From NCBI GenBank assembly GCA_037200385.1, contig JBBCGL010000001.1, positions 4,231,418 through 4,295,417 of the forward strand: a stretch of DNA of 64,000 nt. Reading direction: 5' to 3'. The position numbers and the translations under genes are program-made. Source of the DNA: Rhizomicrobium sp. (lineage in GTDB: Bacteria; Pseudomonadota; Alphaproteobacteria; Micropepsales; Micropepsaceae). Of the stretch, positions 1 to 64,000 are shown piece by piece. A model generated the notes under the pieces. It worked only from the letters and a program-made list of their open reading frames with translations, searched no databases and was not told the origin of the DNA. How positions within the stretch are numbered: position 1 is the stretch's first letter; each line of letters begins with the position of its first letter.

Positions 1-729
1 TGTGGTGCGGGTTGGCAAGGCCTTGTCCACGAGCGCCTGTTCGAGGCCTGCGGTTTGGGCGAGCGACAGGCGCGCGAGGAGCCCGGTGTCCAGCCCGAAG
101 GCGATCGCGACCACGCCGAGCAGCACCGCGACGCCCAGGCCGCGCCTGATCCACGCGCCGGCGCCCAGCGACCTCTTCATGAATGCGAATACGCGGCCGC
201 CGACCAGCAGTGCGGCGGCGAGGGATGTCGCGGCACCCGCCGCATAGGCGAAGAGCAGAAGCGTCGTGCTGGCGCTCGCCCCCCGGATCGCGGCGCCGGT
301 CAGGATCAGGCCGAGGATGGGTCCGGCGCATGGCGCCCAGAGCAGGCCGGTGGCGACGCCCAGCAGGAGCGAGCCGCCGATGCTGCCGGTCTTATCGCCG
401 GTCCCCTGGCTGAGCCGGTCGCCGAGCGCCACGAGCGGGCGCGTCAGCCGCTCGGCGAGCGAATCCGACAGCAGCGTAAGCCCGAAAAAAGCGAGCAGGA
501 TCAGCGCGGCGATCCGGCCATACTGGTTCGCATGGACGGCCCAGCTGCCGCCCAGCGTGGCAAGCGTTGCGATGGCGGCAAAGGTCAACGCCATTCCCAG
601 CAGCAAAGGCAATCCCGAACGCACAAAGGGCTGATCGGCGCGCGCGAAGACGAACGGCAAGACCGGGAGGATGCACGGGCTGACGATCGTGAGGACGCCG
701 CCGAGATAGGACAACAGGACAAGAATCAA
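1..729 (-). CDS. CcdA/DsbD-like thiol-disulfide membrane protein (3' end outside window)
   Basis: Polytopic inner-membrane protein of the cytochrome c biogenesis / DsbD transmembrane family, which passes electrons from cytoplasmic thioredoxin to periplasmic thiol proteins. Two hallmark cysteines are visible: SPCILPVLPF in the first helix and WAPCAGPILG in a later helix. At least six hydrophobic segments follow one another. I chose TTG at 727-729 because a GGGGGAGG ribosome site lies just upstream and no better start is in frame. 243 codons are inside the window and the frame is open at base 1, so a C-terminal thioredoxin-like (DipZ) domain may follow outside; this cannot be seen. It lies 128 bp downstream of the formate-cassette transporter on the same strand, but nothing shows co-transcription. 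Confidence 0.75.
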   Translation of the reverse strand, partial: MILVLLSYLGGVLTIVSPCILPVLPFVFARADQPFVRSGLPLLLGMALTFAAIATLATLGGSWAVHANQYGRIAALILLAFFGLTLLSDSLAERLTRPLVALGDRLSQGTGDKTGSIGGSLLLGVATGLLWAPCAGPILGLILTGAAIRGASASTTLLLFAYAAGAATSLAAALLVGGRVFAFMKRSLGAGAWIRRGLGVAVLLGVVAIAFGLDTGLLARLSLAQTAGLEQALVDKALPTRTT

Positions 730-857
730 GGCCGGCCTCCCCCTCGCAGGCGGCGTCGCGCCGGCGCGACGCCTGTTCGCCATGTGAAAGCGGAATCCAC
801 ATCCCGAATGGCGTCATGCGCGATCTATATCACACAATCATCGGGCGTTGTGCGGAC

Positions 858-2486
858 TCAGAACAACGCCGCCGCCTTGGTGAGAGCGATGTAAAGTCCG
901 ATCAGGAATGGAACGCCGACTGCCAGCCACGCCAGAATGCCGAGCCCGCCGAATCCGCCGCGCGCCGCGCTCGCGGCATCGGCCGTCGAACGGTCCTCAT
1001 GCTGCAGCGCGCGCTCGCGTGCCAATTGCTCTTCGCTCATGTAGTGCTTCTCGTTGACCGGCCGCACGAACAGATTGCAGAGCAGGCCGACGAACAGAAG
1101 TCCCGCCATGATGTAGAGCGTTCCGTCATAGACGAGGGCCTTCGGCACGCCATGCGCGAGCTGGGTGTCGCGCAGGCCGGCGATCAGGGCCGGTCCCGCC
1201 ACGCCCGCCACCGACCACGCGGTGATGAGCCGGCCGTGGATCGCGCCCACCATCTGTGTGCCGAAGATGTCGGCGAGATAAGCCGGAAGAGTCGCGAAGC
1301 CGCCGCCATACATGGTGATGATAATGCAGACCGAGGCGACGAACGCCGCCGCCAGGCCCATATGGCCCCAGGTGGGCAGGAGGCCGTAAAGGGCGATGCC
1401 GAGAAGGAAGAACACGAAATAGGTGTTCTTGCGTCCGAGATAGTCCGACAGCGAAGCCCAGAAGATGCGGCCGAGGCTGTTGAAGAGACTGATCAGGCCG
1501 ACGAGGCCCGCCGCCGCGGCGACGATGGCCGCCTTCTGCGCCGTGCTGAGCGCGGCATGCACGTCGAGGCCGACGAGCCGGCCGCCGAACACCTCCTGCA
1601 GCATCGGGCTTGCCATGGAGATCACCGCGATTCCGGCCGTGACGTTCATGCACAAGACGCCCCATATCAGCCAGAACTGCGGCGTCTTCCAGGCCGTGTC
1701 CAGATGGACGTGGCGGCCGGTGATCATGCCGCCGCTCGAGGCCGCCGGCACGGTCCAGCCGGCGGGCTTCCAACCGACCGGCGCGACACGGAAGCCGAAG
1801 GCGCCGAGCGCCATGGCGACGAAATAGATCGCGCCCAGCGCCATCAGCGTGGTCGACACGCCGGCCGTGCCGTCGGCCGCGAAGCGTGCCATCAGCCAGA
1901 CCGCGAGCGGCGAGCCGATCATCGCGCCGCCGCCATAGCCCATGATGGCGAAGCCCGTCGCCATGCCGCGGCGATCGGGAAACCACTTGATCAGGGTCGA
2001 GACCGGCGTGATATAGCCCAGCCCCTGTCCGATGCCGCCGATGAAGCCGCAGCCGAGATAGACCAGCCAGAGCTGGTGGATCATCACGCCATAGCCGCCC
2101 AGGATCAGCCCGCCGCCCCAGCACAGCGCGGCGTAGAGGCCGGCCCGGCGCGGCCCGGCGCGCTCCAGCCAGCCGCCCCAGATCGCCGCGGAGATGCCGA
2201 GCATGGCGATAAAGGTCTCGAAGATGTGGGTGACGTCAGCGACCGACCAGTTGCAATTGGTTGCGGTCAGTTCGGCCAGGAAGCCGCCCGAACAGATCGC
2301 GGCGCCCGGCAGCATCTTGCTCATCGGCAGCCAGAACACGCTGAAGCCGTAAGCCATGCCGATGCACAGATGGATGGCGAGGGCCGCCGGCGGCACCAGC
2401 CAGCGATTGAAGGCCGGACCTGCGATGGTGCGCTCGCGCGCGAGAAGGTTCGAACCTCCGGTGCCGGAAATGGTTGTGCTGGCCAT
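858..2486 (-). CDS. OFA-family MFS transporter (oxalate/formate antiporter type)
   Basis: 542-residue major facilitator protein with about 12 hydrophobic segments. The motif G-Y-I-T-P-V with KWFPDRRGMATG after it is typical of the OFA (OxlT-like) subfamily, whose known members exchange oxalate, formate or other monocarboxylates across the inner membrane. It is the last gene of a minus-strand set: formate dehydrogenase, HPP protein, this transporter, with only 19 bp between it and the HPP gene. That context supports formate (or oxalate/formate) as substrate, but OFA carriers have varied substrates, so the substrate is inferred. A cytoplasmic loop between helices 6 and 7 is enlarged. ATG at 2486 follows a purine-rich stretch. 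Confidence 0.85.
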   Translation of the reverse strand: MASTTISGTGGSNLLARERTIAGPAFNRWLVPPAALAIHLCIGMAYGFSVFWLPMSKMLPGAAICSGGFLAELTATNCNWSVADVTHIFETFIAMLGISAAIWGGWLERAGPRRAGLYAALCWGGGLILGGYGVMIHQLWLVYLGCGFIGGIGQGLGYITPVSTLIKWFPDRRGMATGFAIMGYGGGAMIGSPLAVWLMARFAADGTAGVSTTLMALGAIYFVAMALGAFGFRVAPVGWKPAGWTVPAASSGGMITGRHVHLDTAWKTPQFWLIWGVLCMNVTAGIAVISMASPMLQEVFGGRLVGLDVHAALSTAQKAAIVAAAAGLVGLISLFNSLGRIFWASLSDYLGRKNTYFVFFLLGIALYGLLPTWGHMGLAAAFVASVCIIITMYGGGFATLPAYLADIFGTQMVGAIHGRLITAWSVAGVAGPALIAGLRDTQLAHGVPKALVYDGTLYIMAGLLFVGLLCNLFVRPVNEKHYMSEEQLARERALQHEDRSTADAASAARGGFGGLGILAWLAVGVPFLIGLYIALTKAAALF

Positions 2487-2505
2487 GAGAGCGGTCCTCC
2501 CGATC

Positions 2506-3015
2506 TTATTGGATTGGATAAGGGCGTTGCGAAAAGACGCGATGATAGGCGAAGGCCGTCGCCACGATCAGAACGGCGCCCGCGAGCACCGGCGAGAGCA
2601 GGAACATCCATCCCGCCTTCGCCAGGATCACGACGATGGGATCGGCGCCGGCCGGCGGATGCAGCGTGCCGGTCAACTCCATGAGCGCGATGGCAAGACC
2701 GACCGCGAGTCCGAAGCTCCACGGCACGGCTCCGAACAATGCGCAAACGCAAACACCGACCGTCGCGGAAACCAGATGCCCGCCAATCACATTGCGCGGC
2801 TGCGCCAACGGACTGTGCGGCAGCGCGAACACCAGCACGCAGCTCGCGCCGAACGGCGCGATCAGCAGCACGGTGTGCAGGCTTGCGGTCGCCTGCGCCA
2901 GCAGGAAGACGACAATGAACCCGCCGAGACCGGAGACCGCCGCGAAGCCGAGCTTGCGCGCAAGCGACGGCAGTGGCTCGGGCCCCAGTTCTGAAGCATC
3001 GTCCTGTATGGACAT
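2506..3015 (-). CDS. HPP family membrane protein
   Basis: 169-residue integral membrane protein with four hydrophobic helices and the family signature T-G-T-L-H-P-P-A-G-A-D-P near residue 120. HPP proteins are poorly understood; plant and cyanobacterial members have been linked to nitrite transport. Start set at ATG 3013-3015 (MSIQDDAS); an open frame extends further upstream but would run through the terminator-like hairpin and into the formate dehydrogenase gene. It sits between formate dehydrogenase (57 bp upstream) and the OFA transporter (19 bp downstream) and is probably co-transcribed with them. A role in anion uptake accompanying formate use is inference. Confidence 0.8.
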   Translation of the reverse strand: MSIQDDASELGPEPLPSLARKLGFAAVSGLGGFIVVFLLAQATASLHTVLLIAPFGASCVLVFALPHSPLAQPRNVIGGHLVSATVGVCVCALFGAVPWSFGLAVGLAIALMELTGTLHPPAGADPIVVILAKAGWMFLLSPVLAGAVLIVATAFAYHRVFSQRPYPIQ

Positions 3016-3036
3016 TCCCGGTGTTTCCAGACTGCG

Positions 3037-3060
3037 AAGGGCCGGCACGCGCCGGCCCTT
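3037..3060 (-). terminator. Strong hairpin after formate dehydrogenase gene
   Basis: Perfect 10-bp inverted repeat (AAGGGCCGGC, 4-nt loop ACGC, GCCGGCCCTT) beginning 11 bp past the formate dehydrogenase stop codon. No T run follows on the minus strand, so it may be a partial terminator or an mRNA 3'-end stabiliser that lowers expression of the downstream HPP and transporter genes rather than a full stop. Confidence 0.6.
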
Positions 3061-3071
3061 CCCCTGTGTCG

Positions 3072-4271
3072 TTATCTTTTGAACTTGGCGGCTTCTTCCG
3101 AGCCCTTGGTCGCGTCGCCCTCGCTGTAGGAGTGCGCCCCGGTGCCGGCGAGCTTGCCGCCCTGCACGATCAGATATTCGTCGCGGATCGGCCGACCTTC
3201 GAAGAAGCATTCCAGGATCTCACGCGTGCCCGCCGCATAGCGGGCCTGCGCCGAGAGCGAGGTGCCGGAGATATGCGGCGTCATGCCGTGATGCGGCATC
3301 GTCCGCCACGGATGATCCTTCGGCGCCGGCTGCGGGAACCAGACGTCGCCCGCATAGCCGGCAAGCTGGCCGCTCTCCAGCGCGCGCACGATCGCGTCGC
3401 GGTCGCAGATCTTGCCGCGCGCCGTGTTCACCAGATAGGCGCCGCGCTTCATCTTCGATAGCAGCTTGTCGTTGAACAGCCCCTCGGTCTCGGGATGCAG
3501 TGGCGCGTTGATGGTGACGACGTCGCACACCTTCACCATATCCTCGACGTTGGGATGCCAGGTGAGGTTCAGCTCCCTCTCGACCGCTTCGGGCAAGCGA
3601 TGGCGATCATAATAATGCAGATGCATGTCGAAGGGCTTGAGCCGCTTCAGCACGGCCAGACCGATGCGGCCCGCGGCCACGGTGCCGACATGCATGCCTT
3701 CGACGTCATAGGAGCGCGCCACGCAGTCGGCGATGTTCCAGCCGCCCTTCACCACCCACTGATAGGAAGGGATGTAGTTGCGCACCAGCCCCAGGATCAT
3801 CATCACCACATGCTCGGAAACGCTGATCGAGTTGCAATACGTCACCTCGACGACGGAGATGCCGAGATCGCTCGCGGCCTTGAGGTCGACATGGTCGGAG
3901 CCGATGCCGGCGGTGATCGCAAGCTTCAGGTTCTTCGCCTTGGCGATGCGTTCGGCGGTAAGGTAGGCCGGCCAGAAGGGCTGAGAGATCACGACATCGG
4001 CGTCGACGAGCTCGCGCTCGAACACCGAATCGGGGCCGTCCTTGTCGGAGGTGACGACAAACTTGTGGCCATGCGATTCCAAAAATTTGCGCAGGCCCAG
4101 CTCGCCCGACACGCTGCCGAGCAGCGTGCCAGGCTTGAAGTCGATCGCCTCGGGCGTCGGCAGTGTCTGGCCGCCGGGATAGCCGTCTATCTTCGGCAGG
4201 CCGTCCCGCGCATAGGATTTGGGATAGCCGTCGACCGGATCGTCATAGAGAACGCAAACCACCTTTGCCAT
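3072..4271 (-). CDS. fdh: NAD-dependent formate dehydrogenase
   Basis: Oxidises formate to CO2 with reduction of NAD+ in the cytoplasm (EC 1.17.1.9). The 399-residue protein follows the well-known Pseudomonas sp. 101 enzyme almost segment for segment: N-terminal KVVCVLYDDPVDGYPKSY, catalytic Asn in YCNSISV, nucleotide-binding AAGRIG, the NAD-selecting Asp in YYDRHRLPE, catalytic Arg in TARGK, and the Gln/His pair in FPQPAPKDHPW and MTPHISG. The metal-free D-2-hydroxyacid dehydrogenase fold is therefore complete. Start set at ATG 4269-4271 (MAKVV), matching the family N-terminus; an in-frame upstream ATG adds only five residues. A LysR gene lies immediately upstream in the same orientation, and HPP and OFA transporter genes follow. 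Likely roles: energy gain from formate or C1 detoxification. Confidence 0.97.
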   Translation of the reverse strand: MAKVVCVLYDDPVDGYPKSYARDGLPKIDGYPGGQTLPTPEAIDFKPGTLLGSVSGELGLRKFLESHGHKFVVTSDKDGPDSVFERELVDADVVISQPFWPAYLTAERIAKAKNLKLAITAGIGSDHVDLKAASDLGISVVEVTYCNSISVSEHVVMMILGLVRNYIPSYQWVVKGGWNIADCVARSYDVEGMHVGTVAAGRIGLAVLKRLKPFDMHLHYYDRHRLPEAVERELNLTWHPNVEDMVKVCDVVTINAPLHPETEGLFNDKLLSKMKRGAYLVNTARGKICDRDAIVRALESGQLAGYAGDVWFPQPAPKDHPWRTMPHHGMTPHISGTSLSAQARYAAGTREILECFFEGRPIRDEYLIVQGGKLAGTGAHSYSEGDATKGSEEAAKFKR

Positions 4272-4484
4272 TTGGATAATCCTCACGCTTCGAATTTTGC
4301 GGGAGAGGAACGTCCATGGCGGCCGTGGGAATTGTCATCGAAATGTCGCGCACCGGACCGTTTCCTCGTCCGACGGAAGCGTGCGCTTGTCGCGCCTTCG
4401 TCTCGCATCGGACGGCGCGATACTGGTCCCGCTTGCGCTGCGGTATCCAATGAAAGCTTTGGAACAACTGATAGGCGAATCCGA

Positions 4485-5399
4485 TCAAGCGTCTCGCGGT
4501 TGCGAGAAGGTGAAGCCGAGATCGCCCTCCAGCACCGAGGCGAGCAGCGCATTCGACATCGGCGACGGCGGTTCGCGGTTGGAGAGCACCAGCCCGATGG
4601 ATTGCGTATGCACCGGCTCGATCAGATCGACGGCCACCAGATCGCGCATGCCGCCGAACATGTAGGAGAAGGTGTGGGGCACGATGCTCGACCATTCGCC
4701 ATGCTGCAGGTGCGAGTAGATCCCCAGGAAGGAATTGCTCACGATCGGTGGGGATATCGCGACACCGATGGAGGCGAGCAGATTTGTGATGATGCGCCGG
4801 TTCTGCATGTCCTCGCTCAAGAGGCAGAGCTTCTCGGCGGCCGCCTCGGTCCATGTCACGGTGCGGCGCGACGCCAGGGGATGCTCGCGCCGCGTCACGA
4901 ACACATAGTGCTCGCGATAGAGCGGAATGCGGCGCACATTCTCCAGCGGCTCGTTCTCCAGATAGGTGATGCCGCCATCGAGTTCGAACGTGTCGAGGCC
5001 GCGCTGGATGGTGCGCGAGTTCAGCGACTGGATTTCGACGTCCGCCGCCGGATGGTCCTTGCAGAATTTTGCCGTGACGAACGACACCGAGGGCATGGCA
5101 GCCGGAATGACGCCGAGGCGGAGCGTGCCGACCATGCCCTTGCGCAGGCGCGACAGATCTTCGCGCAGGCTGTTGTAGTCGGTGAGGATCTGCCGGCCCC
5201 AGGCAAGCACCCGTTCGCCCTCGGGTGTGAGCCCCACGAAGTGATGATTGCGGATCACGAGGCGGGCCTCGAGATCCTCTTCCAGCTTGCGGATCGCCGC
5301 CGACAGCGTCGGCTGCGCCACATTGCTGGCTTCGGCGGCGCGCGCGAAATGGCGCTCCCGCGCCAGGGTCACGAAATAGGCGAGATGGCGGACAAGCAT
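4485..5399 (-). CDS. LysR-family regulator upstream of formate dehydrogenase
   Basis: 304-residue LysR-type transcriptional regulator: N-terminal winged helix-turn-helix (residues about 1-60, FARAAEASNVAQPTLSAAIRKLEE) followed by a periplasmic-binding-protein-like effector domain. It is transcribed toward the formate dehydrogenase gene, with a 213-bp gap holding that gene's promoter. Position suggests that it controls the formate cassette, perhaps with formate or an oxidised C1 compound as effector; this is inference. The start is uncertain: GTG at 5405 adds two residues; ATG at 5399 is used here. It ends where the second, unrelated LysR gene upstream also terminates close by, so the two may be co-transcribed. 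Confidence 0.88.
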   Translation of the reverse strand: MLVRHLAYFVTLARERHFARAAEASNVAQPTLSAAIRKLEEDLEARLVIRNHHFVGLTPEGERVLAWGRQILTDYNSLREDLSRLRKGMVGTLRLGVIPAAMPSVSFVTAKFCKDHPAADVEIQSLNSRTIQRGLDTFELDGGITYLENEPLENVRRIPLYREHYVFVTRREHPLASRRTVTWTEAAAEKLCLLSEDMQNRRIITNLLASIGVAISPPIVSNSFLGIYSHLQHGEWSSIVPHTFSYMFGGMRDLVAVDLIEPVHTQSIGLVLSNREPPSPMSNALLASVLEGDLGFTFSQPRDA

Positions 5400-5422
5400 G
5401 CCCACCGGTTATAGCAGGGTTT

Positions 5423-6322
5423 TCACGCCGGGCGGGCGGCCTTGGCCATGTCGATGAAGGCGCGCAGGGCGGACGACACGCGCCGCTGCCGCGGATAGTA
5501 CAGCGTAAATCCGGGAAACCGCGGGCACCAGTCTTCAAGCACCCGGACGAGGCGGCCGTCGGCAATCGCCTCCTGCACGACATCCTCGAACACGAAGGCG
5601 AGGCAGTGGCCGCTCAACGCCACGCCCACCATCAGGTCCTGATCGCCGAGCGCGACGCGGCCCTGCACGGCCATCTCGATCTTGACGTTGCCCTTCTCGA
5701 ATTCCCAACGATAAAGCCGCCCGCTGGCAAAACGATAGCGGATGCAATCATGCGCCAGGAGGTCGTCAGGATGCGTCGGCACAGGATGCCGCGTAAAATA
5801 ATCCGGCGTCCCGACCACGACCAGGCGCAGCGGCGCGCCGATATGTACGGCCACCATGTCCTCCGGCACCTGCTCTTCGAAGCGGATGCCGGCGTCGAAG
5901 CCGCGCCCCACGATATCGACCAGGCCGTCGTCGTTGACGATCTCCAGATGAATCTCCGGATAGGCCGCGAGGAATTGCGGGATGAGGGGCGCCAGCAGGA
6001 GATGCGCCGCGGCGCGCGAGGCGTTGATCCGGAGCGTGCCGGTCGGCGTGTCTCGGAAACTGTTCATCTCTTCCAGCGCGTCGCCGACATCGCGCAGCGC
6101 CGGAACCAGCCGTTCGAGAAGGCGCTGACCGGCCTCCGTCAGCGCGACGCTGCGCGTGGTGCGGTTGAACAGGCTGACCCCCAGACGCTCCTCCAGCCCG
6201 CGGATCGCGTGGCTCACAGCGGACGTGGACATGCCGGTCTCGGCGCCGGCGCGCTGAAAGCTGCTCGTGCGCGCGACGGCCGCGAAAGCCGTGAGGTGGG
6301 CAAGCGTCGGTGCAGCGGTCAT
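5423..6322 (-). CDS. LysR-family regulator divergent from alcohol dehydrogenase
   Basis: 299-residue LysR-type regulator with HTH at about residues 18-40 ([22 protein letters not shown]) and a substrate-binding domain of the CrgA/DmlR-like group ([20 protein letters not shown]). It is transcribed away from the zinc alcohol dehydrogenase at 6423, the classic arrangement of LysR proteins with their target. A perfect 7-bp dyad overlaps its start codon, consistent with autoregulation. Only 23 bp separate its stop from the next LysR gene downstream. It probably controls the alcohol dehydrogenase/aldo-keto reductase set in response to an aldehyde or related electrophile; effector unknown. Confidence 0.9.
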
Positions 6323-6342
6323 TGTTGAGTTATATTCAACAA
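6322..6342. promoter_or_regulatory. LysR-type operator dyad
   Basis: TTGTTGA, 7-bp spacer, TCAACAA: a perfect dyad overlapping the lysR start codon in the 100-bp divergent lysR/adh promoter region. A second short palindrome, CAACGTTG, lies about 16 bp further toward adh (near 6358-6365). LysR regulators commonly bind one strong dyad plus a weaker activation site, which fits this layout. Confidence 0.55.
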
Positions 6343-6422
6343 CTCGTGCCAGAACTCAACGTTGTTGCAGCGCACAATTCTAACTATTATCCGACCAAGC
6401 TAATCAAATCCGAGGCAATCCC

Positions 6423-7484
6423 ATGACCCAGGTTCGCGGCTACGCGGCGCATGATCCCCATTCCCCGCTTGTTCCGTTCAGCTTCCAGCGGCGTGAACCG
6501 GGGCCGCACGACGTTCAGATCGAGATTCTCTATGCCGGCATCTGCCACTCCGACCTCCACCAGGCCCGCGACGATTGGGGCGGTTCGCTTTATCCCATGG
6601 TGCCGGGGCATGAGATCGTGGGCCGGGTCGTCGCCGTCGGTAAGCACGTCGAAAAGCTCAAGGTCGGCGACTACGCCGGCGTCGGCTGCATGGTCGATTC
6701 CTGCCGCCATTGCTCAGCCTGCAACGACAATCTCGAACAATATTGCGAGAACGGCGGCCCGACCGTGACCTATAACGGCAAGGAGCGCGACAGCGAGCAA
6801 CTGACCTTTGGCGGCTATTCCGAGCAGATCGTCGTCGAGGAGCGTTTCGTGGTGAAGGTTCCGGCCCATATGGACCTGAAGGGCGTGGCGCCGCTGCTGT
6901 GCGCCGGGATCACCACCTGGTCGCCGCTGCGCCACTGGAACATCGGTTCCGGCCAGAAGGTCGGCGTGATCGGGCTTGGTGGCCTCGGCCATATGGGCGT
7001 GAAATTCGCCAAGGCGCTGGGTGCCCATGTCGTGATGATCACGACCTCGCCGGAGAAGGGCAAGGACGCCAAGCGTCTCGGCGCCGACGAGGTTCTGATC
7101 TCGCGCGATGCGGCGGCGATGGCGGCGCACAAGGCGAGCTTCGACTTCCTGCTCAACACCATTCCAGTCGGCCACGACCTCAATCCGTATATCGATCTGC
7201 TCAAGCGCGACCGCACCATGGCGCTGGTCGGCGTGCTGACCGAGCTGGAGCCGGCACTCAAAGGCGTTGGCCTGATCGCGGGGCGCAAGAGCGTCACGGG
7301 CTCTGCCATCGGCGGGATGAAGGAGACGCAGGAGATGATCGATTTCTGCGCCGAGCACGGCATCGTCAGCGATATCGAGATGATCCCGATCCAGTCCGTG
7401 AACCAAGCCTATGAACGTCTGCTGAAGAACGACGTAAAGTATCGCTTCGTCATCGACATGGCGTCGCTGCGCGACGCGGCCTGA
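6423..7484 (+). CDS. Zinc-dependent NAD(P) alcohol dehydrogenase (YahK/CAD type)
   Basis: 353-residue medium-chain dehydrogenase/reductase that interconverts alcohols and aldehydes, resembling the YahK/cinnamyl-alcohol-dehydrogenase group. Catalytic zinc ligands Cys41 and His63-Glu64 (GHEIVG) and a later Cys (LLCAGITTW) are present, as are the four structural-zinc cysteines at 94, 97, 100 and 108. The Rossmann motif is GLGGLGHMG near residue 180. Members of this group usually reduce reactive aldehydes with NADPH. It is the first gene of a plus-strand run with an aldo/keto reductase 12 bp downstream and is divergent from a LysR gene, so an aldehyde-detoxification operon is likely. Confidence 0.93.
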   Translation: MTQVRGYAAHDPHSPLVPFSFQRREPGPHDVQIEILYAGICHSDLHQARDDWGGSLYPMVPGHEIVGRVVAVGKHVEKLKVGDYAGVGCMVDSCRHCSACNDNLEQYCENGGPTVTYNGKERDSEQLTFGGYSEQIVVEERFVVKVPAHMDLKGVAPLLCAGITTWSPLRHWNIGSGQKVGVIGLGGLGHMGVKFAKALGAHVVMITTSPEKGKDAKRLGADEVLISRDAAAMAAHKASFDFLLNTIPVGHDLNPYIDLLKRDRTMALVGVLTELEPALKGVGLIAGRKSVTGSAIGGMKETQEMIDFCAEHGIVSDIEMIPIQSVNQAYERLLKNDVKYRFVIDMASLRDAA

Positions 7485-8471
<987 letters not shown>

Positions 8472-8491
8472 GCCGCGCCGGCGTTTTTTTT
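8472..8491 (+). terminator. Short hairpin with T8 tract
   Basis: GCCG-CGC-CGGC followed by G and eight T residues immediately after the aldo/keto reductase stop codon. The stem is only 4 bp, but the uninterrupted T run is rare in this GC-rich DNA and fits intrinsic termination of the adh/AKR operon. Confidence 0.45.
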
Positions 8492-8607
8492 GACGATGCG
8501 CCGCGTTTGACGCGTGACAAATTTGCAAACGACCGGTGCGTGCCGGATGCTAGATTGCGTCGTCGGTCCATAGGCGGCCCGATCTGTCTTGCGGAGTCCT
8601 GCCCATC

Positions 8608-8976
8608 ATGTGGGAACTGACAAAATCCTTCGGTTTCGAGGCGGCGCACACCCTTCGCCGCGAGATCGATCGTGAAGCCAGCCAGCGCATTCACGGGCAT
8701 TCGTACAAAGCCGAGGTCACCATAAGGGGAAAGCCCGATCGCGACACCGGCATGATCATGGATGTCGGCGCGCTTGAGCAACTTTTGGGCAAGGTGCGCG
8801 CCAGGCTGGATCACCAATTCCTTGATGATGTCGCGGATATGGGCCCGGCCACGATGGAGAACATCGCGCGCTGGATTTGGGACCAGCTTGCCGTTCCGGG
8901 CCTTGTGCGCGTCACGGTTCTTCGCGAGAGTTGCGGCGAGCGTTGTGCCTATGAGGGGCAGGCCGCCGACGCGTGA
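8608..8976 (+). CDS. QueD-like 6-pyruvoyl/6-carboxy-tetrahydropterin synthase homologue
   Basis: 122-residue member of the PTPS/QueD T-fold family. Canonical QueD converts 7,8-dihydroneopterin triphosphate to 6-carboxytetrahydropterin for queuosine. The zinc-binding histidines His14, His29 and His31 (FEAAH and HGH), the Asp68-His69 pair and the substrate-anchoring Glu107 (RESCGE) are present. The catalytic Cys of the CxxxHGH motif is replaced: Ser25 stands at that position (S-Q-R-I-H-G-H). The protein may therefore be a divergent subfamily with altered activity. No other queuosine gene is nearby. It stands alone between two aldo/keto reductase genes, with 15 bp to the next start. Confidence 0.85.
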
Positions 8977-8990
8977 GTCAGGAGTCCGTC

Positions 8991-9854
8991 ATGGCCAACG
9001 CAGCACAATCCGGCACTTTCAAAATCGGCGACGATATCGAGGTTCATCGCCTGGGCTTCGGCGCCATGCGCATCACCGGTGACGGCATCTGGGGCGAGCC
9101 GGCGGATCGCGCAGAAAGCTTGCGCACCCTGAAGCGCCTTCCCGAACTCGGCGTGAATTTCATCGATACGGCGGACTCTTATGGTCCCGACGTGTCGGAG
9201 AAGCTCATCCATGAGGCGCTGCATCCCTATAAGGGCATGCTGATCGCGACCAAGGGTGGCCTCGAACGCCCCGGCCCGAACATTTGGAACCCCAATGGCC
9301 GGCCGGAGTACCTCATCAAGGAGGTGCATAAGAGCCTCAAGCAACTCGGTGTCGAGCAGATCGGCCTGTGGCAGCTGCATCGCATCGATCCCAAGGTGCC
9401 CGCCGGCGAGCAGTTCGGCGCGATCCAGTCGCTGCTGAAGGATGGGCTGATCAAACATGCCGGCTTGAGCGAGGTCTCGGTCGCGGACATCGAAGCTGCC
9501 TCGAAACTGTTCAAGGTGGCCACGGTCCAGAACCGCTACAATCTGGTTGATCGCGGCAGCGAGGCGGTGCTCGACTATTGCGAGACGCACGGCATCGGAT
9601 TCATTCCGTGGTTTCCGCTGGCGTCCGGCAGCCTCGCCAAGCCGGGATCGGTGCTCGACGCGATCGCAAAGAAGCATAAGGCCGCGCCGAGCCAGATCGC
9701 GCTCGCCTGGGTGCTGAAGCGCAGCCCCGTGATGCTGCCCATTCCCGGCACGTCGAAGGTCAGCCATCTCCAGGAGAACGTGGCCGCGGTCGATGTGCAT
9801 CTGAGCGACGAGGAATTCGCGACGCTCGACCAGGCCGGACGCAAGGCGGCGTGA
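8991..9854 (+). CDS. Aldo/keto reductase (second)
   Basis: 287-residue aldo/keto reductase. Asp/Tyr ([10 protein letters not shown]), Lys (IATKGG) and His (WQLHRIDP) of the catalytic tetrad are visible, and the C-terminal [15 protein letters not shown] forms the cofactor loop. It resembles the YdbC/pyridoxal-reductase-like group of oxidoreductases. ATG at 8991 is preferred because GGAG lies six bases upstream; a GTG at 8973 overlapping the queD-like stop codon is less likely. It is only 15 bp downstream of the queD-like gene and probably co-transcribed with it. Confidence 0.9.
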
Positions 9855-9929
9855 AGGCGGGTTCGAGGAGCGCGATGGCCGAATAGGAGCCGATGCGGCC
9901 CGTATGTGGATGGGCACGCGCCCGTAAGC

Positions 9930-9953
9930 GCGGCAGCTTTTTGGGGCTGCCGC
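9930..9953. terminator. Hairpin between convergent AKR and TBDR genes
   Basis: Perfect 8-bp stem GCGGCAGC / GCTGCCGC with an 8-nt T/G loop, placed between the stop codons of the plus-strand aldo/keto reductase (9854) and the minus-strand receptor gene (9984). Position suits a bidirectional terminator, although no clear T tract follows. Confidence 0.45.
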
Positions 9954-9983
9954 TGTGCGGCGCAAAACCCGTCCGGCACCGGC

Positions 9984-12260
9984 CTATCGCGCATAGTGGA
10001 TTTCCATCACGAAGGTGCGCTGCGGAAAGGGGTGGTAGAGGAAGTATTTGTCGTCGTTGAGGTTGTCGATGCCGAAGGATGCGATCCAATTGTCGTCCAC
10101 GCGGTATTGCACGCGGGCATCGAAGACCAGATAGCCGTCGAAGCCCTGGAAGGTGTGAGAGACCGGATCGGAGTTGTCGATGCTGCCGAAGGAGCGGTCG
10201 CTGTAGCGCGCCGCCAGGGTGAAGGCGAGCCGATCGTCGGGCCGGTAGGTCGCCACCGCCTCGCCGCGCCAACGGGGAAGCTGCGGAATGACCTTGTCGA
10301 CTGCCTTGAGGAATACGGGATCGCTTGTGGTGCGGCCGTCGACATAGGTGACGCCGCCGGAAAGCTCCAGTCCATCGATCAGCACATCATTCTGGTCGGC
10401 GACCAGCTCGACGCCGCGCGCGCGGGTGTGCGCCACGTTCTGCACATAGCTGTAGAGCGCAGTCGAGCCCGTCACCAGCGGCGCGGATTGCGAGAGCAAA
10501 GCATTGCCGATCTCTTCCTGGAACAGCGACAGCCGGATGCGCCCGTTCCCGGTGTTCCGTTCCGCCGCCAGTTCGTAAGAGTTGGCATGCTCGGGTTTGA
10601 GGTTGGGATTGGGCACCGTGAGCTGCGTGCCCGTCGTAACGGCCTGGTAAAGCTCCGTCACCGTCGGCATGCGATAGGCCGAACCCCAGGAGGCGCTGAG
10701 CGTCCAGGGCTCCGCCACCTGCCAGGCAAGCGACGCCTTGGGCGAGAAATAGCTCCCCGAGAGCTTCGGCTGTGACGCGTCCAGCGGCGGCGCGACGGAG
10801 AAATTGATCCCGTCATAGGCGCGCCAATCCTCGTAACGCCCGCCGATGATCGCCTTCAGGTCCGGCGCGAAGGACCAGATGTCCTGCACCCAGAGCGCGT
10901 TCGTCGCCGTGCGGCCCTGGGCTTTGCCGGCGAGGGTTGTGGGCGCTCCGCCGATCCAGTCCGCGGTGTTGAACTTGACTTGACTGAATGTCTCCGCATC
11001 ACGGTGCGCGCCAAATGAGAGCACGTTGCCCGCCCAGCCGGTCCACACGCCCTTGGCGTCCATTGTGTACCAACCGGTGCCGCTCAGGCGGGTAATGGAG
11101 CCTGCGCCGCCCAGTCGGGCCGCCGGCAGAGCGACGGACGGAACGCGCTGATTGTCGTCGAGGTAATTGTAGTCGCTGGCGACGAACTCCCAGGCAAAGT
11201 CGCCCTTGTCGCCCGATTTGAGCGAGATGGCTTGCGCAAGATGGGTCTGGTTCCAATCATAGACGTTGTTCGAGAAGCCGGTGGCGCCGATGTTGTAGGT
11301 TTGACCATGAATATTCGTGCTGCCGGAGAACACAGGGGCGCCGGCGGCCGTGTGCAGATAGGCCTCTGCCGTCGCATCGTCCTCCTGATGGAAGACGCTC
11401 ACGATGTAGGTGAGCTGCATCTGCCAAGGCAGGTCATAGGCGAGCTTCAGCGTGTCGGTGTCTTGCACCTGGTGCTCGATGCCGCCGGCGCCGATCACGA
11501 CAATGGGGGCGCCCGTGCGGCTCAGGTCGTCGAACGCGCCCGTGACGGGGGTACCCACCGTGCTGTTGCCGACAGGCCGTGTCAGCGTGACGTAAGCCAG
11601 TGGCTGGCCGGTGCTGTCGAGATGGTTGGCCGACAAGCGCCAGGAGAAGTCGCCATCGCGGTCGCCGATCCCGGCGGCAAGCTGCCAGGTGCCGTAGCTA
11701 TGTTCGGTGCCATACTGGCTGAAAGGCTGCACCGCGCCCAGCGCGTCGCCGTAGATCTCGAGGCGCTCGGGCATCCGTGTCGTGATGTTGAGCACCGCAC
11801 CGATGGCGTTGCCGGCATACTCCGCGGCGAAGGGGCCATAGAGGATGTCGATGGACGACACATCCTCCGGCGCCGCCACCCCGAAATGCGGCGAGGCGGA
11901 CGTGTTGTTGTTGCCGATGGGTGAGGAGATCAGGATGCCGTCCACGAAGAGCAGCGTGCGCGCGGAGGCGCCGACGCCCGAGGTGCGCGTCGCGATGGGA
12001 TCCTGCGTGTCGCCATAATGGCGCTTCCGCACCACCAAAGACGGGGTGTATTTGAGCATGTCTTCGGTGTTGACCGCGTTGATCTGCTCGCGGGCCTTCA
12101 GCGCGGTGACGTGTTCGATGCTGTTGGGCTGTTCGCCGGCGGTCCGTTCGCCGGTGACGACGACGGTTTCGATCGCGGCGGCGTGGCCGCGGGACGGGAT
12201 GATCAGGGCTGCGCCGAGCAGAAGCGCGGCAATGTGCGATCGCGCAAAGTGGAGCGACAT
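9984..12260 (-). CDS. TonB-dependent outer-membrane receptor (DUF2946-associated)
   Basis: 758-residue TBDR: cleavable signal peptide ending near RGHAAA, a TonB-box-like ETVVVTG segment, plug domain with the YGPFAAEYAGNAIGAVLNITTR signature (lacking the exact RGPQGT motif of the other receptors here), then a 22-strand-type barrel ending in an aromatic-poor C-terminus (EIHYAR). It imports a specific ligand across the outer membrane using TonB energy. The upstream gene in the same orientation encodes a DUF2946 protein, a family often found beside copper or metal-related receptors, so a metal chelate is a reasonable guess for the ligand. It differs clearly from the three SusC-unrelated, RGPQGT-type receptors elsewhere in the window. 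Confidence 0.93.
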   Translation of the reverse strand: MSLHFARSHIAALLLGAALIIPSRGHAAAIETVVVTGERTAGEQPNSIEHVTALKAREQINAVNTEDMLKYTPSLVVRKRHYGDTQDPIATRTSGVGASARTLLFVDGILISSPIGNNNTSASPHFGVAAPEDVSSIDILYGPFAAEYAGNAIGAVLNITTRMPERLEIYGDALGAVQPFSQYGTEHSYGTWQLAAGIGDRDGDFSWRLSANHLDSTGQPLAYVTLTRPVGNSTVGTPVTGAFDDLSRTGAPIVVIGAGGIEHQVQDTDTLKLAYDLPWQMQLTYIVSVFHQEDDATAEAYLHTAAGAPVFSGSTNIHGQTYNIGATGFSNNVYDWNQTHLAQAISLKSGDKGDFAWEFVASDYNYLDDNQRVPSVALPAARLGGAGSITRLSGTGWYTMDAKGVWTGWAGNVLSFGAHRDAETFSQVKFNTADWIGGAPTTLAGKAQGRTATNALWVQDIWSFAPDLKAIIGGRYEDWRAYDGINFSVAPPLDASQPKLSGSYFSPKASLAWQVAEPWTLSASWGSAYRMPTVTELYQAVTTGTQLTVPNPNLKPEHANSYELAAERNTGNGRIRLSLFQEEIGNALLSQSAPLVTGSTALYSYVQNVAHTRARGVELVADQNDVLIDGLELSGGVTYVDGRTTSDPVFLKAVDKVIPQLPRWRGEAVATYRPDDRLAFTLAARYSDRSFGSIDNSDPVSHTFQGFDGYLVFDARVQYRVDDNWIASFGIDNLNDDKYFLYHPFPQRTFVMEIHYAR

Positions 12261-12337
12261 GGCTGTTCTCGCTTGAAGTGTGGAGACGGCGCGATGTGCT
12301 GGAAACGCGTTCCACCCGTCTGCGCCATTCGGATACT

Positions 12338-12706
12338 TCAGGCGAAAGCGGGTGGAGCGCGGGGCGATTGCGGCGCGTAGCGCACCGGTTGGGCGATGGA
12401 GGCCGATACGAACTTGGATTCGACCCCGCCGGCAATGTTTACCGGGGCTGGCGCTGCTTGGGCGGCAAGCGGCGTGGCAAAGTGCGGGGCCGCGCCAAAA
12501 GGGCAGAACTCATGGTGACGGCTGTCGTCCTGTACGGGCTTCTGCTTGAGCGGCTGGACGTGGACCGGGCCGTCCATGGTGCAGATCGTGAAGGGACTGC
12601 TGCCCGCTCCAGCCGGGTTCGGCATCCAGCCGGTCGGCAACAGTGCGCGCAGCACCATCGCGGCAAGCGCGACGTGAAGCGCGGCGAAGCGGATGGTACG
12701 AGTCAT
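12338..12706 (-). CDS. DUF2946-like small exported protein
   Basis: 122-residue protein with an N-terminal hydrophobic segment and the features of DUF2946: RALLPTGWMPNP after the first helix, a central Cys, and HHEFCPFGAAPH near residue 70, a His/Cys cluster that could bind metal. Function of the family is unknown; many members sit next to TonB-dependent receptors or copper genes. It precedes the receptor gene by 77 bp on the same strand and likely forms a two-gene operon with it. Cys/His spacing supports metal handling in the periplasm, but this is inference. Confidence 0.7.
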   Translation of the reverse strand: MTRTIRFAALHVALAAMVLRALLPTGWMPNPAGAGSSPFTICTMDGPVHVQPLKQKPVQDDSRHHEFCPFGAAPHFATPLAAQAAPAPVNIAGGVESKFVSASIAQPVRYAPQSPRAPPAFA

Positions 12707-13035
12707 GGCCCCTCGCCGCGAACGTCCCGCCGGATCTTGGCGGGGTCAAGCGCTTCGATGTCGCGACGCCGCTGGGCGAGACTTCCAATTCTCGTAGGCA
12801 TTTATGGCATAACTTATTGGAAATATTATATTCTCGGCACCCGGGATAGCTCAAGCGCCCGCTTCAAGCTCGTGACCATTCCGGCGGGTCGGCAACCTTC
12901 GCCCCGCGACCCAAAACTCGTCGGGCCAGTCTTTACTCTAGTAAAACGATATAGTATAGAGACGATGCTGCTTGTTGGTGGGCCTCCGGTCCCCTTTCCC
13001 GGCGGCGGACGGATTTTTGACGTGGGGGTTTAGGG
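12707..13035. other. Divergent promoter region, no gene seen
   Basis: 329 bp between the DUF2946/receptor operon (minus) and the small-ORF/receptor operon (plus). It contains two AT-rich islands: one at 12809-12832 (a degenerate match to the island-wide operator, upstream of the DUF2946 gene) and one at 12935-12957 (a good match). The rest is GC-rich and I see no coding frame with a plausible ribosome site. Confidence 0.6.
12935..12957 (+). promoter_or_regulatory. Island operator, copy 1
   Basis: ACTCTAG, 7-bp spacer, ATATAGT, then AT. Lies 78 bp upstream of the small gene at 13036 and the receptor that follows. One of eight copies with identical half-site spacing in this island. Confidence 0.65.
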
Positions 13036-13272
13036 GTGGACGGCATCGACAGCCTCGCGCGCCGATGGAAGCGCGAATATGGCAGCTTTGCCGAATGGCA
13101 TCTGCGCCGCAAGATTGTGCGATTGCGCGACTGGGGCGATGACGCGGGGGCCGATCTTCATCAGCGGGTGCTTGAACATTGCGAAGGCCGGAGGCCGGCT
13201 GCGCCTGGCCGTCCCGCGCCCGGATTCAGATGGCCTGTCGTCGCATTTCGCCGCGGCGGCCTGCGCGTGTAA
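13036..13272 (+). CDS. Small hypothetical protein (DUF6961-like pattern)
   Basis: 78 codons from a GTG start. The N-terminal two thirds (W-K-R-E-Y-G ... I-V-R-L-R-D-W-G-D-D-A-G) resemble the short sphingomonad proteins grouped as DUF6961, which share a helix, a G-D-x-A-G turn and a second helix; their function is unknown. The C-terminal third is Pro/Arg/Gly-rich and may be non-homologous read-on. The frame ends 28 bp before the receptor gene and lies downstream of operator copy 1, so it would be the first gene of that transcript. A long overlapping frame exists in another phase, so coding is not certain. Confidence 0.45.
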   Translation: MDGIDSLARRWKREYGSFAEWHLRRKIVRLRDWGDDAGADLHQRVLEHCEGRRPAAPGRPAPGFRWPVVAFRRGGLRV

Positions 13273-13300
13273 GAAGAAACATCGTTGTTCGAGGGGTATG

Positions 13301-15550
13301 ATGAAGACCGAGTTTGTTGCTGCGTCGCTGGCACTGATCCTGATATCGAGTCCGGCGTTGGCCGATACATCGCCGACGGCGATTGAGACCGTTACGGTCA
13401 CGGCGGAGAAGCGCGTAGAGTCCGCGCAGAATGTCGGCATCGCCCTGACGGTGCTGTCCGGCGACGATCTCGCGAAGCACAACGTCACCCAGATCAACAA
13501 CCTGCAATATGCCACGCCGAGTCTCGAGATCGTTCCGGCTTTCGGCAGCGGCCAGCCCGAATTCCGCCTGCGCGGTGTCGGCTTCGACGACTATGGCTCC
13601 AACAACAGCTCGACCGTCGGCGTCTATGTCGATGAGGTCGCCTACCCCGTGCCGGCGCAGACACAAGGCCTGCTGTTCGACCTCGACCGCGTCGAGGTTC
13701 TGCGCGGGCCGCAGGGCACGCTCTACGGCCGCAACACCACGGGCGGTGCGATCAATTTCATCACCGGCAAGCCGACCGCCGATTTCAGCGCCGGCCTGAC
13801 CGCCGATTTCGACAGCCACGACGAATTCCATACGGAAGGCTTCGTTTCCGGCCCGATTTCGGACGATCTGCTCTTCCGCCTCGCCGCCACCACCGATCAG
13901 GGCGGCGCATGGCAGAAGAATCGCGAGAACGGTCAGTCGCTCGGCGACAAGGACACCAGCGCTTTTCGCGGCGAGCTGCAATGGAATGCATCGAGCACGG
14001 TCAATTTCCTGCTCGAGGGCCATTGGGGCTACGACGATTCCGAGCCTACCGGCCTTTACCTGTTCGATCCCATCCCCAACATCTATCTCGGTGGGCAGGT
14101 CGTGCCCGCCTTTACCAATACGGCGCAAACCGGGTGGGGCGGCTCGGACGTGTTCGCGGGACTCATCGGCAAGCCGGCCGACGTCAAGCCGTTCCACGAC
14201 ACGACCAGTGGCGGCGTAAGCCTGCGCGCGAACGCCGATCTCGGCTTCGCTACGCTGACTTCGATCACATCCTATGAGAATCTGGACCGCAAGGAATACA
14301 ACGATTGGGATGCGTCCTCGCTGGCTTATGCGGGGACCTACTTCGACACCAAGGCGAATGTTTATTCGCAGGAGTTGCGGCTTGCATCGAACGACGACGC
14401 GGCGCCGCTCACCTGGCTCGTCGGATTCTACTTCTCGCATGAGGATCTGGACGAGATCTTCGATTCCGACTTCTGGCAGTCGCTCGGCTTCGTCACCCAG
14501 ACGACTTACAATCAGCATGTCGAGAGCGAAGCCTTGTTCGGGCAGGTCCATTATCGCTTCAATGAGCAGTGGTCGCTCATCGGCGGCCTGCGCGGCGAAA
14601 ACGAGCACCGCGAGCAGAAGAACTATGTGACCTCCGGGGTCTACGCGCCCGGCACGACGCCGGCGGGCTTCAGCGCGCCGGCCGACAAGACGCTCAACGG
14701 CACCAACCTCTCCGGCAAGGCGGAGCTGGAATATAAGCCCGCGGAGGAGACGCTGCTCTATGCCAGCGTCAGCGAAGGCGTGAAATCCGGCGGGTTCACG
14801 TCCTACAACGTGCCCAGCGCCAGCGCGGTCGATGCCTTCAAGCCGGAGACGCTGTGGGCGTATGAGGCGGGCTTCAAGACCACGCTCGCCGACGGCACGC
14901 TGCAGCTCAACGGCGCGGGATTCTACTACGATTACCACAATCAGCAGGTGCAGTCGGCGATCTGGTCCGATTTCGGTGCCATCGGCGCGATCGTCAACGC
15001 GCGCAAGTCGCATATCTACGGCTTCGAATTCGAGGGCAAGTGGCAGCCGATTCCCGAGCTCCAGCTTTCGCAGTCGGTCGGCTGGAAGGACGGCAAGTTC
15101 GACGAATACGACAACGATCTCGACATCGCCGCCACCACCGCGCTGTGCGTGCCGGCCCCGGTCTGCGTGCCGCCGGGCAACACGCTCAACCCGGTCTACG
15201 TCAACCGCAAGGGTGCGCGCGTCGGCTTCGCGCCGTGGAGCTATGGCGGATCGGCCGCCTATACGTTCCTGCTGCCGGGCTATTCGCTCGAGGCGGAGGC
15301 CGACTATGCCTTCCACGATCATTTCGATCCGCTGCTGCTGGGCCCGGTCTACTACGTCCACTCCTACTGGATCGCGAATGCGAACCTCACGCTCACGCCA
15401 GAGGACCAGCCGTGGTCGGTTGCGTTGTTCGGCCATAACATCTTCAATGCGAATTACGACACCACGCGCAACTTCTTCCTGACGGATATCGACATCGCGC
15501 AGCGCGGCGAGCCGGCGACGGTCGGTGTTCGCCTCAGCCTGAAATACTGA
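13301..15550 (+). CDS. TonB-dependent receptor (sulfur island, first)
   Basis: 749-residue TBDR with signal peptide (MKTEFVAASLALILISSPALA), TonB-box-like ETVTVTAEKR, plug motif VEVLRGPQGTLYGRNTTGGAINFITGKP and a C-terminal strand ending LSLKY, typical for BAM recognition. It belongs to the large sphingomonad/Caulobacter class used for uptake of varied organic compounds. GAGGGG 4-10 bases before ATG 13301 supports this start; a second ATG directly before it is also possible. An operator copy lies upstream and an alpha/beta hydrolase follows after 7 bp. The shared operator with cysE/ssuD and the oxygenase genes suggests an organosulfur ligand; the exact ligand cannot be read from sequence. Confidence 0.95.
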   Translation: MKTEFVAASLALILISSPALADTSPTAIETVTVTAEKRVESAQNVGIALTVLSGDDLAKHNVTQINNLQYATPSLEIVPAFGSGQPEFRLRGVGFDDYGSNNSSTVGVYVDEVAYPVPAQTQGLLFDLDRVEVLRGPQGTLYGRNTTGGAINFITGKPTADFSAGLTADFDSHDEFHTEGFVSGPISDDLLFRLAATTDQGGAWQKNRENGQSLGDKDTSAFRGELQWNASSTVNFLLEGHWGYDDSEPTGLYLFDPIPNIYLGGQVVPAFTNTAQTGWGGSDVFAGLIGKPADVKPFHDTTSGGVSLRANADLGFATLTSITSYENLDRKEYNDWDASSLAYAGTYFDTKANVYSQELRLASNDDAAPLTWLVGFYFSHEDLDEIFDSDFWQSLGFVTQTTYNQHVESEALFGQVHYRFNEQWSLIGGLRGENEHREQKNYVTSGVYAPGTTPAGFSAPADKTLNGTNLSGKAELEYKPAEETLLYASVSEGVKSGGFTSYNVPSASAVDAFKPETLWAYEAGFKTTLADGTLQLNGAGFYYDYHNQQVQSAIWSDFGAIGAIVNARKSHIYGFEFEGKWQPIPELQLSQSVGWKDGKFDEYDNDLDIAATTALCVPAPVCVPPGNTLNPVYVNRKGARVGFAPWSYGGSAAYTFLLPGYSLEAEADYAFHDHFDPLLLGPVYYVHSYWIANANLTLTPEDQPWSVALFGHNIFNANYDTTRNFFLTDIDIAQRGEPATVGVRLSLKY

Positions 15551-15557
15551 GGGCGCC

Positions 15558-16523
15558 ATGCGGTCCGTGCTGAAGCTCATAGGTTGGCTGCTGGTCGTGC
15601 TTGTGGTGGCCGCCGCCGGCTATTGGTGGTTCGTCCTGCGCGGACCGGACATTCCCTATGCTGTGCTGGAGGCGAAATACGCCGATACGCAGTCGCATTT
15701 CGCCGACCTGCCGGGCGGCGTGCGGCTGCACTACAGAGATGAGGGCGACCCGCGAGCGCCGGTCCTTCTGCTCGTCCACGGCTTCGGCGATTCCTTCACC
15801 AGTTGGGACGGCTGGGCTGCGCGGCTCCACGACCGCTTCCGCGTCATCCGCATCGATCTGCCCGGTCACGGGCTGACGCGTGCGCCCTCGGGATATGTGC
15901 TGAACGACGACGGGAGCACGGCACTGATCGACGCGCTGGCGGCGAAGCTGAATCTACCCAAATTCGCCATCGCCGGAAATTCGCTGGGCGGCGGTGTCGC
16001 CTGGCAGTTCGCGCTGCGTTATCCCGCGCGGGTGCGCGCGCTGATCCTGGTCGATGCCGCTGGCTGGCCGAGCGAGACGCTGAAATCGCCGCCGCTTGCC
16101 TTCCGCCTTCTGCGGTACAGCTGGGGACGCGCCTTCCTGAAGAGCATCGACAATACTCCGCTCATCCGCAGCGGCCTGCGCGGCGAGGTCGGCAACCCCG
16201 CGGTCATCACCGATGCCTTCATCGCGCGCTGGGCGGAATTCCAGCGCGCGCCTGGCCATCGGGACATCCTGATGTCGTTGGCGCCGGGCAGGAACAGCGT
16301 CGCCACGAAGGCGGCGCTGTCGCGGATCGCGGTGCCCACGCTGGTCCTGTGGGGCGCCGTCGATCCGCTGATCGCGGTGGCAAGCGCGCACAAATTCGCC
16401 GACGCCATTCCGGGCGCGCAGCTGATCGTCTACCGCGGCGTCGGTCACCTGCCGCAGGTCGAGATTCCGGCGCGTTCGGCGGGCGATGTTGCGGCGTTCC
16501 TTGAAGCGCGCGATGTGAATTAG
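15558..16523 (+). CDS. Membrane-anchored alpha/beta hydrolase
   Basis: 321-residue alpha/beta-hydrolase-fold protein with an N-terminal transmembrane helix (residues about 7-27), so the catalytic domain is likely periplasmic. Oxyanion motif LVHGFGDSFTSW, nucleophile Ser in GNSLGG, acid in WGAVDPLI and His in GVGHLPQ are all present, so the triad is intact. Family members include esterases, lactonases and meta-cleavage-product hydrolases. It starts 7 bp after the receptor stop codon and must be co-transcribed; it may cleave the ligand that the receptor imports, for example an ester. A strong hairpin follows the gene. Confidence 0.88.
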   Translation: MRSVLKLIGWLLVVLVVAAAGYWWFVLRGPDIPYAVLEAKYADTQSHFADLPGGVRLHYRDEGDPRAPVLLLVHGFGDSFTSWDGWAARLHDRFRVIRIDLPGHGLTRAPSGYVLNDDGSTALIDALAAKLNLPKFAIAGNSLGGGVAWQFALRYPARVRALILVDAAGWPSETLKSPPLAFRLLRYSWGRAFLKSIDNTPLIRSGLRGEVGNPAVITDAFIARWAEFQRAPGHRDILMSLAPGRNSVATKAALSRIAVPTLVLWGAVDPLIAVASAHKFADAIPGAQLIVYRGVGHLPQVEIPARSAGDVAAFLEARDVN

Positions 16524-16539
16524 CGCTGCTTGCCGCCCC

Positions 16540-16569
16540 GGCCGAGCGTCGCGTCAGCAACGCTCGGCC
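16540..16569. terminator. Bidirectional hairpin between hydrolase and ssuD
   Basis: Perfect 10-bp stem GGCCGAGCGT / ACGCTCGGCC with a 10-nt loop, midway between two convergent stop codons (16523 and 16585). Position and symmetry suit a shared terminator for both strands. Confidence 0.65.
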
Positions 16570-16584
16570 GCCAGCTTGAGCGAA

Positions 16585-17703
16585 TTACCCCGCCGCTGCG
16601 CGCAGCGGCGTCTCGGTCCGGCTGTCGCCGAGTCCGAGCGCGGGAAACAGCAGCTCGGCGACGCGATAGGCTTCTTCGAGATGCGGATAGGCCGATCCGA
16701 TCACGGTATCGACACCCAGCGCTTGGTATTCGCGGATGCGCTCGGCCACGGTCTGCGGATCGCCTACCAGCGCCGTCGCAGCGCCTTCGCGCACCAACCC
16801 GATGCCGGCCCACAGATTGGGGCTGATCTCCAGCTTGTCGGTCTTGCCGCCGTGCAGCGCAACCATGCGGCGCTGGCCCTCGGACTGCTCCACGCGCTTG
16901 GCGATGCGCGCCTGTGCCGCCGCGATGATCTCCGGCGTCAGCCGGCTGATCAGGCGGTCGGCGGCCTCCCAGGCTTCCGCTTCGGTTTCGCGCACGATGA
17001 AGTGCAGGCGGATGCCGAACCGTATCTTGCGGCCGGCTTTGGCCGCGGCCTCGCGCACCTCCTTGAATTTCTCGGCGACCTGCGCGGGCGGCTCGCCCCA
17101 GGTGAGGTAGAGATCGGCATGTTCGCCGGCCACCGCGACGCCGGCCGCGGACGATCCGCCGAAATAGATCGGCGGATAGGGCGTCTGCACCGGCGGGAAG
17201 ACGAGCGGCGTGCCGCCCTTCGCGGAAAGATGCTTGCCGTCGAAGTCGATCGGCGCGCCCTGCATGATGCGCCGCCAGAGCGTCAGGAATTCGCCGGTCT
17301 GCACATAGCGCTCGTCGTGATCGAGGAACAGGCCGTCATAGGCAAGCTCCGTCGGATTGCCGCCGGTCACCACGTTCAGCAGCAGCCGGCCGTTGGAGAT
17401 CTGGTCCAGCGCGGCCGCTTGCCGGGCGGCGAGCGCCGGCGTCTGGATTCCCGGACGGAGCGCGACCAGGAATTTGAGGCGCTCGGTCAACGGCGCCAAG
17501 GCCGACGCCAGCGTCCAGCCGTCGAGGCAGCCATGGCCCGTGGGCAACAGAACGCCGCCATAACCCAGGCGGTCGGCGGCCGAGGCAATCTCACGCAGAT
17601 AGCCGAAATCGGCCGGCCGGCGCAATTCGTTCGAGCCGAGATAGCTGCCGTCGCCGGCGCTCGGGAGGAACCAGAAGAAGTTCAACTTGCTGTCGTGGGT
17701 CAT
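16585..17703 (-). CDS. ssuD: FMNH2-dependent alkanesulfonate monooxygenase
   Basis: 372-residue luciferase-like flavin monooxygenase that splits the C-S bond of alkanesulfonates to give an aldehyde and sulfite, using FMNH2 from a partner reductase. It follows E. coli SsuD closely: [27 protein letters not shown] (with the conserved active-site-entrance Cys), [47 protein letters not shown] and [13 protein letters not shown]. Start ATG 17701-17703 follows a GGCGGAAA site. It lies 65 bp downstream of cysE on the same strand, linking sulfite release directly to cysteine synthesis. No ssuABC transporter or ssuE reductase is in the window, which is unusual for an ssuD locus. Confidence 0.95.
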
Positions 17704-17768
17704 GGGATTTCCGCCTTCGATGGGAGTGTCATTTCCGGTCGAGTTGCGCCATGGCGCGGGAGGGATAT

Positions 17769-18716
17769 TCAAACATCGCGCGTCTGGGCCTGGGTGATGT
17801 TGCTTCCCGGCGGCACGCTTTGGGTCAGCCATACATTGCCGCCGATCGTCGAGCCGCGGCCGATGGTGATGCGTCCCAGGATCGTCGCGCCGGCGTAGAT
17901 CACGACGTCGTCTTCCACGATGGGGTGGCGTGCGACGCCCTTGACCAATATGCCGTCGCGGCCGACCGGAAAGCGCTTGGCGCCCAGCGTGACGGCCTGA
18001 TAGAGCCGCACCCGGTCGCCGAGGATCGCCGTCTCGCCGATCACCACGCCGGTGCCGTGATCGATGAAGAAACTCGCACCGATCTCGGCGCCGGGATGGA
18101 TATCGATGCCGGTCCGGGAATGGGCGATGTTGGAGATCAGCCGCGCAATGAGCGGCGCGCCGAGGAGATGGAGTGCGCGCGCCAGCCGGTAATGGATGAC
18201 GGCCACCATGCCGGGATAGCCAAGCAGGATTTCCGTGACCGTCGTTGCCGCCGGATCGCCTTCATAAGCCGCTTGCAGATCGCCCACCAGCAGCGCGCGG
18301 ATCGCGGGAAGCCGCGCCGCAAAGGCCCTGACGATATCGCCGGTCACGCGGTCGGCCGCGTCGCGCTCCGGCGCGTCGCCGGTAACGGGATGGGCGCGGC
18401 GAATCTGTTCCTGCAACGCCGCCAGCGTGTCCTCCAGCACGCCGCGGACGAAGCCGTCGATGCGTTCGCCGGTGAGCTCCGGCTGGCCGTAATGCGTGGG
18501 GAAAAGCACGGCGGACAGGCTTTCGACGATCTCGGCGATGGCCGTGGCGGAGGGAAGCCGCCGGGGGATGCCCCCCTCGCGGATGTTGTGGGTGATCTCG
18601 CGGGATCGGCGCAGTTCGGCGACGACGGCATCGAGCGTTCCGGTGTCCACCGCACCTTCCTTGCGGCGCGGTCCGGATGATCCTTCGCGAACGGCGACTT
18701 CAGAAGCGTTTCGCAT
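17769..18716 (-). CDS. cysE: Serine O-acetyltransferase
   Basis: Forms O-acetylserine from serine and acetyl-CoA, the carbon acceptor for sulfide in cysteine synthesis. The 315-residue protein has an alpha-helical N-terminal half and a C-terminal left-handed beta-helix of hexapeptide repeats ([51 protein letters not shown]). The [10 protein letters not shown] and TLGAKRF motifs are those of the EpsC-type serine acetyltransferases. It is the first gene of a cysE-ssuD operon with operator copy 2 located 62 bp upstream of its start. Likely expressed when sulfate or cysteine is scarce, to pull released sulfite/sulfide into cysteine. Confidence 0.95.
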
Positions 18717-18778
18717 GTTGTAACGACCGCGACCGGCATCGCCGGCCGCGCCCCGGCCTCAATTGAAAATCCAATTAT

Positions 18779-18801
18779 AATCTATCAGAATAGTATTGTA
18801 T
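18779..18801 (+). promoter_or_regulatory. Island operator, copy 2
   Basis: AATCTAT, 7-bp spacer, GTATTGT, then AT. It lies 62 bp upstream of cysE (minus strand). The right half is the most diverged of the eight copies. Confidence 0.55.
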
Positions 18802-18844
18802 GTCCAGACGGCGCGCAGCCGCAGCGGTCTTGGCATCCGTCGTC

Positions 18845-19213
18845 TCACGCCTCGCGCGCCTGTCTCAACACATCGAGATGAAGCGGCAGCGGCGGTCCGA
18901 GCCAGAGGCAGGAGGTCGCATGGTCTCCATAGTCGTCGCCCGTCACCGGATGCACGAGGACGCTCAAGCCTTCGCGCTTCAGCATCAGCCAAGGCACGAG
19001 TCGGCCGAAGTCTTCGCGTGCGAAGGCGATCTGGTACATCGGTTGGCTGTGTGGCCCGACCGGCGCGTCATGCCAGCGGCCGAGCGTCACAGCGAAGGTC
19101 TGTCCGACCGCCTCGCGCAGCCGGGCGGCGGCCGGCCTGGTTTGCGGCGTGAAATATACGTGGGCGTGGAAGCCCTGGATGATCTGCAGGTCGGGATCCC
19201 ATGATTGCGTCAT
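18845..19213 (-). CDS. DOPA 4,5-dioxygenase family protein
   Basis: 122-residue protein of the small DOPA-dioxygenase family (extradiol ring cleavage of catechol-type substrates). The conserved histidines are visible: FHAHVYF near residue 16, HSQPMYQIAF near 55, and VHPVTGDDYGDHA near 87. Its ATG overlaps the stop codon of the upstream flavin monooxygenase gene (ATGA), so the two proteins are translationally coupled. The pairing suggests that the monooxygenase frees a phenolic or catecholic product from an organosulfur compound, which this enzyme then opens; the substrate is inferred. Confidence 0.88.
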   Translation of the reverse strand: MTQSWDPDLQIIQGFHAHVYFTPQTRPAAARLREAVGQTFAVTLGRWHDAPVGPHSQPMYQIAFAREDFGRLVPWLMLKREGLSVLVHPVTGDDYGDHATSCLWLGPPLPLHLDVLRQAREA

Positions 19214-20562
19214 GCTGATACCCGCTCGGCCGGCTTGGCGAAGAAGCGGTTCTCCGGCCGCGGCAGGCCGAGGTTCTCGCGCAGGGTCGTGCCTTCGTAC
19301 TCGCGTCGGAAGATGCCGCGGCGCTGCAGCTCCGGCACGACCAGGTCCACGAAGTCATCCAGCCCTTGCGGCACCGTGGGGAACATGATGTTGAATCCGT
19401 CGCAGGCGTTGGTCAGCAGCCACTCTTCCATCCGGTCGGCGATCGTCTTGGGCGTGCCGACGAACGCAAGCCCGCCATAGGCGCCCACGATACGCGCCAG
19501 CTCGCGGACGGTCAGGTTGTCCCGCCGGGCGCGGTCGATCAGCGCCTGGCGGCCGCTCTGGCTGGCATTGGTCTCGGGCAGGTCCGACGGCAGCGGCCCG
19601 TCGAGGTCGAAGCCGGAAACGTCCGTACCCAGCCGCATCGACAGATTCGGCAGTCCGCTGTCCGGATGGACGAGGCTGTCCAGCAGCTCCCGTTTCCGGT
19701 GTGCCTCCGCGTCCGTGTCACCGACCACGACCAGCGCGCCCGGCAGAACTTTCAGGTGGTCGCGCGGCCGCCCCAGCCTGTCGAGCCGGCCCTTCACGTC
19801 CGCATAGAAACGCTGCGCATCGGCCAGACGCCCGCCGGCGGCGAAGATCACCTCGGCCGTTTCGGCAGCGATCTGCTTGCCGGCCTCGGATGCGCCGGCT
19901 TGCACGATCACCGGCCAGCCCTGGATCGGGCGGCCGACATTGAGCGGGCCGCGCACCTTCAGGAATTCGCCCTTGTGGTCGAGGACGTGCAGCTTCTCGG
20001 GATCGAAATAGATCGCATTCTGCGTGTCGCGGATGAAGGCATCGTCCGCCCAGCTGTCCCACAGCCCGGTCACCACGTCGAAGAACTCACGCGCGCGGCG
20101 GTAGCGGGTGTCGTGCTCCCAATGCTCCTCCAGCCCGAAATTCCACGCTTCCGTCGGGTTGCCGGACGTGACGAGGTTCCATCCCGCGCGTCCGCCGCTG
20201 ATGTGATCGAGCGACGCGAATTTGCGCGCGACGTGATAGGGCTCGTTGTAGGTTGTCGAGGCCGTGGCGACGAGGCCGATGCGCTCCGTCACCATCGCCA
20301 GCGCCGGCAGCAGGGTGAGCGGATCGAACGACGTCACCGTCGCGCTGCGCTTCAGCGCCGACATCGGCATGTTCAGCACCGCCAGGTGATCGGCCATGAA
20401 GAAGGCGTCGAATTTCCCCTGCTCGAGCTTTTGAATCAGCCGCACCAGATGCTTCAGGTTGAAATTGGCATCCGGCCAGGCGCCCGGGTAGAGCCACCAG
20501 GCGGTGTGGATTCCGACGGGCCGCATGAAGGCGCCGAGCTTCAATTGCCGTGTGCTGCTCAT
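19210..20562 (-). CDS. NtaA/SnaA/DszA-family FMNH2-dependent monooxygenase
   Basis: 450-residue luciferase-like flavin monooxygenase. The N-terminal G-A-F-M-R-P-V-G-I-H-T-A-W-W and F-F-M-A-D-H-L segments, SGGRAGWNLVTSGNP, GLWDSWADDA and the C-terminal PELQRRG block are those of the NtaA/SnaA/DszA branch, which includes dibenzothiophene-sulfone and aminopolycarboxylate monooxygenases. In sulfur islands such proteins usually desulfurise sulfones or sulfonates. The ATGA overlap with a DOPA-dioxygenase-like gene suggests an aromatic substrate. Operator copies 3 and 4 lie upstream in the long divergent region. Needs reduced flavin from a reductase not encoded nearby. Confidence 0.93.
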   Translation of the reverse strand: MSSTRQLKLGAFMRPVGIHTAWWLYPGAWPDANFNLKHLVRLIQKLEQGKFDAFFMADHLAVLNMPMSALKRSATVTSFDPLTLLPALAMVTERIGLVATASTTYNEPYHVARKFASLDHISGGRAGWNLVTSGNPTEAWNFGLEEHWEHDTRYRRAREFFDVVTGLWDSWADDAFIRDTQNAIYFDPEKLHVLDHKGEFLKVRGPLNVGRPIQGWPVIVQAGASEAGKQIAAETAEVIFAAGGRLADAQRFYADVKGRLDRLGRPRDHLKVLPGALVVVGDTDAEAHRKRELLDSLVHPDSGLPNLSMRLGTDVSGFDLDGPLPSDLPETNASQSGRQALIDRARRDNLTVRELARIVGAYGGLAFVGTPKTIADRMEEWLLTNACDGFNIMFPTVPQGLDDFVDLVVPELQRRGIFRREYEGTTLRENLGLPRPENRFFAKPAERVSA

Positions 20563-20803
20563 GGGACGTTCGCTTTCCTTCCGGGCGCAGTGCCGCCCTG
20601 CATTTGGACACCCAATTCTACAGATAGTGCCGCCCGGATCGCAGAAAAGCCCGTCATTGCCGAATCACGCGAACGGCACGGCTGTCCCGAGGCGGCTCAT
20701 AGACGGCGACTTCCGCGCCACGCCGTGGCTTGCGAGCCGAACCAGACCGGACCGACGACGGCCGGGAGCGAAGAAGGGATGCTGGTGGCATGCGGCGCCT
20801 ATA

Positions 20804-20826
20804 AGTCTATCTAGCGAATATAGTAT
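20804..20826 (+). promoter_or_regulatory. Island operator, copy 3
   Basis: AGTCTAT, 7-bp spacer, ATATAGT, then AT. Located 241 bp upstream of the flavin monooxygenase start; its TATAGT half could also serve as a -10 element. Confidence 0.65.
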
Positions 20827-21036
20827 ACTTCCGGATCGCTCCAAGCATCGCTCGGGACGCATTGGGGATGCCCGGCGGGCGCGGGGCGCTCCGGAAAGCC
20901 GCGCGGAATGGCCGCATACGCATCGTAGATGCGCCGTCTCCCGCAGCGAAACCGCGACGCGTCCCGCCGTCCCGTCTTTGTGGAGGGGCATTGTCCGGAA
21001 CAATCCTATTGACCGCCAGCCGCGATACTCTTATCA

Positions 21037-21059
21037 ATACACTAGTAAGTTGATAGACT
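21037..21059 (-). promoter_or_regulatory. Island operator, copy 4
   Basis: On the minus strand: AGTCTAT, 7-bp spacer, CTAGTGT, then AT. It is 71 bp upstream of the receptor start. A similar half-site, GATACTCTTATCAA, lies just to its left and forms a larger inverted arrangement with TTGATAGACTATC. Confidence 0.6.
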
Positions 21060-21130
21060 ATCAATGTTGTGGCGTTGTGTTGGCTAGAGCAGGGGCAAAT
21101 CGCGTGTCATCATTCCATTCGGCTGGGGCC

Positions 21131-23491
21131 ATGCGCTCCGGCGCAAAAAGACTTTCGTCCATCCGGTTGGCGTTGCTGGCAGGCAGTGCTGCGTTCATGA
21201 CATCCGGGGCGTATGCCGCAGATGCCGGCGTCGGTGACACCGTCGCGCCGATCGTGGTGGCCAATGCCGCCGCGTCGGCCGAAACCATCGAGACCATCGT
21301 GGTCACCGGCCGGCACCGTGCCGAGAACAACCAGGATGTCCCGATTCCGATTTCGCTGATCGCGGGCGACAAGCTGAAACTGGAGCATGCCGACCGTATC
21401 GCCGACTATGCGGACAAGGTGCCGAACTTTTCCGCGGTCCAGCAGAACACCCGCGTATCGCAATTCTCGATTCGCGGTCTCGGCGGCAACGCCAGTTACG
21501 ACGGCGTCGAGTCGGGTGTCGGCCTGATCGTCGACAATGTCGTGTTCACCCATGTCGGCTTCAGCTGGTTCGACTTCGTCGATCTCGATCACGTGGAAGT
21601 CCTGCGCGGGCCGCAGGGCACGCTGCTCGGCAAGAACACCACCATCGGTGCCGTCGTCATCACGACACAGGAGCCGAGCTTCACGCCGCAGGCGGATATC
21701 GAAGCCACCTACGGCAATCACGACCGGGAACAGATCCGCGCCAATGTGACGGCGCCGATCATCGACGACGAACTGGCGTTTCGCCTGACCGTGTCGGGCG
21801 ACAAGGGCAATGGCTGGATCAAGAACAACGACAACGACGATCACCTGCTCAACACCGACCGGTGGTCGGTGCGCGGCCAGTTGCTGTTCACGCCCACCAG
21901 CAATTTCCGCGATCGGCTGATCATCGAGCACAACCAGACCGACGAGATCAACAACTACTACCCCGCGGTCGCCGATCCGAACTACGCGAATGGCGCGGTG
22001 CGGGTGGGCTGGTCCAAGCTGCTGCAAGGCGTCTTCGGCTACACGCCGAGCTTCGACCTGACCAAGGGCGCGAGCCTCGATACGCAGGGGATCACCCATT
22101 CGTCCGTCAATGGCATATCCAACCAGTTCGACTGGACTGTCGCCGACCACACGATCACGTCGATCACGGCGTTCCGCAGTCTGCGCTTCCGGCCGTACAA
22201 CGACTCCGACCTGTCGCCGCTCCCGATCTTCCGCGGCGGCTACGATGTGGACGTGTCGCAATATTCACAGGAATTGCGCGTCGCGTCGCCGGTGGGCCAG
22301 GCCTTCGAGTACCAGGGAGGCGTCTACCTGCTGCACGAGCGCGTGTTGAGCGACAACCGGGACATCTTCTTCTCGGATGCCTCCGCCTTCCTGTTGGGTA
22401 ACCCGGCGGCACCGTCGGCGATCATGAACGGCGTGGAGTACGACCAGGCCGGTCGCGCCACGACGGACAGCTATGCCGGCTTCGCGCAGGGCACCTGGCA
22501 CGTCACCGATGCCGCCGCGATCACCGGCGGCCTGCGCTACACCTGGGAGCACAAGGCAGGCGGCGACGACGCCACATCCTTCGGCGGCGCGACGCTGACT
22601 GGCGTGCCGCTCGCCACGCGCAATGCCGTCATCGGCAGCTTCGGCGGTCTGTTTTCCGTCGCCCAGAAGAAGGATTTCGGCTCGGTCTCCTGGCTGATCA
22701 ATCCTTCCTATAAGATCGACGACAACATCTTCGCCTATTTCTCCGTGAGCCATGGCGAGAAGTCGGGCGGCATCAACACAACGGCCGCGCCGGGCATCCC
22801 GGTCATCATCAAACCGGAACGGGCCACCGACTACGAAGTCGGCGTCAAGACGACTTGGCTCGAGGGTCGACTGATCGCCAACCTCAACCTGTATTGGAAC
22901 GACATCTCGGACTATCAGGCGTCCTCCGCCGTGACCACGGGACCGACGACCAAGATATTCCTCGCCAATGCGGCCCGGGTGCGCCAGCGCGGCGTCGAGC
23001 TGGAGACCACCTATTCTCTCCTCGACAACCTGACGATTTCGCTGAGCGGCGCTTACAACAATGCCACGTTCGTATCCTATGACGATGCGCCGGCGCCGAT
23101 CGAGTTGACGAACGTCACCAAATCGGTGGACTTGTCCGGCTATCAGCTTCCGGGGGCGCCGGTATGGAATGGGCAGCTCGACATCAACTACGAGCAGCCG
23201 CTGGACGACGATTTCACCGCCTTTACCTATCTCAACCAGTCCTTCCGCTCGAAGACGTCGCTTTACAACCCGGTTTCGCCCTACGCCTACCAGGATGCCT
23301 ACGGCCTGACCAATTTCGGCATCGGCGTGAAGACGAGCGATGGGAAATACTCGCTGCTCCTCTGGTCGAAGAATCTCGCCGACCAGCGCTATCTCATCGG
23401 CATCGGCGGCGCATCGGCCATCACGCCGGTCGTCGGCGTGCTGGGCGATCCACGCACCTTCGGCGTCACGTTCGACGCGCATGTGGAATAG
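21131..23491 (+). CDS. TonB-dependent receptor (sulfur island, second)
   Basis: 786-residue TBDR. Signal peptide with cleavage near SGAYAAD, TonB-box-like ETIVVTGRHR, plug motif VEVLRGPQGTLLGKNTTIGAVVITTQEP, then a long barrel. It is of the same broad class as the receptor at 13301 but clearly distinct in sequence. ATG 21131 begins directly before a lysine/arginine-rich n-region; GTG 21104 with AGGGG upstream is an alternative that adds nine residues. It is followed after 63 bp by a small secreted protein and preceded by operator copy 4. Probable importer of an organosulfur compound used by the neighbouring monooxygenases. Confidence 0.94.
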   Translation: MRSGAKRLSSIRLALLAGSAAFMTSGAYAADAGVGDTVAPIVVANAAASAETIETIVVTGRHRAENNQDVPIPISLIAGDKLKLEHADRIADYADKVPNFSAVQQNTRVSQFSIRGLGGNASYDGVESGVGLIVDNVVFTHVGFSWFDFVDLDHVEVLRGPQGTLLGKNTTIGAVVITTQEPSFTPQADIEATYGNHDREQIRANVTAPIIDDELAFRLTVSGDKGNGWIKNNDNDDHLLNTDRWSVRGQLLFTPTSNFRDRLIIEHNQTDEINNYYPAVADPNYANGAVRVGWSKLLQGVFGYTPSFDLTKGASLDTQGITHSSVNGISNQFDWTVADHTITSITAFRSLRFRPYNDSDLSPLPIFRGGYDVDVSQYSQELRVASPVGQAFEYQGGVYLLHERVLSDNRDIFFSDASAFLLGNPAAPSAIMNGVEYDQAGRATTDSYAGFAQGTWHVTDAAAITGGLRYTWEHKAGGDDATSFGGATLTGVPLATRNAVIGSFGGLFSVAQKKDFGSVSWLINPSYKIDDNIFAYFSVSHGEKSGGINTTAAPGIPVIIKPERATDYEVGVKTTWLEGRLIANLNLYWNDISDYQASSAVTTGPTTKIFLANAARVRQRGVELETTYSLLDNLTISLSGAYNNATFVSYDDAPAPIELTNVTKSVDLSGYQLPGAPVWNGQLDINYEQPLDDDFTAFTYLNQSFRSKTSLYNPVSPYAYQDAYGLTNFGIGVKTSDGKYSLLLWSKNLADQRYLIGIGGASAITPVVGVLGDPRTFGVTFDAHVE

Positions 23492-23554
23492 GAACGACGC
23501 GGCGATCGAAATTCGGCACCGATCGCCGCCGTTCACCTTGCAACGGAGTTAGGC

Positions 23555-23986
23555 ATGCACCGCAGAACGCTGGCGACCGCCTGCATGGCTCTGTTGGCTC
23601 TGACCGGCGCAAGCCGCGCGCAAGAGGGCAAGCCGTATCGGGTGGAATGGGTCTATCGCATTCAATACGGCCACCAGAGCGAATGGTGGAAGATCTTCCA
23701 GAAGTATCAGATCGCCATCCTCGATCGCGAAAAGCAGCTTGGATATGTCACAAGCTATGTCGTGGACAGGCCGGGCCTTCATACGAGCGAGGATTCGCGC
23801 TGGGATTATCGCATCGTCATCGCATATCCGGACTACGCGGCCTCCACACATGAGAGGGAGGTCCAGCGCCGGCTTTTCCCCGACGAAACGGTACTGGAGC
23901 GCGAAGAGCAGAGGCGATGGGAACTGACCTTGAACCACTGGGATTTGCCGATACGCGAGATCGATCCGCACAGTGCCGGCGACTGA
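23555..23986 (+). CDS. Secreted protein of unknown function downstream of receptor
   Basis: 143 residues with a signal peptide (cleavage after ASRAQ). The mature part begins with a beta strand (YRVEWVYRIQYG), then a helix rich in W/K (SEWWKIFQKYQIAILDREKQLG), a strand (YVTSYVVDRPG) and a second strand-helix unit, a ferredoxin-like or dimeric alpha/beta-barrel layout by eye. No catalytic motif recognised. It sits 63 bp after the receptor, so it is likely a periplasmic partner of that uptake system, perhaps a binding or monooxygenase-like protein. I do not recognise the family with certainty. Confidence 0.7.
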   Translation: MHRRTLATACMALLALTGASRAQEGKPYRVEWVYRIQYGHQSEWWKIFQKYQIAILDREKQLGYVTSYVVDRPGLHTSEDSRWDYRIVIAYPDYAASTHEREVQRRLFPDETVLEREEQRRWELTLNHWDLPIREIDPHSAGD

Positions 23987-24109
23987 CGTCGGTGATCGCG
24001 AGACGCCGTTTTCCGCCTGCGACCGGTTGGCAGAAACCCCTCGATGAACCGACTGAGAACTGGCTGGATTTTTCGTCTTGGTGCCGACCGGGATATGGCG
24101 TGCACGCCG

Positions 24110-24271
24110 TCAACGTGACGGCGTAGCGGCGTCTTCCGCCCGTGTCGCGGCGGCGGCATCCGCCGCCGATCCGACATCGACCGCGTGCACGGGATGCAGT
24201 CCCACCACCGCCAGGAACAGCGCTGCAAACACGGCATAGCCGAGCAATTCCAATGTGCCGAACTCGCGCAT
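24110..24271 (-). CDS. Small single-span membrane protein
   Basis: 53-residue protein too short for usual gene callers. MREFGTLELLGYAVFAALF is followed by more hydrophobic residues (one transmembrane helix, about residues 9-27), then a short acidic/alanine-rich tail. AGAGG lies four bases before the ATG. It is divergent from the MFS/TauD operon, with operator copy 5 in the gap between them, so it may belong to the same regulon. Function unknown. Confidence 0.5.
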   Translation of the reverse strand: MREFGTLELLGYAVFAALFLAVVGLHPVHAVDVGSAADAAAATRAEDAATPSR

Positions 24272-24344
24272 GGTTCCTCTGCGGCGGCTTTCGCGCGCGT
24301 TTGTCGTTCGGATGAATATCTCCGCTCAAAGATAAATGCAAGAT

Positions 24345-24367
24345 AGTCTAGTTGAAAGATAGAGTTT
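24345..24367 (+). promoter_or_regulatory. Island operator, copy 5
   Basis: AGTCTAG, 7-bp spacer, ATAGAGT, then TT. Located 35 bp upstream of the GTG start of the MFS transporter and 73 bp from the divergent small membrane protein. Confidence 0.65.
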
Positions 24368-24402
24368 AAATGGTATGGTGCCGGCCGGCATGGAGGGTCG
24401 CG

Positions 24403-25794
24403 GTGGATACGACGGCGTGGAAGAGGGACGCGAGGCAACCCGTCGGGCGTCTGCTCGCTTTTTCCGCGCTCGGGATACCGCTCGCAGCCGTGTTCCTTCC
24501 GCTGGGCGTCTATCTGCCGCCTTTTTATGCCCAGACCATGGGACTCGGGCTTGGCACGGTCGGTATCGTCTTCATGGCGAGCCGCTTGTGGAATGCGCTA
24601 TGCGATCCGCTGATCGGCCTCCTGTCCGACCATACGCGCAGCCGCTTCGGGCGCCGCAAGCCCTGGATCGCGGCGGGCGCCGTGATTTTCATCGCGGCGG
24701 TCGTCGCGGTCTATTGGCCGCCGCAACATCTGACCGCGTTTCACCTCGGCTTGGCGCTGTTTGCGCTCTATCTCGGCTGGACGATGATCGGCACGCCGCT
24801 TGCCGCCTGGGCGAGCGAACTGGCCGCCGGCTATCACGAACGCAGCCGCGTCCAGACCTTCCTGCAAACGGGCGGCGCACTCGGGCTGGTCTTGACCTTG
24901 CTCCTGCCGGCGCTGGTCGACCAGTTCGTGGCGCGGGGCGAGTTCGAGAAGATCGCGGCGATGGGCGCCTTCGCCATCGTCACTTTCGTACCGGCCGTCC
25001 TGTTCCTGCTGACTCGCTTTCGCGAGCCGCCGCGTCCGCCCGCGCCGTCAAGCGCCTCCACGCTGGCGGCGCTTCGGACGTTCGCCACCAATCCGCTTGT
25101 TCTGCGCGTCATGGCTTCCGATTTCTTCGTCGCGACGGGGCAGGGGATCCGTGGCGCGCTCTTCGTCTTCTTCGTCAGCGCCTATATGGGCTTGCCGAAA
25201 TGGGCGAGCCTCCTATTCCTGCTGCAATTCGTGTTCGGCGTCTTCGCCGCGCCGCTATGGCTGCGTGTCGGCTACCGCTTCGGCAAGCATCAGACCGTGG
25301 TGCTGGGAGAAATCGCCCAGATCGCGATCAATCTCGGTCTGCTTTTCATCGCGCCGGGCCGCTTCTGGCCGCTGCTGGCGCTTACCGTCGCGCAGGGGTT
25401 TGCGCAGGGCTCCGGCAATCTGATGCTGCGCTCCATCGTCAGCGATCTGGCGGACGATCACCGGCTCAAGACCGGCAAGGAGCAGTCCGGTCTTCTGTTT
25501 TCGATCTTCAACGTCACCAACAATGCCGCGGCCGCCGCCGCCGTCGGCATCGCCTATCCGCTGATCGCCTTCTTCGGATTCACACCGGGTCGTGCCAATT
25601 CGCATGCCGCGCTGTCGGCTCTTGCCGTCCTGTTCGCGGTGGGACCGGCATTGGGTCATCTTTTCTCGGCCGTCCTGATCTGGCGCTTTCCGCTCGACGA
25701 GCGCCGCCATGCCGAACTGCGCATCGCGCTCGAAGAGCGCGGCCGTGCGGACTATCTCGGCCGAGCCGAACCTTTCCCTCAGGCCCTCAACTAG
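24403..25794 (+). CDS. GPH-type MFS symporter (sulfur island)
   Basis: 463-residue sodium/proton symporter of the glycoside-pentoside-hexuronide (MFS_2) family with about 12 transmembrane helices. Signature regions: ALGIPLAAVFLPLGVYLPPFYA in helix 1, W-N-A-L-C-D-P-L-I-G-L-L-S-D-H-T-R-S-R-F-G-R-R-K-P-W after helix 2. GTG at 24403 is chosen over the ATG at 24370 because GGAGGG sits six bases before it and operator copy 5 ends at 24367. It is 9 bp upstream of a TauD/AtsK-type dioxygenase and shares its transcript. It probably carries the dioxygenase substrate (a sulfate ester or sulfonate) across the inner membrane, a job that ABC transporters do in E. coli. Confidence 0.9.
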   Translation: MDTTAWKRDARQPVGRLLAFSALGIPLAAVFLPLGVYLPPFYAQTMGLGLGTVGIVFMASRLWNALCDPLIGLLSDHTRSRFGRRKPWIAAGAVIFIAAVVAVYWPPQHLTAFHLGLALFALYLGWTMIGTPLAAWASELAAGYHERSRVQTFLQTGGALGLVLTLLLPALVDQFVARGEFEKIAAMGAFAIVTFVPAVLFLLTRFREPPRPPAPSSASTLAALRTFATNPLVLRVMASDFFVATGQGIRGALFVFFVSAYMGLPKWASLLFLLQFVFGVFAAPLWLRVGYRFGKHQTVVLGEIAQIAINLGLLFIAPGRFWPLLALTVAQGFAQGSGNLMLRSIVSDLADDHRLKTGKEQSGLLFSIFNVTNNAAAAAAVGIAYPLIAFFGFTPGRANSHAALSALAVLFAVGPALGHLFSAVLIWRFPLDERRHAELRIALEERGRADYLGRAEPFPQALN

Positions 25795-25803
25795 GAGATC
25801 GAC

Positions 25804-26730
25804 ATGGGTTTGCATGAGAAGATCGAAGACATCGAACTGGAGTACCGCCCCGTCGCCGGGCGGATCGGCGCCGAAATTCTGGGGGTCAAGCTCGGCGGCG
25901 ACCTTGAGGCGCGCACCGTCGCTGCCATCCGCAAGGCGCTGTTCAAGCATAAGGTGATATTTTTCCGCGATCAGCACGATCTGACGGATGCGCAGCAGGA
26001 AGCCTTTGGCAAGCTGCTGGGCAATCTTGTGCCGCATCCGACCGTTCCAAAGATCGAGGGAACGGAAAGCGCGCTGAACATCGTCTCCGACGGTACCTAT
26101 GCCGCGAACCAGTGGCATACCGACGTGACCTTCGTGGACGCTTATCCGCTCGCGTCGATCCTGCGCGCCGTGCATCTGCCGCCGAAGGGCGGCGACACGG
26201 TGTGGGCCAACACGGCCGCCGCCTATGAGCACCTGCCGGTGCCGCTGCGCGAGCTGGCGGACAAGCTCTGGGCACTGCACACCAATGCGTTCGACTATGC
26301 CGCCGCCCGCCCCGACGCGTCGGCAGACCGCGTGAAGCATCACAGGAATGTCTTTGCTTCCACGGTCTACGAGACCGAGCATCCGCTGGTCCGCGTCCAT
26401 CCGGAGACGGGAGAGCGCACGCTGCTGCTCGGAAATTTCGCGCAGAAGATCATCGGGCTCAACCGCGACGACTCCGCGCGTCTCATCGCCATTTTCCAGG
26501 ACCACATCACGCGGCTGGAGAACACGGTACGCTGGCATTGGGCGCTGGGCGACGTCGCGATCTGGGACAATCGTGCCACCCAGCACTACGGCATCGGCGA
26601 TTTCACCGAGAGGCGCGAGCTGCATCGCGTGACGATCGACGGCGACGTGCCCGTCGGGATCGATGGCACGTCCAGCGTGACGCGTCGCAAGGAGGTCAAG
26701 GCGCCAGACCTCCAGCACGCGGCGGAATGA
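25804..26730 (+). CDS. TauD/TfdA-family Fe(II)/2-oxoglutarate dioxygenase (AtsK-like)
   Basis: 308-residue non-heme iron dioxygenase. Iron ligands His105 and Asp107 (QWHTDVTF) and His261 (TQHYGIGD) and the 2-oxoglutarate-binding Arg275 (LHRVT) are present, so the active site is complete. The sequence fits the TauD/AtsK branch, which oxidises taurine or alkyl sulfates at the carbon next to the sulfo group, releasing sulfite or sulfate and an aldehyde. Similarity appears closer to the alkylsulfatase AtsK than to TauD, but I cannot measure it. It follows the MFS carrier by 9 bp. Its stop codon overlaps the start of the next small gene (ATGA). Confidence 0.93.
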
Positions 26731-27080
26731 ACGGAAACGGTCGGGCGGATGGGCATTCCCGTCCGCCCGCCACGGGTGTTTCACGGATGGCGCAGGTTCT
26801 CGCATTTCCGGGCCTTGTCGGGCGGGCTGGCCGAAATCCTCGCGGGGCGGTTCGCGCGCCGGCCGCGTGGAGCGAACGGCCCTCCGCCTATGACAAGCGG
26901 AACATCGATCTTTACGCCCGGCTTCTGGACGAAGAAGCCGCGGGCAGTAGCGAAGAGGATATGGCGCGCGAGCTGCTCCACTTGGATCTGCGCGACGACC
27001 GGGCACGTGCCGTCCTACGCTGGCACTTGAAGCGCGCACATTGGATCGCCGAGACTCTCTCGGCGCTATTGGCGTGGTGA
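26727..27080 (+). CDS. Small protein translationally coupled to the dioxygenase
   Basis: 117 residues starting at the ATG that overlaps the dioxygenase stop codon. The first 50 residues are Gly/Arg/Ala-rich; the C-terminal half ([45 protein letters not shown]) is predicted helical and better coding-like. I do not recognise the family. It ends one base before the convergent Rrf2 gene stop, so the two transcripts meet tail to tail. The true start could be the internal ATG at 26787 (MAQVLAFPG). Confidence 0.6.
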
Positions 27081-27539
27081 TCAGGCGGCGCGGCGCTTCG
27101 CCTTTTTGGCGGGCTTCCGGGCCCGCTCCATCAAAAGCGCACTCGCCAGAGTCGTGTGGTCCAGAACGTCGGACGCGGCGTCACGCACGCGACGCATGCT
27201 CTGGCGGACCAGGCAATTCGATTCGTCCTTGCAATCCTTGCAGCGGCGATAGGCGGTGACGCTCGCGCAGGCGATGGGCGCCAGGGGGCCGTCGATGATC
27301 CGTACGATTTGTCCGAGCGTAATCTCGCTCGGCGGCTTTGCGAGCGCATAGCCGCCGTGCTGGCCGCGTACGGTGCGGACCAGGCCCTGTCCGCGGAGCT
27401 CCAGGAGAATGAGATCGAGGAACTTCTTGGAGATGTTTTCCTCAGTCGCGATGTCCCACGCCTGCAGAAGCTGCCCCGGTGCGAGGCGCGAGAGCGCGAA
27501 CATCGCCTTGAAGGCGTATTTGGCTTTGTTGGACAGCAT
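27081..27539 (-). CDS. Rrf2-family regulator with four clustered cysteines
   Basis: 152-residue Rrf2 (IscR/CymR/NsrR) protein: winged HTH over about residues 1-65 (LLQAWDIATEENISKKFLDLILLELRGQGLV, then the R-G-x-x-G-G-Y wing), dimerisation helix, and Cys91, Cys100, Cys103 and Cys109 (spacing C-x8-C-x2-C-x5-C), close to where IscR and NsrR hold an Fe-S cluster. The C-terminus is a Lys/Arg tail. Rrf2 proteins of the CymR group repress sulfur-source genes when cysteine is plentiful. It lies in the middle of the sulfur island, and operator copy 6 lies 60 bp upstream of its start, so it is the best candidate regulator of the whole set, including itself. Confidence 0.92.
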   Translation of the reverse strand: MLSNKAKYAFKAMFALSRLAPGQLLQAWDIATEENISKKFLDLILLELRGQGLVRTVRGQHGGYALAKPPSEITLGQIVRIIDGPLAPIACASVTAYRRCKDCKDESNCLVRQSMRRVRDAASDVLDHTTLASALLMERARKPAKKAKRRAA

Positions 27540-27598
27540 TTGATCCCCAGCTGCGCTCTATATAGCCACCTGCCGGCGCTATCGCAATATTCGGTCAT

Positions 27599-27621
27599 TT
27601 AGTATAGAAATGCGCTAGACT
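27599..27621 (-). promoter_or_regulatory. Island operator, copy 6 (Rrf2 divergent promoter)
   Basis: On the minus strand: AGTCTAG, 7-bp spacer, CTATACT. It sits in the 97-bp gap between the Rrf2 gene (minus) and the esterase-like gene (plus), ending 15 bp before the preferred esterase start. Confidence 0.6.
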
Positions 27622-27636
27622 ATCATGGAGACTGAG

Positions 27637-28713
27637 ATGAGGCAGGACGCCGGCTGGAAGGAGGCAGCCCCCGAAACCACCGGCCCGTCCGCGGAACCGC
27701 GCCTGGCTTGGCAGGCCCGTGACGGGCAGCCAGCTGCCGAAGCCTTGCAGGTGAGTGCGCAGCTGGCGTGCCGCGCGCCCCAACCGTTCGACGACATCGA
27801 GGAGCTGCGTCGGCGCTACGAGGCGTGTCGCAAACCCTTTGTGCCGGCCCGTGAGGCGGTCGATAGCGTCTTCCACGTCCACCCGCGCGCCGGCGAAGGG
27901 CCGCCGGTGAGTGTCATCCGCCCGATCGCAAGCGTGGATCGAAAAAGCATGTCCGCCATTCTGTTCCTGCACGGCGGCGGTTGGACGGCCGGCACGTTCG
28001 AGATCTATGAGCCGCTCTGCCGGCAGATTGCGAACGCGACCGACAGCATCGTCGTCTATGTTCACTACCGTCTGGCCCCCGAACACCCTTTCCCGGCCGC
28101 TTTCGACGATACGCGCGCCGCGCTGCGCTGGGTCCACGCGAACCGCCGCTGGCTGGGGATAGACCCCGACCGGATCGCCCTTGCCGGCGATGGCGCGGGC
28201 GGCAATCTCGCCGCCGCAGCCTGTCTGGCGGAATGCAACGAAGCGACGGGCTATCAGCCGCATCGCCAGATTCTGCTCTATCCTTGTCTCGACATGTCGG
28301 CCTGCATGCCGTCGCACAAGACCCCGGATGCGCACGGTCCGCTGACGGCACAGATGCACCGCCGGTATCGCCAGGCTTATGCTGCCGGCCACAGCAAGCC
28401 CGGCCTGTGGCGTCTATCGCCGCTTTTCGCCTATGACGTGAGCCGTCTGCCGCCGTCGGTCATCCTGTATGCCGGTTTCGACCGCTTGCGCGACGAAGCG
28501 GTCGCCTATGCCGGGCGATTGCAGGAGAGCGGCGTTCCGGTCGAATCGCTCGGGTTCGCCGATATGATCCACGACTTCATGCTCCTGGGGGGCGCACTTG
28601 CCGCTGCCAATGTCGCCGTACGACGCGTGGCGCAGGCTGTCGCCGGCCTGCCCGCGGCCAAACCTCGCCAGAAGGGGTTCGGTTCGGGCACCTGCGCGCT
28701 GCCGACCATCTAG
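27637..28713 (+). CDS. HSL-type alpha/beta hydrolase homologue lacking the nucleophile Ser
   Basis: 358-residue member of the hormone-sensitive-lipase (bacterial HSL/AES) family. The oxyanion motif LHGGGW, YRLAPEHPFPAAFDD, the acid (FDRLRDEAV) and the His (MIHDFM) are all present, but the nucleophile elbow reads G-D-G-A-G-G: Gly186 (codon 28192-28194, GGC) replaces the usual Ser of GDSAGG. A normal esterase mechanism is therefore not possible. Start ATG 27637 has GGAG six bases upstream; the ATG at 27625 lies almost against operator copy 6. It stands alone on the plus strand, divergent from the Rrf2 gene, and converges with the aminotransferase gene. Either a pseudo-enzyme (binding/sensing) or a different chemistry. 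Confidence 0.88.
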   Translation: MRQDAGWKEAAPETTGPSAEPRLAWQARDGQPAAEALQVSAQLACRAPQPFDDIEELRRRYEACRKPFVPAREAVDSVFHVHPRAGEGPPVSVIRPIASVDRKSMSAILFLHGGGWTAGTFEIYEPLCRQIANATDSIVVYVHYRLAPEHPFPAAFDDTRAALRWVHANRRWLGIDPDRIALAGDGAGGNLAAAACLAECNEATGYQPHRQILLYPCLDMSACMPSHKTPDAHGPLTAQMHRRYRQAYAAGHSKPGLWRLSPLFAYDVSRLPPSVILYAGFDRLRDEAVAYAGRLQESGVPVESLGFADMIHDFMLLGGALAAANVAVRRVAQAVAGLPAAKPRQKGFGSGTCALPTI

Positions 28714-29807
28714 CCAAGGATCGCGCGCACCGCGTCTCTCGCGCGCTCGTTTTCTTCCGGCAGGCCGATGCTGATGCGGGCCCACGCGTCGAGCGGCGGA
28801 AAGGCGCGCGCGATCTCGATACCCTGCCCCAGCATGTCTGCGGCAAACGCCGCGTGCGGCCGTCTGGTCTCGAAGAACACGAAGTTGCCGCGTGCGTCGG
28901 TGCGGCGAAGGCGCAGCCGATCGAGAAGGGCATGCCAGGTGCGCCGCTCCGCCGCCACCTTCTGGCGTAGCGTCGCGACATAGGCTTCGTCCCCGAGACT
29001 CGCGGATGCTGCGGCGATCGCAAGGCGATTGAGCGTGTGCGGATCGCCCAGTCCCTTCTTCTTGAGCGACAGGGCCAGCGGCCCTGGCGCGACGGCATAG
29101 CCGATCGATAGACCCGCCAGGCCGTAGATCTTGCCAAAGGTGCGAAACACGATGACGTTGGCGCCTTCCCGCGTCAGGCCGACGGCGGTCCGCCCGGCGA
29201 AATCGTCGTCGAACTCCAGATAGGCCTCATCCACGATCACCGTCGTTCGTGCGGCGGCCCCGCGGACGAAGTCCTTGAACCGACCGGCATCGCCGACCGT
29301 GCCCGTGGGATTGTGCGGATTGACGAGATAGACGGCGCGCGTCCGCGGCCCGACACGGCCGGCGATGGCCGGCAGATCATTCGCCAGCTGTGCGTCGAGC
29401 GGAACGCCGACGACCACGCCGCCGCCCGGCGCGACCGCATCGACCAACGCGGTATAGCCGGGCCGGGAATAGATGAACTCGCCGCCCGGCCCGCCGGCGA
29501 GAGCGAGCTGGAGCCCCAAGCTGTCGAGAATCTCTCCCAGGATGATCTGATCGGGCGCGACGCCTTCCCGCGCCGCGATCTGCCGTTCGAGCCCGCGCGC
29601 CTCCACGCCCACATAGCGGGCAACCTGACCAAGCTCGCGCTCGATCGCGGCGCGCGCCTGCGGCGACGGGCCCAATGGATTCTCGTTCAGCGACAACCGG
29701 ACGGGATTTGCAGATGCGACGGCACCGGCCCGGCCGCCAAGCATCAGTCCGGCGGCGGATGCTCCTCCAAGCCAAACGCGGCGTGTGAGCGCAGGATCAT
29801 CTGACAT
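28710..29807 (-). CDS. Tat-exported HisC-like PLP aminotransferase
   Basis: 365-residue fold-type I aminotransferase of the histidinol-phosphate-aminotransferase-like group. The PLP-binding residues are visible: Asn166 (NPHNPTG), Asp193 and Tyr196 (VDEAYLEF) and Lys226 (FGKIYGLAGLSIGYA). The N-terminus T-R-R-V-W-L-G-G-A-S-A-A-G is a twin-arginine signal followed by a hydrophobic stretch and an A-x-A site, so the folded, cofactor-loaded enzyme should be exported to the periplasm. That location is unusual for an aminotransferase. It is the last gene downstream of the SDR and a small Cys-rich gene. Substrate unknown; a sulfur-containing or aromatic amino acid is possible. Confidence 0.88.
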   Translation of the reverse strand: MSDDPALTRRVWLGGASAAGLMLGGRAGAVASANPVRLSLNENPLGPSPQARAAIERELGQVARYVGVEARGLERQIAAREGVAPDQIILGEILDSLGLQLALAGGPGGEFIYSRPGYTALVDAVAPGGGVVVGVPLDAQLANDLPAIAGRVGPRTRAVYLVNPHNPTGTVGDAGRFKDFVRGAAARTTVIVDEAYLEFDDDFAGRTAVGLTREGANVIVFRTFGKIYGLAGLSIGYAVAPGPLALSLKKKGLGDPHTLNRLAIAAASASLGDEAYVATLRQKVAAERRTWHALLDRLRLRRTDARGNFVFFETRRPHAAFAADMLGQGIEIARAFPPLDAWARISIGLPEENERARDAVRAILG

Positions 29808-29867
29808 CGTTCACCGACAGGGATTGAGCACGACCGCCGGATCGTCGCCGGTCGATGGTAGCGAAGT

Positions 29868-30110
29868 CTAGCATATGCGGGTGTCGCGCTCGCTGTCGGT
29901 ACTATCGCAGCTGCATCGATCCGTGCCGCTGCTGCCCATGGGCATGATCAATCCAGGATAAAGCCACTGATAGCCGCCGGCGGATTGGCATTCGCAGGGA
30001 CAGATGCCGCTCATCCGGCGGTATGCCGGATGGGGCGAAGTACCGGACGACCGGCCGAACGCCTCGGCGAGTGCCCTGACCAGTCCGGCATAGAGACGAT
30101 CTCTGGACAC
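29868..30110 (-). CDS. Cys-rich small protein
   Basis: 80 codons from GTG, with GAGG six bases upstream, lying 21 bp after the SDR stop and 60 bp before the aminotransferase start on the same strand. After an amphipathic N-terminal half comes S-G-I-C-P-C-E-C-Q, a Gly/Tyr/Trp segment, then D-R-C-S-C-D and a terminal Cys: six cysteines in the last 45 residues. No signal peptide is evident. GC at third codon positions is moderately high (about 0.7), which supports coding but less strongly than the neighbours. It could bind metal or an Fe-S cluster, or be a modified peptide; I recognise no family. Confidence 0.45.
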   Translation of the reverse strand: MSRDRLYAGLVRALAEAFGRSSGTSPHPAYRRMSGICPCECQSAGGYQWLYPGLIMPMGSSGTDRCSCDSTDSERDTRIC

Positions 30111-30131
30111 CTTCAGCCTCGCACAGCCAGG

Positions 30132-30851
30132 TCAAAAGGTCTCGGCCCATGGCCGCAGATCGAGCTCGAGCGTCCAGGCGCTGCGGTGCTGGTGATGCAG
30201 AGCCCAGTAGGTTTCGGCGATCGCATCGATGGCGAGCAGGCCGTCCACCCCACGCTGCTCGCGTAGCTGCGGCGCACGCGACAGGAGCCTCTCGCCGCCG
30301 ATGCCGCCGTCGATCACGATATGGCCGACATGGATGTTCTTGGGTCCGTATTCTCGCGCGATGCTCTGCGCCAGGGCCCGTAAAGCGGCCTTTGCCGCGG
30401 CAAAGGGCGCGAAGTTCGCCTTGCCCCGCAGGCTGCCGGACGCGCCGGTGAAGAAGAGCGAGCCGCCGCCATTGTCGAGCAATACCGGAAGGGCCGCCTG
30501 CGCGACATGGAATCCGCCCAGCGCGTGCTCGCGCCAATGCTGCTCGAACGTCTCCGGCGTGACTTTCAGGAACGGCGCCGGCTGGTTGCTGCCGGCATTG
30601 TGGATGACCACTGCCAAGGGCGCGCGCCGGTTGGCGGCGGCGACGAAGCGCGCCACATCGGCGGCATTGGCCGCGTCGCCGACCAAGGCCTCGACATCGC
30701 CGCCCAGTGCCTTCGCGGTCTCTTCCAGCTTCGACGCGTTGCGGCCTGCAATCGCAACGGAAAACCCGCCATCAAGGAACCGCTTGGCAAGAGCCGCGCC
30801 CAGACCCTCACGGGCACCGACGCCGACGATCAGTATGCTTTGCGCCGCCAT
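30132..30851 (-). CDS. Atypical SDR oxidoreductase with Phe in place of catalytic Tyr
   Basis: 239-residue short-chain dehydrogenase/reductase. The glycine motif is GVGAREGLG, NAG appears as HNAGSN, and the catalytic Ser is Ser138 (TGASGS), but the YxxxK motif reads F-A-A-A-K (Phe150, Lys154). Relatives with Phe here form a known atypical branch with G-P-K-N-I-H-V-x-H-x-V-I-D-G after it. Start ATG 30849-30851 has GGAGG five bases upstream. Operator copy 7 lies 27 bp upstream and overlaps the end of the upstream flavoprotein gene, giving this gene its own regulated promoter. Followed by the Cys-rich gene and the aminotransferase. Confidence 0.88.
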   Translation of the reverse strand: MAAQSILIVGVGAREGLGAALAKRFLDGGFSVAIAGRNASKLEETAKALGGDVEALVGDAANAADVARFVAAANRRAPLAVVIHNAGSNQPAPFLKVTPETFEQHWREHALGGFHVAQAALPVLLDNGGGSLFFTGASGSLRGKANFAPFAAAKAALRALAQSIAREYGPKNIHVGHIVIDGGIGGERLLSRAPQLREQRGVDGLLAIDAIAETYWALHHQHRSAWTLELDLRPWAETF

Positions 30852-30877
30852 TTGGTCCTCCAGCGAAAGGTGCTGAA

Positions 30878-30900
30878 AGTCTATCCAACAAGTAGAGTAT
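30878..30900 (+). promoter_or_regulatory. Island operator, copy 7
   Basis: AGTCTAT, 7-bp spacer, GTAGAGT, then AT. It overlaps the stop codon of the flavoprotein gene and lies 27 bp upstream of the SDR start (minus strand), so it marks an internal promoter. Confidence 0.65.
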
Positions 30901-32278
30901 GTCCAGCGGTTTCGGCGGCCTGCCGCGACGTTGCCGTTCCTTGCGCCGATATGGTCCAAGCGATCCGGCGGGCTTGGCGAGCGATCTCGGGCATTGCGGT
31001 GATTTCCCACCACTTGCCGCGGGTCAGTGCGCCCATCGCGAACAGGTCCGGCTGGGGGGCGCCGTCGCGGTCGAGGACGCGGTCGGCATCGTCGACATCG
31101 ATGCCGAGATCGGCCGGGCCCGGGCGTGCCAAGCCGCGCGCGATCAGCGTTTTCAGAAGGGTACCCGGGCTGCGATCGACATCGGAGTTCGGGCCGCTGC
31201 AGTTCACCACCCGGCCGAAGACCGCCTCAAGTCGACCGGTCGCCGTGGCGATGTGCGCCAGCACGGAATTGCAATGCGGCGTCAGGTCCAAAAGACGTCC
31301 GCGAAGGATCTCGACGCGCCCGTCGGCGATCGCGTCCGCGATCTGGCGGCCCTGATGCGGCGCGACGCGATGGCGGTGCGTGTTGAAGATGGAGAGGCCG
31401 TGGCGCAGCGCCCGGCGCTTGTCGGCTTCGCGCAACGCCGACCACGCCTCGCGCCAGTGCGGGCGCATGGCGTCGATGAAAGCCTGCCATTCCGGCGCCG
31501 GTGCGTCTTTCCTGACGGCGGATCGCAGGCTTTGCAGCAGCATCGAGGCCCGGTCGGGATAGGGACCGGGAAGCGCCGCGCCCGCCTGGTGTGCGACATG
31601 CATCTGCGGCAGACGCCCATGGCGCGACAGCATGACGATCTTCCCTCTATGTCCCTCGTCCAGGCGAGTCAGCGCAGTGTCGACGGCGGTCAGGCCACTG
31701 CCGACGATGAGGATGCGCGCCGTGGACTCGACGGACCACGGCCCCCAAGGATCGTCGACGACCGCGTGGGCGACCTCGCCGCCGAACAAGCGGGCCAGCG
31801 GCCGCGGCGATCCATGCCCGGTCGCCAGGACGAGTTTGCCGGCCGACAACACGCCGGCAGTGTGAAAGACGCACCACCCGTCCTGTTGCCGCCCCAGCCC
31901 GACGACCTCGGACGAAAGGATGTTCAATTCGATCTTCCCGCGAAACTGCTGCCGCGTGCTCTCGACCAGATCGACGAGATAGCGTCCATACAATTCTCGC
32001 GGAACGAATCTGTCGGGCCCATCCGGGATGCGGACATGCTGGCGGCCGAGCCAGTCAACGAATTGATCCGGTTCCTCCGCGTCCGCCGACATCTTCTCGG
32101 CAGGAACGTTGAGGACATGCGCCGGATCGGATGTTCCATAGGCGGCGCCTTTCGCGAACTGCGCCTCCGGTCCCACGATGGTTATGGACAGTGGGCCGTG
32201 CGCGTTGCGCGCCAAGGCGCGGAACAGGGCGACCGCGGCGGCCCCGTTTCCGCAGATCGCCACGTCTTGCCGGTTCAC
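30881..32278 (-). CDS. FAD/NAD(P)-binding protein (NAD_binding_9 type)
   Basis: 465-residue flavoprotein with an N-terminal dinucleotide fold (ICGNGAAAVALFRAL), the family block K-G-A-A-Y-G-T-S-D-P-x-H-V-L-N-V-P-A followed by a D-Q-F-V-D-W-L segment, and a second nucleotide site ILIVGSGLTAVDTALTR near residue 180. These fit the PF13454-type oxidoreductases, whose substrates are mostly unknown. The GTG at 32276-32278 is chosen because AGGAGG lies six bases upstream; the longer frame has no ribosome site. It is divergent from the CmcJ-like gene, sharing operator copy 8 with it. Probably an oxygenase or dehydrogenase acting with that partner. Confidence 0.88.
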   Translation of the reverse strand: MNRQDVAICGNGAAAVALFRALARNAHGPLSITIVGPEAQFAKGAAYGTSDPAHVLNVPAEKMSADAEEPDQFVDWLGRQHVRIPDGPDRFVPRELYGRYLVDLVESTRQQFRGKIELNILSSEVVGLGRQQDGWCVFHTAGVLSAGKLVLATGHGSPRPLARLFGGEVAHAVVDDPWGPWSVESTARILIVGSGLTAVDTALTRLDEGHRGKIVMLSRHGRLPQMHVAHQAGAALPGPYPDRASMLLQSLRSAVRKDAPAPEWQAFIDAMRPHWREAWSALREADKRRALRHGLSIFNTHRHRVAPHQGRQIADAIADGRVEILRGRLLDLTPHCNSVLAHIATATGRLEAVFGRVVNCSGPNSDVDRSPGTLLKTLIARGLARPGPADLGIDVDDADRVLDRDGAPQPDLFAMGALTRGKWWEITAMPEIARQARRIAWTISAQGTATSRQAAETAGHTLLVG

Positions 32279-32377
32279 GCCGATCCTCCTGTGTTTGTCA
32301 GACAATGGCCCATTCCGCCTTTCGCGGCGGGATAGCCGGCAATTTTGCGGCCACGCCATGCAGGATACGCAAGTCAA

Positions 32378-32400
32378 AGTCTATTGACTCAATAGAGTAT
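32378..32400 (+). promoter_or_regulatory. Island operator, copy 8 (most symmetrical)
   Basis: AGTCTAT, 7-bp spacer, ATAGAGT, then AT. This copy contains the perfect palindrome CTATTGA-C-TCAATAG, showing the two-fold symmetry expected for a dimeric regulator. It lies in the divergent gap, 45 bp from the CmcJ-like start and 99 bp from the flavoprotein start. Confidence 0.7.
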
Positions 32401-32445
32401 CGGCGATCCACTACCCGCGTGCAATCGGAAATTTCGGAGGTCCCC

Positions 32446-33291
32446 GTGAATATCCAGCAGATCGATGCACTTGCCGGCGTCCGGGCGACGCTTCACTACC
32501 TGGTCCGCACGGGCGTCAAGCCCTACAGCTACACGTTCGAGCCTGCACCAGGCGTGCCGCCGCGTTCGGGCGAGGTGAACAGTGTCGAGAACGTGCTGAT
32601 CCGTGACGGCCGCGCCGTCGCCGATGCCTTATCGCTCGACGAGCAGGGCTTCGCTCTGCGGCGCCACGAAAGCCGCGTGTCGGATTTCTACGACGAGGAC
32701 GAACTGCGCGCGACCTACTATCCCGAAATCGAGGCGCTCCTGAAGCGCGAGACCGGTGGCAACAAGGTCGTGATCTTCGACCATACGATCCGCTCCGTCC
32801 CGAAGGCCAAGGAGGGCGTGGCCGGAATGCGCGAGCCGGTCCGGCGCGTTCACAACGATTACACCGAGTTCTCGGGTGTCCGCCGCGCACACGAAAACCT
32901 GACGTGGGAAGAGGCCGTCGAACGACTGCGCTATCGCTTCATCGAGGTGAATGTCTGGCGCCCGATCCGGGGTCCGCTGGAGGACACGCCGCTGGCGGTG
33001 CTCGACGGGCGCACCCTGGACAAGACGGACCTGATCCCCAGCGACCTCATCTATCGCGACAAGGTCGGCGAGACCTATTCCGTCCAATACAATCCGCGGC
33101 ATCGCTGGTTCTACTTCCCGCGCCTGCAGCGCGAAGAGGTCATCCTCATCAAGGGATTCGACTCCGACGTCACCAACCCGGCCCGCTTTGCGCCGCATAC
33201 CGGCTTCGACGATCCGACGACGCCGCCGACCGCGCTGCCGCGCGAGAGCATCGAGGTGCGGGCACTGGTGTTCTTCGGACCCAGCCCGTGA
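32446..33291 (+). CDS. CmcJ/NvfI-family oxidoreductase
   Basis: 281-residue protein of the family that includes the cephamycin 7-alpha-methoxylase component CmcJ and fungal NvfI/AsaB enzymes, many of them iron-dependent oxygenases or isomerases in natural-product pathways. Recognisable blocks: FDHTIRSV, VHNDYTEFSG near residue 140, E-V-N-V-W-R-P-I-R-G, YSVQYNPRHRWFYFPRL and the C-terminal H-T-G-F-D-D-P-T-T-P. The GTG start at 32446 has GGAGG five bases upstream. Operator copy 8 sits in the promoter. In bacteria this family is often annotated only as methyltransferase-like or hypothetical. Role here unknown; the operator suggests sulfur-compound oxidation. Confidence 0.88.
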   Translation: MNIQQIDALAGVRATLHYLVRTGVKPYSYTFEPAPGVPPRSGEVNSVENVLIRDGRAVADALSLDEQGFALRRHESRVSDFYDEDELRATYYPEIEALLKRETGGNKVVIFDHTIRSVPKAKEGVAGMREPVRRVHNDYTEFSGVRRAHENLTWEEAVERLRYRFIEVNVWRPIRGPLEDTPLAVLDGRTLDKTDLIPSDLIYRDKVGETYSVQYNPRHRWFYFPRLQREEVILIKGFDSDVTNPARFAPHTGFDDPTTPPTALPRESIEVRALVFFGPSP

Positions 33292-33497
33292 GCGCCGCCA
33301 TCGACCTGAGCGAGCGTCTCGCGCTGTGCGAGGCTGGCCAAGCCGACCGGGCGCTCCGAGAATCGGCGGCTCCGTCGGACGGCGTATGGAATGCTCATGC
33401 CGCGCAGGAATCGGCGCGGAGGCATTCTGGCGATCCGCGATCGCGACAAAGCAATCGCTATTGGGAATGACAGCCGGCGGAACGTGTGGACCACGGG

Positions 33498-34082
33498 TCA
33501 GGACGCCCGCAAGGCCTCATCCACAATGGCCTGGAGTTCGCCGGCGGTCGCGCCGTCCCTGGCTTGGATCGCCATGCCTTGCATCACGGTGGTGAGATAG
33601 CGAGCCAGATTTTCGGCGCGTTCGTCGTCCACCCAGAAGCGGAGCTTCCGGGCAAGCAGATCGCGGAACGCGGCGCGACGTTCGGTCAATTCCCGGGCGA
33701 GGTCGGCATGATCGGGATGGCTGGCGATCAAGCCGGTGTTGAGCATGCAACCCAGCTCGCCCGCCGGGTCGAGCAGCCCTTTGGCTGTGCCTTCGAGCAA
33801 CAGGCGGACCGCTTCCGCGAGCGTGAACCGCTCGCCCATGAATGACAGGTCCGACGCACCCCGCATCGCGGCGTACCGATCGATCGCCTCGCGATAGAGC
33901 GATGCTTTGTTGCCAAACGCTGCATAAAGGCTTGGTGCTGCAAGTCCCGTTTCGGCCGTAAGTTGTTGGAATGAAACGCCTTCGTAGCCTTGACGCCAGA
34001 ACAGGCGCATCGCTGTTTCCAGCACAGCGTCACGATCGAAGCCACGCGGCCGACCACCGGGATGTTTTGCCGCCAGTTCCAT
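33498..34082 (-). CDS. TetR-family repressor
   Basis: 194-residue TetR protein: N-terminal HTH (residues about 10-57, GRPRGFDRDAVLETAMRLFWRQGYEGVSFQQL ending in L-Y-A-A-F-G-N-K) and a TetR_C ligand domain with a Cys (ELGCMLNTG) near residue 110, common in the NemR/AcrR-like group that senses electrophiles. It is divergent from the SDR at 34162, with twin operator repeats in the 79-bp gap, one covering its own start codon. It likely represses that SDR and itself. Confidence 0.92.
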   Translation of the reverse strand: MELAAKHPGGRPRGFDRDAVLETAMRLFWRQGYEGVSFQQLTAETGLAAPSLYAAFGNKASLYREAIDRYAAMRGASDLSFMGERFTLAEAVRLLLEGTAKGLLDPAGELGCMLNTGLIASHPDHADLARELTERRAAFRDLLARKLRFWVDDERAENLARYLTTVMQGMAIQARDGATAGELQAIVDEALRAS

Positions 34083-34145
34083 AACGACCGTTAAATAAAG
34101 GATTGACTGCGAGGGTCAACCCAAAGATACATAACGATCATTAAA
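34082..34145. promoter_or_regulatory. Twin TetR operator repeats
   Basis: The sequence TAACGA-Y-C-R-TTAAA occurs at 34082-34095 and again at 34132-34145, 50 bp apart. The core AACG-AC-CGTT is a perfect dyad in the first and has one mismatch in the second. A TTGAC-N7-GTCAA dyad lies between them. The first repeat overlaps the tetR start codon; the second is 17 bp before the SDR start. Confidence 0.65.
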
Positions 34146-34161
34146 CAACTGGGGACCAGGC

Positions 34162-34980
34162 ATGATTTCTCGAAAGCCTGTCGCGCTTGTGACGGGCGCC
34201 TCGTCGGGCATCGGCGCCGTCTATGCCGAACGTCTAGCTGCTCGCGGCTACGATCTCGTGCTCGTCGCCCGGCGCGCCGAACGTCTGAAGACACTCGCTG
34301 CAAAGCTGTCGCAGGCGCATGGCGTCAAAGTCGACGCGATCGGCGCAGACCTGACCAAGGATGCCGACATTGCGCGCGTCGAACACATCCTCGCCACGAA
34401 CCCCGCCATGTCCCTTCTTGTGAACAATGCCGGCAACGGCAAGCTCGGCGGCACGGCGGACATGGCGGTCGAAGACATGGCCTCGACGATCGCCCTCAAC
34501 ATCACGGCCTTGACGCGCCTGACCCGTGCGGTTCTTCCGGCGTTCCTTGCGAGGAATGCGGGCGCGATCATCAACGTGTCGTCGGTGATGGCGCTCCATG
34601 CCCTTGCGATCACCTCTCTTTACAGTGGAACCAAAGGCTATGTGCTGAACTTCAGCCGCGGCCTCCAGGAAGAGCTTGCCGGCACGGGCGTGAGGGTGCA
34701 GGTCGTTCTTCCGGCAGGGACCGCGACCGAATTTTACGATCAGGCGGGGATCCCGCTTTCGGCGTTCGATCCCGCCGTGGTCATGACCGCGGAGAACATG
34801 GTCGACGCGGCCCTTGCCGGATTCGACAGAGGCGAAGCCATCACGTTGCCTTCGGTTCACGACGAGGCGCTGTGGGGCGCCTATGACGCCGCGCGCCATG
34901 CCCTATTTGCGGCGACGCAGAATGGTACGCCGTCGCCCCGCTATCGTCGCGCGCCGACCTCGCCGGCGCGCGCTCCTTGA
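34162..34980 (+). CDS. SDR-family oxidoreductase controlled by TetR
   Basis: 272-residue classical short-chain dehydrogenase/reductase. Cofactor motif TGASSGIG at residue 10, NNAG near 92, catalytic Ser in INVSSVMA and Tyr/Lys in YSGTKGYV are intact. RR after the second strand (ARRAERL) points to NADP(H). The DltE/YqjQ-like group of unknown substrate specificity is the best placement. Divergent from the tetR gene, with operator repeats in between, it is probably induced by the compound it reduces, for instance a quinone or aldehyde. Confidence 0.92.
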   Translation: MISRKPVALVTGASSGIGAVYAERLAARGYDLVLVARRAERLKTLAAKLSQAHGVKVDAIGADLTKDADIARVEHILATNPAMSLLVNNAGNGKLGGTADMAVEDMASTIALNITALTRLTRAVLPAFLARNAGAIINVSSVMALHALAITSLYSGTKGYVLNFSRGLQEELAGTGVRVQVVLPAGTATEFYDQAGIPLSAFDPAVVMTAENMVDAALAGFDRGEAITLPSVHDEALWGAYDAARHALFAATQNGTPSPRYRRAPTSPARAP

Positions 34981-35032
34981 CTACACCGGGGCTGCATGCA
35001 CAGTCCGTGAGCACTGAAGGACTGTGGCGGTC

Positions 35033-36082
35033 ATGAGAATTCAGAGCATCCCGCTATCGTGGGCCAGACGGCACTGTGCAAACGCTGTTGCAGAGGGCGT
35101 CTCGCTCGATCACTTGTTCGATATGGCGCTCATCGAACCCCGCTTTGGCGACGATCGAGACCGCATTTCGTCGGCGCAGCTCGCCTTGTTCTACTACCAT
35201 ACCAATTTGAGCACCGACGACGAAGCCCGGAGAAACAGTCGCGGCCGAATCCCCGTCGGCTTGGGAACGGTTGCCATCCGGGCGATGTTCGGCTGTTCGA
35301 CGCTCGAAAGCGCCATCGGCGCGGTCGCTCATTTGTATGACTTGGCGTCGACGACCATGAAGGTTCGCTTGACCGTCGACTATGACGAGGCAGTTCTCGC
35401 GGTGCACTGCGAGGACGGTCAATCCGGATCGGATTCCACGTCCCTGGAAGACGCCTATCTCAGCTTCCTGTTCATGTGCGTGAATCACTTCATCGGCAAA
35501 ATCCTGCCGCTGAGCGCGGTTGAGACCCGCGATCCGACGCATATGAATCTGGGACGGACCCACTGGGCCGCAGGTGCTCCGGTCCGTCTCGGCAGCCTTT
35601 CGGCCTTGCGGTTTCCGAAAGCGGTCTTGCTGGCCCCACGCATGGCCAACGGCACGGACGACCTGTTTTGCGATGTGTTCCGGGAGTGGCTTGCATTCGT
35701 GGAACCGGCCGCGGTCGCCGCGATCGCGCCGAAACACTCGATGCGCGATTTTCGCGCGCGTCAACTGGCGCAAGCCGCCGGCATCAGTCAGGCCACATTG
35801 CGACGCCGCATGGATCGCTTCGACGGCGGTCTGCGCCAGGCCCGCGAAAAGGCGCTCGTCTCCGCAGGTCTCGATCTGCTGCTCAACACGGCGGACAGCG
35901 TCGATGCCGTCGCCGCGCGGATCGGCTATTCGGACGCGCGAAGCTTCCGGCGATTCATCAAAAGCGCGACGGGCAGGACTCCATTGGAATGGCGAATGGA
36001 ACACGCCTCCGCCGACATCCTGAGGCCGAACCCGGCTGTGCATCGGCGCATTCAGGCGTTCGCCAAAGCGATGTGCGTTTAA
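35033..36082 (+). CDS. AraC-family regulator
   Basis: 349-residue regulator: N-terminal Arabinose_bd-type ligand domain (PF12625-like; LDHLFDMALIEPRFGDDRDRISSAQLALFYYHTNL) and C-terminal double-HTH (residues about 250-330, SDARSFRRFIKSATGRTPLEWR). ATG at 35033 is used; GTG at 35024 with GAAGGA close by is possible. It precedes a receptor and an alpha/beta hydrolase on the same strand, separated by 152 bp, and probably controls them in response to the imported compound or its product. Confidence 0.88.
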   Translation: MRIQSIPLSWARRHCANAVAEGVSLDHLFDMALIEPRFGDDRDRISSAQLALFYYHTNLSTDDEARRNSRGRIPVGLGTVAIRAMFGCSTLESAIGAVAHLYDLASTTMKVRLTVDYDEAVLAVHCEDGQSGSDSTSLEDAYLSFLFMCVNHFIGKILPLSAVETRDPTHMNLGRTHWAAGAPVRLGSLSALRFPKAVLLAPRMANGTDDLFCDVFREWLAFVEPAAVAAIAPKHSMRDFRARQLAQAAGISQATLRRRMDRFDGGLRQAREKALVSAGLDLLLNTADSVDAVAARIGYSDARSFRRFIKSATGRTPLEWRMEHASADILRPNPAVHRRIQAFAKAMCV

Positions 36083-36234
36083 GCGCAACTGTCCCCATTT
36101 CGCCGGCTGCGTGAGCCTTTCCGTCCTATGTAATCCGCCGATCTCCCCGAAAAATGAAGCAAATCAAGCCCGTCAGGGCTCGGGGGGCGTGGTCGCGACA
36201 TCCCTCGAAATAAAACAGTTTCGGGGAGGAAGCT

Positions 36235-38424
36235 TTGGACAGGACGCAAATTCGCGCGCGGCATGCCGTGCTGAGACCGGTTCTTCTTTGCGGTTGCGCA
36301 GTGGTTTCATGGAGCTTGGCGGCCGGCGGCGTCGCGGCGCAGACAAGCGCATCGGCACAATCGCCGAACGCGCAGTCCTCCGAGATAGAGACGGTCACCG
36401 TAACGGCATCGCGGCGCGAAACGACGGTCAGGGAAACGCCCACCGCGGTTTCCGCCTATAGCGGCAAACAGCTTGCCGCCGACCACGTCGTGACGCTGAC
36501 GGATCTGGTCGCGTCGAGTCCCGACGTCCAGATCGGCATCTACAGCACCAATGCCGATATCACGATCCGCGGCATCGGCAATCCGCAGACCGTCGCCGGC
36601 TCCGATCCCGGCGTCGCCTTCAACTATGACGGTGTCTATCTTGCGCAGTCGGGCTTGACGATCAGCTCGATGCTCGACGTCAGCCGCGTGGAGATATTGC
36701 GCGGTCCGCAGGGCACGCTCTTTGGCCGCAACGCCACCGGCGGCGCCGTCAATGTCATCCCCAATCTCCCGACCGAGCAGTTCGCCGCCGGAATCGATAC
36801 ATCGGTAGGCTTCGGTCCCACGCAGGACCACAGTACGGCCTTCGTGAGCGGGCCGCTCACATCGGACGGCCAATGGCTTGCCCGCCTCGCGGTCCAGCAA
36901 ACCTACAACGACGGTTACACGCGCAACCTCGCTCCGGACGGACCCTCCCGGTTTGATGGCCAGAACAACTATTCGGGGCGCGGTCAGTTGGAATGGTTGC
37001 CGACGGGCGACCTGACGGTCCGACTTTCGCTGGACTATCAAAAGGAAGACGACAGCGGAGCCGCCCTGTTCCTGCTGGGCGATGTCCCTCCAGGCGCACC
37101 GCTTCCGGTCCAGATCCAGGGCGCCCCCTCGGGCAATATCGACAAGCGCGAGACCTACTCGAATGTGGGCGTCAACAATCTGAAAGCCGCCGGCGCGACG
37201 CTGACGACCGACTGGGTCCTCGACGGCGGCGACCTCAAGGCCGTCGTCGCGGTCGATTCCTACGACCAGTTCACAAGCCAGAACGGCTCCGGGACGGGCG
37301 TCGACTTCACGCACACCGAGTATCTCCAGAGGTCCAATCAATATTACGCCGAGGTGCTGTATTCGTCGGATCCGTCCCATCCCTTCACCTACGTGGTCGG
37401 CGCGAACTATTTCCACGAGAATGAATTTCAGCAGATCACGGTGCCCATCCGCTATCTGGCCATCCCCGTCATCCTCGGCGGGACTCTGGGCACGTCGTCT
37501 TACGCCGCCTATGTCCATGGCCAGTATGAAATCGAGCCCGGACTGAAGGTCTTTGCCGGGCTCAGATACACCAGCGACCACAAGGCCGCCGATGAATTCA
37601 ACGATTTCGTGGGAACCCTGGACCACCAAAAAGGTTGGAACCACATCACCTACGAGGCGGGCGCGTCCTACGACTTCAGCGACGCCGTCACCGGATTCCT
37701 GAAATACTCGACCGGATATAGAAGCGGCGGCTTTTCCATCGGATCGTTGCAGGGTCCTTTCAGTCCGGAAGAAAACACCAGTGTCGAGGCCGATCTGAAA
37801 GGCTCCTATTTGAATGGCCGGCTGCAGGCCAACCTGGCGGCCTTTCACATGAGCTACAGCAATATGCAGGTCAATCAGGTGAACGGCGTATCGGAAGCCG
37901 TCACCAACGCAGCAAGTTCGACGATCGACGGCTTCGAAGCGGAATTCGTGGGCCGGGTCTCCGACGAACTCCGTCTCGAACTGTCCGGAGACTGGCTGGA
38001 TGCCCATTTCGACGTGTTCAATACCGAGGATTCGGCCAGACCTGGCCTGGGGATCCTGAACCTCGCGGGCCATCTGTTGCCGCAAGCGCCCAAATTCTCG
38101 CTGAGCGGCGCCGCTTACTACGACGTGCCGATTTCCGTTCCCGGTACCGTCACGCTGAGCGCGCGGTACGACTGGAAGTCACGGCTCTTCTTCGATCCGT
38201 TCAATTTGCCGGTGTCTTCGCAAGGACCGGCCGGAAAGCTCGATCTGTCGATCAACTATGCGAGCGAGGACGACAGATGGACGGCGAGCGTGTTCGCGCT
38301 CAACGCCACCGATGCGGTCATCAAGAACCATGTGATCGTCGTCTCGGCGCTCCTGGGCTCTCTTGCGCTCGGCGGACTGGACCCGGGCCGGGAGATCGGA
38401 ATATCCGCCGGCTATCATTTCTAG
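36235..38424 (+). CDS. TonB-dependent receptor (AraC-associated)
   Basis: 729-residue TBDR with a long n-region, signal peptide ending near GGVAAQ, TonB-box-like ETVTVTASRRET, plug motif VEILRGPQGTLFGRNATGGAVNVIPNLP and a terminal strand ending GYHF. TTG at 36235 is the start, supported by GGGGAGGA five bases upstream. No sulfur-island operator is present in its 152-bp promoter, so it belongs to a different circuit from the receptors at 13301 and 21131. It is followed after 25 bp by an alpha/beta hydrolase. Ligand unknown, possibly an ester. Confidence 0.93.
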   Translation: MDRTQIRARHAVLRPVLLCGCAVVSWSLAAGGVAAQTSASAQSPNAQSSEIETVTVTASRRETTVRETPTAVSAYSGKQLAADHVVTLTDLVASSPDVQIGIYSTNADITIRGIGNPQTVAGSDPGVAFNYDGVYLAQSGLTISSMLDVSRVEILRGPQGTLFGRNATGGAVNVIPNLPTEQFAAGIDTSVGFGPTQDHSTAFVSGPLTSDGQWLARLAVQQTYNDGYTRNLAPDGPSRFDGQNNYSGRGQLEWLPTGDLTVRLSLDYQKEDDSGAALFLLGDVPPGAPLPVQIQGAPSGNIDKRETYSNVGVNNLKAAGATLTTDWVLDGGDLKAVVAVDSYDQFTSQNGSGTGVDFTHTEYLQRSNQYYAEVLYSSDPSHPFTYVVGANYFHENEFQQITVPIRYLAIPVILGGTLGTSSYAAYVHGQYEIEPGLKVFAGLRYTSDHKAADEFNDFVGTLDHQKGWNHITYEAGASYDFSDAVTGFLKYSTGYRSGGFSIGSLQGPFSPEENTSVEADLKGSYLNGRLQANLAAFHMSYSNMQVNQVNGVSEAVTNAASSTIDGFEAEFVGRVSDELRLELSGDWLDAHFDVFNTEDSARPGLGILNLAGHLLPQAPKFSLSGAAYYDVPISVPGTVTLSARYDWKSRLFFDPFNLPVSSQGPAGKLDLSINYASEDDRWTASVFALNATDAVIKNHVIVVSALLGSLALGGLDPGREIGISAGYHF

Positions 38425-38449
38425 CACCTGGACCGGAAGGACTGCGTGA

Positions 38450-39265
38450 ATGGCCGACAGACAGAAATACGTCGACGCAAACGGCGCGCGACTGGGATAC
38501 GAGGTTCATGATCTCGCAAAGGGACCGCCGCTCGTTTTCGTGCATGGCTACGCGATGCGAAGCACCGGGCCAGCCTATCGCGAACTCCTGTCTCTTCTGG
38601 CTGGAGATTTCACGGTCTATGCGCTCGATCTTCGAGGGCACGGGGCATCGGCCGGCGAAACGGCGAACTGGTCCCTCGCGACCATCGCCGACGATGTGGC
38701 GGCGTTCGCCGATGCGCTCGGGCTCCAAGGCGCCGTCCACGCGGGCCACTCGCTCGGCGGCTTCACCGGCCTGTACGCGACGATGCGCCATCCCGGCATT
38801 TTTTCCGCGCTCTGCCTGCTGGCGACGGCGCCCGCGAGCGGCGGCGGTCACACGCCGGTCGAGGTCAGACGGCTGCTTACGGAGCGGGGAGGGGACCGCG
38901 ATGCGATGTTCGATTTCTTTTCGTCCATGTATGTGCACGCCGATCGCAACGCCATCGACCAAGCCGTCGACTCGATCGGGATCATGGACCGCTCCGTCCA
39001 CGAAGCTTTTTTCTCGACCTTTCCGGATCAGGTGATCACGCCGCGGCTGGGTGAAATCCGGATTCCCGCACTCGTCCTCAGCGGCGTTCGCGATGTCGTC
39101 GTTCCGCCCGCCGAACAGCACGCGACGGCGCTCGGGCTTTCCTTCTGCAAGGAGGTCAATTTCTCAGGCGAAGGGCATATGCTGCCCCTCGAGGCGGCGG
39201 CGATGACGGCGCGGGAGATACGCAACTTTTGCCTCTGCGACGTGAACGACCGTTTCGTGCGGTGA
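38450..39265 (+). CDS. Alpha/beta hydrolase
   Basis: 271-residue alpha/beta hydrolase with a complete triad: Ser in GHSLGG (near residue 104), an Asp in SGVRDVVVP and His in GEGHMLPL. No signal peptide, so cytoplasmic. It fits the broad esterase/haloperoxidase-like group. It follows the receptor by 25 bp and likely processes the imported compound. Unlike the homologue at 27637, its nucleophile is present. Confidence 0.88.
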   Translation: MADRQKYVDANGARLGYEVHDLAKGPPLVFVHGYAMRSTGPAYRELLSLLAGDFTVYALDLRGHGASAGETANWSLATIADDVAAFADALGLQGAVHAGHSLGGFTGLYATMRHPGIFSALCLLATAPASGGGHTPVEVRRLLTERGGDRDAMFDFFSSMYVHADRNAIDQAVDSIGIMDRSVHEAFFSTFPDQVITPRLGEIRIPALVLSGVRDVVVPPAEQHATALGLSFCKEVNFSGEGHMLPLEAAAMTAREIRNFCLCDVNDRFVR

Positions 39266-39353
39266 ACCGCGACGGCCTGGCTCGTGCTCCTGAGCACCTT
39301 CGGTGCGGGCTGCACGTCGGGCCGCCTGCTTCTCGGGAAGCTGTGATCGCGGT

Positions 39354-40283
39354 TCAAGCTTGACCGGAAGTCGCGGGCCGCGCGGCACTGCGCGCCGGGG
39401 CGCCCGTCGACCCGGCATCGGTCCGCGCTTCGATCGCGCGCAGCACCGCGATCATGTCGTCTTCGCCATGGCCCTGCGCGACGGTTTCGCGATACAGCGC
39501 ATGGCACGCGTCCAGCAGCGGCGAAGCGAGCCCGGCCTCGCGCGCCGCGTCGGCGACCAGCCGCGCGTTCTTCAGGACGTCGCGTGCCGCGGCCTGCACC
39601 GCAAAATCGTGCTCGACCAGTTTGCGCGCCTTGAGACGCGACACGCCACTCGCCATCGGTCCGGCATCGAGCACGGCGAGCAGCTTGTGCATGTCCAGGC
39701 CATGCCGGTCCGCGAAATGCACCGCCTCGGTCAACCCCGTGACCATCGTGATCAGGAACAGGTTGACCGCCAGCTTCATGCGCAGCGCCGACGGCACCGC
39801 GCCGCAAGCCACGGTCTCCTGGCACATCGGTCTCAGCAGGGGGCGGATTTCGCCGACGGCGTCCGCTTCGCCCGCGAGCATTGCCACGAGCTGGCCCGCT
39901 TCGGCCGGCTTGCGCGAGCCGGATACCGGTGCCTCCACATAGAGGCCGCCCGCCGCCCGGATGTCCGCATCGAGCGCCGACGAATAGCTGGGCGACGTCG
40001 TGCCCATATGCACGATGATGTGACGCGCGACATTCGCGGCGAATGCCGGTGTGCCGCGGCCGAGCACGCCGTCGATCGCCGCATCGTCCGCCAGCATGAG
40101 GATCGCGATCCGCGTCCGGGCGAAGAGTTCGGTGGCTGATTCCGCGACCCTGGCTCCTGCGGACCGTAACGGTGCGCAACGATCCGCCGACCGGTTCCAC
40201 ACAATGAGGGGCGTCCCGGCGCGTGCCAGGTTGAGCGCCATGGGCTGTCCCATGACTCCGAGACCGACGAAGCCGATATCCAT
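39354..40283 (-). CDS. 3-hydroxyisobutyrate-dehydrogenase-family oxidoreductase
   Basis: 309-residue beta-hydroxyacid dehydrogenase. Rossmann motif [20 protein letters not shown] at residue 4, substrate motif [14 protein letters not shown]-like ([16 protein letters not shown]), and catalytic Lys in MKLAVNLFL near 170 are present. Substrates of the family include 3-hydroxyisobutyrate, tartronate semialdehyde and succinic semialdehyde. GGAGG seven bases before ATG 40283 sets the start. It stands alone; its substrate is not indicated by the neighbours. Tartronate semialdehyde would connect with glycolate use seen at 60-64 kb, but that is speculative. Confidence 0.9.
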
Positions 40284-40393
40284 GAGCGTTCCTCCGCCGG
40301 GAACCCTAAGGCGGCGGAGCGCGATGCGCGCCGGATGGTTATGCATGGGGGTGACGCGCCGCGCGCCGCTCTCGATATGCTAGAGTCGGCGCC

Positions 40394-41869
40394 ATGCCCT
40401 TCGCCTTCGACAATTCCTATGCCCGCCTGCCCGAGCGGTTCTACGCCCGGCTCGCGCCCACCGCGGTCGGCGCGCCACAGCTGATCCGCGTGAATGCCGG
40501 CTTGGCCCGGCAGCTGCGCCTTGATCCGGACAGCCTCGCCACGGCCGAAGGGATCGAAATACTTGCGGGCAACCGCGTGCCGGAGGGTGCCGAGCCGCTC
40601 GCCATGGCCTATGCCGGCCATCAATTCGGCAATTGGGTGCCGCAACTGGGCGACGGGCGCGCCATCCTGCTCGGCGAAGTGCTGGCACATGACGGCCTGC
40701 GCTACGACATCCAGCTCAAGGGCTCGGGCCCGACGCCGTTCTCGCGCAATGGCGACGGCCGCGCCGCGCTGGGGCCGGTGCTGCGCGAGTTCATCGTCAG
40801 CGAGGCGATGGCGGCACTCGGCGTGCCGACCACCCGCACGCTGGCCGCCGTGACGACCGGCGAGACCATCTTGCGCCAGGAGGGCATGTTGCCCGGCGCG
40901 GTGCTCACGCGTGTTTCGCGCAGCCATGTGCGGGTCGGCACTTTCGAATATTTCGGCAATCGCGGCGACGTCGAGGCGGTCCGCGCGCTCGCCGATTACG
41001 TGATCGCGCGGCTCTATCCGGAGGCGGCGCAGGCGGCGCAGCCCTATCGCGCGCTGCTCGACGCGGTGATCGCGCGCACGGCGAGCCTGATCGCGCGCTG
41101 GCAGTGCATCGGATTCATCCATGGCGTGATGAACACCGACAACACCTCGATCGCGGGCGAGACCATCGACTACGGCCCGTGCGCCTTCATGGACGTCTAC
41201 GACCCGGCGACGGTGTTCAGTTCCATCGACCAGGGCGGCCGCTACGCCTATGGCAACCAGCCGCGCATCGGCCACTGGAATCTCGTGCGTTTCGCCCAGG
41301 CCCTGCTGCCGCTGCTCGGCGACAGCGAGGAGAGCGCGCTGGCCTCGGCGCAGGAGGCGATCAACGCCTATCCGTCGCAGTTCGAAGCCGCCTATTTCGC
41401 CGGGCTGCGCGCCAAGTTCGGCTTTGTCGCGGCGCGAGACGACGACCTGACGCTCGCGGCGGAGTTCTTCCGCCACATGGCCGACGGCCACGCCGATTTC
41501 ACGCTGACCTTCCGGCGGCTCGGCGACTGCGCCGCGGGCGAGGGTGCGGACGATGCGTTGCGGGCTTTGTTCGACAATGCGGCGGCCGTCAGCGTCTGGC
41601 TGCCGAAATGGCGGGCCCAGCTTGCGCGCGACGGCGTCGCGCCGGCGGGGCGCGCCGCGGCGATGCGCAAGGTCAATCCGCTGTTCATCCCGCGCAATCA
41701 TCGCGTCGAGGCGGCGATCGTCGCGGCGCAGGCGCGCGGCGACTACGCGCCTTTTGCGGAATTGATGACGGTGCTGGCTTCTCCTTATGACGCGCAGCCG
41801 GATGTCGCCGCCTATGCCGACCCGCCCAAGCCGGATGAGGTGGTGCTGCAAACCTTCTGCGGTACGTAA
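40394..41869 (+). CDS. selO: SelO/YdiU pseudokinase protein adenylyltransferase
   Basis: 491-residue SelO homologue, a kinase-fold protein that transfers AMP to protein hydroxyl groups (AMPylation) in redox stress. Family blocks are clear: AYAGHQFGNWVPQLGDGRA, LKGSGPTPFSRNGDGRAALG, FIHGVMNTDN (catalytic loop with Asn), DYGPCAFMD (metal-binding Asp) and QPRIGHWNL. The C-terminal QTFCGT ends in the short Cys-containing tail that in eukaryotes holds selenocysteine and may form a regulatory disulfide. Stands alone. Full length for the bacterial family. Confidence 0.95.
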   Translation: MPFAFDNSYARLPERFYARLAPTAVGAPQLIRVNAGLARQLRLDPDSLATAEGIEILAGNRVPEGAEPLAMAYAGHQFGNWVPQLGDGRAILLGEVLAHDGLRYDIQLKGSGPTPFSRNGDGRAALGPVLREFIVSEAMAALGVPTTRTLAAVTTGETILRQEGMLPGAVLTRVSRSHVRVGTFEYFGNRGDVEAVRALADYVIARLYPEAAQAAQPYRALLDAVIARTASLIARWQCIGFIHGVMNTDNTSIAGETIDYGPCAFMDVYDPATVFSSIDQGGRYAYGNQPRIGHWNLVRFAQALLPLLGDSEESALASAQEAINAYPSQFEAAYFAGLRAKFGFVAARDDDLTLAAEFFRHMADGHADFTLTFRRLGDCAAGEGADDALRALFDNAAAVSVWLPKWRAQLARDGVAPAGRAAAMRKVNPLFIPRNHRVEAAIVAAQARGDYAPFAELMTVLASPYDAQPDVAAYADPPKPDEVVLQTFCGT

Positions 41870-41996
41870 CCGGTGGTAGAGAAATCCGCGGCTTGCGCCA
41901 TAGGTTACATCCATATTCGGCAGGTGTGACGGACGAACGGCTTGTCCTGGAAATCGCGTCCGTGTCACAGTGATGTGTGCTGCGTAGGAAGTCCCC

Positions 41997-42149
41997 GTGT
42001 CGGAAAAGCCCGAAGACGTCGTCAAAGTGTCTGTCGAAGGTTTGCGCATCGCCTGGCAGCGCCCTGTACTCGTCAAGCTCGACGCAAGCGCGGCGCAAAT
42101 AGCCAACAGTTCGTTTATATATACCGACGCTGCCGACAACTATTCTTAG
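41997..42149 (+). CDS. 50-residue peptide with RiPP-leader-like motif
   Basis: GTG start with AGGAAG five bases upstream; 51 codons including stop. The peptide reads as an acidic N-terminus (SEKPEDVV), then W-Q-R-P-V-L-V-K-L-D-A-S-A-A, then a Ser/Asn/Asp-rich tail ending DAADNYS. The pattern aromatic-x-x-P-x-L-x-x-L is the feature that RiPP recognition elements bind in lasso and related leader peptides. No RiPP enzyme genes lie nearby, so it would be an orphan precursor or a chance resemblance. The codon pattern is only moderately GC-rich at third positions. Confidence 0.45.
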   Translation: MSEKPEDVVKVSVEGLRIAWQRPVLVKLDASAAQIANSSFIYTDAADNYS

Positions 42150-42206
42150 CCGGACGGGCGCCGGCGGCGCGCCCCGGGGCCCTGCGCCCACTTCGTCGCG
42201 CGGGGC

Positions 42207-43424
42207 TCAGGCCGTCGCCGCCACGCGCGGCCGGGTTGCCGCGGCGATCGCGAAGAATACGCCCACTGCGACAAGGCCGCTCAGCGCATCGGTGAGGAGG
42301 AATCCCATCGAGCCCCAATGGTCGTGCGCCCAGCCGTCCGCCAATCCGATATAGGCGATCGGGATGTTCGAAAGAGAGGCATAGAGATTGTATTTCGTCG
42401 CCGCGGCTCCGCGCCCGATGGCCTCCAGCACGACGGCGCTGAACGACGCATAGTTGAAGCCCTGCACGAAATTGTAGGCGAGGGTGAAGACGACGAACAT
42501 CGTCGCGCTGCGCGCCGCCGCGGCCATGGCGAGCGTCACCACCGCCAGCGCGATGCCGAACAGGGCATAGGCGAAGCGGCGCTCCATGCGATCGCAGAGA
42601 TAGCCGCCGATCAGGCATCCGGCCATCGAGATGAAGCCGCCCAGAACGCCGTTGGCCAGCGCGACGGTGTTGGCGTCGGCGTGCCAGTCGCTTGCCACCG
42701 CGCCCCACAGATTGGTCGCTGCCCCGGAGCCGATGGGCAGGAAGCAGATCAGCAGCGCGAGATAGCCCGCCCGCGACCTCGCCGTCTGCCACAGATCCGC
42801 GATCAGATCGCGCAGCGTATGCGCATAGGTCGTCTGCCGGTGTTCGGCGGAGGGCTCGTCGACGAAGAAAAGCGCGGCGCAGCACAACAGGAAGAGCACG
42901 CCCATCGCCGCGCCGGGCAGCCAGCCGATCGTGGAATGCTCGGCGATCCACAACGCAAGCCCGCCGCCCACGCCGTAGCCGCCCAGATTGCCCGCCTGGT
43001 ACCAACCCCCGGCGCGACCCTTTTCCTCGAGGCCGGTCGAATGGGCCATCAGATTCTCGGCCGCCATGGCGAGAAAGCTGATCGATACGTTGAACAGGAA
43101 GACGAGGACCGTGATCGCCTGCAGTCCCTGTGCGTTGACCGGAAACAGTCCCGTCGCGATCATGGCGAGGGCCGAGACTGCGGCGCCGATCAGGTACCAT
43201 TGTTTGCTGGTCAGCGTGGTGTCGACGACCGGCGCCCAGGCGGCCTTCCAGGTCTGCGGCAGAAGGCCGAACGCCACCAGCGCGGAGATCGCGCCGACGC
43301 TGACGCCGGCATGGGCCAGCAGGAAGCCGAGCGTGACGCTGACATAACCGCTGGTGACGCCGAACGGTATGCAGAGGATGAGGTAGACGATCGGATGCGG
43401 CTTGCCCGCCTGCCTGATGCTCAC
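42207..43424 (-). CDS. MFS transporter (AmpG/PAT-like)
   Basis: 405-residue major facilitator protein with 11-12 helices. Segments such as GVTSGYVSVTLGFLLAHAGVSVG and TLTSKQWYLIGAAV resemble the AmpG/acetyl-CoA-transporter-like set (MFS_1 with early W-K-A-A-W-A-P-V-V-D loop), which move muropeptides or CoA esters. Substrate uncertain. It stands alone between the peptide gene and the GPH carrier, transcribed away from the latter. GTG/ATG at 43424 starts with a short polar n-region. Confidence 0.82.
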   Translation of the reverse strand: MSIRQAGKPHPIVYLILCIPFGVTSGYVSVTLGFLLAHAGVSVGAISALVAFGLLPQTWKAAWAPVVDTTLTSKQWYLIGAAVSALAMIATGLFPVNAQGLQAITVLVFLFNVSISFLAMAAENLMAHSTGLEEKGRAGGWYQAGNLGGYGVGGGLALWIAEHSTIGWLPGAAMGVLFLLCCAALFFVDEPSAEHRQTTYAHTLRDLIADLWQTARSRAGYLALLICFLPIGSGAATNLWGAVASDWHADANTVALANGVLGGFISMAGCLIGGYLCDRMERRFAYALFGIALAVVTLAMAAAARSATMFVVFTLAYNFVQGFNYASFSAVVLEAIGRGAAATKYNLYASLSNIPIAYIGLADGWAHDHWGSMGFLLTDALSGLVAVGVFFAIAAATRPRVAATA

Positions 43425-43643
43425 GCCCCATCCTGCCCGATTGTGACAGTCGACCTTAGCGGGCTTGAGCCGTGGTGCAACGCCAAAGGAACGGCCAGTC
43501 GGCCGATTCAGGTTGAACCTTTCGCGCCGGTTCCGTGAGAGCGTATTGACGCTCTCGCGGATTTCAGTTGCACGGCCTGCGCGATCCCGTGTGAAATCTG
43601 CGTCATGAATGGCCCATAAGAGGCTGTGGCAGGGAGAATCCGC

Positions 43644-45086
43644 ATGAACGCGCCGACGCCGGTTTCGCTGACCCCGAAGAATCTACCGCCCGTCCAGATG
43701 GCGCTGTTCTCGCTGGCCGCAATGCCCGTGGCCGCGCTCGGCATTCCGCTGACCGTGTACCTTCCCAACTACTATGCCCACGACATCGGCCTGTCGCTCT
43801 CCGCGGTCGGCGCCGCCTTCAGCATCGTGCGCCTTATTGACATCGCCTTCGATCCCGCCATCGGCGTCGCGATCAACGCAACGAAGACGCGGTTCGGCCG
43901 CTTCAAGCTGTGGATGCTGGCCAGCGTGCCGCTCCTGATGCTGGCCGCCTATATGATCTTCATGGCTTCGCCGGGGATCACGAGATCCTATCTCGTCCTA
44001 TGGCTCGTGGTTCTCTATGCCGGTTTCTCCATGCTCACGCTCGGCCACCAGGCCTGGGCCGCGGCGCTCCAGCCCGAATATCACCAGCGCAGCCGCATCT
44101 ACGGCTGGATGCAGGTGGTGGGCGTCGTCGCCACCGTCGTCATCCTGGCGGTGCCGGTGATCCTGTCGAAGGTGTGGCACGTCACCATCCCGCAGGGCGT
44201 GCAGGGCATGGGCTGGTTCATCGTTGCGATCACGCCCGTCTCCATCGCGATCAGCGTCTTTTCCGTGCCGGAGCCGAAGAATGCGCCCGAGCAGATGATC
44301 ACCTGGGCCGACTATCGCACGATGCTGTTCCGGCCGTCGCTGATCCGCACCCTGGTCGCTGATCTCTTCCTGGCGCTGGGGCCGGCGATCACGGCGGCGC
44401 TTTATCTCTTCTTCTTCATCCAGGTGATGGGCTTTACCCGCGACCAGACGACCTCGCTGCTGCTGATCTACATCGCGGCCGGATTGGCCGGTGCGCCGGC
44501 CTGGGCGATGCTGGCGCGCCGGATCGGCAAGCACCAGACCGTCATGCTCGGCTGCGTGCTCTATGCTCTGGCGCAAGTGCTGGTCTTTGTCCTTCCGCAC
44601 GGCAATATGGCCTTCATGGTGCTGGGCATGTTCCTCGCCGGCTTCGTCGTGAGCTGCTTCACCTTCCTGATTCGCGCCATGGTCGCCGACATTTCGGACG
44701 AAGTGCGGCTGGACATTGGCAAGGACCGCGCCGCGCTTCTGTATGGCCTGATCACTGGAACCTCGAAAGTCGGCTCGGCAGTTTCCGTCATCGTCACCTT
44801 CGGGGTGCTCGAATATTTCGGCTTCGACGCCAAGGCGGCGCAGAACAGCGGTGTGCCGCTGGACGCACTTATCGGCTGTTATGTCTTCGTGCCGGTGTTG
44901 ACCATGTTCGTCGGCGCTACCGCGCTGTGGGGCTACAAGCTCGATGCGACGCGGCACGACGACATCCGCGCCGAACTCGCGCAACGCGACGCGCTGGCCG
45001 GCGCTTCGGGCGTCATCGACAGCCTGACCGGGTCCGAGCCGGCGCTTGCCGCGCCGCCGCCGCTCGGCACGCGCGAGCCGGGATAG
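43644..45086 (+). CDS. GPH-type MFS symporter
   Basis: 480-residue sodium/proton symporter of the MFS_2 family, related to the island carrier at 24403. ALGIPLTVYLPNYYAHDIGLSLSAVG and R-L-I-D-I-A-F-D-P-A-I-G-V-A are the helix 1-2 signatures. AGGGAG seven bases before ATG 43644 fixes the start and removes six residues from the longest frame. It converges with a TetR gene, 3 bp apart. Possible partner of the carotenoid-oxygenase locus beyond that gene, taking up an aromatic or terpenoid glycoside; not certain. Confidence 0.88.
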   Translation: MNAPTPVSLTPKNLPPVQMALFSLAAMPVAALGIPLTVYLPNYYAHDIGLSLSAVGAAFSIVRLIDIAFDPAIGVAINATKTRFGRFKLWMLASVPLLMLAAYMIFMASPGITRSYLVLWLVVLYAGFSMLTLGHQAWAAALQPEYHQRSRIYGWMQVVGVVATVVILAVPVILSKVWHVTIPQGVQGMGWFIVAITPVSIAISVFSVPEPKNAPEQMITWADYRTMLFRPSLIRTLVADLFLALGPAITAALYLFFFIQVMGFTRDQTTSLLLIYIAAGLAGAPAWAMLARRIGKHQTVMLGCVLYALAQVLVFVLPHGNMAFMVLGMFLAGFVVSCFTFLIRAMVADISDEVRLDIGKDRAALLYGLITGTSKVGSAVSVIVTFGVLEYFGFDAKAAQNSGVPLDALIGCYVFVPVLTMFVGATALWGYKLDATRHDDIRAELAQRDALAGASGVIDSLTGSEPALAAPPPLGTREPG

Positions 45087-45089
45087 GGC

Positions 45090-45692
45090 TCACGCCTTGC
45101 GCCGATAGCCCTCGAACAGCACGCGGAACGATTCGCCGTTGACGCGATCGAAGTCGTAGACCGCGCCCAGCTTGCCCGCGAGCTTGAGCACCACCGCGCC
45201 GTGGAGCGACGCCCAGAAGACGTGGCCGATCAGTTCGGCATCGCCTTCGAGAATCCCGTCCGCCACCAGCGCGCGGACATAATCCGTCATCGTCGCCCGC
45301 GCACGCGTGTTGGCCTCGATCAATTCGGGATAGGCCGATTCGTCGGGCTGCGAGAGATCGAACATCAGCCGATAGGCCGCAGGTTCGCCGAACGCGAAGT
45401 CCGTATAGGCGCGGTAAACGGCCGCCGACTTCTCCGGTGCGCTGGCGGCATTCTTGAATGCGGTCTCCAGCGAGGTCGCGAAGCGGTTGAAGGCACGGGC
45501 CCGCACCGCGGCCAGGATGTCGTCCTTGTCCTTGAAATAGCGGTAAGGCGTCATCGCGCTGACGCCGAGCTCGTTCGCAAGCTCCCGCATGGTGAAGCCT
45601 TCGCGGCCGCGGGTGTCGAACAGCCGGGTCGCGGCCTCGCAAAGCCGTTCGCGGAAATCGGCAACGTCGGTCTGGGTCAGGACGCGCGGCAT
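45090..45692 (-). CDS. TetR-family regulator
   Basis: 200-residue TetR protein with HTH at residues about 18-60 (EGFTMRELANELGVSAMTPYRYFKDKDDIL) and a TetR_C_33-like ligand domain. It is divergent from the carotenoid-oxygenase gene (92-bp gap containing a TTTAC-GTG-GTAAA dyad) and converges with the GPH symporter. It likely represses the oxygenase, with its substrate or product as inducer. Confidence 0.9.
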   Translation of the reverse strand: MPRVLTQTDVADFRERLCEAATRLFDTRGREGFTMRELANELGVSAMTPYRYFKDKDDILAAVRARAFNRFATSLETAFKNAASAPEKSAAVYRAYTDFAFGEPAAYRLMFDLSQPDESAYPELIEANTRARATMTDYVRALVADGILEGDAELIGHVFWASLHGAVVLKLAGKLGAVYDFDRVNGESFRVLFEGYRRKA

Positions 45693-45747
45693 TGAGAATC
45701 CCTGTCAATTTCTAGACTTGCCAAACCGGAACGTTATATGCGATAAA

Positions 45748-45760
45748 TTTACGTGGTAAA
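45748..45760. promoter_or_regulatory. Candidate TetR operator
   Basis: TTTAC-GTG-GTAAA, a perfect 5-bp dyad with a 3-bp centre, in the 92-bp divergent gap between tetR and the carotenoid-oxygenase gene, 25 bp before the oxygenase start codon. Confidence 0.5.
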
Positions 45761-45784
45761 ACATTACAGAGGAAGGAGACGGCC

Positions 45785-47185
45785 ATGAACGCTCCCGCCC
45801 GGATCAATCCCTATCTCGTCGGAAACTTCGCGCCGGTTACATCGGAGGACGATTTCGCCGCACTCACCATCAAGGGGGAGATTCCGAAAGGCCTGCGTGG
45901 CGCGTTCTACCGCAATGGCCCCAACCCCCAATTCCCGCCGCGCGACCCCAACCATCACTGGTTCTCCGGCGACGGCATGCTGCACGGCTTCTTCGTCGCG
46001 GACGGCAGGGTCTCCTACAAGAACCGCTATATGCACACCCCGAAATACACGCTCGAGCACGCCGCCGGGCGCTCGCTGTTCGGCAGCTTCGGCAATCCCT
46101 TGACCAGCGATCCGTCGGTCGTCGGCAAGGATGGCGGCGTCGCCAACACCAATGTCGTCTGGCACGCCGGCAAGCTGCTGGCGCTGGAGGAGGCGCACCA
46201 GCCGCTCGAAGCCGACCCGCTGACGCTCGAGACGCGCGGCTATCTCGATTACGCCGGCGCGGCCAAGCGGTTCACCGCCCATCCCAAGATCGATCCCAAG
46301 ACCGGCGAGATGATTTTCTTCGGCTATGGCGTCGGTGCCATGCCGTTCGCCAGGGGCATGGCCTATGGCGTGGTCGACAGGGCTGGCGCGGTCACCCGTC
46401 TCGATCAGTTCGACGCGCCCTATTCGAGCATGGTCCACGATTTCTGCGTCACCGACCGGCATGTCCTGTTCCCGATCCTGCCGCTGTCCGGCAGCCTCGA
46501 ACGCGCGATGAACGGCAAGCCCGCCTTCGCCTGGGAACCGGAACTGGGCAGCCGTATCGGCCTGATGGGACGCGGCAAGGGCGTCGACGGCATCCGTTGG
46601 CTGACCACCGATCCCTGTTACGTCTTCCACCCGATGAATGCCTGGGAAGAGGGCGACACGCTCTATGCCGACGTGATGCAATACGCTCAGGCGCCGCTCT
46701 TCCCCAATGCCGACGGTTCTCCGGGCAAGGCGGTCTCCGCTCGCCTTGTGCGCTGGGAGATCGATCTTTCGGGCAAGACCGACACGGTCAAGCAGACGAA
46801 GATCGACGACCTCGCCGGTGAATTCCCGCGTCTCGACGAGCGCCGCGCCGGCCTCTCCTACCGCCACGGCTATTTCGCGGCCGATACCGAGGACAGCGGC
46901 AAGGTGCTGTTCAACGCCATTGCCCATATCGACTTCAAGACGGGCAAGCGCGCGGTGCACCGGCTTCCTGCCGGCGACGCGCCGGGCGAGCCGATCTTCG
47001 TCCCCGGAAGCAGCGATGCCGCGGAAGGCGACGGCTGGCTCGTGGCGCTGATCTATCGCGGCGCCGAAGATCGCACGGATTTCGCGGTCTATGATGCGAC
47101 GGATGTGGCCAAGGGGCCGGTCGGTATCGCCGAACTGCCCCGCCGCGTGCCGTTTGGGTTTCACGGCAACTGGCGGCCGGCCTAG
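45785..47185 (+). CDS. Carotenoid cleavage oxygenase family protein
   Basis: 466-residue non-heme iron dioxygenase of the carotenoid/stilbene cleavage family. The four iron-coordinating histidines are visible: His166 (TAHPK), His218 (VHDF), His282 (FHPMN) and His460 (FHGNW). F-Y-R-N-G-P-N-P-Q-F and H-H-W-F-S-G-D-G-M-L-H-G are family blocks. Length and sequence fit the bacterial lignostilbene/isoeugenol/resveratrol-cleaving group (for example NOV1-type enzymes of Novosphingobium) more than the apocarotenoid enzymes. GAGGAAGGAG precedes the ATG. Under control of the divergent TetR gene. Confidence 0.93.
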   Translation: MNAPARINPYLVGNFAPVTSEDDFAALTIKGEIPKGLRGAFYRNGPNPQFPPRDPNHHWFSGDGMLHGFFVADGRVSYKNRYMHTPKYTLEHAAGRSLFGSFGNPLTSDPSVVGKDGGVANTNVVWHAGKLLALEEAHQPLEADPLTLETRGYLDYAGAAKRFTAHPKIDPKTGEMIFFGYGVGAMPFARGMAYGVVDRAGAVTRLDQFDAPYSSMVHDFCVTDRHVLFPILPLSGSLERAMNGKPAFAWEPELGSRIGLMGRGKGVDGIRWLTTDPCYVFHPMNAWEEGDTLYADVMQYAQAPLFPNADGSPGKAVSARLVRWEIDLSGKTDTVKQTKIDDLAGEFPRLDERRAGLSYRHGYFAADTEDSGKVLFNAIAHIDFKTGKRAVHRLPAGDAPGEPIFVPGSSDAAEGDGWLVALIYRGAEDRTDFAVYDATDVAKGPVGIAELPRRVPFGFHGNWRPA

Positions 47186-47520
47186 GAAACGCCGCGTACC
47201 CGCTCATAAAGCCAGGTCCAGAAGGCCGCGGTCGCGAGCAGCACCGTCGCGATGGCCATTCCGGCCGGGGAGTCGAAGACCGCGCGAACCCCATTGGCGA
47301 TCAGCCTGATGCCGCGCAACGCCTCCGCGCTGAAGGCAAAGACCGCCGGCCATGTCGCCCAGACGCCGAGCGCAAAGATCAATACGACCACGAAGGGTGG
47401 CGCCAGCATCAGCCATCCGCGCCGCGCGATCCGCGCCGCGACGCCGGCAACGAACGCGTCATCGTCCGGCGGCACGGGCTGCTCGGCGAACAGGCGGATC
47501 AAGTCGGCGTCGTCGGTCAT
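47182..47520 (-). CDS. Small two-span membrane protein, probable anti-sigma factor
   Basis: 112 residues: a cytoplasmic N-terminus (MTDDADLIRLFAEQPVPPDDDAFVAGVAARI), then two hydrophobic helices (about 40-62 and 85-105). The gene starts at the ATGA overlap with the ECF sigma gene stop, so the two are translationally coupled. No zinc-binding HxxxCxxC motif is seen, so it is not a classical ZAS anti-sigma. Topology and coupling support an inhibitor role. Its 3' end overlaps the carotenoid-oxygenase stop codon by 4 bp, convergent. Confidence 0.75.
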   Translation of the reverse strand: MTDDADLIRLFAEQPVPPDDDAFVAGVAARIARRGWLMLAPPFVVVLIFALGVWATWPAVFAFSAEALRGIRLIANGVRAVFDSPAGMAIATVLLATAAFWTWLYERVRGVS

Positions 47521-48038
47521 GGTCCCAGCCATTGTTTCAGCCGCGCCCCGCCGCGCGCAACATGGGATTTGATCGTCCCCAGCGGCCAGCCGGTCGTCTC
47601 CGCGATCTCCCCATGGCTCAGGCCCTCGCCGTAGGACAGCACGACGCACAGGCGCTGCGCCGGATTGAGCCGCTCGAGCGCACGGCTGAGATCGATGCGC
47701 TCGACCGCGCTGTCGGGGATCGCGGCTTCGTCATCGGCATCTTCGAGCGGATCCATCGGCAGCTTCGCCTTGCGGGCATGCTGCAGCCAGGTCCGCACCG
47801 CGACCTGTTTGAGCCAGCCGCCGAATGCCGCGGCGTTGCGCAGCTGCGACAGCGTCTTCCAGGCCTGCACGAACGTCTCCTGCGCCAGATCGTCGGCCAG
47901 TGCGGCGTCCCGCGTGAGGCGGCGCAACATCCCACGCAGGCTTCCCTGGCGCCGGCGCACCAGCTCGGCGAACGCACGCTCGTCGCCCAGTGCCGCCAGC
48001 ATCACCACATGCGCCTCCGTTGCATCGCCTAGCGCCAC
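47517..48038 (-). CDS. ECF RNA polymerase sigma factor
   Basis: 173-residue sigma-70 family ECF factor: region 2 (ERAFAELVRRRQGSLRGMLRRLTRDAALADDLAQETFVQAWKTL) and region 4 (LERLNPAQRLCVVLSYGEGLSHGEIAETTGWPLGTIKSHVARGGARLKQWL). It is the middle gene of a three-gene operon: DUF6249-like membrane protein, sigma factor, putative anti-sigma. It should direct RNA polymerase to a small envelope-stress or similar regulon. Start GTG 48038 is 11 bp after the upstream gene; a downstream ATG is less likely. Confidence 0.93.
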   Translation of the reverse strand: MALGDATEAHVVMLAALGDERAFAELVRRRQGSLRGMLRRLTRDAALADDLAQETFVQAWKTLSQLRNAAAFGGWLKQVAVRTWLQHARKAKLPMDPLEDADDEAAIPDSAVERIDLSRALERLNPAQRLCVVLSYGEGLSHGEIAETTGWPLGTIKSHVARGGARLKQWLGP

Positions 48039-48049
48039 CCGCCGCCCGC

Positions 48050-48418
48050 CTAGCTACGCTTGGCCACCAAGCCGGCGAGCAGCAGTCCTAGGCTGATGCA
48101 CCACAGCAAGGCGCCGACCGCGGCCATCGCGCGAAAGGTTTCTCCATTGGAATCGGTGTTCAGGACATAGCCCATCAAGGCAAGCCCGCAGCCGACGAAG
48201 AAGGTCACGATGGCGCCGGTCAGCAGGCCCTGGCGGGGATTGCCGGCTGGACTCGCCTGCAAACTGGCCAGCGTTGCGGGGTCGAGCGTCACGCCCTTTT
48301 CGATCGCGGTGCGGATCGTCTTTTCGCGCTGATGGCTGCGTATGACCCGCGAAATGGTCCCGACGAGCACGATCACAAGGATAAAAATCCAGAAGAAATC
48401 GGCGTGAATCCAGTACAT
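48050..48418 (-). CDS. DUF6249-like membrane protein
   Basis: 122 residues. An N-terminal helix (MYWIHADFFWIFILVIVLVG), a basic linker (SHQREKTIRTAIEKG), and two C-terminal helices with a conserved G-x-x-L-T-G. The pattern matches the DUF6249 group found with ECF sigma operons. AAAGGAG five bases before the ATG is one of the best ribosome sites in the window. Probably a membrane component of the sigma regulatory unit; exact role unknown. Confidence 0.78.
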   Translation of the reverse strand: MYWIHADFFWIFILVIVLVGTISRVIRSHQREKTIRTAIEKGVTLDPATLASLQASPAGNPRQGLLTGAIVTFFVGCGLALMGYVLNTDSNGETFRAMAAVGALLWCISLGLLLAGLVAKRS

Positions 48419-48502
48419 GCGAACTCCTTTGGCGGTTTCTATCCGAGGAGATGCCGGCAAGGGGCATTTTGGATGCAGCCGGCTTTGCGGCATACTAAAA
48501 CG

Positions 48503-49837
48503 ATGAAAAGATATGTCTTTTTCGCGCTTGCAGCATGCCTCGCCATCGGCGGGGCGCAAGGAGCGGATACCCAGGTCGCGCCAGTCGCCGGCTACCGCAC
48601 CCAGGCCGCTTGGATCCAGCTCGGTCCTGGTGGGCAGGCGGAGGTTCGCGCCGTATCGGCGGGCGGCTGCCCCTTCGTCGTGTTCGGCGACGCCGCCAAA
48701 TCCGATGTCCCGATGGTCATACGCGCGTCGGCGACGGCCGATTTTCCGGCCGTCTGCAGCTTGCCCATCCCGTCCGGCGTCAAGCGGGTTTCGGTCGCGA
48801 TGAGCCGGATGGGCGAGCCGGCACACACGACGATGCAGGAACTCCACATTCCGCTTGCCGAGCCGCAGCGCATCCTGGTGCTCGGCGACACGGGTTGCCG
48901 GATCAAGGGTACATTCGTCCAAGCCTGCAACGACCCCAAGGCATGGCCCTTTGCCGGCCTGGCCCAGGCCGCGGCGGATCAGCATCCCGACCTGATCCTC
49001 CATCTCGGCGATTACCTTTACCGCGAATCGCCCTGTCCGGCCGATTTCGCCGGCTGCGCCGGGTCGCCCTATGGCGACAACTGGGCAAGCTGGGATGCCG
49101 ATTTCTTCACGCCCGCCGCGCCGCTGTTGGCTGCGGCGCCCTGGATCGTCATCCGCGGCAACCACGAAGACTGCAACCGTGCCGGACCGGGCTTCCTGCG
49201 CCTGCTGGGGCCTGTCGCCTACGATCCTGCCGCGCCCTGTGCCGTCCATCTCGATCCCTATGCGGTGCCGGTCGGCAGCCGGACCTTGGCGATCCTGGAC
49301 AGCGCCGACGCATCCGACCGGCCGGTCGATGAAAAGGCCGTACCGCTCTATGCCAAGGATTTCGAAACGCTGAAGGCGATGGCGAATGCCGGTCCGGGCC
49401 GGGAATTGTGGCTGGGGACGCATCGTCCGATCTGGGCCGCGATTTCCTTCATGGGAATCCCGGCGGGCGGCAACGCGACCATGATCGAGGCGGCGGGGGA
49501 CCTGTCCGCCTTCTCGGCCGTCTCGCTGATGCTGTCGGGGCACATCCATGCGTTCGAGGCGATCAACTACGTGTCCAGGATCCCGCCGCAGATCGTCGCC
49601 GGCCATGGCGGCGACACGCTGGACGTGACGCCGGCGAACCTGCGCGGCACGATCTTCCAGGGCGACTCGGGCGTGCATGTGAAGACCGGCTTCTCGGTCG
49701 GCGGCTTCGGCTTCCTGATGCTGACGCGCGAGAAGGACAGCGAGGGCTGGGCGGTCCAGCTCTTCGATTCCGCCGGCAAGCCGATCAGGCAATGCACCTA
49801 TGCCAACCGCAGCATCGTCTGCCTGGCGCCGAAATAG
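48503..49837 (+). CDS. Secreted metallophosphoesterase
   Basis: 444-residue calcineurin-like phosphoesterase with a signal peptide (cleavage after AQGAD). Metal-binding motifs in order: LVLGDTGCR, LHLGDYLYRE, I-R-G-N-H-E-D, G-T-H-R-P and S-G-H-I-H-A-F. Many paired Cys suggest periplasmic disulfides. Acts on a phosphomonoester or diester outside the cytoplasm; substrate unknown. Divergent from the ECF operon, 84 bp apart, so possibly one of its targets. Confidence 0.92.
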   Translation: MKRYVFFALAACLAIGGAQGADTQVAPVAGYRTQAAWIQLGPGGQAEVRAVSAGGCPFVVFGDAAKSDVPMVIRASATADFPAVCSLPIPSGVKRVSVAMSRMGEPAHTTMQELHIPLAEPQRILVLGDTGCRIKGTFVQACNDPKAWPFAGLAQAAADQHPDLILHLGDYLYRESPCPADFAGCAGSPYGDNWASWDADFFTPAAPLLAAAPWIVIRGNHEDCNRAGPGFLRLLGPVAYDPAAPCAVHLDPYAVPVGSRTLAILDSADASDRPVDEKAVPLYAKDFETLKAMANAGPGRELWLGTHRPIWAAISFMGIPAGGNATMIEAAGDLSAFSAVSLMLSGHIHAFEAINYVSRIPPQIVAGHGGDTLDVTPANLRGTIFQGDSGVHVKTGFSVGGFGFLMLTREKDSEGWAVQLFDSAGKPIRQCTYANRSIVCLAPK

Positions 49838-50002
49838 CCGGCTTCAGCCGCCGCACGACTCGCAAACTATTTTTTCGGTGCGTTGCCTTCCGCAGGGCGT
49901 TTGTCACCATCCCGCCTTTATCGGCGCTGAATGTCGGTTGCGGCGAATTGCTGCGCATCGGGCGCATGGTAAGGTCATTCGTCGCGACTGCGGGGGATTC
50001 TG

Positions 50003-53000
50003 GTGCGCAACAATCGGTTCTTTGTGATGGTCGGCGGCGGCATTCTGGCCGTCATCGCGGTCGTGACCGGAACGCTCTATTTCCTCGGCGGCGGCAACTC
50101 GCCCTTGGGCAACGGCTTCTTCGCCCGGATCGAGAACGGGCTCAATTCCGTCACCGGCAGCATGACGCCCGCGCAGATGGCCGAGGCGCCTTATTTCGCC
50201 TTCCGCCGGATCGAGGTCGACACCACCAAATCCCAGCCCGAAGCCTGCCTGGTCTTCACCCGCGACCTCGATACCTCCGGCAAGACGCATTACGAGGACT
50301 ACTTCTCGGTCGATCCCCAGACCAAGGTTGCCTCGCATGTCGTGGGCGACCGGCTCTGTCTTGCCGGCCTCGCCTTCAACGCGACCTACCAGGTCACCCT
50401 CAAATCGGGGCTGCCCGCCGCGACCGGCGAGAAGCTGACCGAGGACGAGACCGTCCCGGTCGAACTGCGCGACAAGCCTTCGCTGGTGCGCTTCTCCGGC
50501 GGCATCATCCTGCCGCGCGAGAACATGGAAGGCGTGCCGGTCACCACGGTGAACATCACCAAGCTTCGGCTCAAGGTGATCCGCGTCGGCGACCGCCTGC
50601 TGTCGCAGATCGAAAGCGGCACGATCGACGAGACCACGCTCTATTCCTGGAGCGACAGCGAGCTCGAGAACAGCCAGGGCGCCGTCGTCTGGCAGGGCAC
50701 GATGGACGTCAACAGCGTCAAGAACGACAGCGTGGTCACGCTGGTGCCGATCCACGACATCCTCAAGGGCAAGCCGCCCGGCGCCTATGTCCTGATCGCG
50801 ATGGACGGGGCGCAGGATGCGACCAAGGACTATTACGAGGAAGGCACCATCGCCGCCCAATGGGTGGTCGACAGCGACATCGCGCTCACCACCTTCCAGG
50901 GCACCAGCGGGCTGACCGTGTTTGCCCGCTCCTATGCCACCGCGCGGGCGATGCCGGGCGTGAAGCTCACCCTGGTCGCCAAGGATAATAATGTCGTCGG
51001 CACCGTGACGACGGACGGCAATGGCCGCGCCGATTTCGCGGGTGGATTGCTGCGCGCCACCGGCGGCGACGCGCCCGTCGTCGTGATGGCCTATGGCAAC
51101 AACGGCGATTTCAGCTTCCTCGACCTGCGGCGCTCGGCCTTCGACCTGACCGATCGCGGTGTCGGCGGGCGCGAGACGCCCGGACCGGTCGACGCCTTCC
51201 TCTATACCGAGCGCGGCGTCTACCGCCCCGGCGAGACGGTGCAGTCCACCACCATGCTGCGCGACCGCGTCGGTGCCGGCGTGAGCGCGGTGCTGACCCT
51301 GGTCGCCACGCGTCCCGACGGACTCGAAGTCGCGCGCACGACGATCGACAGCAAGTCGCTGCTGGCCGGCACGGCGACCTGGCCGGTGAAGCTCGGCGCG
51401 CGGGCGCCGCATGGCCGCTGGCAGATCGCCGCCTATATCGATCCCAAGGCCGCGGCGGTGGGGCGCGTGCAATTCGACGTTGCCGACTTCGTGCCGCAGC
51501 GCCTCAAGGTGACGCTGACGCCCGAGACCAAGGTCGTGCACAGCGGCGAAGACATCAAGATCCGCGCCGAGAGCCGCTTTCTCTATGGCGCGCCGGCTTC
51601 CGGCCTTTCGGGCGAGGGTACGGCGAAGATCCAGGCCGACAGTAATCCCTATCCCGCCTTCAGCGACTACCAGTTCGGACGAGTCGACGACACTTTTGCC
51701 GCTGTCGACGTGCAGATGACGGTGCCGGAGACCGACGCGACCGGCGTGACGGAAGCGACCGGTCCGGTCGGCGATCTCGCCGACACCACGCTGCCGCTGA
51801 AGGCGGCCGTAACGATCTCGATCCACGAACCCGGCGGCCGCACCACGGACAAGGACGTCACCATCCCGGTGCGCACCCACGACGTGCTGATCGGCATCCG
51901 GCCCGATTTCCAATACGGCTCGGTGGCGGAGAACGCGCGCGCCGGTTTCGAGGTTATCGCCCTGAAGGCCGACGGCTCGCGCACGGCGCTCGGCAACCTC
52001 ACCTATTCCTGGGTGCGCGAGGACACCACCTATCAGTGGTACCAGAAGGATGGCGCTTGGAAGTACCAGGCAGTCACCCGCGACCGCCTGGTCACCAGCG
52101 GCAAGCTGGACATCGGCGCCGGCGCGCCGGCGAAGCTGGCGCAGAACTTCCCCTATGGCTCTTACCGGTTGACCATCACCGATCCGGCCTCGGGCACCGC
52201 CTCGTCTTATCGCTTCTACTCCGGCTGGGCCGCGAGCTCGGAAGGTGATCGCCCGGACCGCATTCCGGTGGCGGCCGACAAGCCCACCTATCGCGCCGGC
52301 GAGGTTGCGCATGTCCGCATCAAGCCGACCGCGAACGGCAAGGCGCTGGTCGTCGTCGCCGGCGACAAGGTGTTCTCGTCGCAGCTGATCGATGCGCCGG
52401 CGAGTGGCGCCAGCGTCGATGTCAAGGTCGATGCCGATTGGGGCCCCGGCGCCTATGTGCTGGTCACCGACTACCGGCCGCTGAACGAGGCGACCGGCCA
52501 CGAACCGGTGCGTGCCATCGGCGTCGCCTGGCTGCAGGTCGACAATTCGGCTCGCACCTTGACGGTGAATCTCGGCGGACCGCAGAAGGTGCTGCCGCGC
52601 CAGAAGGTCACGATCCCCGTCACGATCAAGGGGCTCGGCGATGGCGAGCAGGCCTATCTCACGCTCGCCGCGGTGGATGAGGGCATCCTGCAGCTCACCG
52701 ATTTCGAATCCCCCAATCCCAACGACTACTATTTCGGCAAACGCCAGCTCGGCGTCGGCATGCATGACGACTATGGCCGCCTGATCAAGCCCGAGAAGGG
52801 CGATGTCGGCGCGATGCGCGAAGGCGGCGACAGCTTCGGCGGCCGGCCGCTTGCCGTGGTCCCGACGCGGACGGTGGCGCTGTTCTCCGGCCTCGTGAAG
52901 GTCGGCCCCGGCGGCATGGCCAACGTCGTGCTCGACGTGCCGGACTTCAATGGCGAACTCCGGCTGATGGCCGTGGCGGTGACCGACGGCAAGCTCGGCC

Positions 53001-54895
53001 ACGCCGACCGACCGCTGACGGTGCGCGATCCTGTGGTCGCGGACGTCGTGCTGCCGCGCTTCCTGGCGCCCGGCGACCAGGCCGCCATTGCGCTCAACAT
53101 GAACAATGTCGAAGGCAAGCCCGGCACGTATGTCGCGACGCTCACCGCGTCGGGACCGGTGGGCCTGCCGAACAACGCCAACCACACGACGGTGACGCAG
53201 AACCTGCGCGTCGGGCAGCGCGTGCTGCTGCCGCTGCAGATCGAGGGCCGCGGCGTCGGCATCGCCACCCTCGCGCTCGATGTGAAAGGCCCGGGCGGTT
53301 TCGCGGTCAGCCATTCCTGGCAGATCGAAAGCCGCGCGCCGCAGCTCGACATCGCGCGCGACGAGACGGTGCCGTTCGCGCCCAAGGCGACCTATGCGGC
53401 GAACGGCCAGCTGGTGGCGGACCTGATCCGCGGCACCGCGACGGTCGGCCTCACCGTATCGTCGGCGCATGGCTATAGCGACGTGCCGGGCCTGCTGAAA
53501 TGGCTCGACAAATATCCCTATGGCTGCATCGAGCAGACCACCAGCCGCGCCATGCCGCTGCTGGTGTTCAACGACCTGTCCGATCTCGCCGGCCTGCCGC
53601 GCGACCAGGCGCTGCGTCCCCGGGTGCAGGACGCGATCGATGCGGTGCTCGACATGCAGAACTACGCGGGCAATTTCGGCATGTGGGCGCCGGGCTCGGA
53701 CGCCGATCCATGGATCAGCGTCTTCGCGCTCGATTTCCTCTACCAGGCCAAGCAGAAGGGCTATGTCGTGCCGAACGACGCGCTGAAGCGCGGCTCGGCC
53801 TGGCTGCGCACCGCGGCGGCGACGGACTCCAACACCGACAATACACGCGCCTACGCGTTCTACCTGCTGGCCCGCACCGGCCAGGTGAACCTCTCCGACC
53901 TGCGCTACTTCGCCGACACGCGCGGGCCGGAGATGAACACCGCCATCGGCGAGGCGCTCACGGCCTCGGCGGCGGCAGAGGCCGGCGACCGGGCCCGCGC
54001 CGCCTATGGCTTCGGCCGGGCGCGCGCGATCGCGCTCAAGGGCGAGGTGTTCAGCTATCCGGTCGGCGATTACGGTTCGCTGCTGCGCGACGTCGCCGGC
54101 ACGACCGCGCTGGCGGCGGAGAACGGACAGGCCGAGTTGATTCCCGCGCTGCTGAAGAAAAGCAGCGAGCTGGACACGACGCTCAACGCCACCACGACCC
54201 AGGAAAAGGCGTGGATGCTGCGTGCCGCCTACGAGTTGACCCGGCAGAAGGTGCCGCTGAACGTGCTGGTCAACGGCCAGCCCGGCGTACCGCGCGACGG
54301 CGCGATCCGCCTCTCGCCGTCGACCGCGCAGCTCAATGCCGGCATCACGTTCCTCAATCGCGGCGACGCGCCGGTGTGGCGCACGACCTCGGTGCAGGGC
54401 ACGCCGTCGGCGCCGCTGGCGGCGGAACAAAGCGGCCTGACGCTGACCAAGACCTTCTGGACCATGGGCGGCACGCCGGCCGATCTCGGCAGCCTGCACC
54501 AGAACGACCGCATCATCGTCGAGCTCAGCGGCCAGATGCAGCACAACACCTATCGCCAGATGGGCGTGATCGATATGCTGCCGGCCGGGCTCGAGATCGA
54601 GATGCCGCTCGGCGCGGAGGACGGCAAGCCTTACGCCTTCCTGAACACGCTGTCCGACACGACGATGACCGATGTGCGCGACGACCGCTTCGTGGCGTCC
54701 TTCACCATCGGCTCATCTTATGTCAGCGACGAAGACAAGAAGAAGCCCGAGCCGCAGCCGGTGTTCCGCATCGCCTATGTCGTTCGCGCGGTGACCGCGG
54801 GCAGCTTCGTGATGCCGGCCGGCGTGGTCGAGGACATGTACGCGCCGACGATCCGCGGCCGCACGACGCTGGGCAAAGTGACGATCGCGCCATGA
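50003..54895 (+). CDS. Bacterial alpha-2-macroglobulin
   Basis: 1630-residue membrane-anchored alpha-2-macroglobulin (YfhM-like), a protease trap for the periplasm. N-terminal single helix (residues about 6-30, no lipobox), macroglobulin MG-domain repeats, and an intact thioester motif CIEQ at residues 1175-1178 within Y-P-Y-G-C-I-E-Q-T-T-S. The thioester traps attacking proteases covalently. GTG start has GGGGGA five bases upstream. Followed by a PBP1C gene, the conserved partner: the pair is thought to protect and repair the cell wall after a breach. Confidence 0.95.
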   Translation: MRNNRFFVMVGGGILAVIAVVTGTLYFLGGGNSPLGNGFFARIENGLNSVTGSMTPAQMAEAPYFAFRRIEVDTTKSQPEACLVFTRDLDTSGKTHYEDYFSVDPQTKVASHVVGDRLCLAGLAFNATYQVTLKSGLPAATGEKLTEDETVPVELRDKPSLVRFSGGIILPRENMEGVPVTTVNITKLRLKVIRVGDRLLSQIESGTIDETTLYSWSDSELENSQGAVVWQGTMDVNSVKNDSVVTLVPIHDILKGKPPGAYVLIAMDGAQDATKDYYEEGTIAAQWVVDSDIALTTFQGTSGLTVFARSYATARAMPGVKLTLVAKDNNVVGTVTTDGNGRADFAGGLLRATGGDAPVVVMAYGNNGDFSFLDLRRSAFDLTDRGVGGRETPGPVDAFLYTERGVYRPGETVQSTTMLRDRVGAGVSAVLTLVATRPDGLEVARTTIDSKSLLAGTATWPVKLGARAPHGRWQIAAYIDPKAAAVGRVQFDVADFVPQRLKVTLTPETKVVHSGEDIKIRAESRFLYGAPASGLSGEGTAKIQADSNPYPAFSDYQFGRVDDTFAAVDVQMTVPETDATGVTEATGPVGDLADTTLPLKAAVTISIHEPGGRTTDKDVTIPVRTHDVLIGIRPDFQYGSVAENARAGFEVIALKADGSRTALGNLTYSWVREDTTYQWYQKDGAWKYQAVTRDRLVTSGKLDIGAGAPAKLAQNFPYGSYRLTITDPASGTASSYRFYSGWAASSEGDRPDRIPVAADKPTYRAGEVAHVRIKPTANGKALVVVAGDKVFSSQLIDAPASGASVDVKVDADWGPGAYVLVTDYRPLNEATGHEPVRAIGVAWLQVDNSARTLTVNLGGPQKVLPRQKVTIPVTIKGLGDGEQAYLTLAAVDEGILQLTDFESPNPNDYYFGKRQLGVGMHDDYGRLIKPEKGDVGAMREGGDSFGGRPLAVVPTRTVALFSGLVKVGPGGMANVVLDVPDFNGELRLMAVAVTDGKLGHADRPLTVRDPVVADVVLPRFLAPGDQAAIALNMNNVEGKPGTYVATLTASGPVGLPNNANHTTVTQNLRVGQRVLLPLQIEGRGVGIATLALDVKGPGGFAVSHSWQIESRAPQLDIARDETVPFAPKATYAANGQLVADLIRGTATVGLTVSSAHGYSDVPGLLKWLDKYPYGCIEQTTSRAMPLLVFNDLSDLAGLPRDQALRPRVQDAIDAVLDMQNYAGNFGMWAPGSDADPWISVFALDFLYQAKQKGYVVPNDALKRGSAWLRTAAATDSNTDNTRAYAFYLLARTGQVNLSDLRYFADTRGPEMNTAIGEALTASAAAEAGDRARAAYGFGRARAIALKGEVFSYPVGDYGSLLRDVAGTTALAAENGQAELIPALLKKSSELDTTLNATTTQEKAWMLRAAYELTRQKVPLNVLVNGQPGVPRDGAIRLSPSTAQLNAGITFLNRGDAPVWRTTSVQGTPSAPLAAEQSGLTLTKTFWTMGGTPADLGSLHQNDRIIVELSGQMQHNTYRQMGVIDMLPAGLEIEMPLGAEDGKPYAFLNTLSDTTMTDVRDDRFVASFTIGSSYVSDEDKKKPEPQPVFRIAYVVRAVTAGSFVMPAGVVEDMYAPTIRGRTTLGKVTIAP

Positions 54896-54903
54896 CGCAG
54901 GAG

Positions 54904-55036
54904 CTTTCCTCCCCCGCTGTTGCGGGGGAGGGGGACCATCGCGAAGCGATGGTGGAGGGGGCGCCGCCTGCGCCGGCCCCCTCCGTCTCGGCGCTGCGCG
55001 CCGAGCCACCTCCCCCGTAACCACGGGGGAGGAAAG
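54904..55036. repeat. Inverted-repeat (REPIN-like) element between A2M and PBP1C
   Basis: The outer arms CTTTCCTCCCCCG and CGGGGGAGGAAAG are perfect 13-bp inverted repeats. Inside lie two smaller hairpins: CCCCCGCTGTTGCGGGGG and GACCATCGC-GAA-GCGATGGT. The right arm supplies the sequence just before the PBP1C ribosome site. Elements of this type occur in many copies in alphaproteobacterial genomes. Confidence 0.75.
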
Positions 55037-55045
55037 GGATTGAAC

Positions 55046-57148
55046 ATGTCGCCGCATTGGCATTCCGGCCTGATTGTTGCCGCCTTCGCTCTCTTCGGCG
55101 TCGCCTGTGCCGTCGCGACGGCCGACGTCGCCAATCCGCCCGACATGACGCGCGCGGTGCATGCCTCCCCGGAAGTGGTCGACAGTCATGGCGCCATGCT
55201 GCGCGCCTTCCTGACCGATGACGGCTACTGGCGGATGAAGACGCGGGTCCGCGACGTCTCCCCGCGCTATCTCGCCATGCTCATGGCCTATGAGGACAAG
55301 CGCTTCTACGACCATGGCGGCGTCGACCCTCTGGCGGTGTTGCGCGCCGGACTGCAATTCGCCGGCGCGGGGCATGTCGTCTCCGGCGGTTCGACGCTGA
55401 CCATGCAGGTCGCGCGCATCCTGGAGCCGCCGAAAAGTCGCGGCATCGGCACCAAGCTGTTCCAGATGCTGCGCGCCTATCAGCTCGAGGAACGCTATTC
55501 CAAGGACGACATCCTCTCGCTCTATCTCACCTTGGCGCCGTTCGGCGGCAATCTCGAAGGCGTGCGCGCGGCATCGCTCTCCTATTTCGGCAAGGATCCG
55601 GCGCAGATCGACCTCTCCGAAGCGGCGCTGCTCGTCGCCCTGCCGCAATCTCCGGTCAAGCAACGGCCCGACCGGCACGCGATCCGCGCCGCCAAGGGCC
55701 GCGACAAGGTGTTGGCCCGCATGGTGGGCGAGGGCATCGTGACGCAAGGCGATGCCGATGTGGCGCGCCGCGAGGGTGTGCCGTTCGCGCGCCAGGCCAT
55801 GCCGCTCTCGGCGCCGCATCTCGCCACACGGCTCAAGCTGCGCGACCGGCGCGCGACGCGTATCGTCACCACGCTGGACGCCGGCCTGCAGGGCGCGGTC
55901 GAGCGTCTCGCGGCGCAGGAACAACCCTATTTCGGCGATGGCACGGCGCTCGCCATCGTCGTGGTCGAGAACCGCAGCCGCGACGTGCTGGCTTATATGG
56001 GCGGCGTGAACTATTGGGGACCGTCCGGCCAGATCGACCTTGCCCAACGCTCGCGCTCGCCGGGCTCGGCGCTCAAGCCTTTCATCTACGGCCTCGCCTT
56101 CGACGATCTCATCCTGCACCCCGCCTCGTTGATGAGCGATGCACCGACCATGTTCGGCGATTACGCGCCCAAGGATTTCGAAGGCACCTTCCAGGGCGCG
56201 GTGAGCGCGCGCGATGCGCTGCGCATGTCGCTCAACATCCCCGCCGTGATGGTGCTGGACCGCGTCGGCCCGCTCGCCTTCACCACGACGCTGGAGAATG
56301 CCGGCGCGCGTCTCGCTTTCCCGGCCGGCGGCGCGGCACCGAGCCTGCCCGTGGCGCTGGGTGGTCTCGGCATCAGCCTGGCCGACATCGCCATGCTCTA
56401 TGCCGGCATCGCCAATGGCGGCGAAGCGCGGGCGCTGCGCTATGTCAGGGGCACGCCCGATGCCGCCGACCACCGGCTGTTTGGGCCGGTCGCGGCGTTC
56501 TACCTGAAGCAGGTTCTGCGCGGCGTCGCGCTGCCGGACGGCTGGGCGATGGGACAGGGCCTGACGCGCAAGCGCGCCATCGCGTTCAAGACCGGCACCT
56601 CTTACGGTTATCGCGACGCCTGGTCGGTGGGTTTTTCCAACGACTACACGGTCGGCGTCTGGGTCGGGCGTGCCGACGGCAGCCCGCGCGCCGGCCATGT
56701 CGGACGCGAATCCGCCGCACCCCTCCTGCTCAAGACGTTCGAACTGCTGCCGCCCGACCGTCATGCCGACGATCCGCCGCCGGCGGCTGCCATCCTCACC
56801 AGCGAGAACGACCAGTTGCCCCCCTCGATGCGCGTGTTCCGCCGCGAGAGCGCGCCGGCGCCGCCGCGCGAAACCACCGTGCCGCCGCCCACCATCGCCT
56901 TCCCGCCCAACGGCACCATCGTGCCGCTGCCGGCGGATACGGCGAAGGACCGTTCCATCGTGCTCAAGGCCGATGGCGGCAAGGCGCCGCTGACCTGGCT
57001 GGTGAACGGCCAGCTCCTCGGCAACTTCGACCGTTTCCAGCCGGTGTTCTACACGCCGGATGGCGAAGGCCTCGCGCGGATCACCGTGGTGGACGCCCAA
57101 GGCCGCAGCGACAGCGCCCAGGTCAGGTTCAAGAAGCCGAAGGGATGA
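55046..57148 (+). CDS. pbpC: Penicillin-binding protein 1C
   Basis: 700-residue class A PBP. N-terminal signal-anchor, transglycosylase domain (Glu83 in E-D-K-R-F-Y-D-H; GGSTLTMQVAR), transpeptidase domain with S-A-L-K active-site Ser/Lys (SPGSALKPF), S-L-N and K-T-G-T-S, and a C-terminal BiPBP_C domain (PPTIAFPPNGTIVPLP onward). Peptidoglycan polymerase of the periplasm. ATG 55046 follows the repeat element's right arm and GGAGGAAAGGG. The A2M-PbpC order is conserved in many proteobacteria. Confidence 0.95.
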   Translation: MSPHWHSGLIVAAFALFGVACAVATADVANPPDMTRAVHASPEVVDSHGAMLRAFLTDDGYWRMKTRVRDVSPRYLAMLMAYEDKRFYDHGGVDPLAVLRAGLQFAGAGHVVSGGSTLTMQVARILEPPKSRGIGTKLFQMLRAYQLEERYSKDDILSLYLTLAPFGGNLEGVRAASLSYFGKDPAQIDLSEAALLVALPQSPVKQRPDRHAIRAAKGRDKVLARMVGEGIVTQGDADVARREGVPFARQAMPLSAPHLATRLKLRDRRATRIVTTLDAGLQGAVERLAAQEQPYFGDGTALAIVVVENRSRDVLAYMGGVNYWGPSGQIDLAQRSRSPGSALKPFIYGLAFDDLILHPASLMSDAPTMFGDYAPKDFEGTFQGAVSARDALRMSLNIPAVMVLDRVGPLAFTTTLENAGARLAFPAGGAAPSLPVALGGLGISLADIAMLYAGIANGGEARALRYVRGTPDAADHRLFGPVAAFYLKQVLRGVALPDGWAMGQGLTRKRAIAFKTGTSYGYRDAWSVGFSNDYTVGVWVGRADGSPRAGHVGRESAAPLLLKTFELLPPDRHADDPPPAAAILTSENDQLPPSMRVFRRESAPAPPRETTVPPPTIAFPPNGTIVPLPADTAKDRSIVLKADGGKAPLTWLVNGQLLGNFDRFQPVFYTPDGEGLARITVVDAQGRSDSAQVRFKKPKG

Positions 57149-57194
57149 GCAACGGCCTTGACCCGGCCGCGCGTTTGCGGTGGTTAGGCCCGCA

Positions 57195-58484
57195 ATGCCA
57201 GATTCCGCCCGCGACGTTCTTCACATCACCTCGCTTGCCGAGCGGCGCCGCGCCTTCCTCATTCTGTTCGTCAGCCTGCTCTGCATGGGCGCGGGGCAAA
57301 CCGTGCTGTTCAACATCCTGCCGCCGCTGTCGCGCCAGCTCCATCTGAGCGAGATCCAGACGACCTCGGTGTTCTCGGTCTCCGCGCTGGTCTGGGTGAT
57401 CACCTCGACCTACTGGGGCAAGAAGAGCGACCATTGGGGCCGCAAGCCCGTCATGCTGATGGGGCTGATCGCCTTCGCGGCCTCCTTCGCCTTGTTCGCG
57501 AGCGTGATGCTGGGCGGGTTGCGCCACTGGCTGCCGGCCGTCGCGGTCTTTCCGCTGATGATCCTCACCCGTTCGATCTACGGCGTGTTCGGCTCGGGCA
57601 CCGCGCCGGCGAGCCAAGCCTATGTCGCCGACCGCACCACGCCGCAGGAACGCATGCAGGGCGTCGCCACCATCGGTTCGGCGTTCGGCCTGGGCACCGT
57701 GGCCGGCCCCGCGATCGCGAGCCTGCTGACGCCCTTCGGCCTGCTGGTGCCGTTCTATTTCATCTCCGGCTTGGCGCTGCTCAGCGCCGCGACGATCTGG
57801 TTCCTGCTACCGGAGCGCACGGCGCCCAGGTCGAGCATGACCGCCGCCGCCTCGCTGCAATGGCACGACCGGCGCGTGCGGCCTTTCGTGATCTTCGCCG
57901 TCGGGCTTTCCACCGCGAGCACGGTGCCGATCCAGACCATGGGCTTCTTCTTCATGGACGTGCTGCATGTGAGGCCGGAGCACGCGGCGCAATACAACAT
58001 GATCGGCCAGCTCGCGACCTCGCTCGCCGCGCTCTTCGCGCAGCTCGTGGTCATCCAGTATGTCCGTCTCTCCGCGCGGGCCCTGACCAATTGGGGCCTC
58101 GGGACCGCCTTCGTCTCCTGCGCCGTGTTCCTCGTCTCGGGCAATTTTATCGTGCTGGTGGTCGGCTTGGCGCTTTCCGGCCTTGGCTTCGGCATGGCGC
58201 GGCCCGGATTCACGTCCGGCGCCTCGCTCTCGGTCGCGCCGCATGAGCAGGGCGCCGTGGCCGGCGTGATCGGCGGCGCCAGCGCCACCGGCTTCATCGT
58301 CGGCCCCGCGATCGGCGGGATGTACGAGCTGTCGCCCTATCTGCCTTACGGCTTCGCTGCTGCACTGCTCGCCGGCCTGTTCGTCTACATGTGGCTGTCG
58401 CCGGCGCTGCGCAATGCCGGGATCATCCCGCCGGATGTCGAGATCGTCGAAGAAAACGCCGCGACGCCGGTGGCGAACGCTTAA
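57195..58484 (+). CDS. MFS drug/metabolite exporter
   Basis: 429-residue 12-helix major facilitator protein. Motif A appears as STYWGKKSDHWGRKPVMLMG between helices 2 and 3, and the R-S-I-Y-G-V-F-G-S-G-T-A-P-A block with SQAYVADRTTPQERMQGVA after it, is typical of tetracycline/multidrug (DHA1) exporters. ATG 57195 is preferred to a GTG 15 bp upstream. Its stop codon overlaps that of the convergent transglycosylase gene by 4 bp. Substrate unknown. Confidence 0.88.
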   Translation: MPDSARDVLHITSLAERRRAFLILFVSLLCMGAGQTVLFNILPPLSRQLHLSEIQTTSVFSVSALVWVITSTYWGKKSDHWGRKPVMLMGLIAFAASFALFASVMLGGLRHWLPAVAVFPLMILTRSIYGVFGSGTAPASQAYVADRTTPQERMQGVATIGSAFGLGTVAGPAIASLLTPFGLLVPFYFISGLALLSAATIWFLLPERTAPRSSMTAAASLQWHDRRVRPFVIFAVGLSTASTVPIQTMGFFFMDVLHVRPEHAAQYNMIGQLATSLAALFAQLVVIQYVRLSARALTNWGLGTAFVSCAVFLVSGNFIVLVVGLALSGLGFGMARPGFTSGASLSVAPHEQGAVAGVIGGASATGFIVGPAIGGMYELSPYLPYGFAAALLAGLFVYMWLSPALRNAGIIPPDVEIVEENAATPVANA

Positions 58485-59773
58485 AGCCCCTTCTGCTTGG
58501 CCTCGACCAGCATCTGCGCCAGCAGGGCCATCGTCGGGAAGCCGTCGGCCGGCAGGTTGTGCGCCTTCTGCCATTGCCGCAGCGCCGCCTTGCCGTCATG
58601 CCCGATCACGCCGTCGATCTTGCCGGGATTGAAGCCCAGCCTGGTCAGCGCGGTCTGGAAGGCGATGCGCTCGTCCTGCGAAAGCGGCTGCTCGTCGCGC
58701 GGCCAGCCGGCGATGATCGCAGGACGACCCACGAGAAGATCGCCCAGATAGCAGACGGCGAGCGCGTAGGACGCCGCATTGTTGTATTTCAAGATGACGC
58801 GGAAATTCCCGAAGGTCAGGAAAGCCGGACCGCGCGCGCCCGCCGGCAGATAGATCGCGCCGCCCTCGGCATTCGCCGGCAGCGCGGTGCCGTCGGCGCG
58901 CGTCACGCCGAGCCGGCTCCAGTCGGCGACCGGTTTCGGCGTCTCGCCGTCCGCCGCCTCATAGGCGAAACTCGCCGGCAGCTTGACCTCATAGCCCCAG
59001 ACATGGCCGCGCTGCCAGCCATCGCCCGCGACCTCGACCGCCGCCGAGGCGAGCGCGTCGGGCGCGGAATGCCACAGGTCGCGCTTGCCGTCGCCGTCGC
59101 CGTCGACCGCGCTCTTGAGGAAGGTGGTCGGCAGCATCTGGGCTTGGCCGAAGGCGCCGGCCCAGGACGACGGCATCTGATGCGGATCGAAGCCTTCCTG
59201 CTGCACCATCTCGAGGGCCGCGATGAGCTGCGCCTTGCCGAATTCCGCCCGTGGCCCGTCATAGGCGAGAGTCGCGAGTGCTTCGAAGATGTTGAAGCTG
59301 CCCAGTGCCCGGCCGAAATCGGTTTCGTTGCCCCAGATCGACACCAGGATCTCGCGCGGCACGCCATACTTCGCCTCGATGGTCGCGAGCGGCCCGGCCT
59401 GCGCCGCCATCGCGGCGGTCCCGTCCGCGACCCGGCGCGGCGACGCGGCGGTGTCGAGATAGGCCCAGACCGGCTTGACGAACTCCGGCTGCGCTTCGGT
59501 CAGCGTTTCGATCTTCTCGTTGCGCCGGATACCGCCCATGGCGGCGTCATAGGTCCGGCCCGCGATTCCGGCCGCACGCGCGGTCGTCCGGAAGTCGACC
59601 AGGAACTGCGCGAATTTGAGGTCCTGCGGCGACGGCTTGGGCGGCGGCGGCGGCTCGTGGCGATGATGCTTCACCCGGTGGGCATCGGTCGGCTCGAAGG
59701 TCGCGCAGGCACCGGCCAGCATCAGGAGCGCGCCGAGGCCCAGTTTGATGCCGGTCTTGAGCAAAAGCCGCAT
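58481..59773 (-). CDS. MltB-family lytic murein transglycosylase (lipoprotein)
   Basis: 430 residues. Lipoprotein signal with lipobox LAGAC (Cys23), Pro-rich linker, catalytic SLT domain with Glu150 in S-I-W-G-N-E-T-D-F-G, and GAFGQAQMLPTTF, then a C-terminal peptidoglycan-binding domain (LGFNPGKIDGVIGHDGKAALRQWQ). Cuts glycan strands in the periplasm with formation of anhydro-muramic acid. Convergent with the MFS gene (4-bp overlap) and divergent from rpmJ. Confidence 0.93.
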   Translation of the reverse strand: MRLLLKTGIKLGLGALLMLAGACATFEPTDAHRVKHHRHEPPPPPKPSPQDLKFAQFLVDFRTTARAAGIAGRTYDAAMGGIRRNEKIETLTEAQPEFVKPVWAYLDTAASPRRVADGTAAMAAQAGPLATIEAKYGVPREILVSIWGNETDFGRALGSFNIFEALATLAYDGPRAEFGKAQLIAALEMVQQEGFDPHQMPSSWAGAFGQAQMLPTTFLKSAVDGDGDGKRDLWHSAPDALASAAVEVAGDGWQRGHVWGYEVKLPASFAYEAADGETPKPVADWSRLGVTRADGTALPANAEGGAIYLPAGARGPAFLTFGNFRVILKYNNAASYALAVCYLGDLLVGRPAIIAGWPRDEQPLSQDERIAFQTALTRLGFNPGKIDGVIGHDGKAALRQWQKAHNLPADGFPTMALLAQMLVEAKQKGL

Positions 59774-59945
59774 TCCCCACCCTATCGCGCCCGGAATGGG
59801 CGGTCGAACCTATAGACCATCGCTTGGGGGCGGGAATATGGCGGAATCCCTGGGTTTTTCGCCGGTTGACAGGGACGGGGCCGGGCAATAGCTTCCGCGC
59901 CTCTTTGCGGGGCCTTCGTGCCCGATCCAGGGCTTCGATAAGACC

Positions 59946-60071
59946 ATGAAAGTTCGCAATTCGCTCCGTTCGCTCAAGAAGCGCGACAAGGACTGCCGCG
60001 TCGTCCGCCGCAAGGGCCGGGTCTACGTCATCAACAAGAAGAACCCGCGTTTCAAGGCGCGCCAGGGCTAA
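59946..60071 (+). CDS. rpmJ: Ribosomal protein L36
   Basis: 41-residue L36 of the large ribosomal subunit: [13 protein letters not shown] at the start, a single Cys, and N-P-R-F-K-A-R-Q-G at the end. It is the zinc-independent form with one Cys instead of the CxxC...C...H set, as is usual in alphaproteobacteria. Too short for many gene callers. Lies alone in the gap between mltB and glcD. Confidence 0.95.
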
Positions 60072-60088
60072 GCGCGGCGCTGCCGTCT

Positions 60089-60184
60089 TCCTTCGAGGCG
60101 CACGCCGTGCGCACCTCGGGATGACGCCGTCTCTTCTATTCGTCATGCTGAGGTGCTCTGCGAAGCGGAGCCTCGAGGCATGAC
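60089..60184. repeat. REPIN-like inverted pair containing the glcD start
   Basis: Left copy 60089-60125 (CCTTCGAGG ... ACCTCGGGATGAC) and right copy 60142-60184 (GTCATGCTGAGGTGC ... GCCTCGAGGCATGAC) are inverted relatives of one another, about 70 % identical by eye. The glcD ATG (60180-60182) lies inside the right copy's end, so the repeat supplies the translation start region of the operon. Confidence 0.65.
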
Positions 60185-61676
60185 GGGCGCAAGCGTGAAC
60201 CTTCCAGAGGCCGATACCGACATCATCGCCCATGGCGCGGACATCGCCGCCGCCTTGCGCGCCATCGTGCCCGACGGCGTCGTCTCCGACTCCGCGGGCC
60301 TCGCCGCATTCGACGGCGATGCGCTGACCGCCTATCGCCAGAAGCCGCTGGTCACAGTGCTGCCGCGCAGCGCAGAGCAGGTCGCCGCCGTGCTGGCCTA
60401 TGCCTCCGCGCATGGCGTGCCCATCGTGCCGCGCGGCGCCGGAACGTCGCTCTCGGGCGGCGCCTTGCCGCGCGCGGACGGCATCCTGCTCAGCCTCACG
60501 CGCATGAATCGCATCCGCGAGATCGATCTCGAGAATCGCTGCGTCGTGACCGAGCCCGGCGTGACCAATCTCGCGATCACCCGCGCGGTCGAGGCCAGCG
60601 GCTTCTACTATGCGCCGGATCCGTCGAGCCAGATCGCCTGCACCATCGGCGGCAATGTCGCGGAGAACTCCGGCGGCCTGCATTGCCTGAAATACGGCCT
60701 GACCACCAACAACCTGCTCGGCGTCGAGCTGGTGCTCGCGACCGGCGAGCGGCTGCGCCTGGGCGGCAAGGCGCCCGGTGCCGGCGGGCTCGACCTGCTG
60801 GGCGTCGTCGCCGGCTCCGAAGGCCTGTTGGGTGTCGTGGTCGAGGCGACCTTGCGCCTCCTGCCCAAGCCGCCCTGCACGCGCACCCTGCTCGCGGCGT
60901 TCGCGTCGGTGCCGGCGGCGGGACAATGCGTCGCGGACATCATCGCCGCCGGTCTCGTGCCCGCGGCGATGGAGTTCATGGACGGCCGCTGCATCGCGGC
61001 GGTCGAGGCGCATTGCGCGCCCGGCTATCCGCGCGGTGCCGAAGGCGTGCTGATCATCGACGCCGACGGCCTTGCCGCGGAGGTCGACCACGCCATCGTC
61101 CGCATCGCCGAGATCGCGCGCGCCAATGGCGCGACCGTGACCGAGGCGCGGGAGGAGGCGGACCGTGCGCGGCTCTGGGCCGGCCGCAAGGCCGCGTTCC
61201 CGGCCATGGGGCGGTTGGCCCCCGACATGCTGTGCATGGACGGCACGATCCCGCGCCGCGCCCTGCCGGTCGTGCTCGCGCGCATGACCGCGATGGCGGA
61301 GGACTACAAGCTCGGCTTCTGCAACGTGTTCCATGCCGGCGACGGCAACCTGCATCCCCTGATCATCTTCGACGTCATGAAGCCCGGCGAGCTCGAACGC
61401 GCCGAGGCGTTCGGCGCCGCGATCCTGCGGCTCTGCGTCGAGGTCGGCGGCGTCCTGACCGGCGAGCATGGCGTCGGCGTGGAGAAGCGCGACCTGATGC
61501 CCGCGATGTTCACGGACGCCGATCTGGCGCAGCAGCAGCGCCTCAAATGCGCCTTCGACGGCGCGCGGCTGCTCAATCCCGGCAAGGTGTTCCCCACGCT
61601 CTCGGCCTGTGTCGAGGGCGGGCACATGCATGTGAAGGACGGCCGGCTGCCCTTCGCGGCGCTGCCGCGGTTTTAG
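60180..61676 (+). CDS. glcD: Glycolate oxidase, FAD subunit
   Basis: 498-residue FAD-linked oxidase. FAD-binding PCMH domain (PRGAGTSLSGGALP, IGGNVAENSGGLHCLKYG) and C-terminal FAD-oxidase domain ending in T-G-E-H-G-V-G and N-P-G-K-V-F-P. Oxidises glycolate (or D-lactate) to glyoxylate with GlcE and GlcF, electrons going to the respiratory chain. First gene of glcDEF; the intergenic repeat lies between it and glcE. Start ATG 60180 is inside a REPIN-like copy. Confidence 0.95.
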   Translation: MTGASVNLPEADTDIIAHGADIAAALRAIVPDGVVSDSAGLAAFDGDALTAYRQKPLVTVLPRSAEQVAAVLAYASAHGVPIVPRGAGTSLSGGALPRADGILLSLTRMNRIREIDLENRCVVTEPGVTNLAITRAVEASGFYYAPDPSSQIACTIGGNVAENSGGLHCLKYGLTTNNLLGVELVLATGERLRLGGKAPGAGGLDLLGVVAGSEGLLGVVVEATLRLLPKPPCTRTLLAAFASVPAAGQCVADIIAAGLVPAAMEFMDGRCIAAVEAHCAPGYPRGAEGVLIIDADGLAAEVDHAIVRIAEIARANGATVTEAREEADRARLWAGRKAAFPAMGRLAPDMLCMDGTIPRRALPVVLARMTAMAEDYKLGFCNVFHAGDGNLHPLIIFDVMKPGELERAEAFGAAILRLCVEVGGVLTGEHGVGVEKRDLMPAMFTDADLAQQQRLKCAFDGARLLNPGKVFPTLSACVEGGHMHVKDGRLPFAALPRF

Positions 61677-61700
61677 ATGGCGCGCGCTCCACGTTCCCTC

Positions 61701-61833
61701 CGCTGTCATGGCCCGCGAATGCGGGCCATCCAGGTGATGCCGGGCGCTCGAGCGGCAGAAAGATTCCGGGATCAAACGGCGACATTGGTGAAGTCTTCAA
61801 TTGGATGGCCCGCATTCGCGGGCCATGACAGCG
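61701..61833. repeat. Perfect 32-bp inverted repeats between glcD and glcE
   Basis: 61701-61732 and 61802-61833 are exact reverse complements over 32 bp, separated by 69 bp. Each arm itself contains the palindrome GGCCCGC-GAAT-GCGGGCC. This is the layout of a REPIN (two REP units facing each other). The right arm ends 7 bp before the glcE start codon. Confidence 0.85.
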
Positions 61834-61840
61834 AGAAATA

Positions 61841-62989
61841 ATGCCGACCCACATATGCTCCTCCGAGGAAGACGTCGTCGATGCCGTCGTGGCGGCGCGC
61901 CGATGGCGCTCGCCGCTCGAGATCGTGGCGGGCGGCAGCAAGCGCGATTTCGGCCGCACCGTGGTGACGATGGGTTCGACGCTCGACGTCTCCGGCCTGT
62001 CCGGCATCGTGTCGTACGAACCGGAGGAATTGATCCTCACCGCCAAGCCGGGCACTTCGACCAGCGAAATCGAAGCCGTGCTGGCGGAGAAGGGCCAGCG
62101 GCTCGGCTTCGAGCCCGCCGATTGGGGCGCGCTGCTGGGCGCCGCGCCGGGCCTCGGCACCATCGGCGGCGCGATCTCGGCCGACACGAACGGGCCGGCG
62201 CGGCTGCGCCATGGCGCGGTGCGCGATCACCTGCTCGGCTTCCGCGCCGTGAACGGCTTCGGCGAGGCCTTCAAGGCGGGCGGCAAGGTGGTCAAGAACG
62301 TCACGGGTTTCGACATGCCCAAGCTGGTCTGCGGCGCGATGGGCACGCTCTGCGTGCTGACCGAAGTCACGCTGCGGGTGTTTCCGAGGCCGTCTCTCTC
62401 CAAAGTTCTGGGCATCCGCGACCTGACGCCCGAGGACGGCTTCGCGCTGCTGCGCAAGGTGTGGTCCTCGCCGCTCGACGCGACCGGCCTGGCCTATAGC
62501 CGCGGCACGGTGCTGATCCGGCTCGACGGCGAGCCGGCGCCGCTGGCGGAGAAATGCGCAGCGCTGCGGATTCTGCTGGACCGCGAGATGCTCGAAATCC
62601 CCGATGGCGAGATCGCCTTCCGCGCCATCGCCGACGGTTCGGTGTTCGAGGACATGCCCTATGACGTCTGGCGCTGTTTCGTGCCGCCCGCGAGCGCCGC
62701 GCAAGTGGCGGCGGAGATCGATTCGCCGCTCTGGCTCGCCGACTGGGCCGGCGGACTTCTATGGGTCGGCACCATCCCCGGCACAGATACCGTGCGCGGG
62801 AGCGTGCGCCGCGTGGGCGGGCACAGCGTCCTGCTGCGCGCCGAAGAGGAGACGCGCGAGCGCCTCGCCGTGTTCGAGCCGCAGGATGCCGTTCGCCTCG
62901 ACATGACGCGGCGCGTGAAAGCCGCGTTCGATCCGCTTGGCCTGTTCAATCCCGGCCGGATGTGGCCGGAGCGCATGGAAGACGTCTGA
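61841..62989 (+). CDS. glcE: Glycolate oxidase, FAD-binding subunit
   Basis: 382-residue GlcE, a second FAD-binding subunit of the glycolate oxidase complex. LEIVAGGSKRDFGRT and LGTIGGAISADTNGPARLRHGAVRDHLLG are the FAD-domain blocks; VVKNVTGFDMPKLVCGAMGTL is typical for the family. The ribosome site is weak because the 32-bp repeat ends just before the ATG. Its stop codon overlaps the glcF start (TGATG), so glcE and glcF are translationally coupled. Confidence 0.95.
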   Translation: MPTHICSSEEDVVDAVVAARRWRSPLEIVAGGSKRDFGRTVVTMGSTLDVSGLSGIVSYEPEELILTAKPGTSTSEIEAVLAEKGQRLGFEPADWGALLGAAPGLGTIGGAISADTNGPARLRHGAVRDHLLGFRAVNGFGEAFKAGGKVVKNVTGFDMPKLVCGAMGTLCVLTEVTLRVFPRPSLSKVLGIRDLTPEDGFALLRKVWSSPLDATGLAYSRGTVLIRLDGEPAPLAEKCAALRILLDREMLEIPDGEIAFRAIADGSVFEDMPYDVWRCFVPPASAAQVAAEIDSPLWLADWAGGLLWVGTIPGTDTVRGSVRRVGGHSVLLRAEEETRERLAVFEPQDAVRLDMTRRVKAAFDPLGLFNPGRMWPERMEDV

Positions 62990-64000
62990 TGCGTACCGCG
63001 TTCACGCCGACCCAGCTCACCGATCCGCATCTCGTCGAGGCGGAGAAGAACCTGCGCGCCTGCGTCCATTGTGGCATCTGCACCGCGACCTGTCCGACCT
63101 ATGTGCTGCTCGGCGACGAGCGCGACGGGCCGCGCGGCCGCATCGTGCTGATGCAGAACATGCTGGAGAAGGGCGGCGCGCCGGATTCCGAGACCGTCTT
63201 GCACGTCGATCGCTGCTTGTCCTGCCTCGCCTGCCGCACTGCCTGCCCGTCGGGCGTCGACTATGCGCGGCTGGTGGACGAGGCGCGCTCGCACATCCAG
63301 ACCCATTACCGCCGGCCGCTCGGCGACAAGCTGCTGCGCTGGCTGATCGCCACCGTGCTGCCGCGCCCCGCACTGGTACGCTTCGGCTTGTTCGCCGCGC
63401 GCCTGATGGGGCCGCTCGCCGCTCTGCTGCCGGGACGCTTGCGCGTCATGGTGCAGAAAGGTGCTGCCGCGCCGCTGCAGGGACCGCTGTCGCCGCCGCG
63501 CGCCATCCTGCCCAATGCCAAGCGCATCGCGCTGATGCCCGGCTGCGCCCAGGCGGCGCTGGCGCCGGAGATCGACGCGGCGGCGGCGCGCGTCCTCGCG
63601 CGGCGCGGCTACGAGCTGGTGCCGCTGGAAGGCGCCGGCTGCTGCGGCGCATTGCTGCATCATCTGGGACGCAGCGAAGACGCCAAGAACTGGGCCCGCC
63701 GCGCGATCGAGGCCTTCGAGCGCGGCGGCGGCGCCGAGACTTTCGATGGCGTGCTGATCACGGCGACGGGCTGCTCTTCGCATCTCAAGGATCTCACGCC
63801 TCTCTTCCTCGACGATCCGCTCTGGCTGCCGCGGGCGCGGGCCTTCGCGGCGACGTGCCGCGACTTCCTCGATCTGGCGACGGCGGGTCCGCCTGCCGCG
63901 CCGCGCCATCTGCGTGTCGCCTGGCACGCGGCCTGCTCGCTGCAGAACGGGTTGAAGCTTGCGGGCAAGGCGGAGGCCCTGCTGGCCGCCGCGGGCTTCG
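62989..64000 (+). CDS. glcF: Glycolate oxidase, Fe-S subunit (3' end outside window)
   Basis: N-terminal 337 codons of GlcF. Two 4Fe-4S motifs: C-V-H-C-G-I-C-T-A-T-C-P-T-Y near residue 25 and C-L-S-C-L-A-C-R-T-A-C-P-S near 75, then CCG-domain cysteines (GAGCCGALLHHLG; WHAACSLQNG). It passes electrons from the FAD subunits to the quinone pool. The reading frame is open at base 64000. Confidence 0.95.
   Translation, partial: MRTAFTPTQLTDPHLVEAEKNLRACVHCGICTATCPTYVLLGDERDGPRGRIVLMQNMLEKGGAPDSETVLHVDRCLSCLACRTACPSGVDYARLVDEARSHIQTHYRRPLGDKLLRWLIATVLPRPALVRFGLFAARLMGPLAALLPGRLRVMVQKGAAAPLQGPLSPPRAILPNAKRIALMPGCAQAALAPEIDAAAARVLARRGYELVPLEGAGCCGALLHHLGRSEDAKNWARRAIEAFERGGGAETFDGVLITATGCSSHLKDLTPLFLDDPLWLPRARAFAATCRDFLDLATAGPPAAPRHLRVAWHAACSLQNGLKLAGKAEALLAAAGF

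Follow-up and report, generated by a model that had tools for sequence, protein, structure and literature searches.

An inverted repeat before organic-sulfur genes of Rhizomicrobium looks like the operator of an undescribed Rrf2 circuit for scavenging sulfur

In enterobacteria the ssu and tau genes are under the control of CysB and Cbl, both LysR activators, and are induced upon sulfate limitation. In Firmicutes, CymR is a global repressor of sulfur and cysteine genes that senses cysteine through CysK (PMC2940859, in its available excerpt). Caulobacter IscR, of the same Rrf2 fold, has as its ligands C95, C105, C112 and H115 (partial text of PMC11475020). At the RNA level, a sponge counteracts SisA-D, the alphaR8 siblings of Caulobacter, and SisA acts as a repressor of TonB receptors (available portion of PMC12559287). 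Here we describe a 64-kb stretch of Rhizomicrobium DNA (the window) in which eight copies of one operator lie upstream of organic-sulfur genes. The arrangement has the look of a sulfur-scavenging control circuit that has not been described before, because the operator precedes similar genes here and in relatives and a likely switch protein is encoded beside it. In the open-access literature, which leaves subscription journals mostly outside its coverage, we found no recognisable description of this regulon. We consider it quite probable that the repeat is the operator of a sulfur-scavenging regulon under the Rrf2 protein encoded at 27081-27539, acting as a sulfur-status repressor.

All eight sites claimed by the sequence-only reading are present in the window, by pattern match and by matrix scoring. 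The form that it gave, A[GC]TCTA[TG]-N7-[ACG]TA[GT]AGT, holds exactly at five (12935, 20804, 24345, 30878 and 32378), and the other three depart from it by two mismatches (18779) or one (21039-21059 and 27601-27621, both minus); six of its positions stand, while 21037 and 27599 were each 2 bp off the 21-bp unit of these minus copies. The perfect CTATTGA-C-TCAATAG that it noted in copy 8 is there. The consensus is a 21-bp inverted repeat, AGTCTAT-N7-ATAGAGT, and an alignment of 23 sites showed that AT steps commonly flank it on both sides, extending the unit to ~25 bp. With a leave-one-out matrix trained on the other seven, each site ranked first in the window (15.9 to 26.0 bits). The full eight-site matrix scored the sites at 21.1 to 29.2 bits, against 10.8 for the next-best window position and 17.0 for the best score over 100 dinucleotide shuffles. 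The exact claimed form had 0 matches in 100 shuffles, and 200 column-permuted symmetric matrices gave at most two matches of at least 15 bits, against eight for the real matrix. Chance or AT-richness as the source of the repeat is ruled out by these shuffles and permuted matrices.

The sites and the genes of the island are collected in Table 1. A likely start codon lies within 100 bp of six of the eight sites; the exceptions are the 12935 site, ~340 bp before the likely start of receptor 1 (TBDR1), and the 20804 site, 242 bp before ntaA. CysE and TauD of the island both score under the strictest equivalog cut-offs, and the esterase, an aminotransferase, the SDR and the FAD protein have no evident sulfur role. 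The idea of one operator serving a common regulon with a sulfur theme is supported.

Table 1. Operators, genes and leader cores; positions are those of the window unless a genome or locus position is named
Feature	Position	Strand	Context or basis
Operator copy 1	12935..12955	+	before TonB-dependent receptor 1, likely start 13298
Operator copy 2	18779..18799	+	63 bp before cysE (minus)
Operator copy 3	20804..20824	+	between ntaA (minus) and receptor 2 (plus)
Operator copy 4	21039..21059	-	72 bp before receptor 2, likely start 21131
Operator copy 5	24345..24365	+	before MFS-tauD
Operator copy 6	27601..27621	-	between rrf2 (minus, 62 bp) and esterase-like gene (plus); presumed autoregulatory
Operator copy 7	30878..30898	+	27 bp before likely SDR start (30851, minus)
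Operator copy 8	32378..32398	+	between FAD/NAD(P)-binding gene (minus) and CmcJ-family gene (plus)
TonB-dependent receptor 1 (TBDR1)	13079..15550	+	Pfam Plug and barrel
ssuD, FMNH2-dependent alkanesulfonate monooxygenase	16585..17832	-	TIGR03565 557 bits, cut-off 518
cysE-like serine O-acetyltransferase	17769..18716	-	TIGR01172 160.9 bits (below cut-off 210.65); EpsC NF041874 157.3 (above cut-off 150)
NtaA/DmoA-family FMN-dependent monooxygenase	19210..20562	-	TIGR03860 563.6 bits, cut-off 279.7
TonB-dependent receptor 2	21131..23491	+	Pfam; likely start 21131
MFS transporter (GPH type)	24370..25794	+	Pfam MFS_2
TauD/TfdA-family dioxygenase	25804..26730	+	Pfam PF02668 193.5 bits; NCBIfam taurine dioxygenase 222.7, below cut-off 313
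rrf2, Rrf2-family regulator, 152 aa, Cys 91/100/103/109	27081..27539	-	Pfam PF02082; NCBIfam; CymR as top Foldseek match
Alpha/beta hydrolase (hormone-sensitive lipase type)	27625..28713	+	Pfam Abhydrolase_3
Short-chain dehydrogenase (SDR)	30132..30851	-	Pfam adh_short
FAD-NAD(P)-binding protein	30881..32377	-	Pfam NAD_binding_9
CmcJ/NvfI-family oxidoreductase	32440..33291	+	NF041278 311 bits, cut-off 80
TetR-type regulator gene	33498-34082		
Extra-island operator	genome 471072		before sulfatase
Extra-island operator	genome 3788884		second tauD; peroxiredoxin on opposite side
Extra-island operator	genome 4721163		before luciferase-type monooxygenase
Extra-island operator	genome 4724983		before Mo-oxidoreductase and TonB receptor
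Extra-island operator	genome 4733124		before NMT1-type (SsuA-like) binding protein
Extra-island operator	genome 2228557 (L009 9558, G000 C1)		before ECF sigma factor; FecR-like and TonB receptor genes near
15-mer core	G000 C1:3788843-3788857 (L010 9844-9858)	-	
Other core-bearing loci	L099, L105, L097, L102, L103, L126, L123		

The window is part of a single contig of 5,008,785 bases, and scans of this genome by pattern and by operator model gave few matches rather than hundreds. The strict pattern ASTCTA-N9-TAKAST occurs at eight distinct places (six in the island and two elsewhere) and its reversed control at none; a looser consensus with two mismatches is less clean, with 11 matches against 5 for the reversed control. 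At E up to 10, a sequence-only operator model built from 23 sites of five genomes picked out 14 separate places in the 5.0 Mb genome, these being the eight of the island and six others, two of which belonged to the training set of the model. The places at 4.72-4.74 Mb constitute a second organosulfur cluster; no clear sulfur link was found in the neighbourhood of 2228557, with its ECF sigma, FecR-like and receptor genes. The earlier statement that no copy lies outside the stretch holds within the window but fails in the genome, where the strict pattern adds two places and the model six, and the regulon that was called local is dispersed, since operators also lie outside the island: it is spread over the genome and not confined to the island.

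We looked for the operator in relatives, whose genes were mostly named by eye from translations, some with backing from Pfam, NCBIfam or BLAST (G000 denotes the genome under study). An orthologue of the Rrf2 protein (at least 58% identity) is found in nine of 41 scanned genomes of the genus, and a further one, at 79% identity, in one MAG of the genus. The operator model, run on the 41 genomes at E up to 1, had matches in 13. The orthologue genomes gave 14 distinct places (G000), 10 (G029), 9 (G028), 7 (G011), 4 (G016), 4 (G063), 1 (G010), 1 (G009) and 0 (G019); among the 32 genomes without the orthologue, five had one site each and 27 had none. Two or more sites thus occur in six of nine genomes with the orthologue and in none of 32 without it (Fisher p 1.9e-5, relatedness ignored). 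The model was trained on five of the nine orthologue genomes, and of the four left out of training G063 alone has two or more sites; G010 has one site by the model and weaker copies by matrix, the latter preceding a cysteine-synthase-like/Cys-Met gene pair and other sulfur-like genes (by eye). Of the 27 untrained sites in orthologue genomes, 21 lie before TonB receptor, TauD, Ssu-type, sulfatase, cysteine-synthesis or sulfate-uptake genes, the TonB receptor targets being weak evidence because such receptors are common in genomes of this kind. The remaining six lie at two LysR genes, a multicopper oxidase, an exported protein, a pyruvyl-transferase-like gene and a MacB-like locus; the C9:256831 site of G063, which precedes the pyruvyl-transferase-like gene and adjoins the 3' side of a Cys/Met PLP gene, was therefore scored as non-sulfur.

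Maps of G028 and G029 show the island rearranged with the operator kept before orthologous genes, namely cysE, ntaA, both receptors, tauD, tauD2, the Mo-oxidoreductase and cmcJ/nad9, so that conservation before orthologues in relatives is borne out in these two genomes. Only one site is present in the whole MAG; it lies 31 bp ahead of the ntaA orthologue, and the MAG's own rrf2 has no operator. Operators at the rrf2 promoter are also present in G028, G010 and G011. In a comparison of orthologous promoters (27 pairs), identity is 91% for the ten core positions, 78% for the site as a whole and 72% for the flanks, a modest conservation footprint of the operator over its flanks. Across the class (385 genomes, E up to 0.1) the motif was found in 13 genomes, four of them of the same genus; eight others, of 0.6-2.2 Mb, we take for chance. 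G205, of another family, has a perfect AGTCTATCAATTTGATAGACT (L162 6591) before a 194-aa frame and a LysR-like gene, ~1 kb from a sulfatase-like gene (all by eye).

A few neighbours of the operator in relatives are of separate interest. A multicopper oxidase gene lies near it in G029 (L103 4132-5769; Pfam-checked) and, by eye, a similar gene in G016 (L106 5609-7210); we know of no sulfur role for multicopper oxidases. Operator-like sites precede an exported protein in two genomes (L163 5272 and 5895; L111 3253), and one of these adjoins a POTRA-like outer membrane gene.

The Rrf2 gene within the island had been put forward as the natural regulator candidate, and this assignment is now well supported by the apparently autoregulatory sites together with the co-occurrence of orthologue and operator. 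The protein belongs to the Rrf2 superfamily (Pfam PF02082 126.4 bits, cut-off 30), and its AlphaFold2 model (pLDDT 82.5) has the winged-helix Rrf2 fold, with Foldseek matches to CymR, RsrR, IscR and NsrR; the cysteine stretch is modelled at low confidence (residues 91-100 only 53). It falls below the cut-offs of the NCBIfam equivalogs for CymR (NF047409, 82.4 bits vs 195), IscR (TIGR02010, 65.5 vs 207.55), RirA (51.2 vs 193) and NsrR (47.4 vs 182). The IscR ligand set of three Cys and a nearby His is absent: the cysteines are at 91, 100, 103 and 109, and His occurs only at 61 and 128. The arrangement C-x8-C-x2-C-x5-C is present in all 39 homologues compared and accounts for the sole cysteines in 38. 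A tree of these 39 separates a group made up of the ten orthologues (support 89/69) from a group of ten paralogues (99/99). The paralogue, 41% identical to the window protein and with the same Cys4 motif, is encoded beside porin and sulfate ABC genes (L049 9601-10035, G000 C1:4609618; L128, L109, L163), and a motif related to the operator precedes its porin operon in G063 (20.2 bits), G028 (13.4) and, weakly, G000 (4.2). In the class, 38 of 385 genomes have an Rrf2 homologue at E 1e-25 or better; at 10 of the 18 homologue loci read, from several families, sulfate ABC or TauE/SafE genes adjoin (L144-L157; spot-checked), and the Rrf2 homologue gene of three genomes, all from one family, is directly preceded by the palindromic TCTCTAGTTACCCTATAGAGA or by its complement (13.5 bits). 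Rrf2 may thus include a sulfur branch that is ancient in alphaproteobacteria, with the window protein as an organosulfur version.

We infer that this protein is the binder, that it represses, and that it reads a sulfur-status signal through its four cysteines. An Rrf2 dimer would bind the 21-bp inverted repeat, which tends to sit just before the presumed transcription start, its downstream half resembling a -10 box. With ample sulfur (cysteine or Fe-S supply) Rrf2 would repress, and upon sulfur limitation it would release the operator, freeing expression of TonB receptors and transporters for organosulfur compounds, of TauD and FMN monooxygenases that liberate sulfite, and of the Mo-oxidoreductase, sulfatases and cysteine-synthesis enzymes. 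The site at the rrf2 promoter suggests autoregulation, so Rrf2 would also repress itself. The four cysteines may permit direct sensing, via a cluster or thiols, instead of the CysK route.

Other proteins could in principle occupy these sites. The paralogue beside the sulfate ABC operon, or both paralogues together, would fit the position of that gene next to porin-cysPTWA and the related motifs before the porin operon; moreover, each of the five genomes that carry the paralogue alone has a single site, at TauE/SafE, a PALP enzyme (cysK-like), a LysR gene, a carbonic anhydrase and a GH3-like gene, and such single sites in orthologue-free genomes imply that the paralogue may bind the operator too. 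We nonetheless judge this unlikely to explain the regulon, since multi-site regulons follow the orthologue and not the paralogue, which most members of the genus carry, and the island site sits at the orthologue's own promoter. Binding by a LysR-type regulator or by the nearby TetR-type regulator is far less probable still. LysR genes do adjoin several sites in relatives, but they look like targets rather than constant neighbours; the TetR gene (Table 1) is missing from the island's surroundings in the maps of G028 and G029, which keep Rrf2, and was rejected as the regulator on that ground.

The most serious competitor, doubtful yet well ahead of these two, keeps both operator and protein but has Rrf2 activate, or answer an Fe-S or redox signal loosely tied to sulfur supply. 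The downstream half-site resembles a -10 box (at least 4 of 6) in 24 of 25 orientations, partly as a consequence of the repeat itself, while the -35 boxes are poor, with 5 of 6 matched in 2 of 25 orientations, which leaves the placement of the promoter tentative and would suit an activator equally. The invariant Cys4 motif would suit a cluster, and an Rrf2 protein has been described that is a repressor in its cluster-bound state and, when the cluster is absent, an activator of some genes (PMC4618611, available in part). Against this, the targets are genes of sulfur acquisition and not of Fe-S assembly, and the operator overlaps the presumed -10 region, as is typical of repression.

Alongside the favoured reading, a sulfur-status repressor, the comparison of promoters brought out a 15-mer, GTTTCCTCCCTGAAC, downstream of several operators, all outside the window; the window has no copy, and its TBDR1 leader lacks the core. 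Genome-wide, the 15-mer is found in 38 of 41 genomes of the genus (at most one mismatch), usually in a single copy. Of 13 loci tested, ten reach the gathering score for the suhB/MmgR small RNA (RF00519), and the remaining three are the operator-linked ones. Eight operators have the core 26-42 nt downstream (33 nt in G063), exact in six leaders and with one mismatch in two: those of tauD2 in G000, G028 and G029, of TBDR1 in G028 and G029, and of the G029 multicopper oxidase, plus one operator of G063 and, in the MAG, one in divergent orientation to ntaA. In G000, G028, G029 and G063, seven of 11 core copies are operator-linked. Most leaders are predicted to fold as hairpin-core-hairpin, with z below -2 in six of eight and folds no better than shuffles in two (z -0.95 and -0.55); in the tauD2 leaders, a long G+C stem and a T run come last, right before the gene. 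Four leaders fall below the RF00519 gathering score of 41 (L192 26.0, L121 20.5, L193 and L166 no match), and these sub-gathering scores make the leaders alphaR8-like but not members by that test. Rfam detected no structured RNA at 8000-36000 of the window up to E 0.5 and none at gathering in nine other loci. We tentatively envisage a two-layer circuit, in which a Cys4 Rrf2 repressor releases the organosulfur genes together with alphaR8-type sRNAs or leaders that would arise from the same operator promoters, and the sRNAs might switch the outer membrane from carbon to sulfur receptors, although we would sooner bet against it.

If our reading is correct, it names a regulator, an operator and a gene set for the use of organic sulfur in an alphaproteobacterial group, gives sulfur roles to many TonB receptors without known substrate, and adds to the iron, Fe-S and NO branches of Rrf2 a sulfur branch with a cysteine motif; through its leader sRNAs the circuit would be linked to the alphaR8 family, and few roles are known for the siblings in that family.

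Among known systems, CysB and Cbl serve the same gene classes as here, but as LysR activators, in place of which we find an Rrf2 protein. The alphaR8 sRNAs (MmgR, SisA-D; suhB RF00519) share with our leaders the 15-nt core between two hairpins, whereas the operator-linked copies lie in leaders of sulfur genes and have sub-gathering scores. IscR, RirA and NsrR have in common with the window protein the Rrf2 fold and cysteines after residue 90, but their target genes differ, and its C-x8-C-x2-C-x5-C contrasts with C95, C105, C112 and H115 of Caulobacter IscR (PMC11475020, in part). The earlier view that the operator is unlike known Rrf2 sites holds for two Caulobacter IscR motifs in the available part of that paper, which it does not resemble and which are the sole printed motifs compared. 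CymR is the top Foldseek match (2y75, TM 0.72 by query), with the Rrf2 fold common to both; in the alignment CymR lacks the cysteine stretch that is Cys4 in the window protein, and the targets here are TonB receptors and organosulfur oxygenases in an alphaproteobacterium. The predicted protein resembles CymR in fold and in targets, but scores below the CymR cut-off. What appears to be new here, judged from sequence, is a CymR-like sulfur regulon that has an operator of its own, a regulator with a Cys4 motif and TonB receptors among its targets, joined in places by an alphaR8-like leader.
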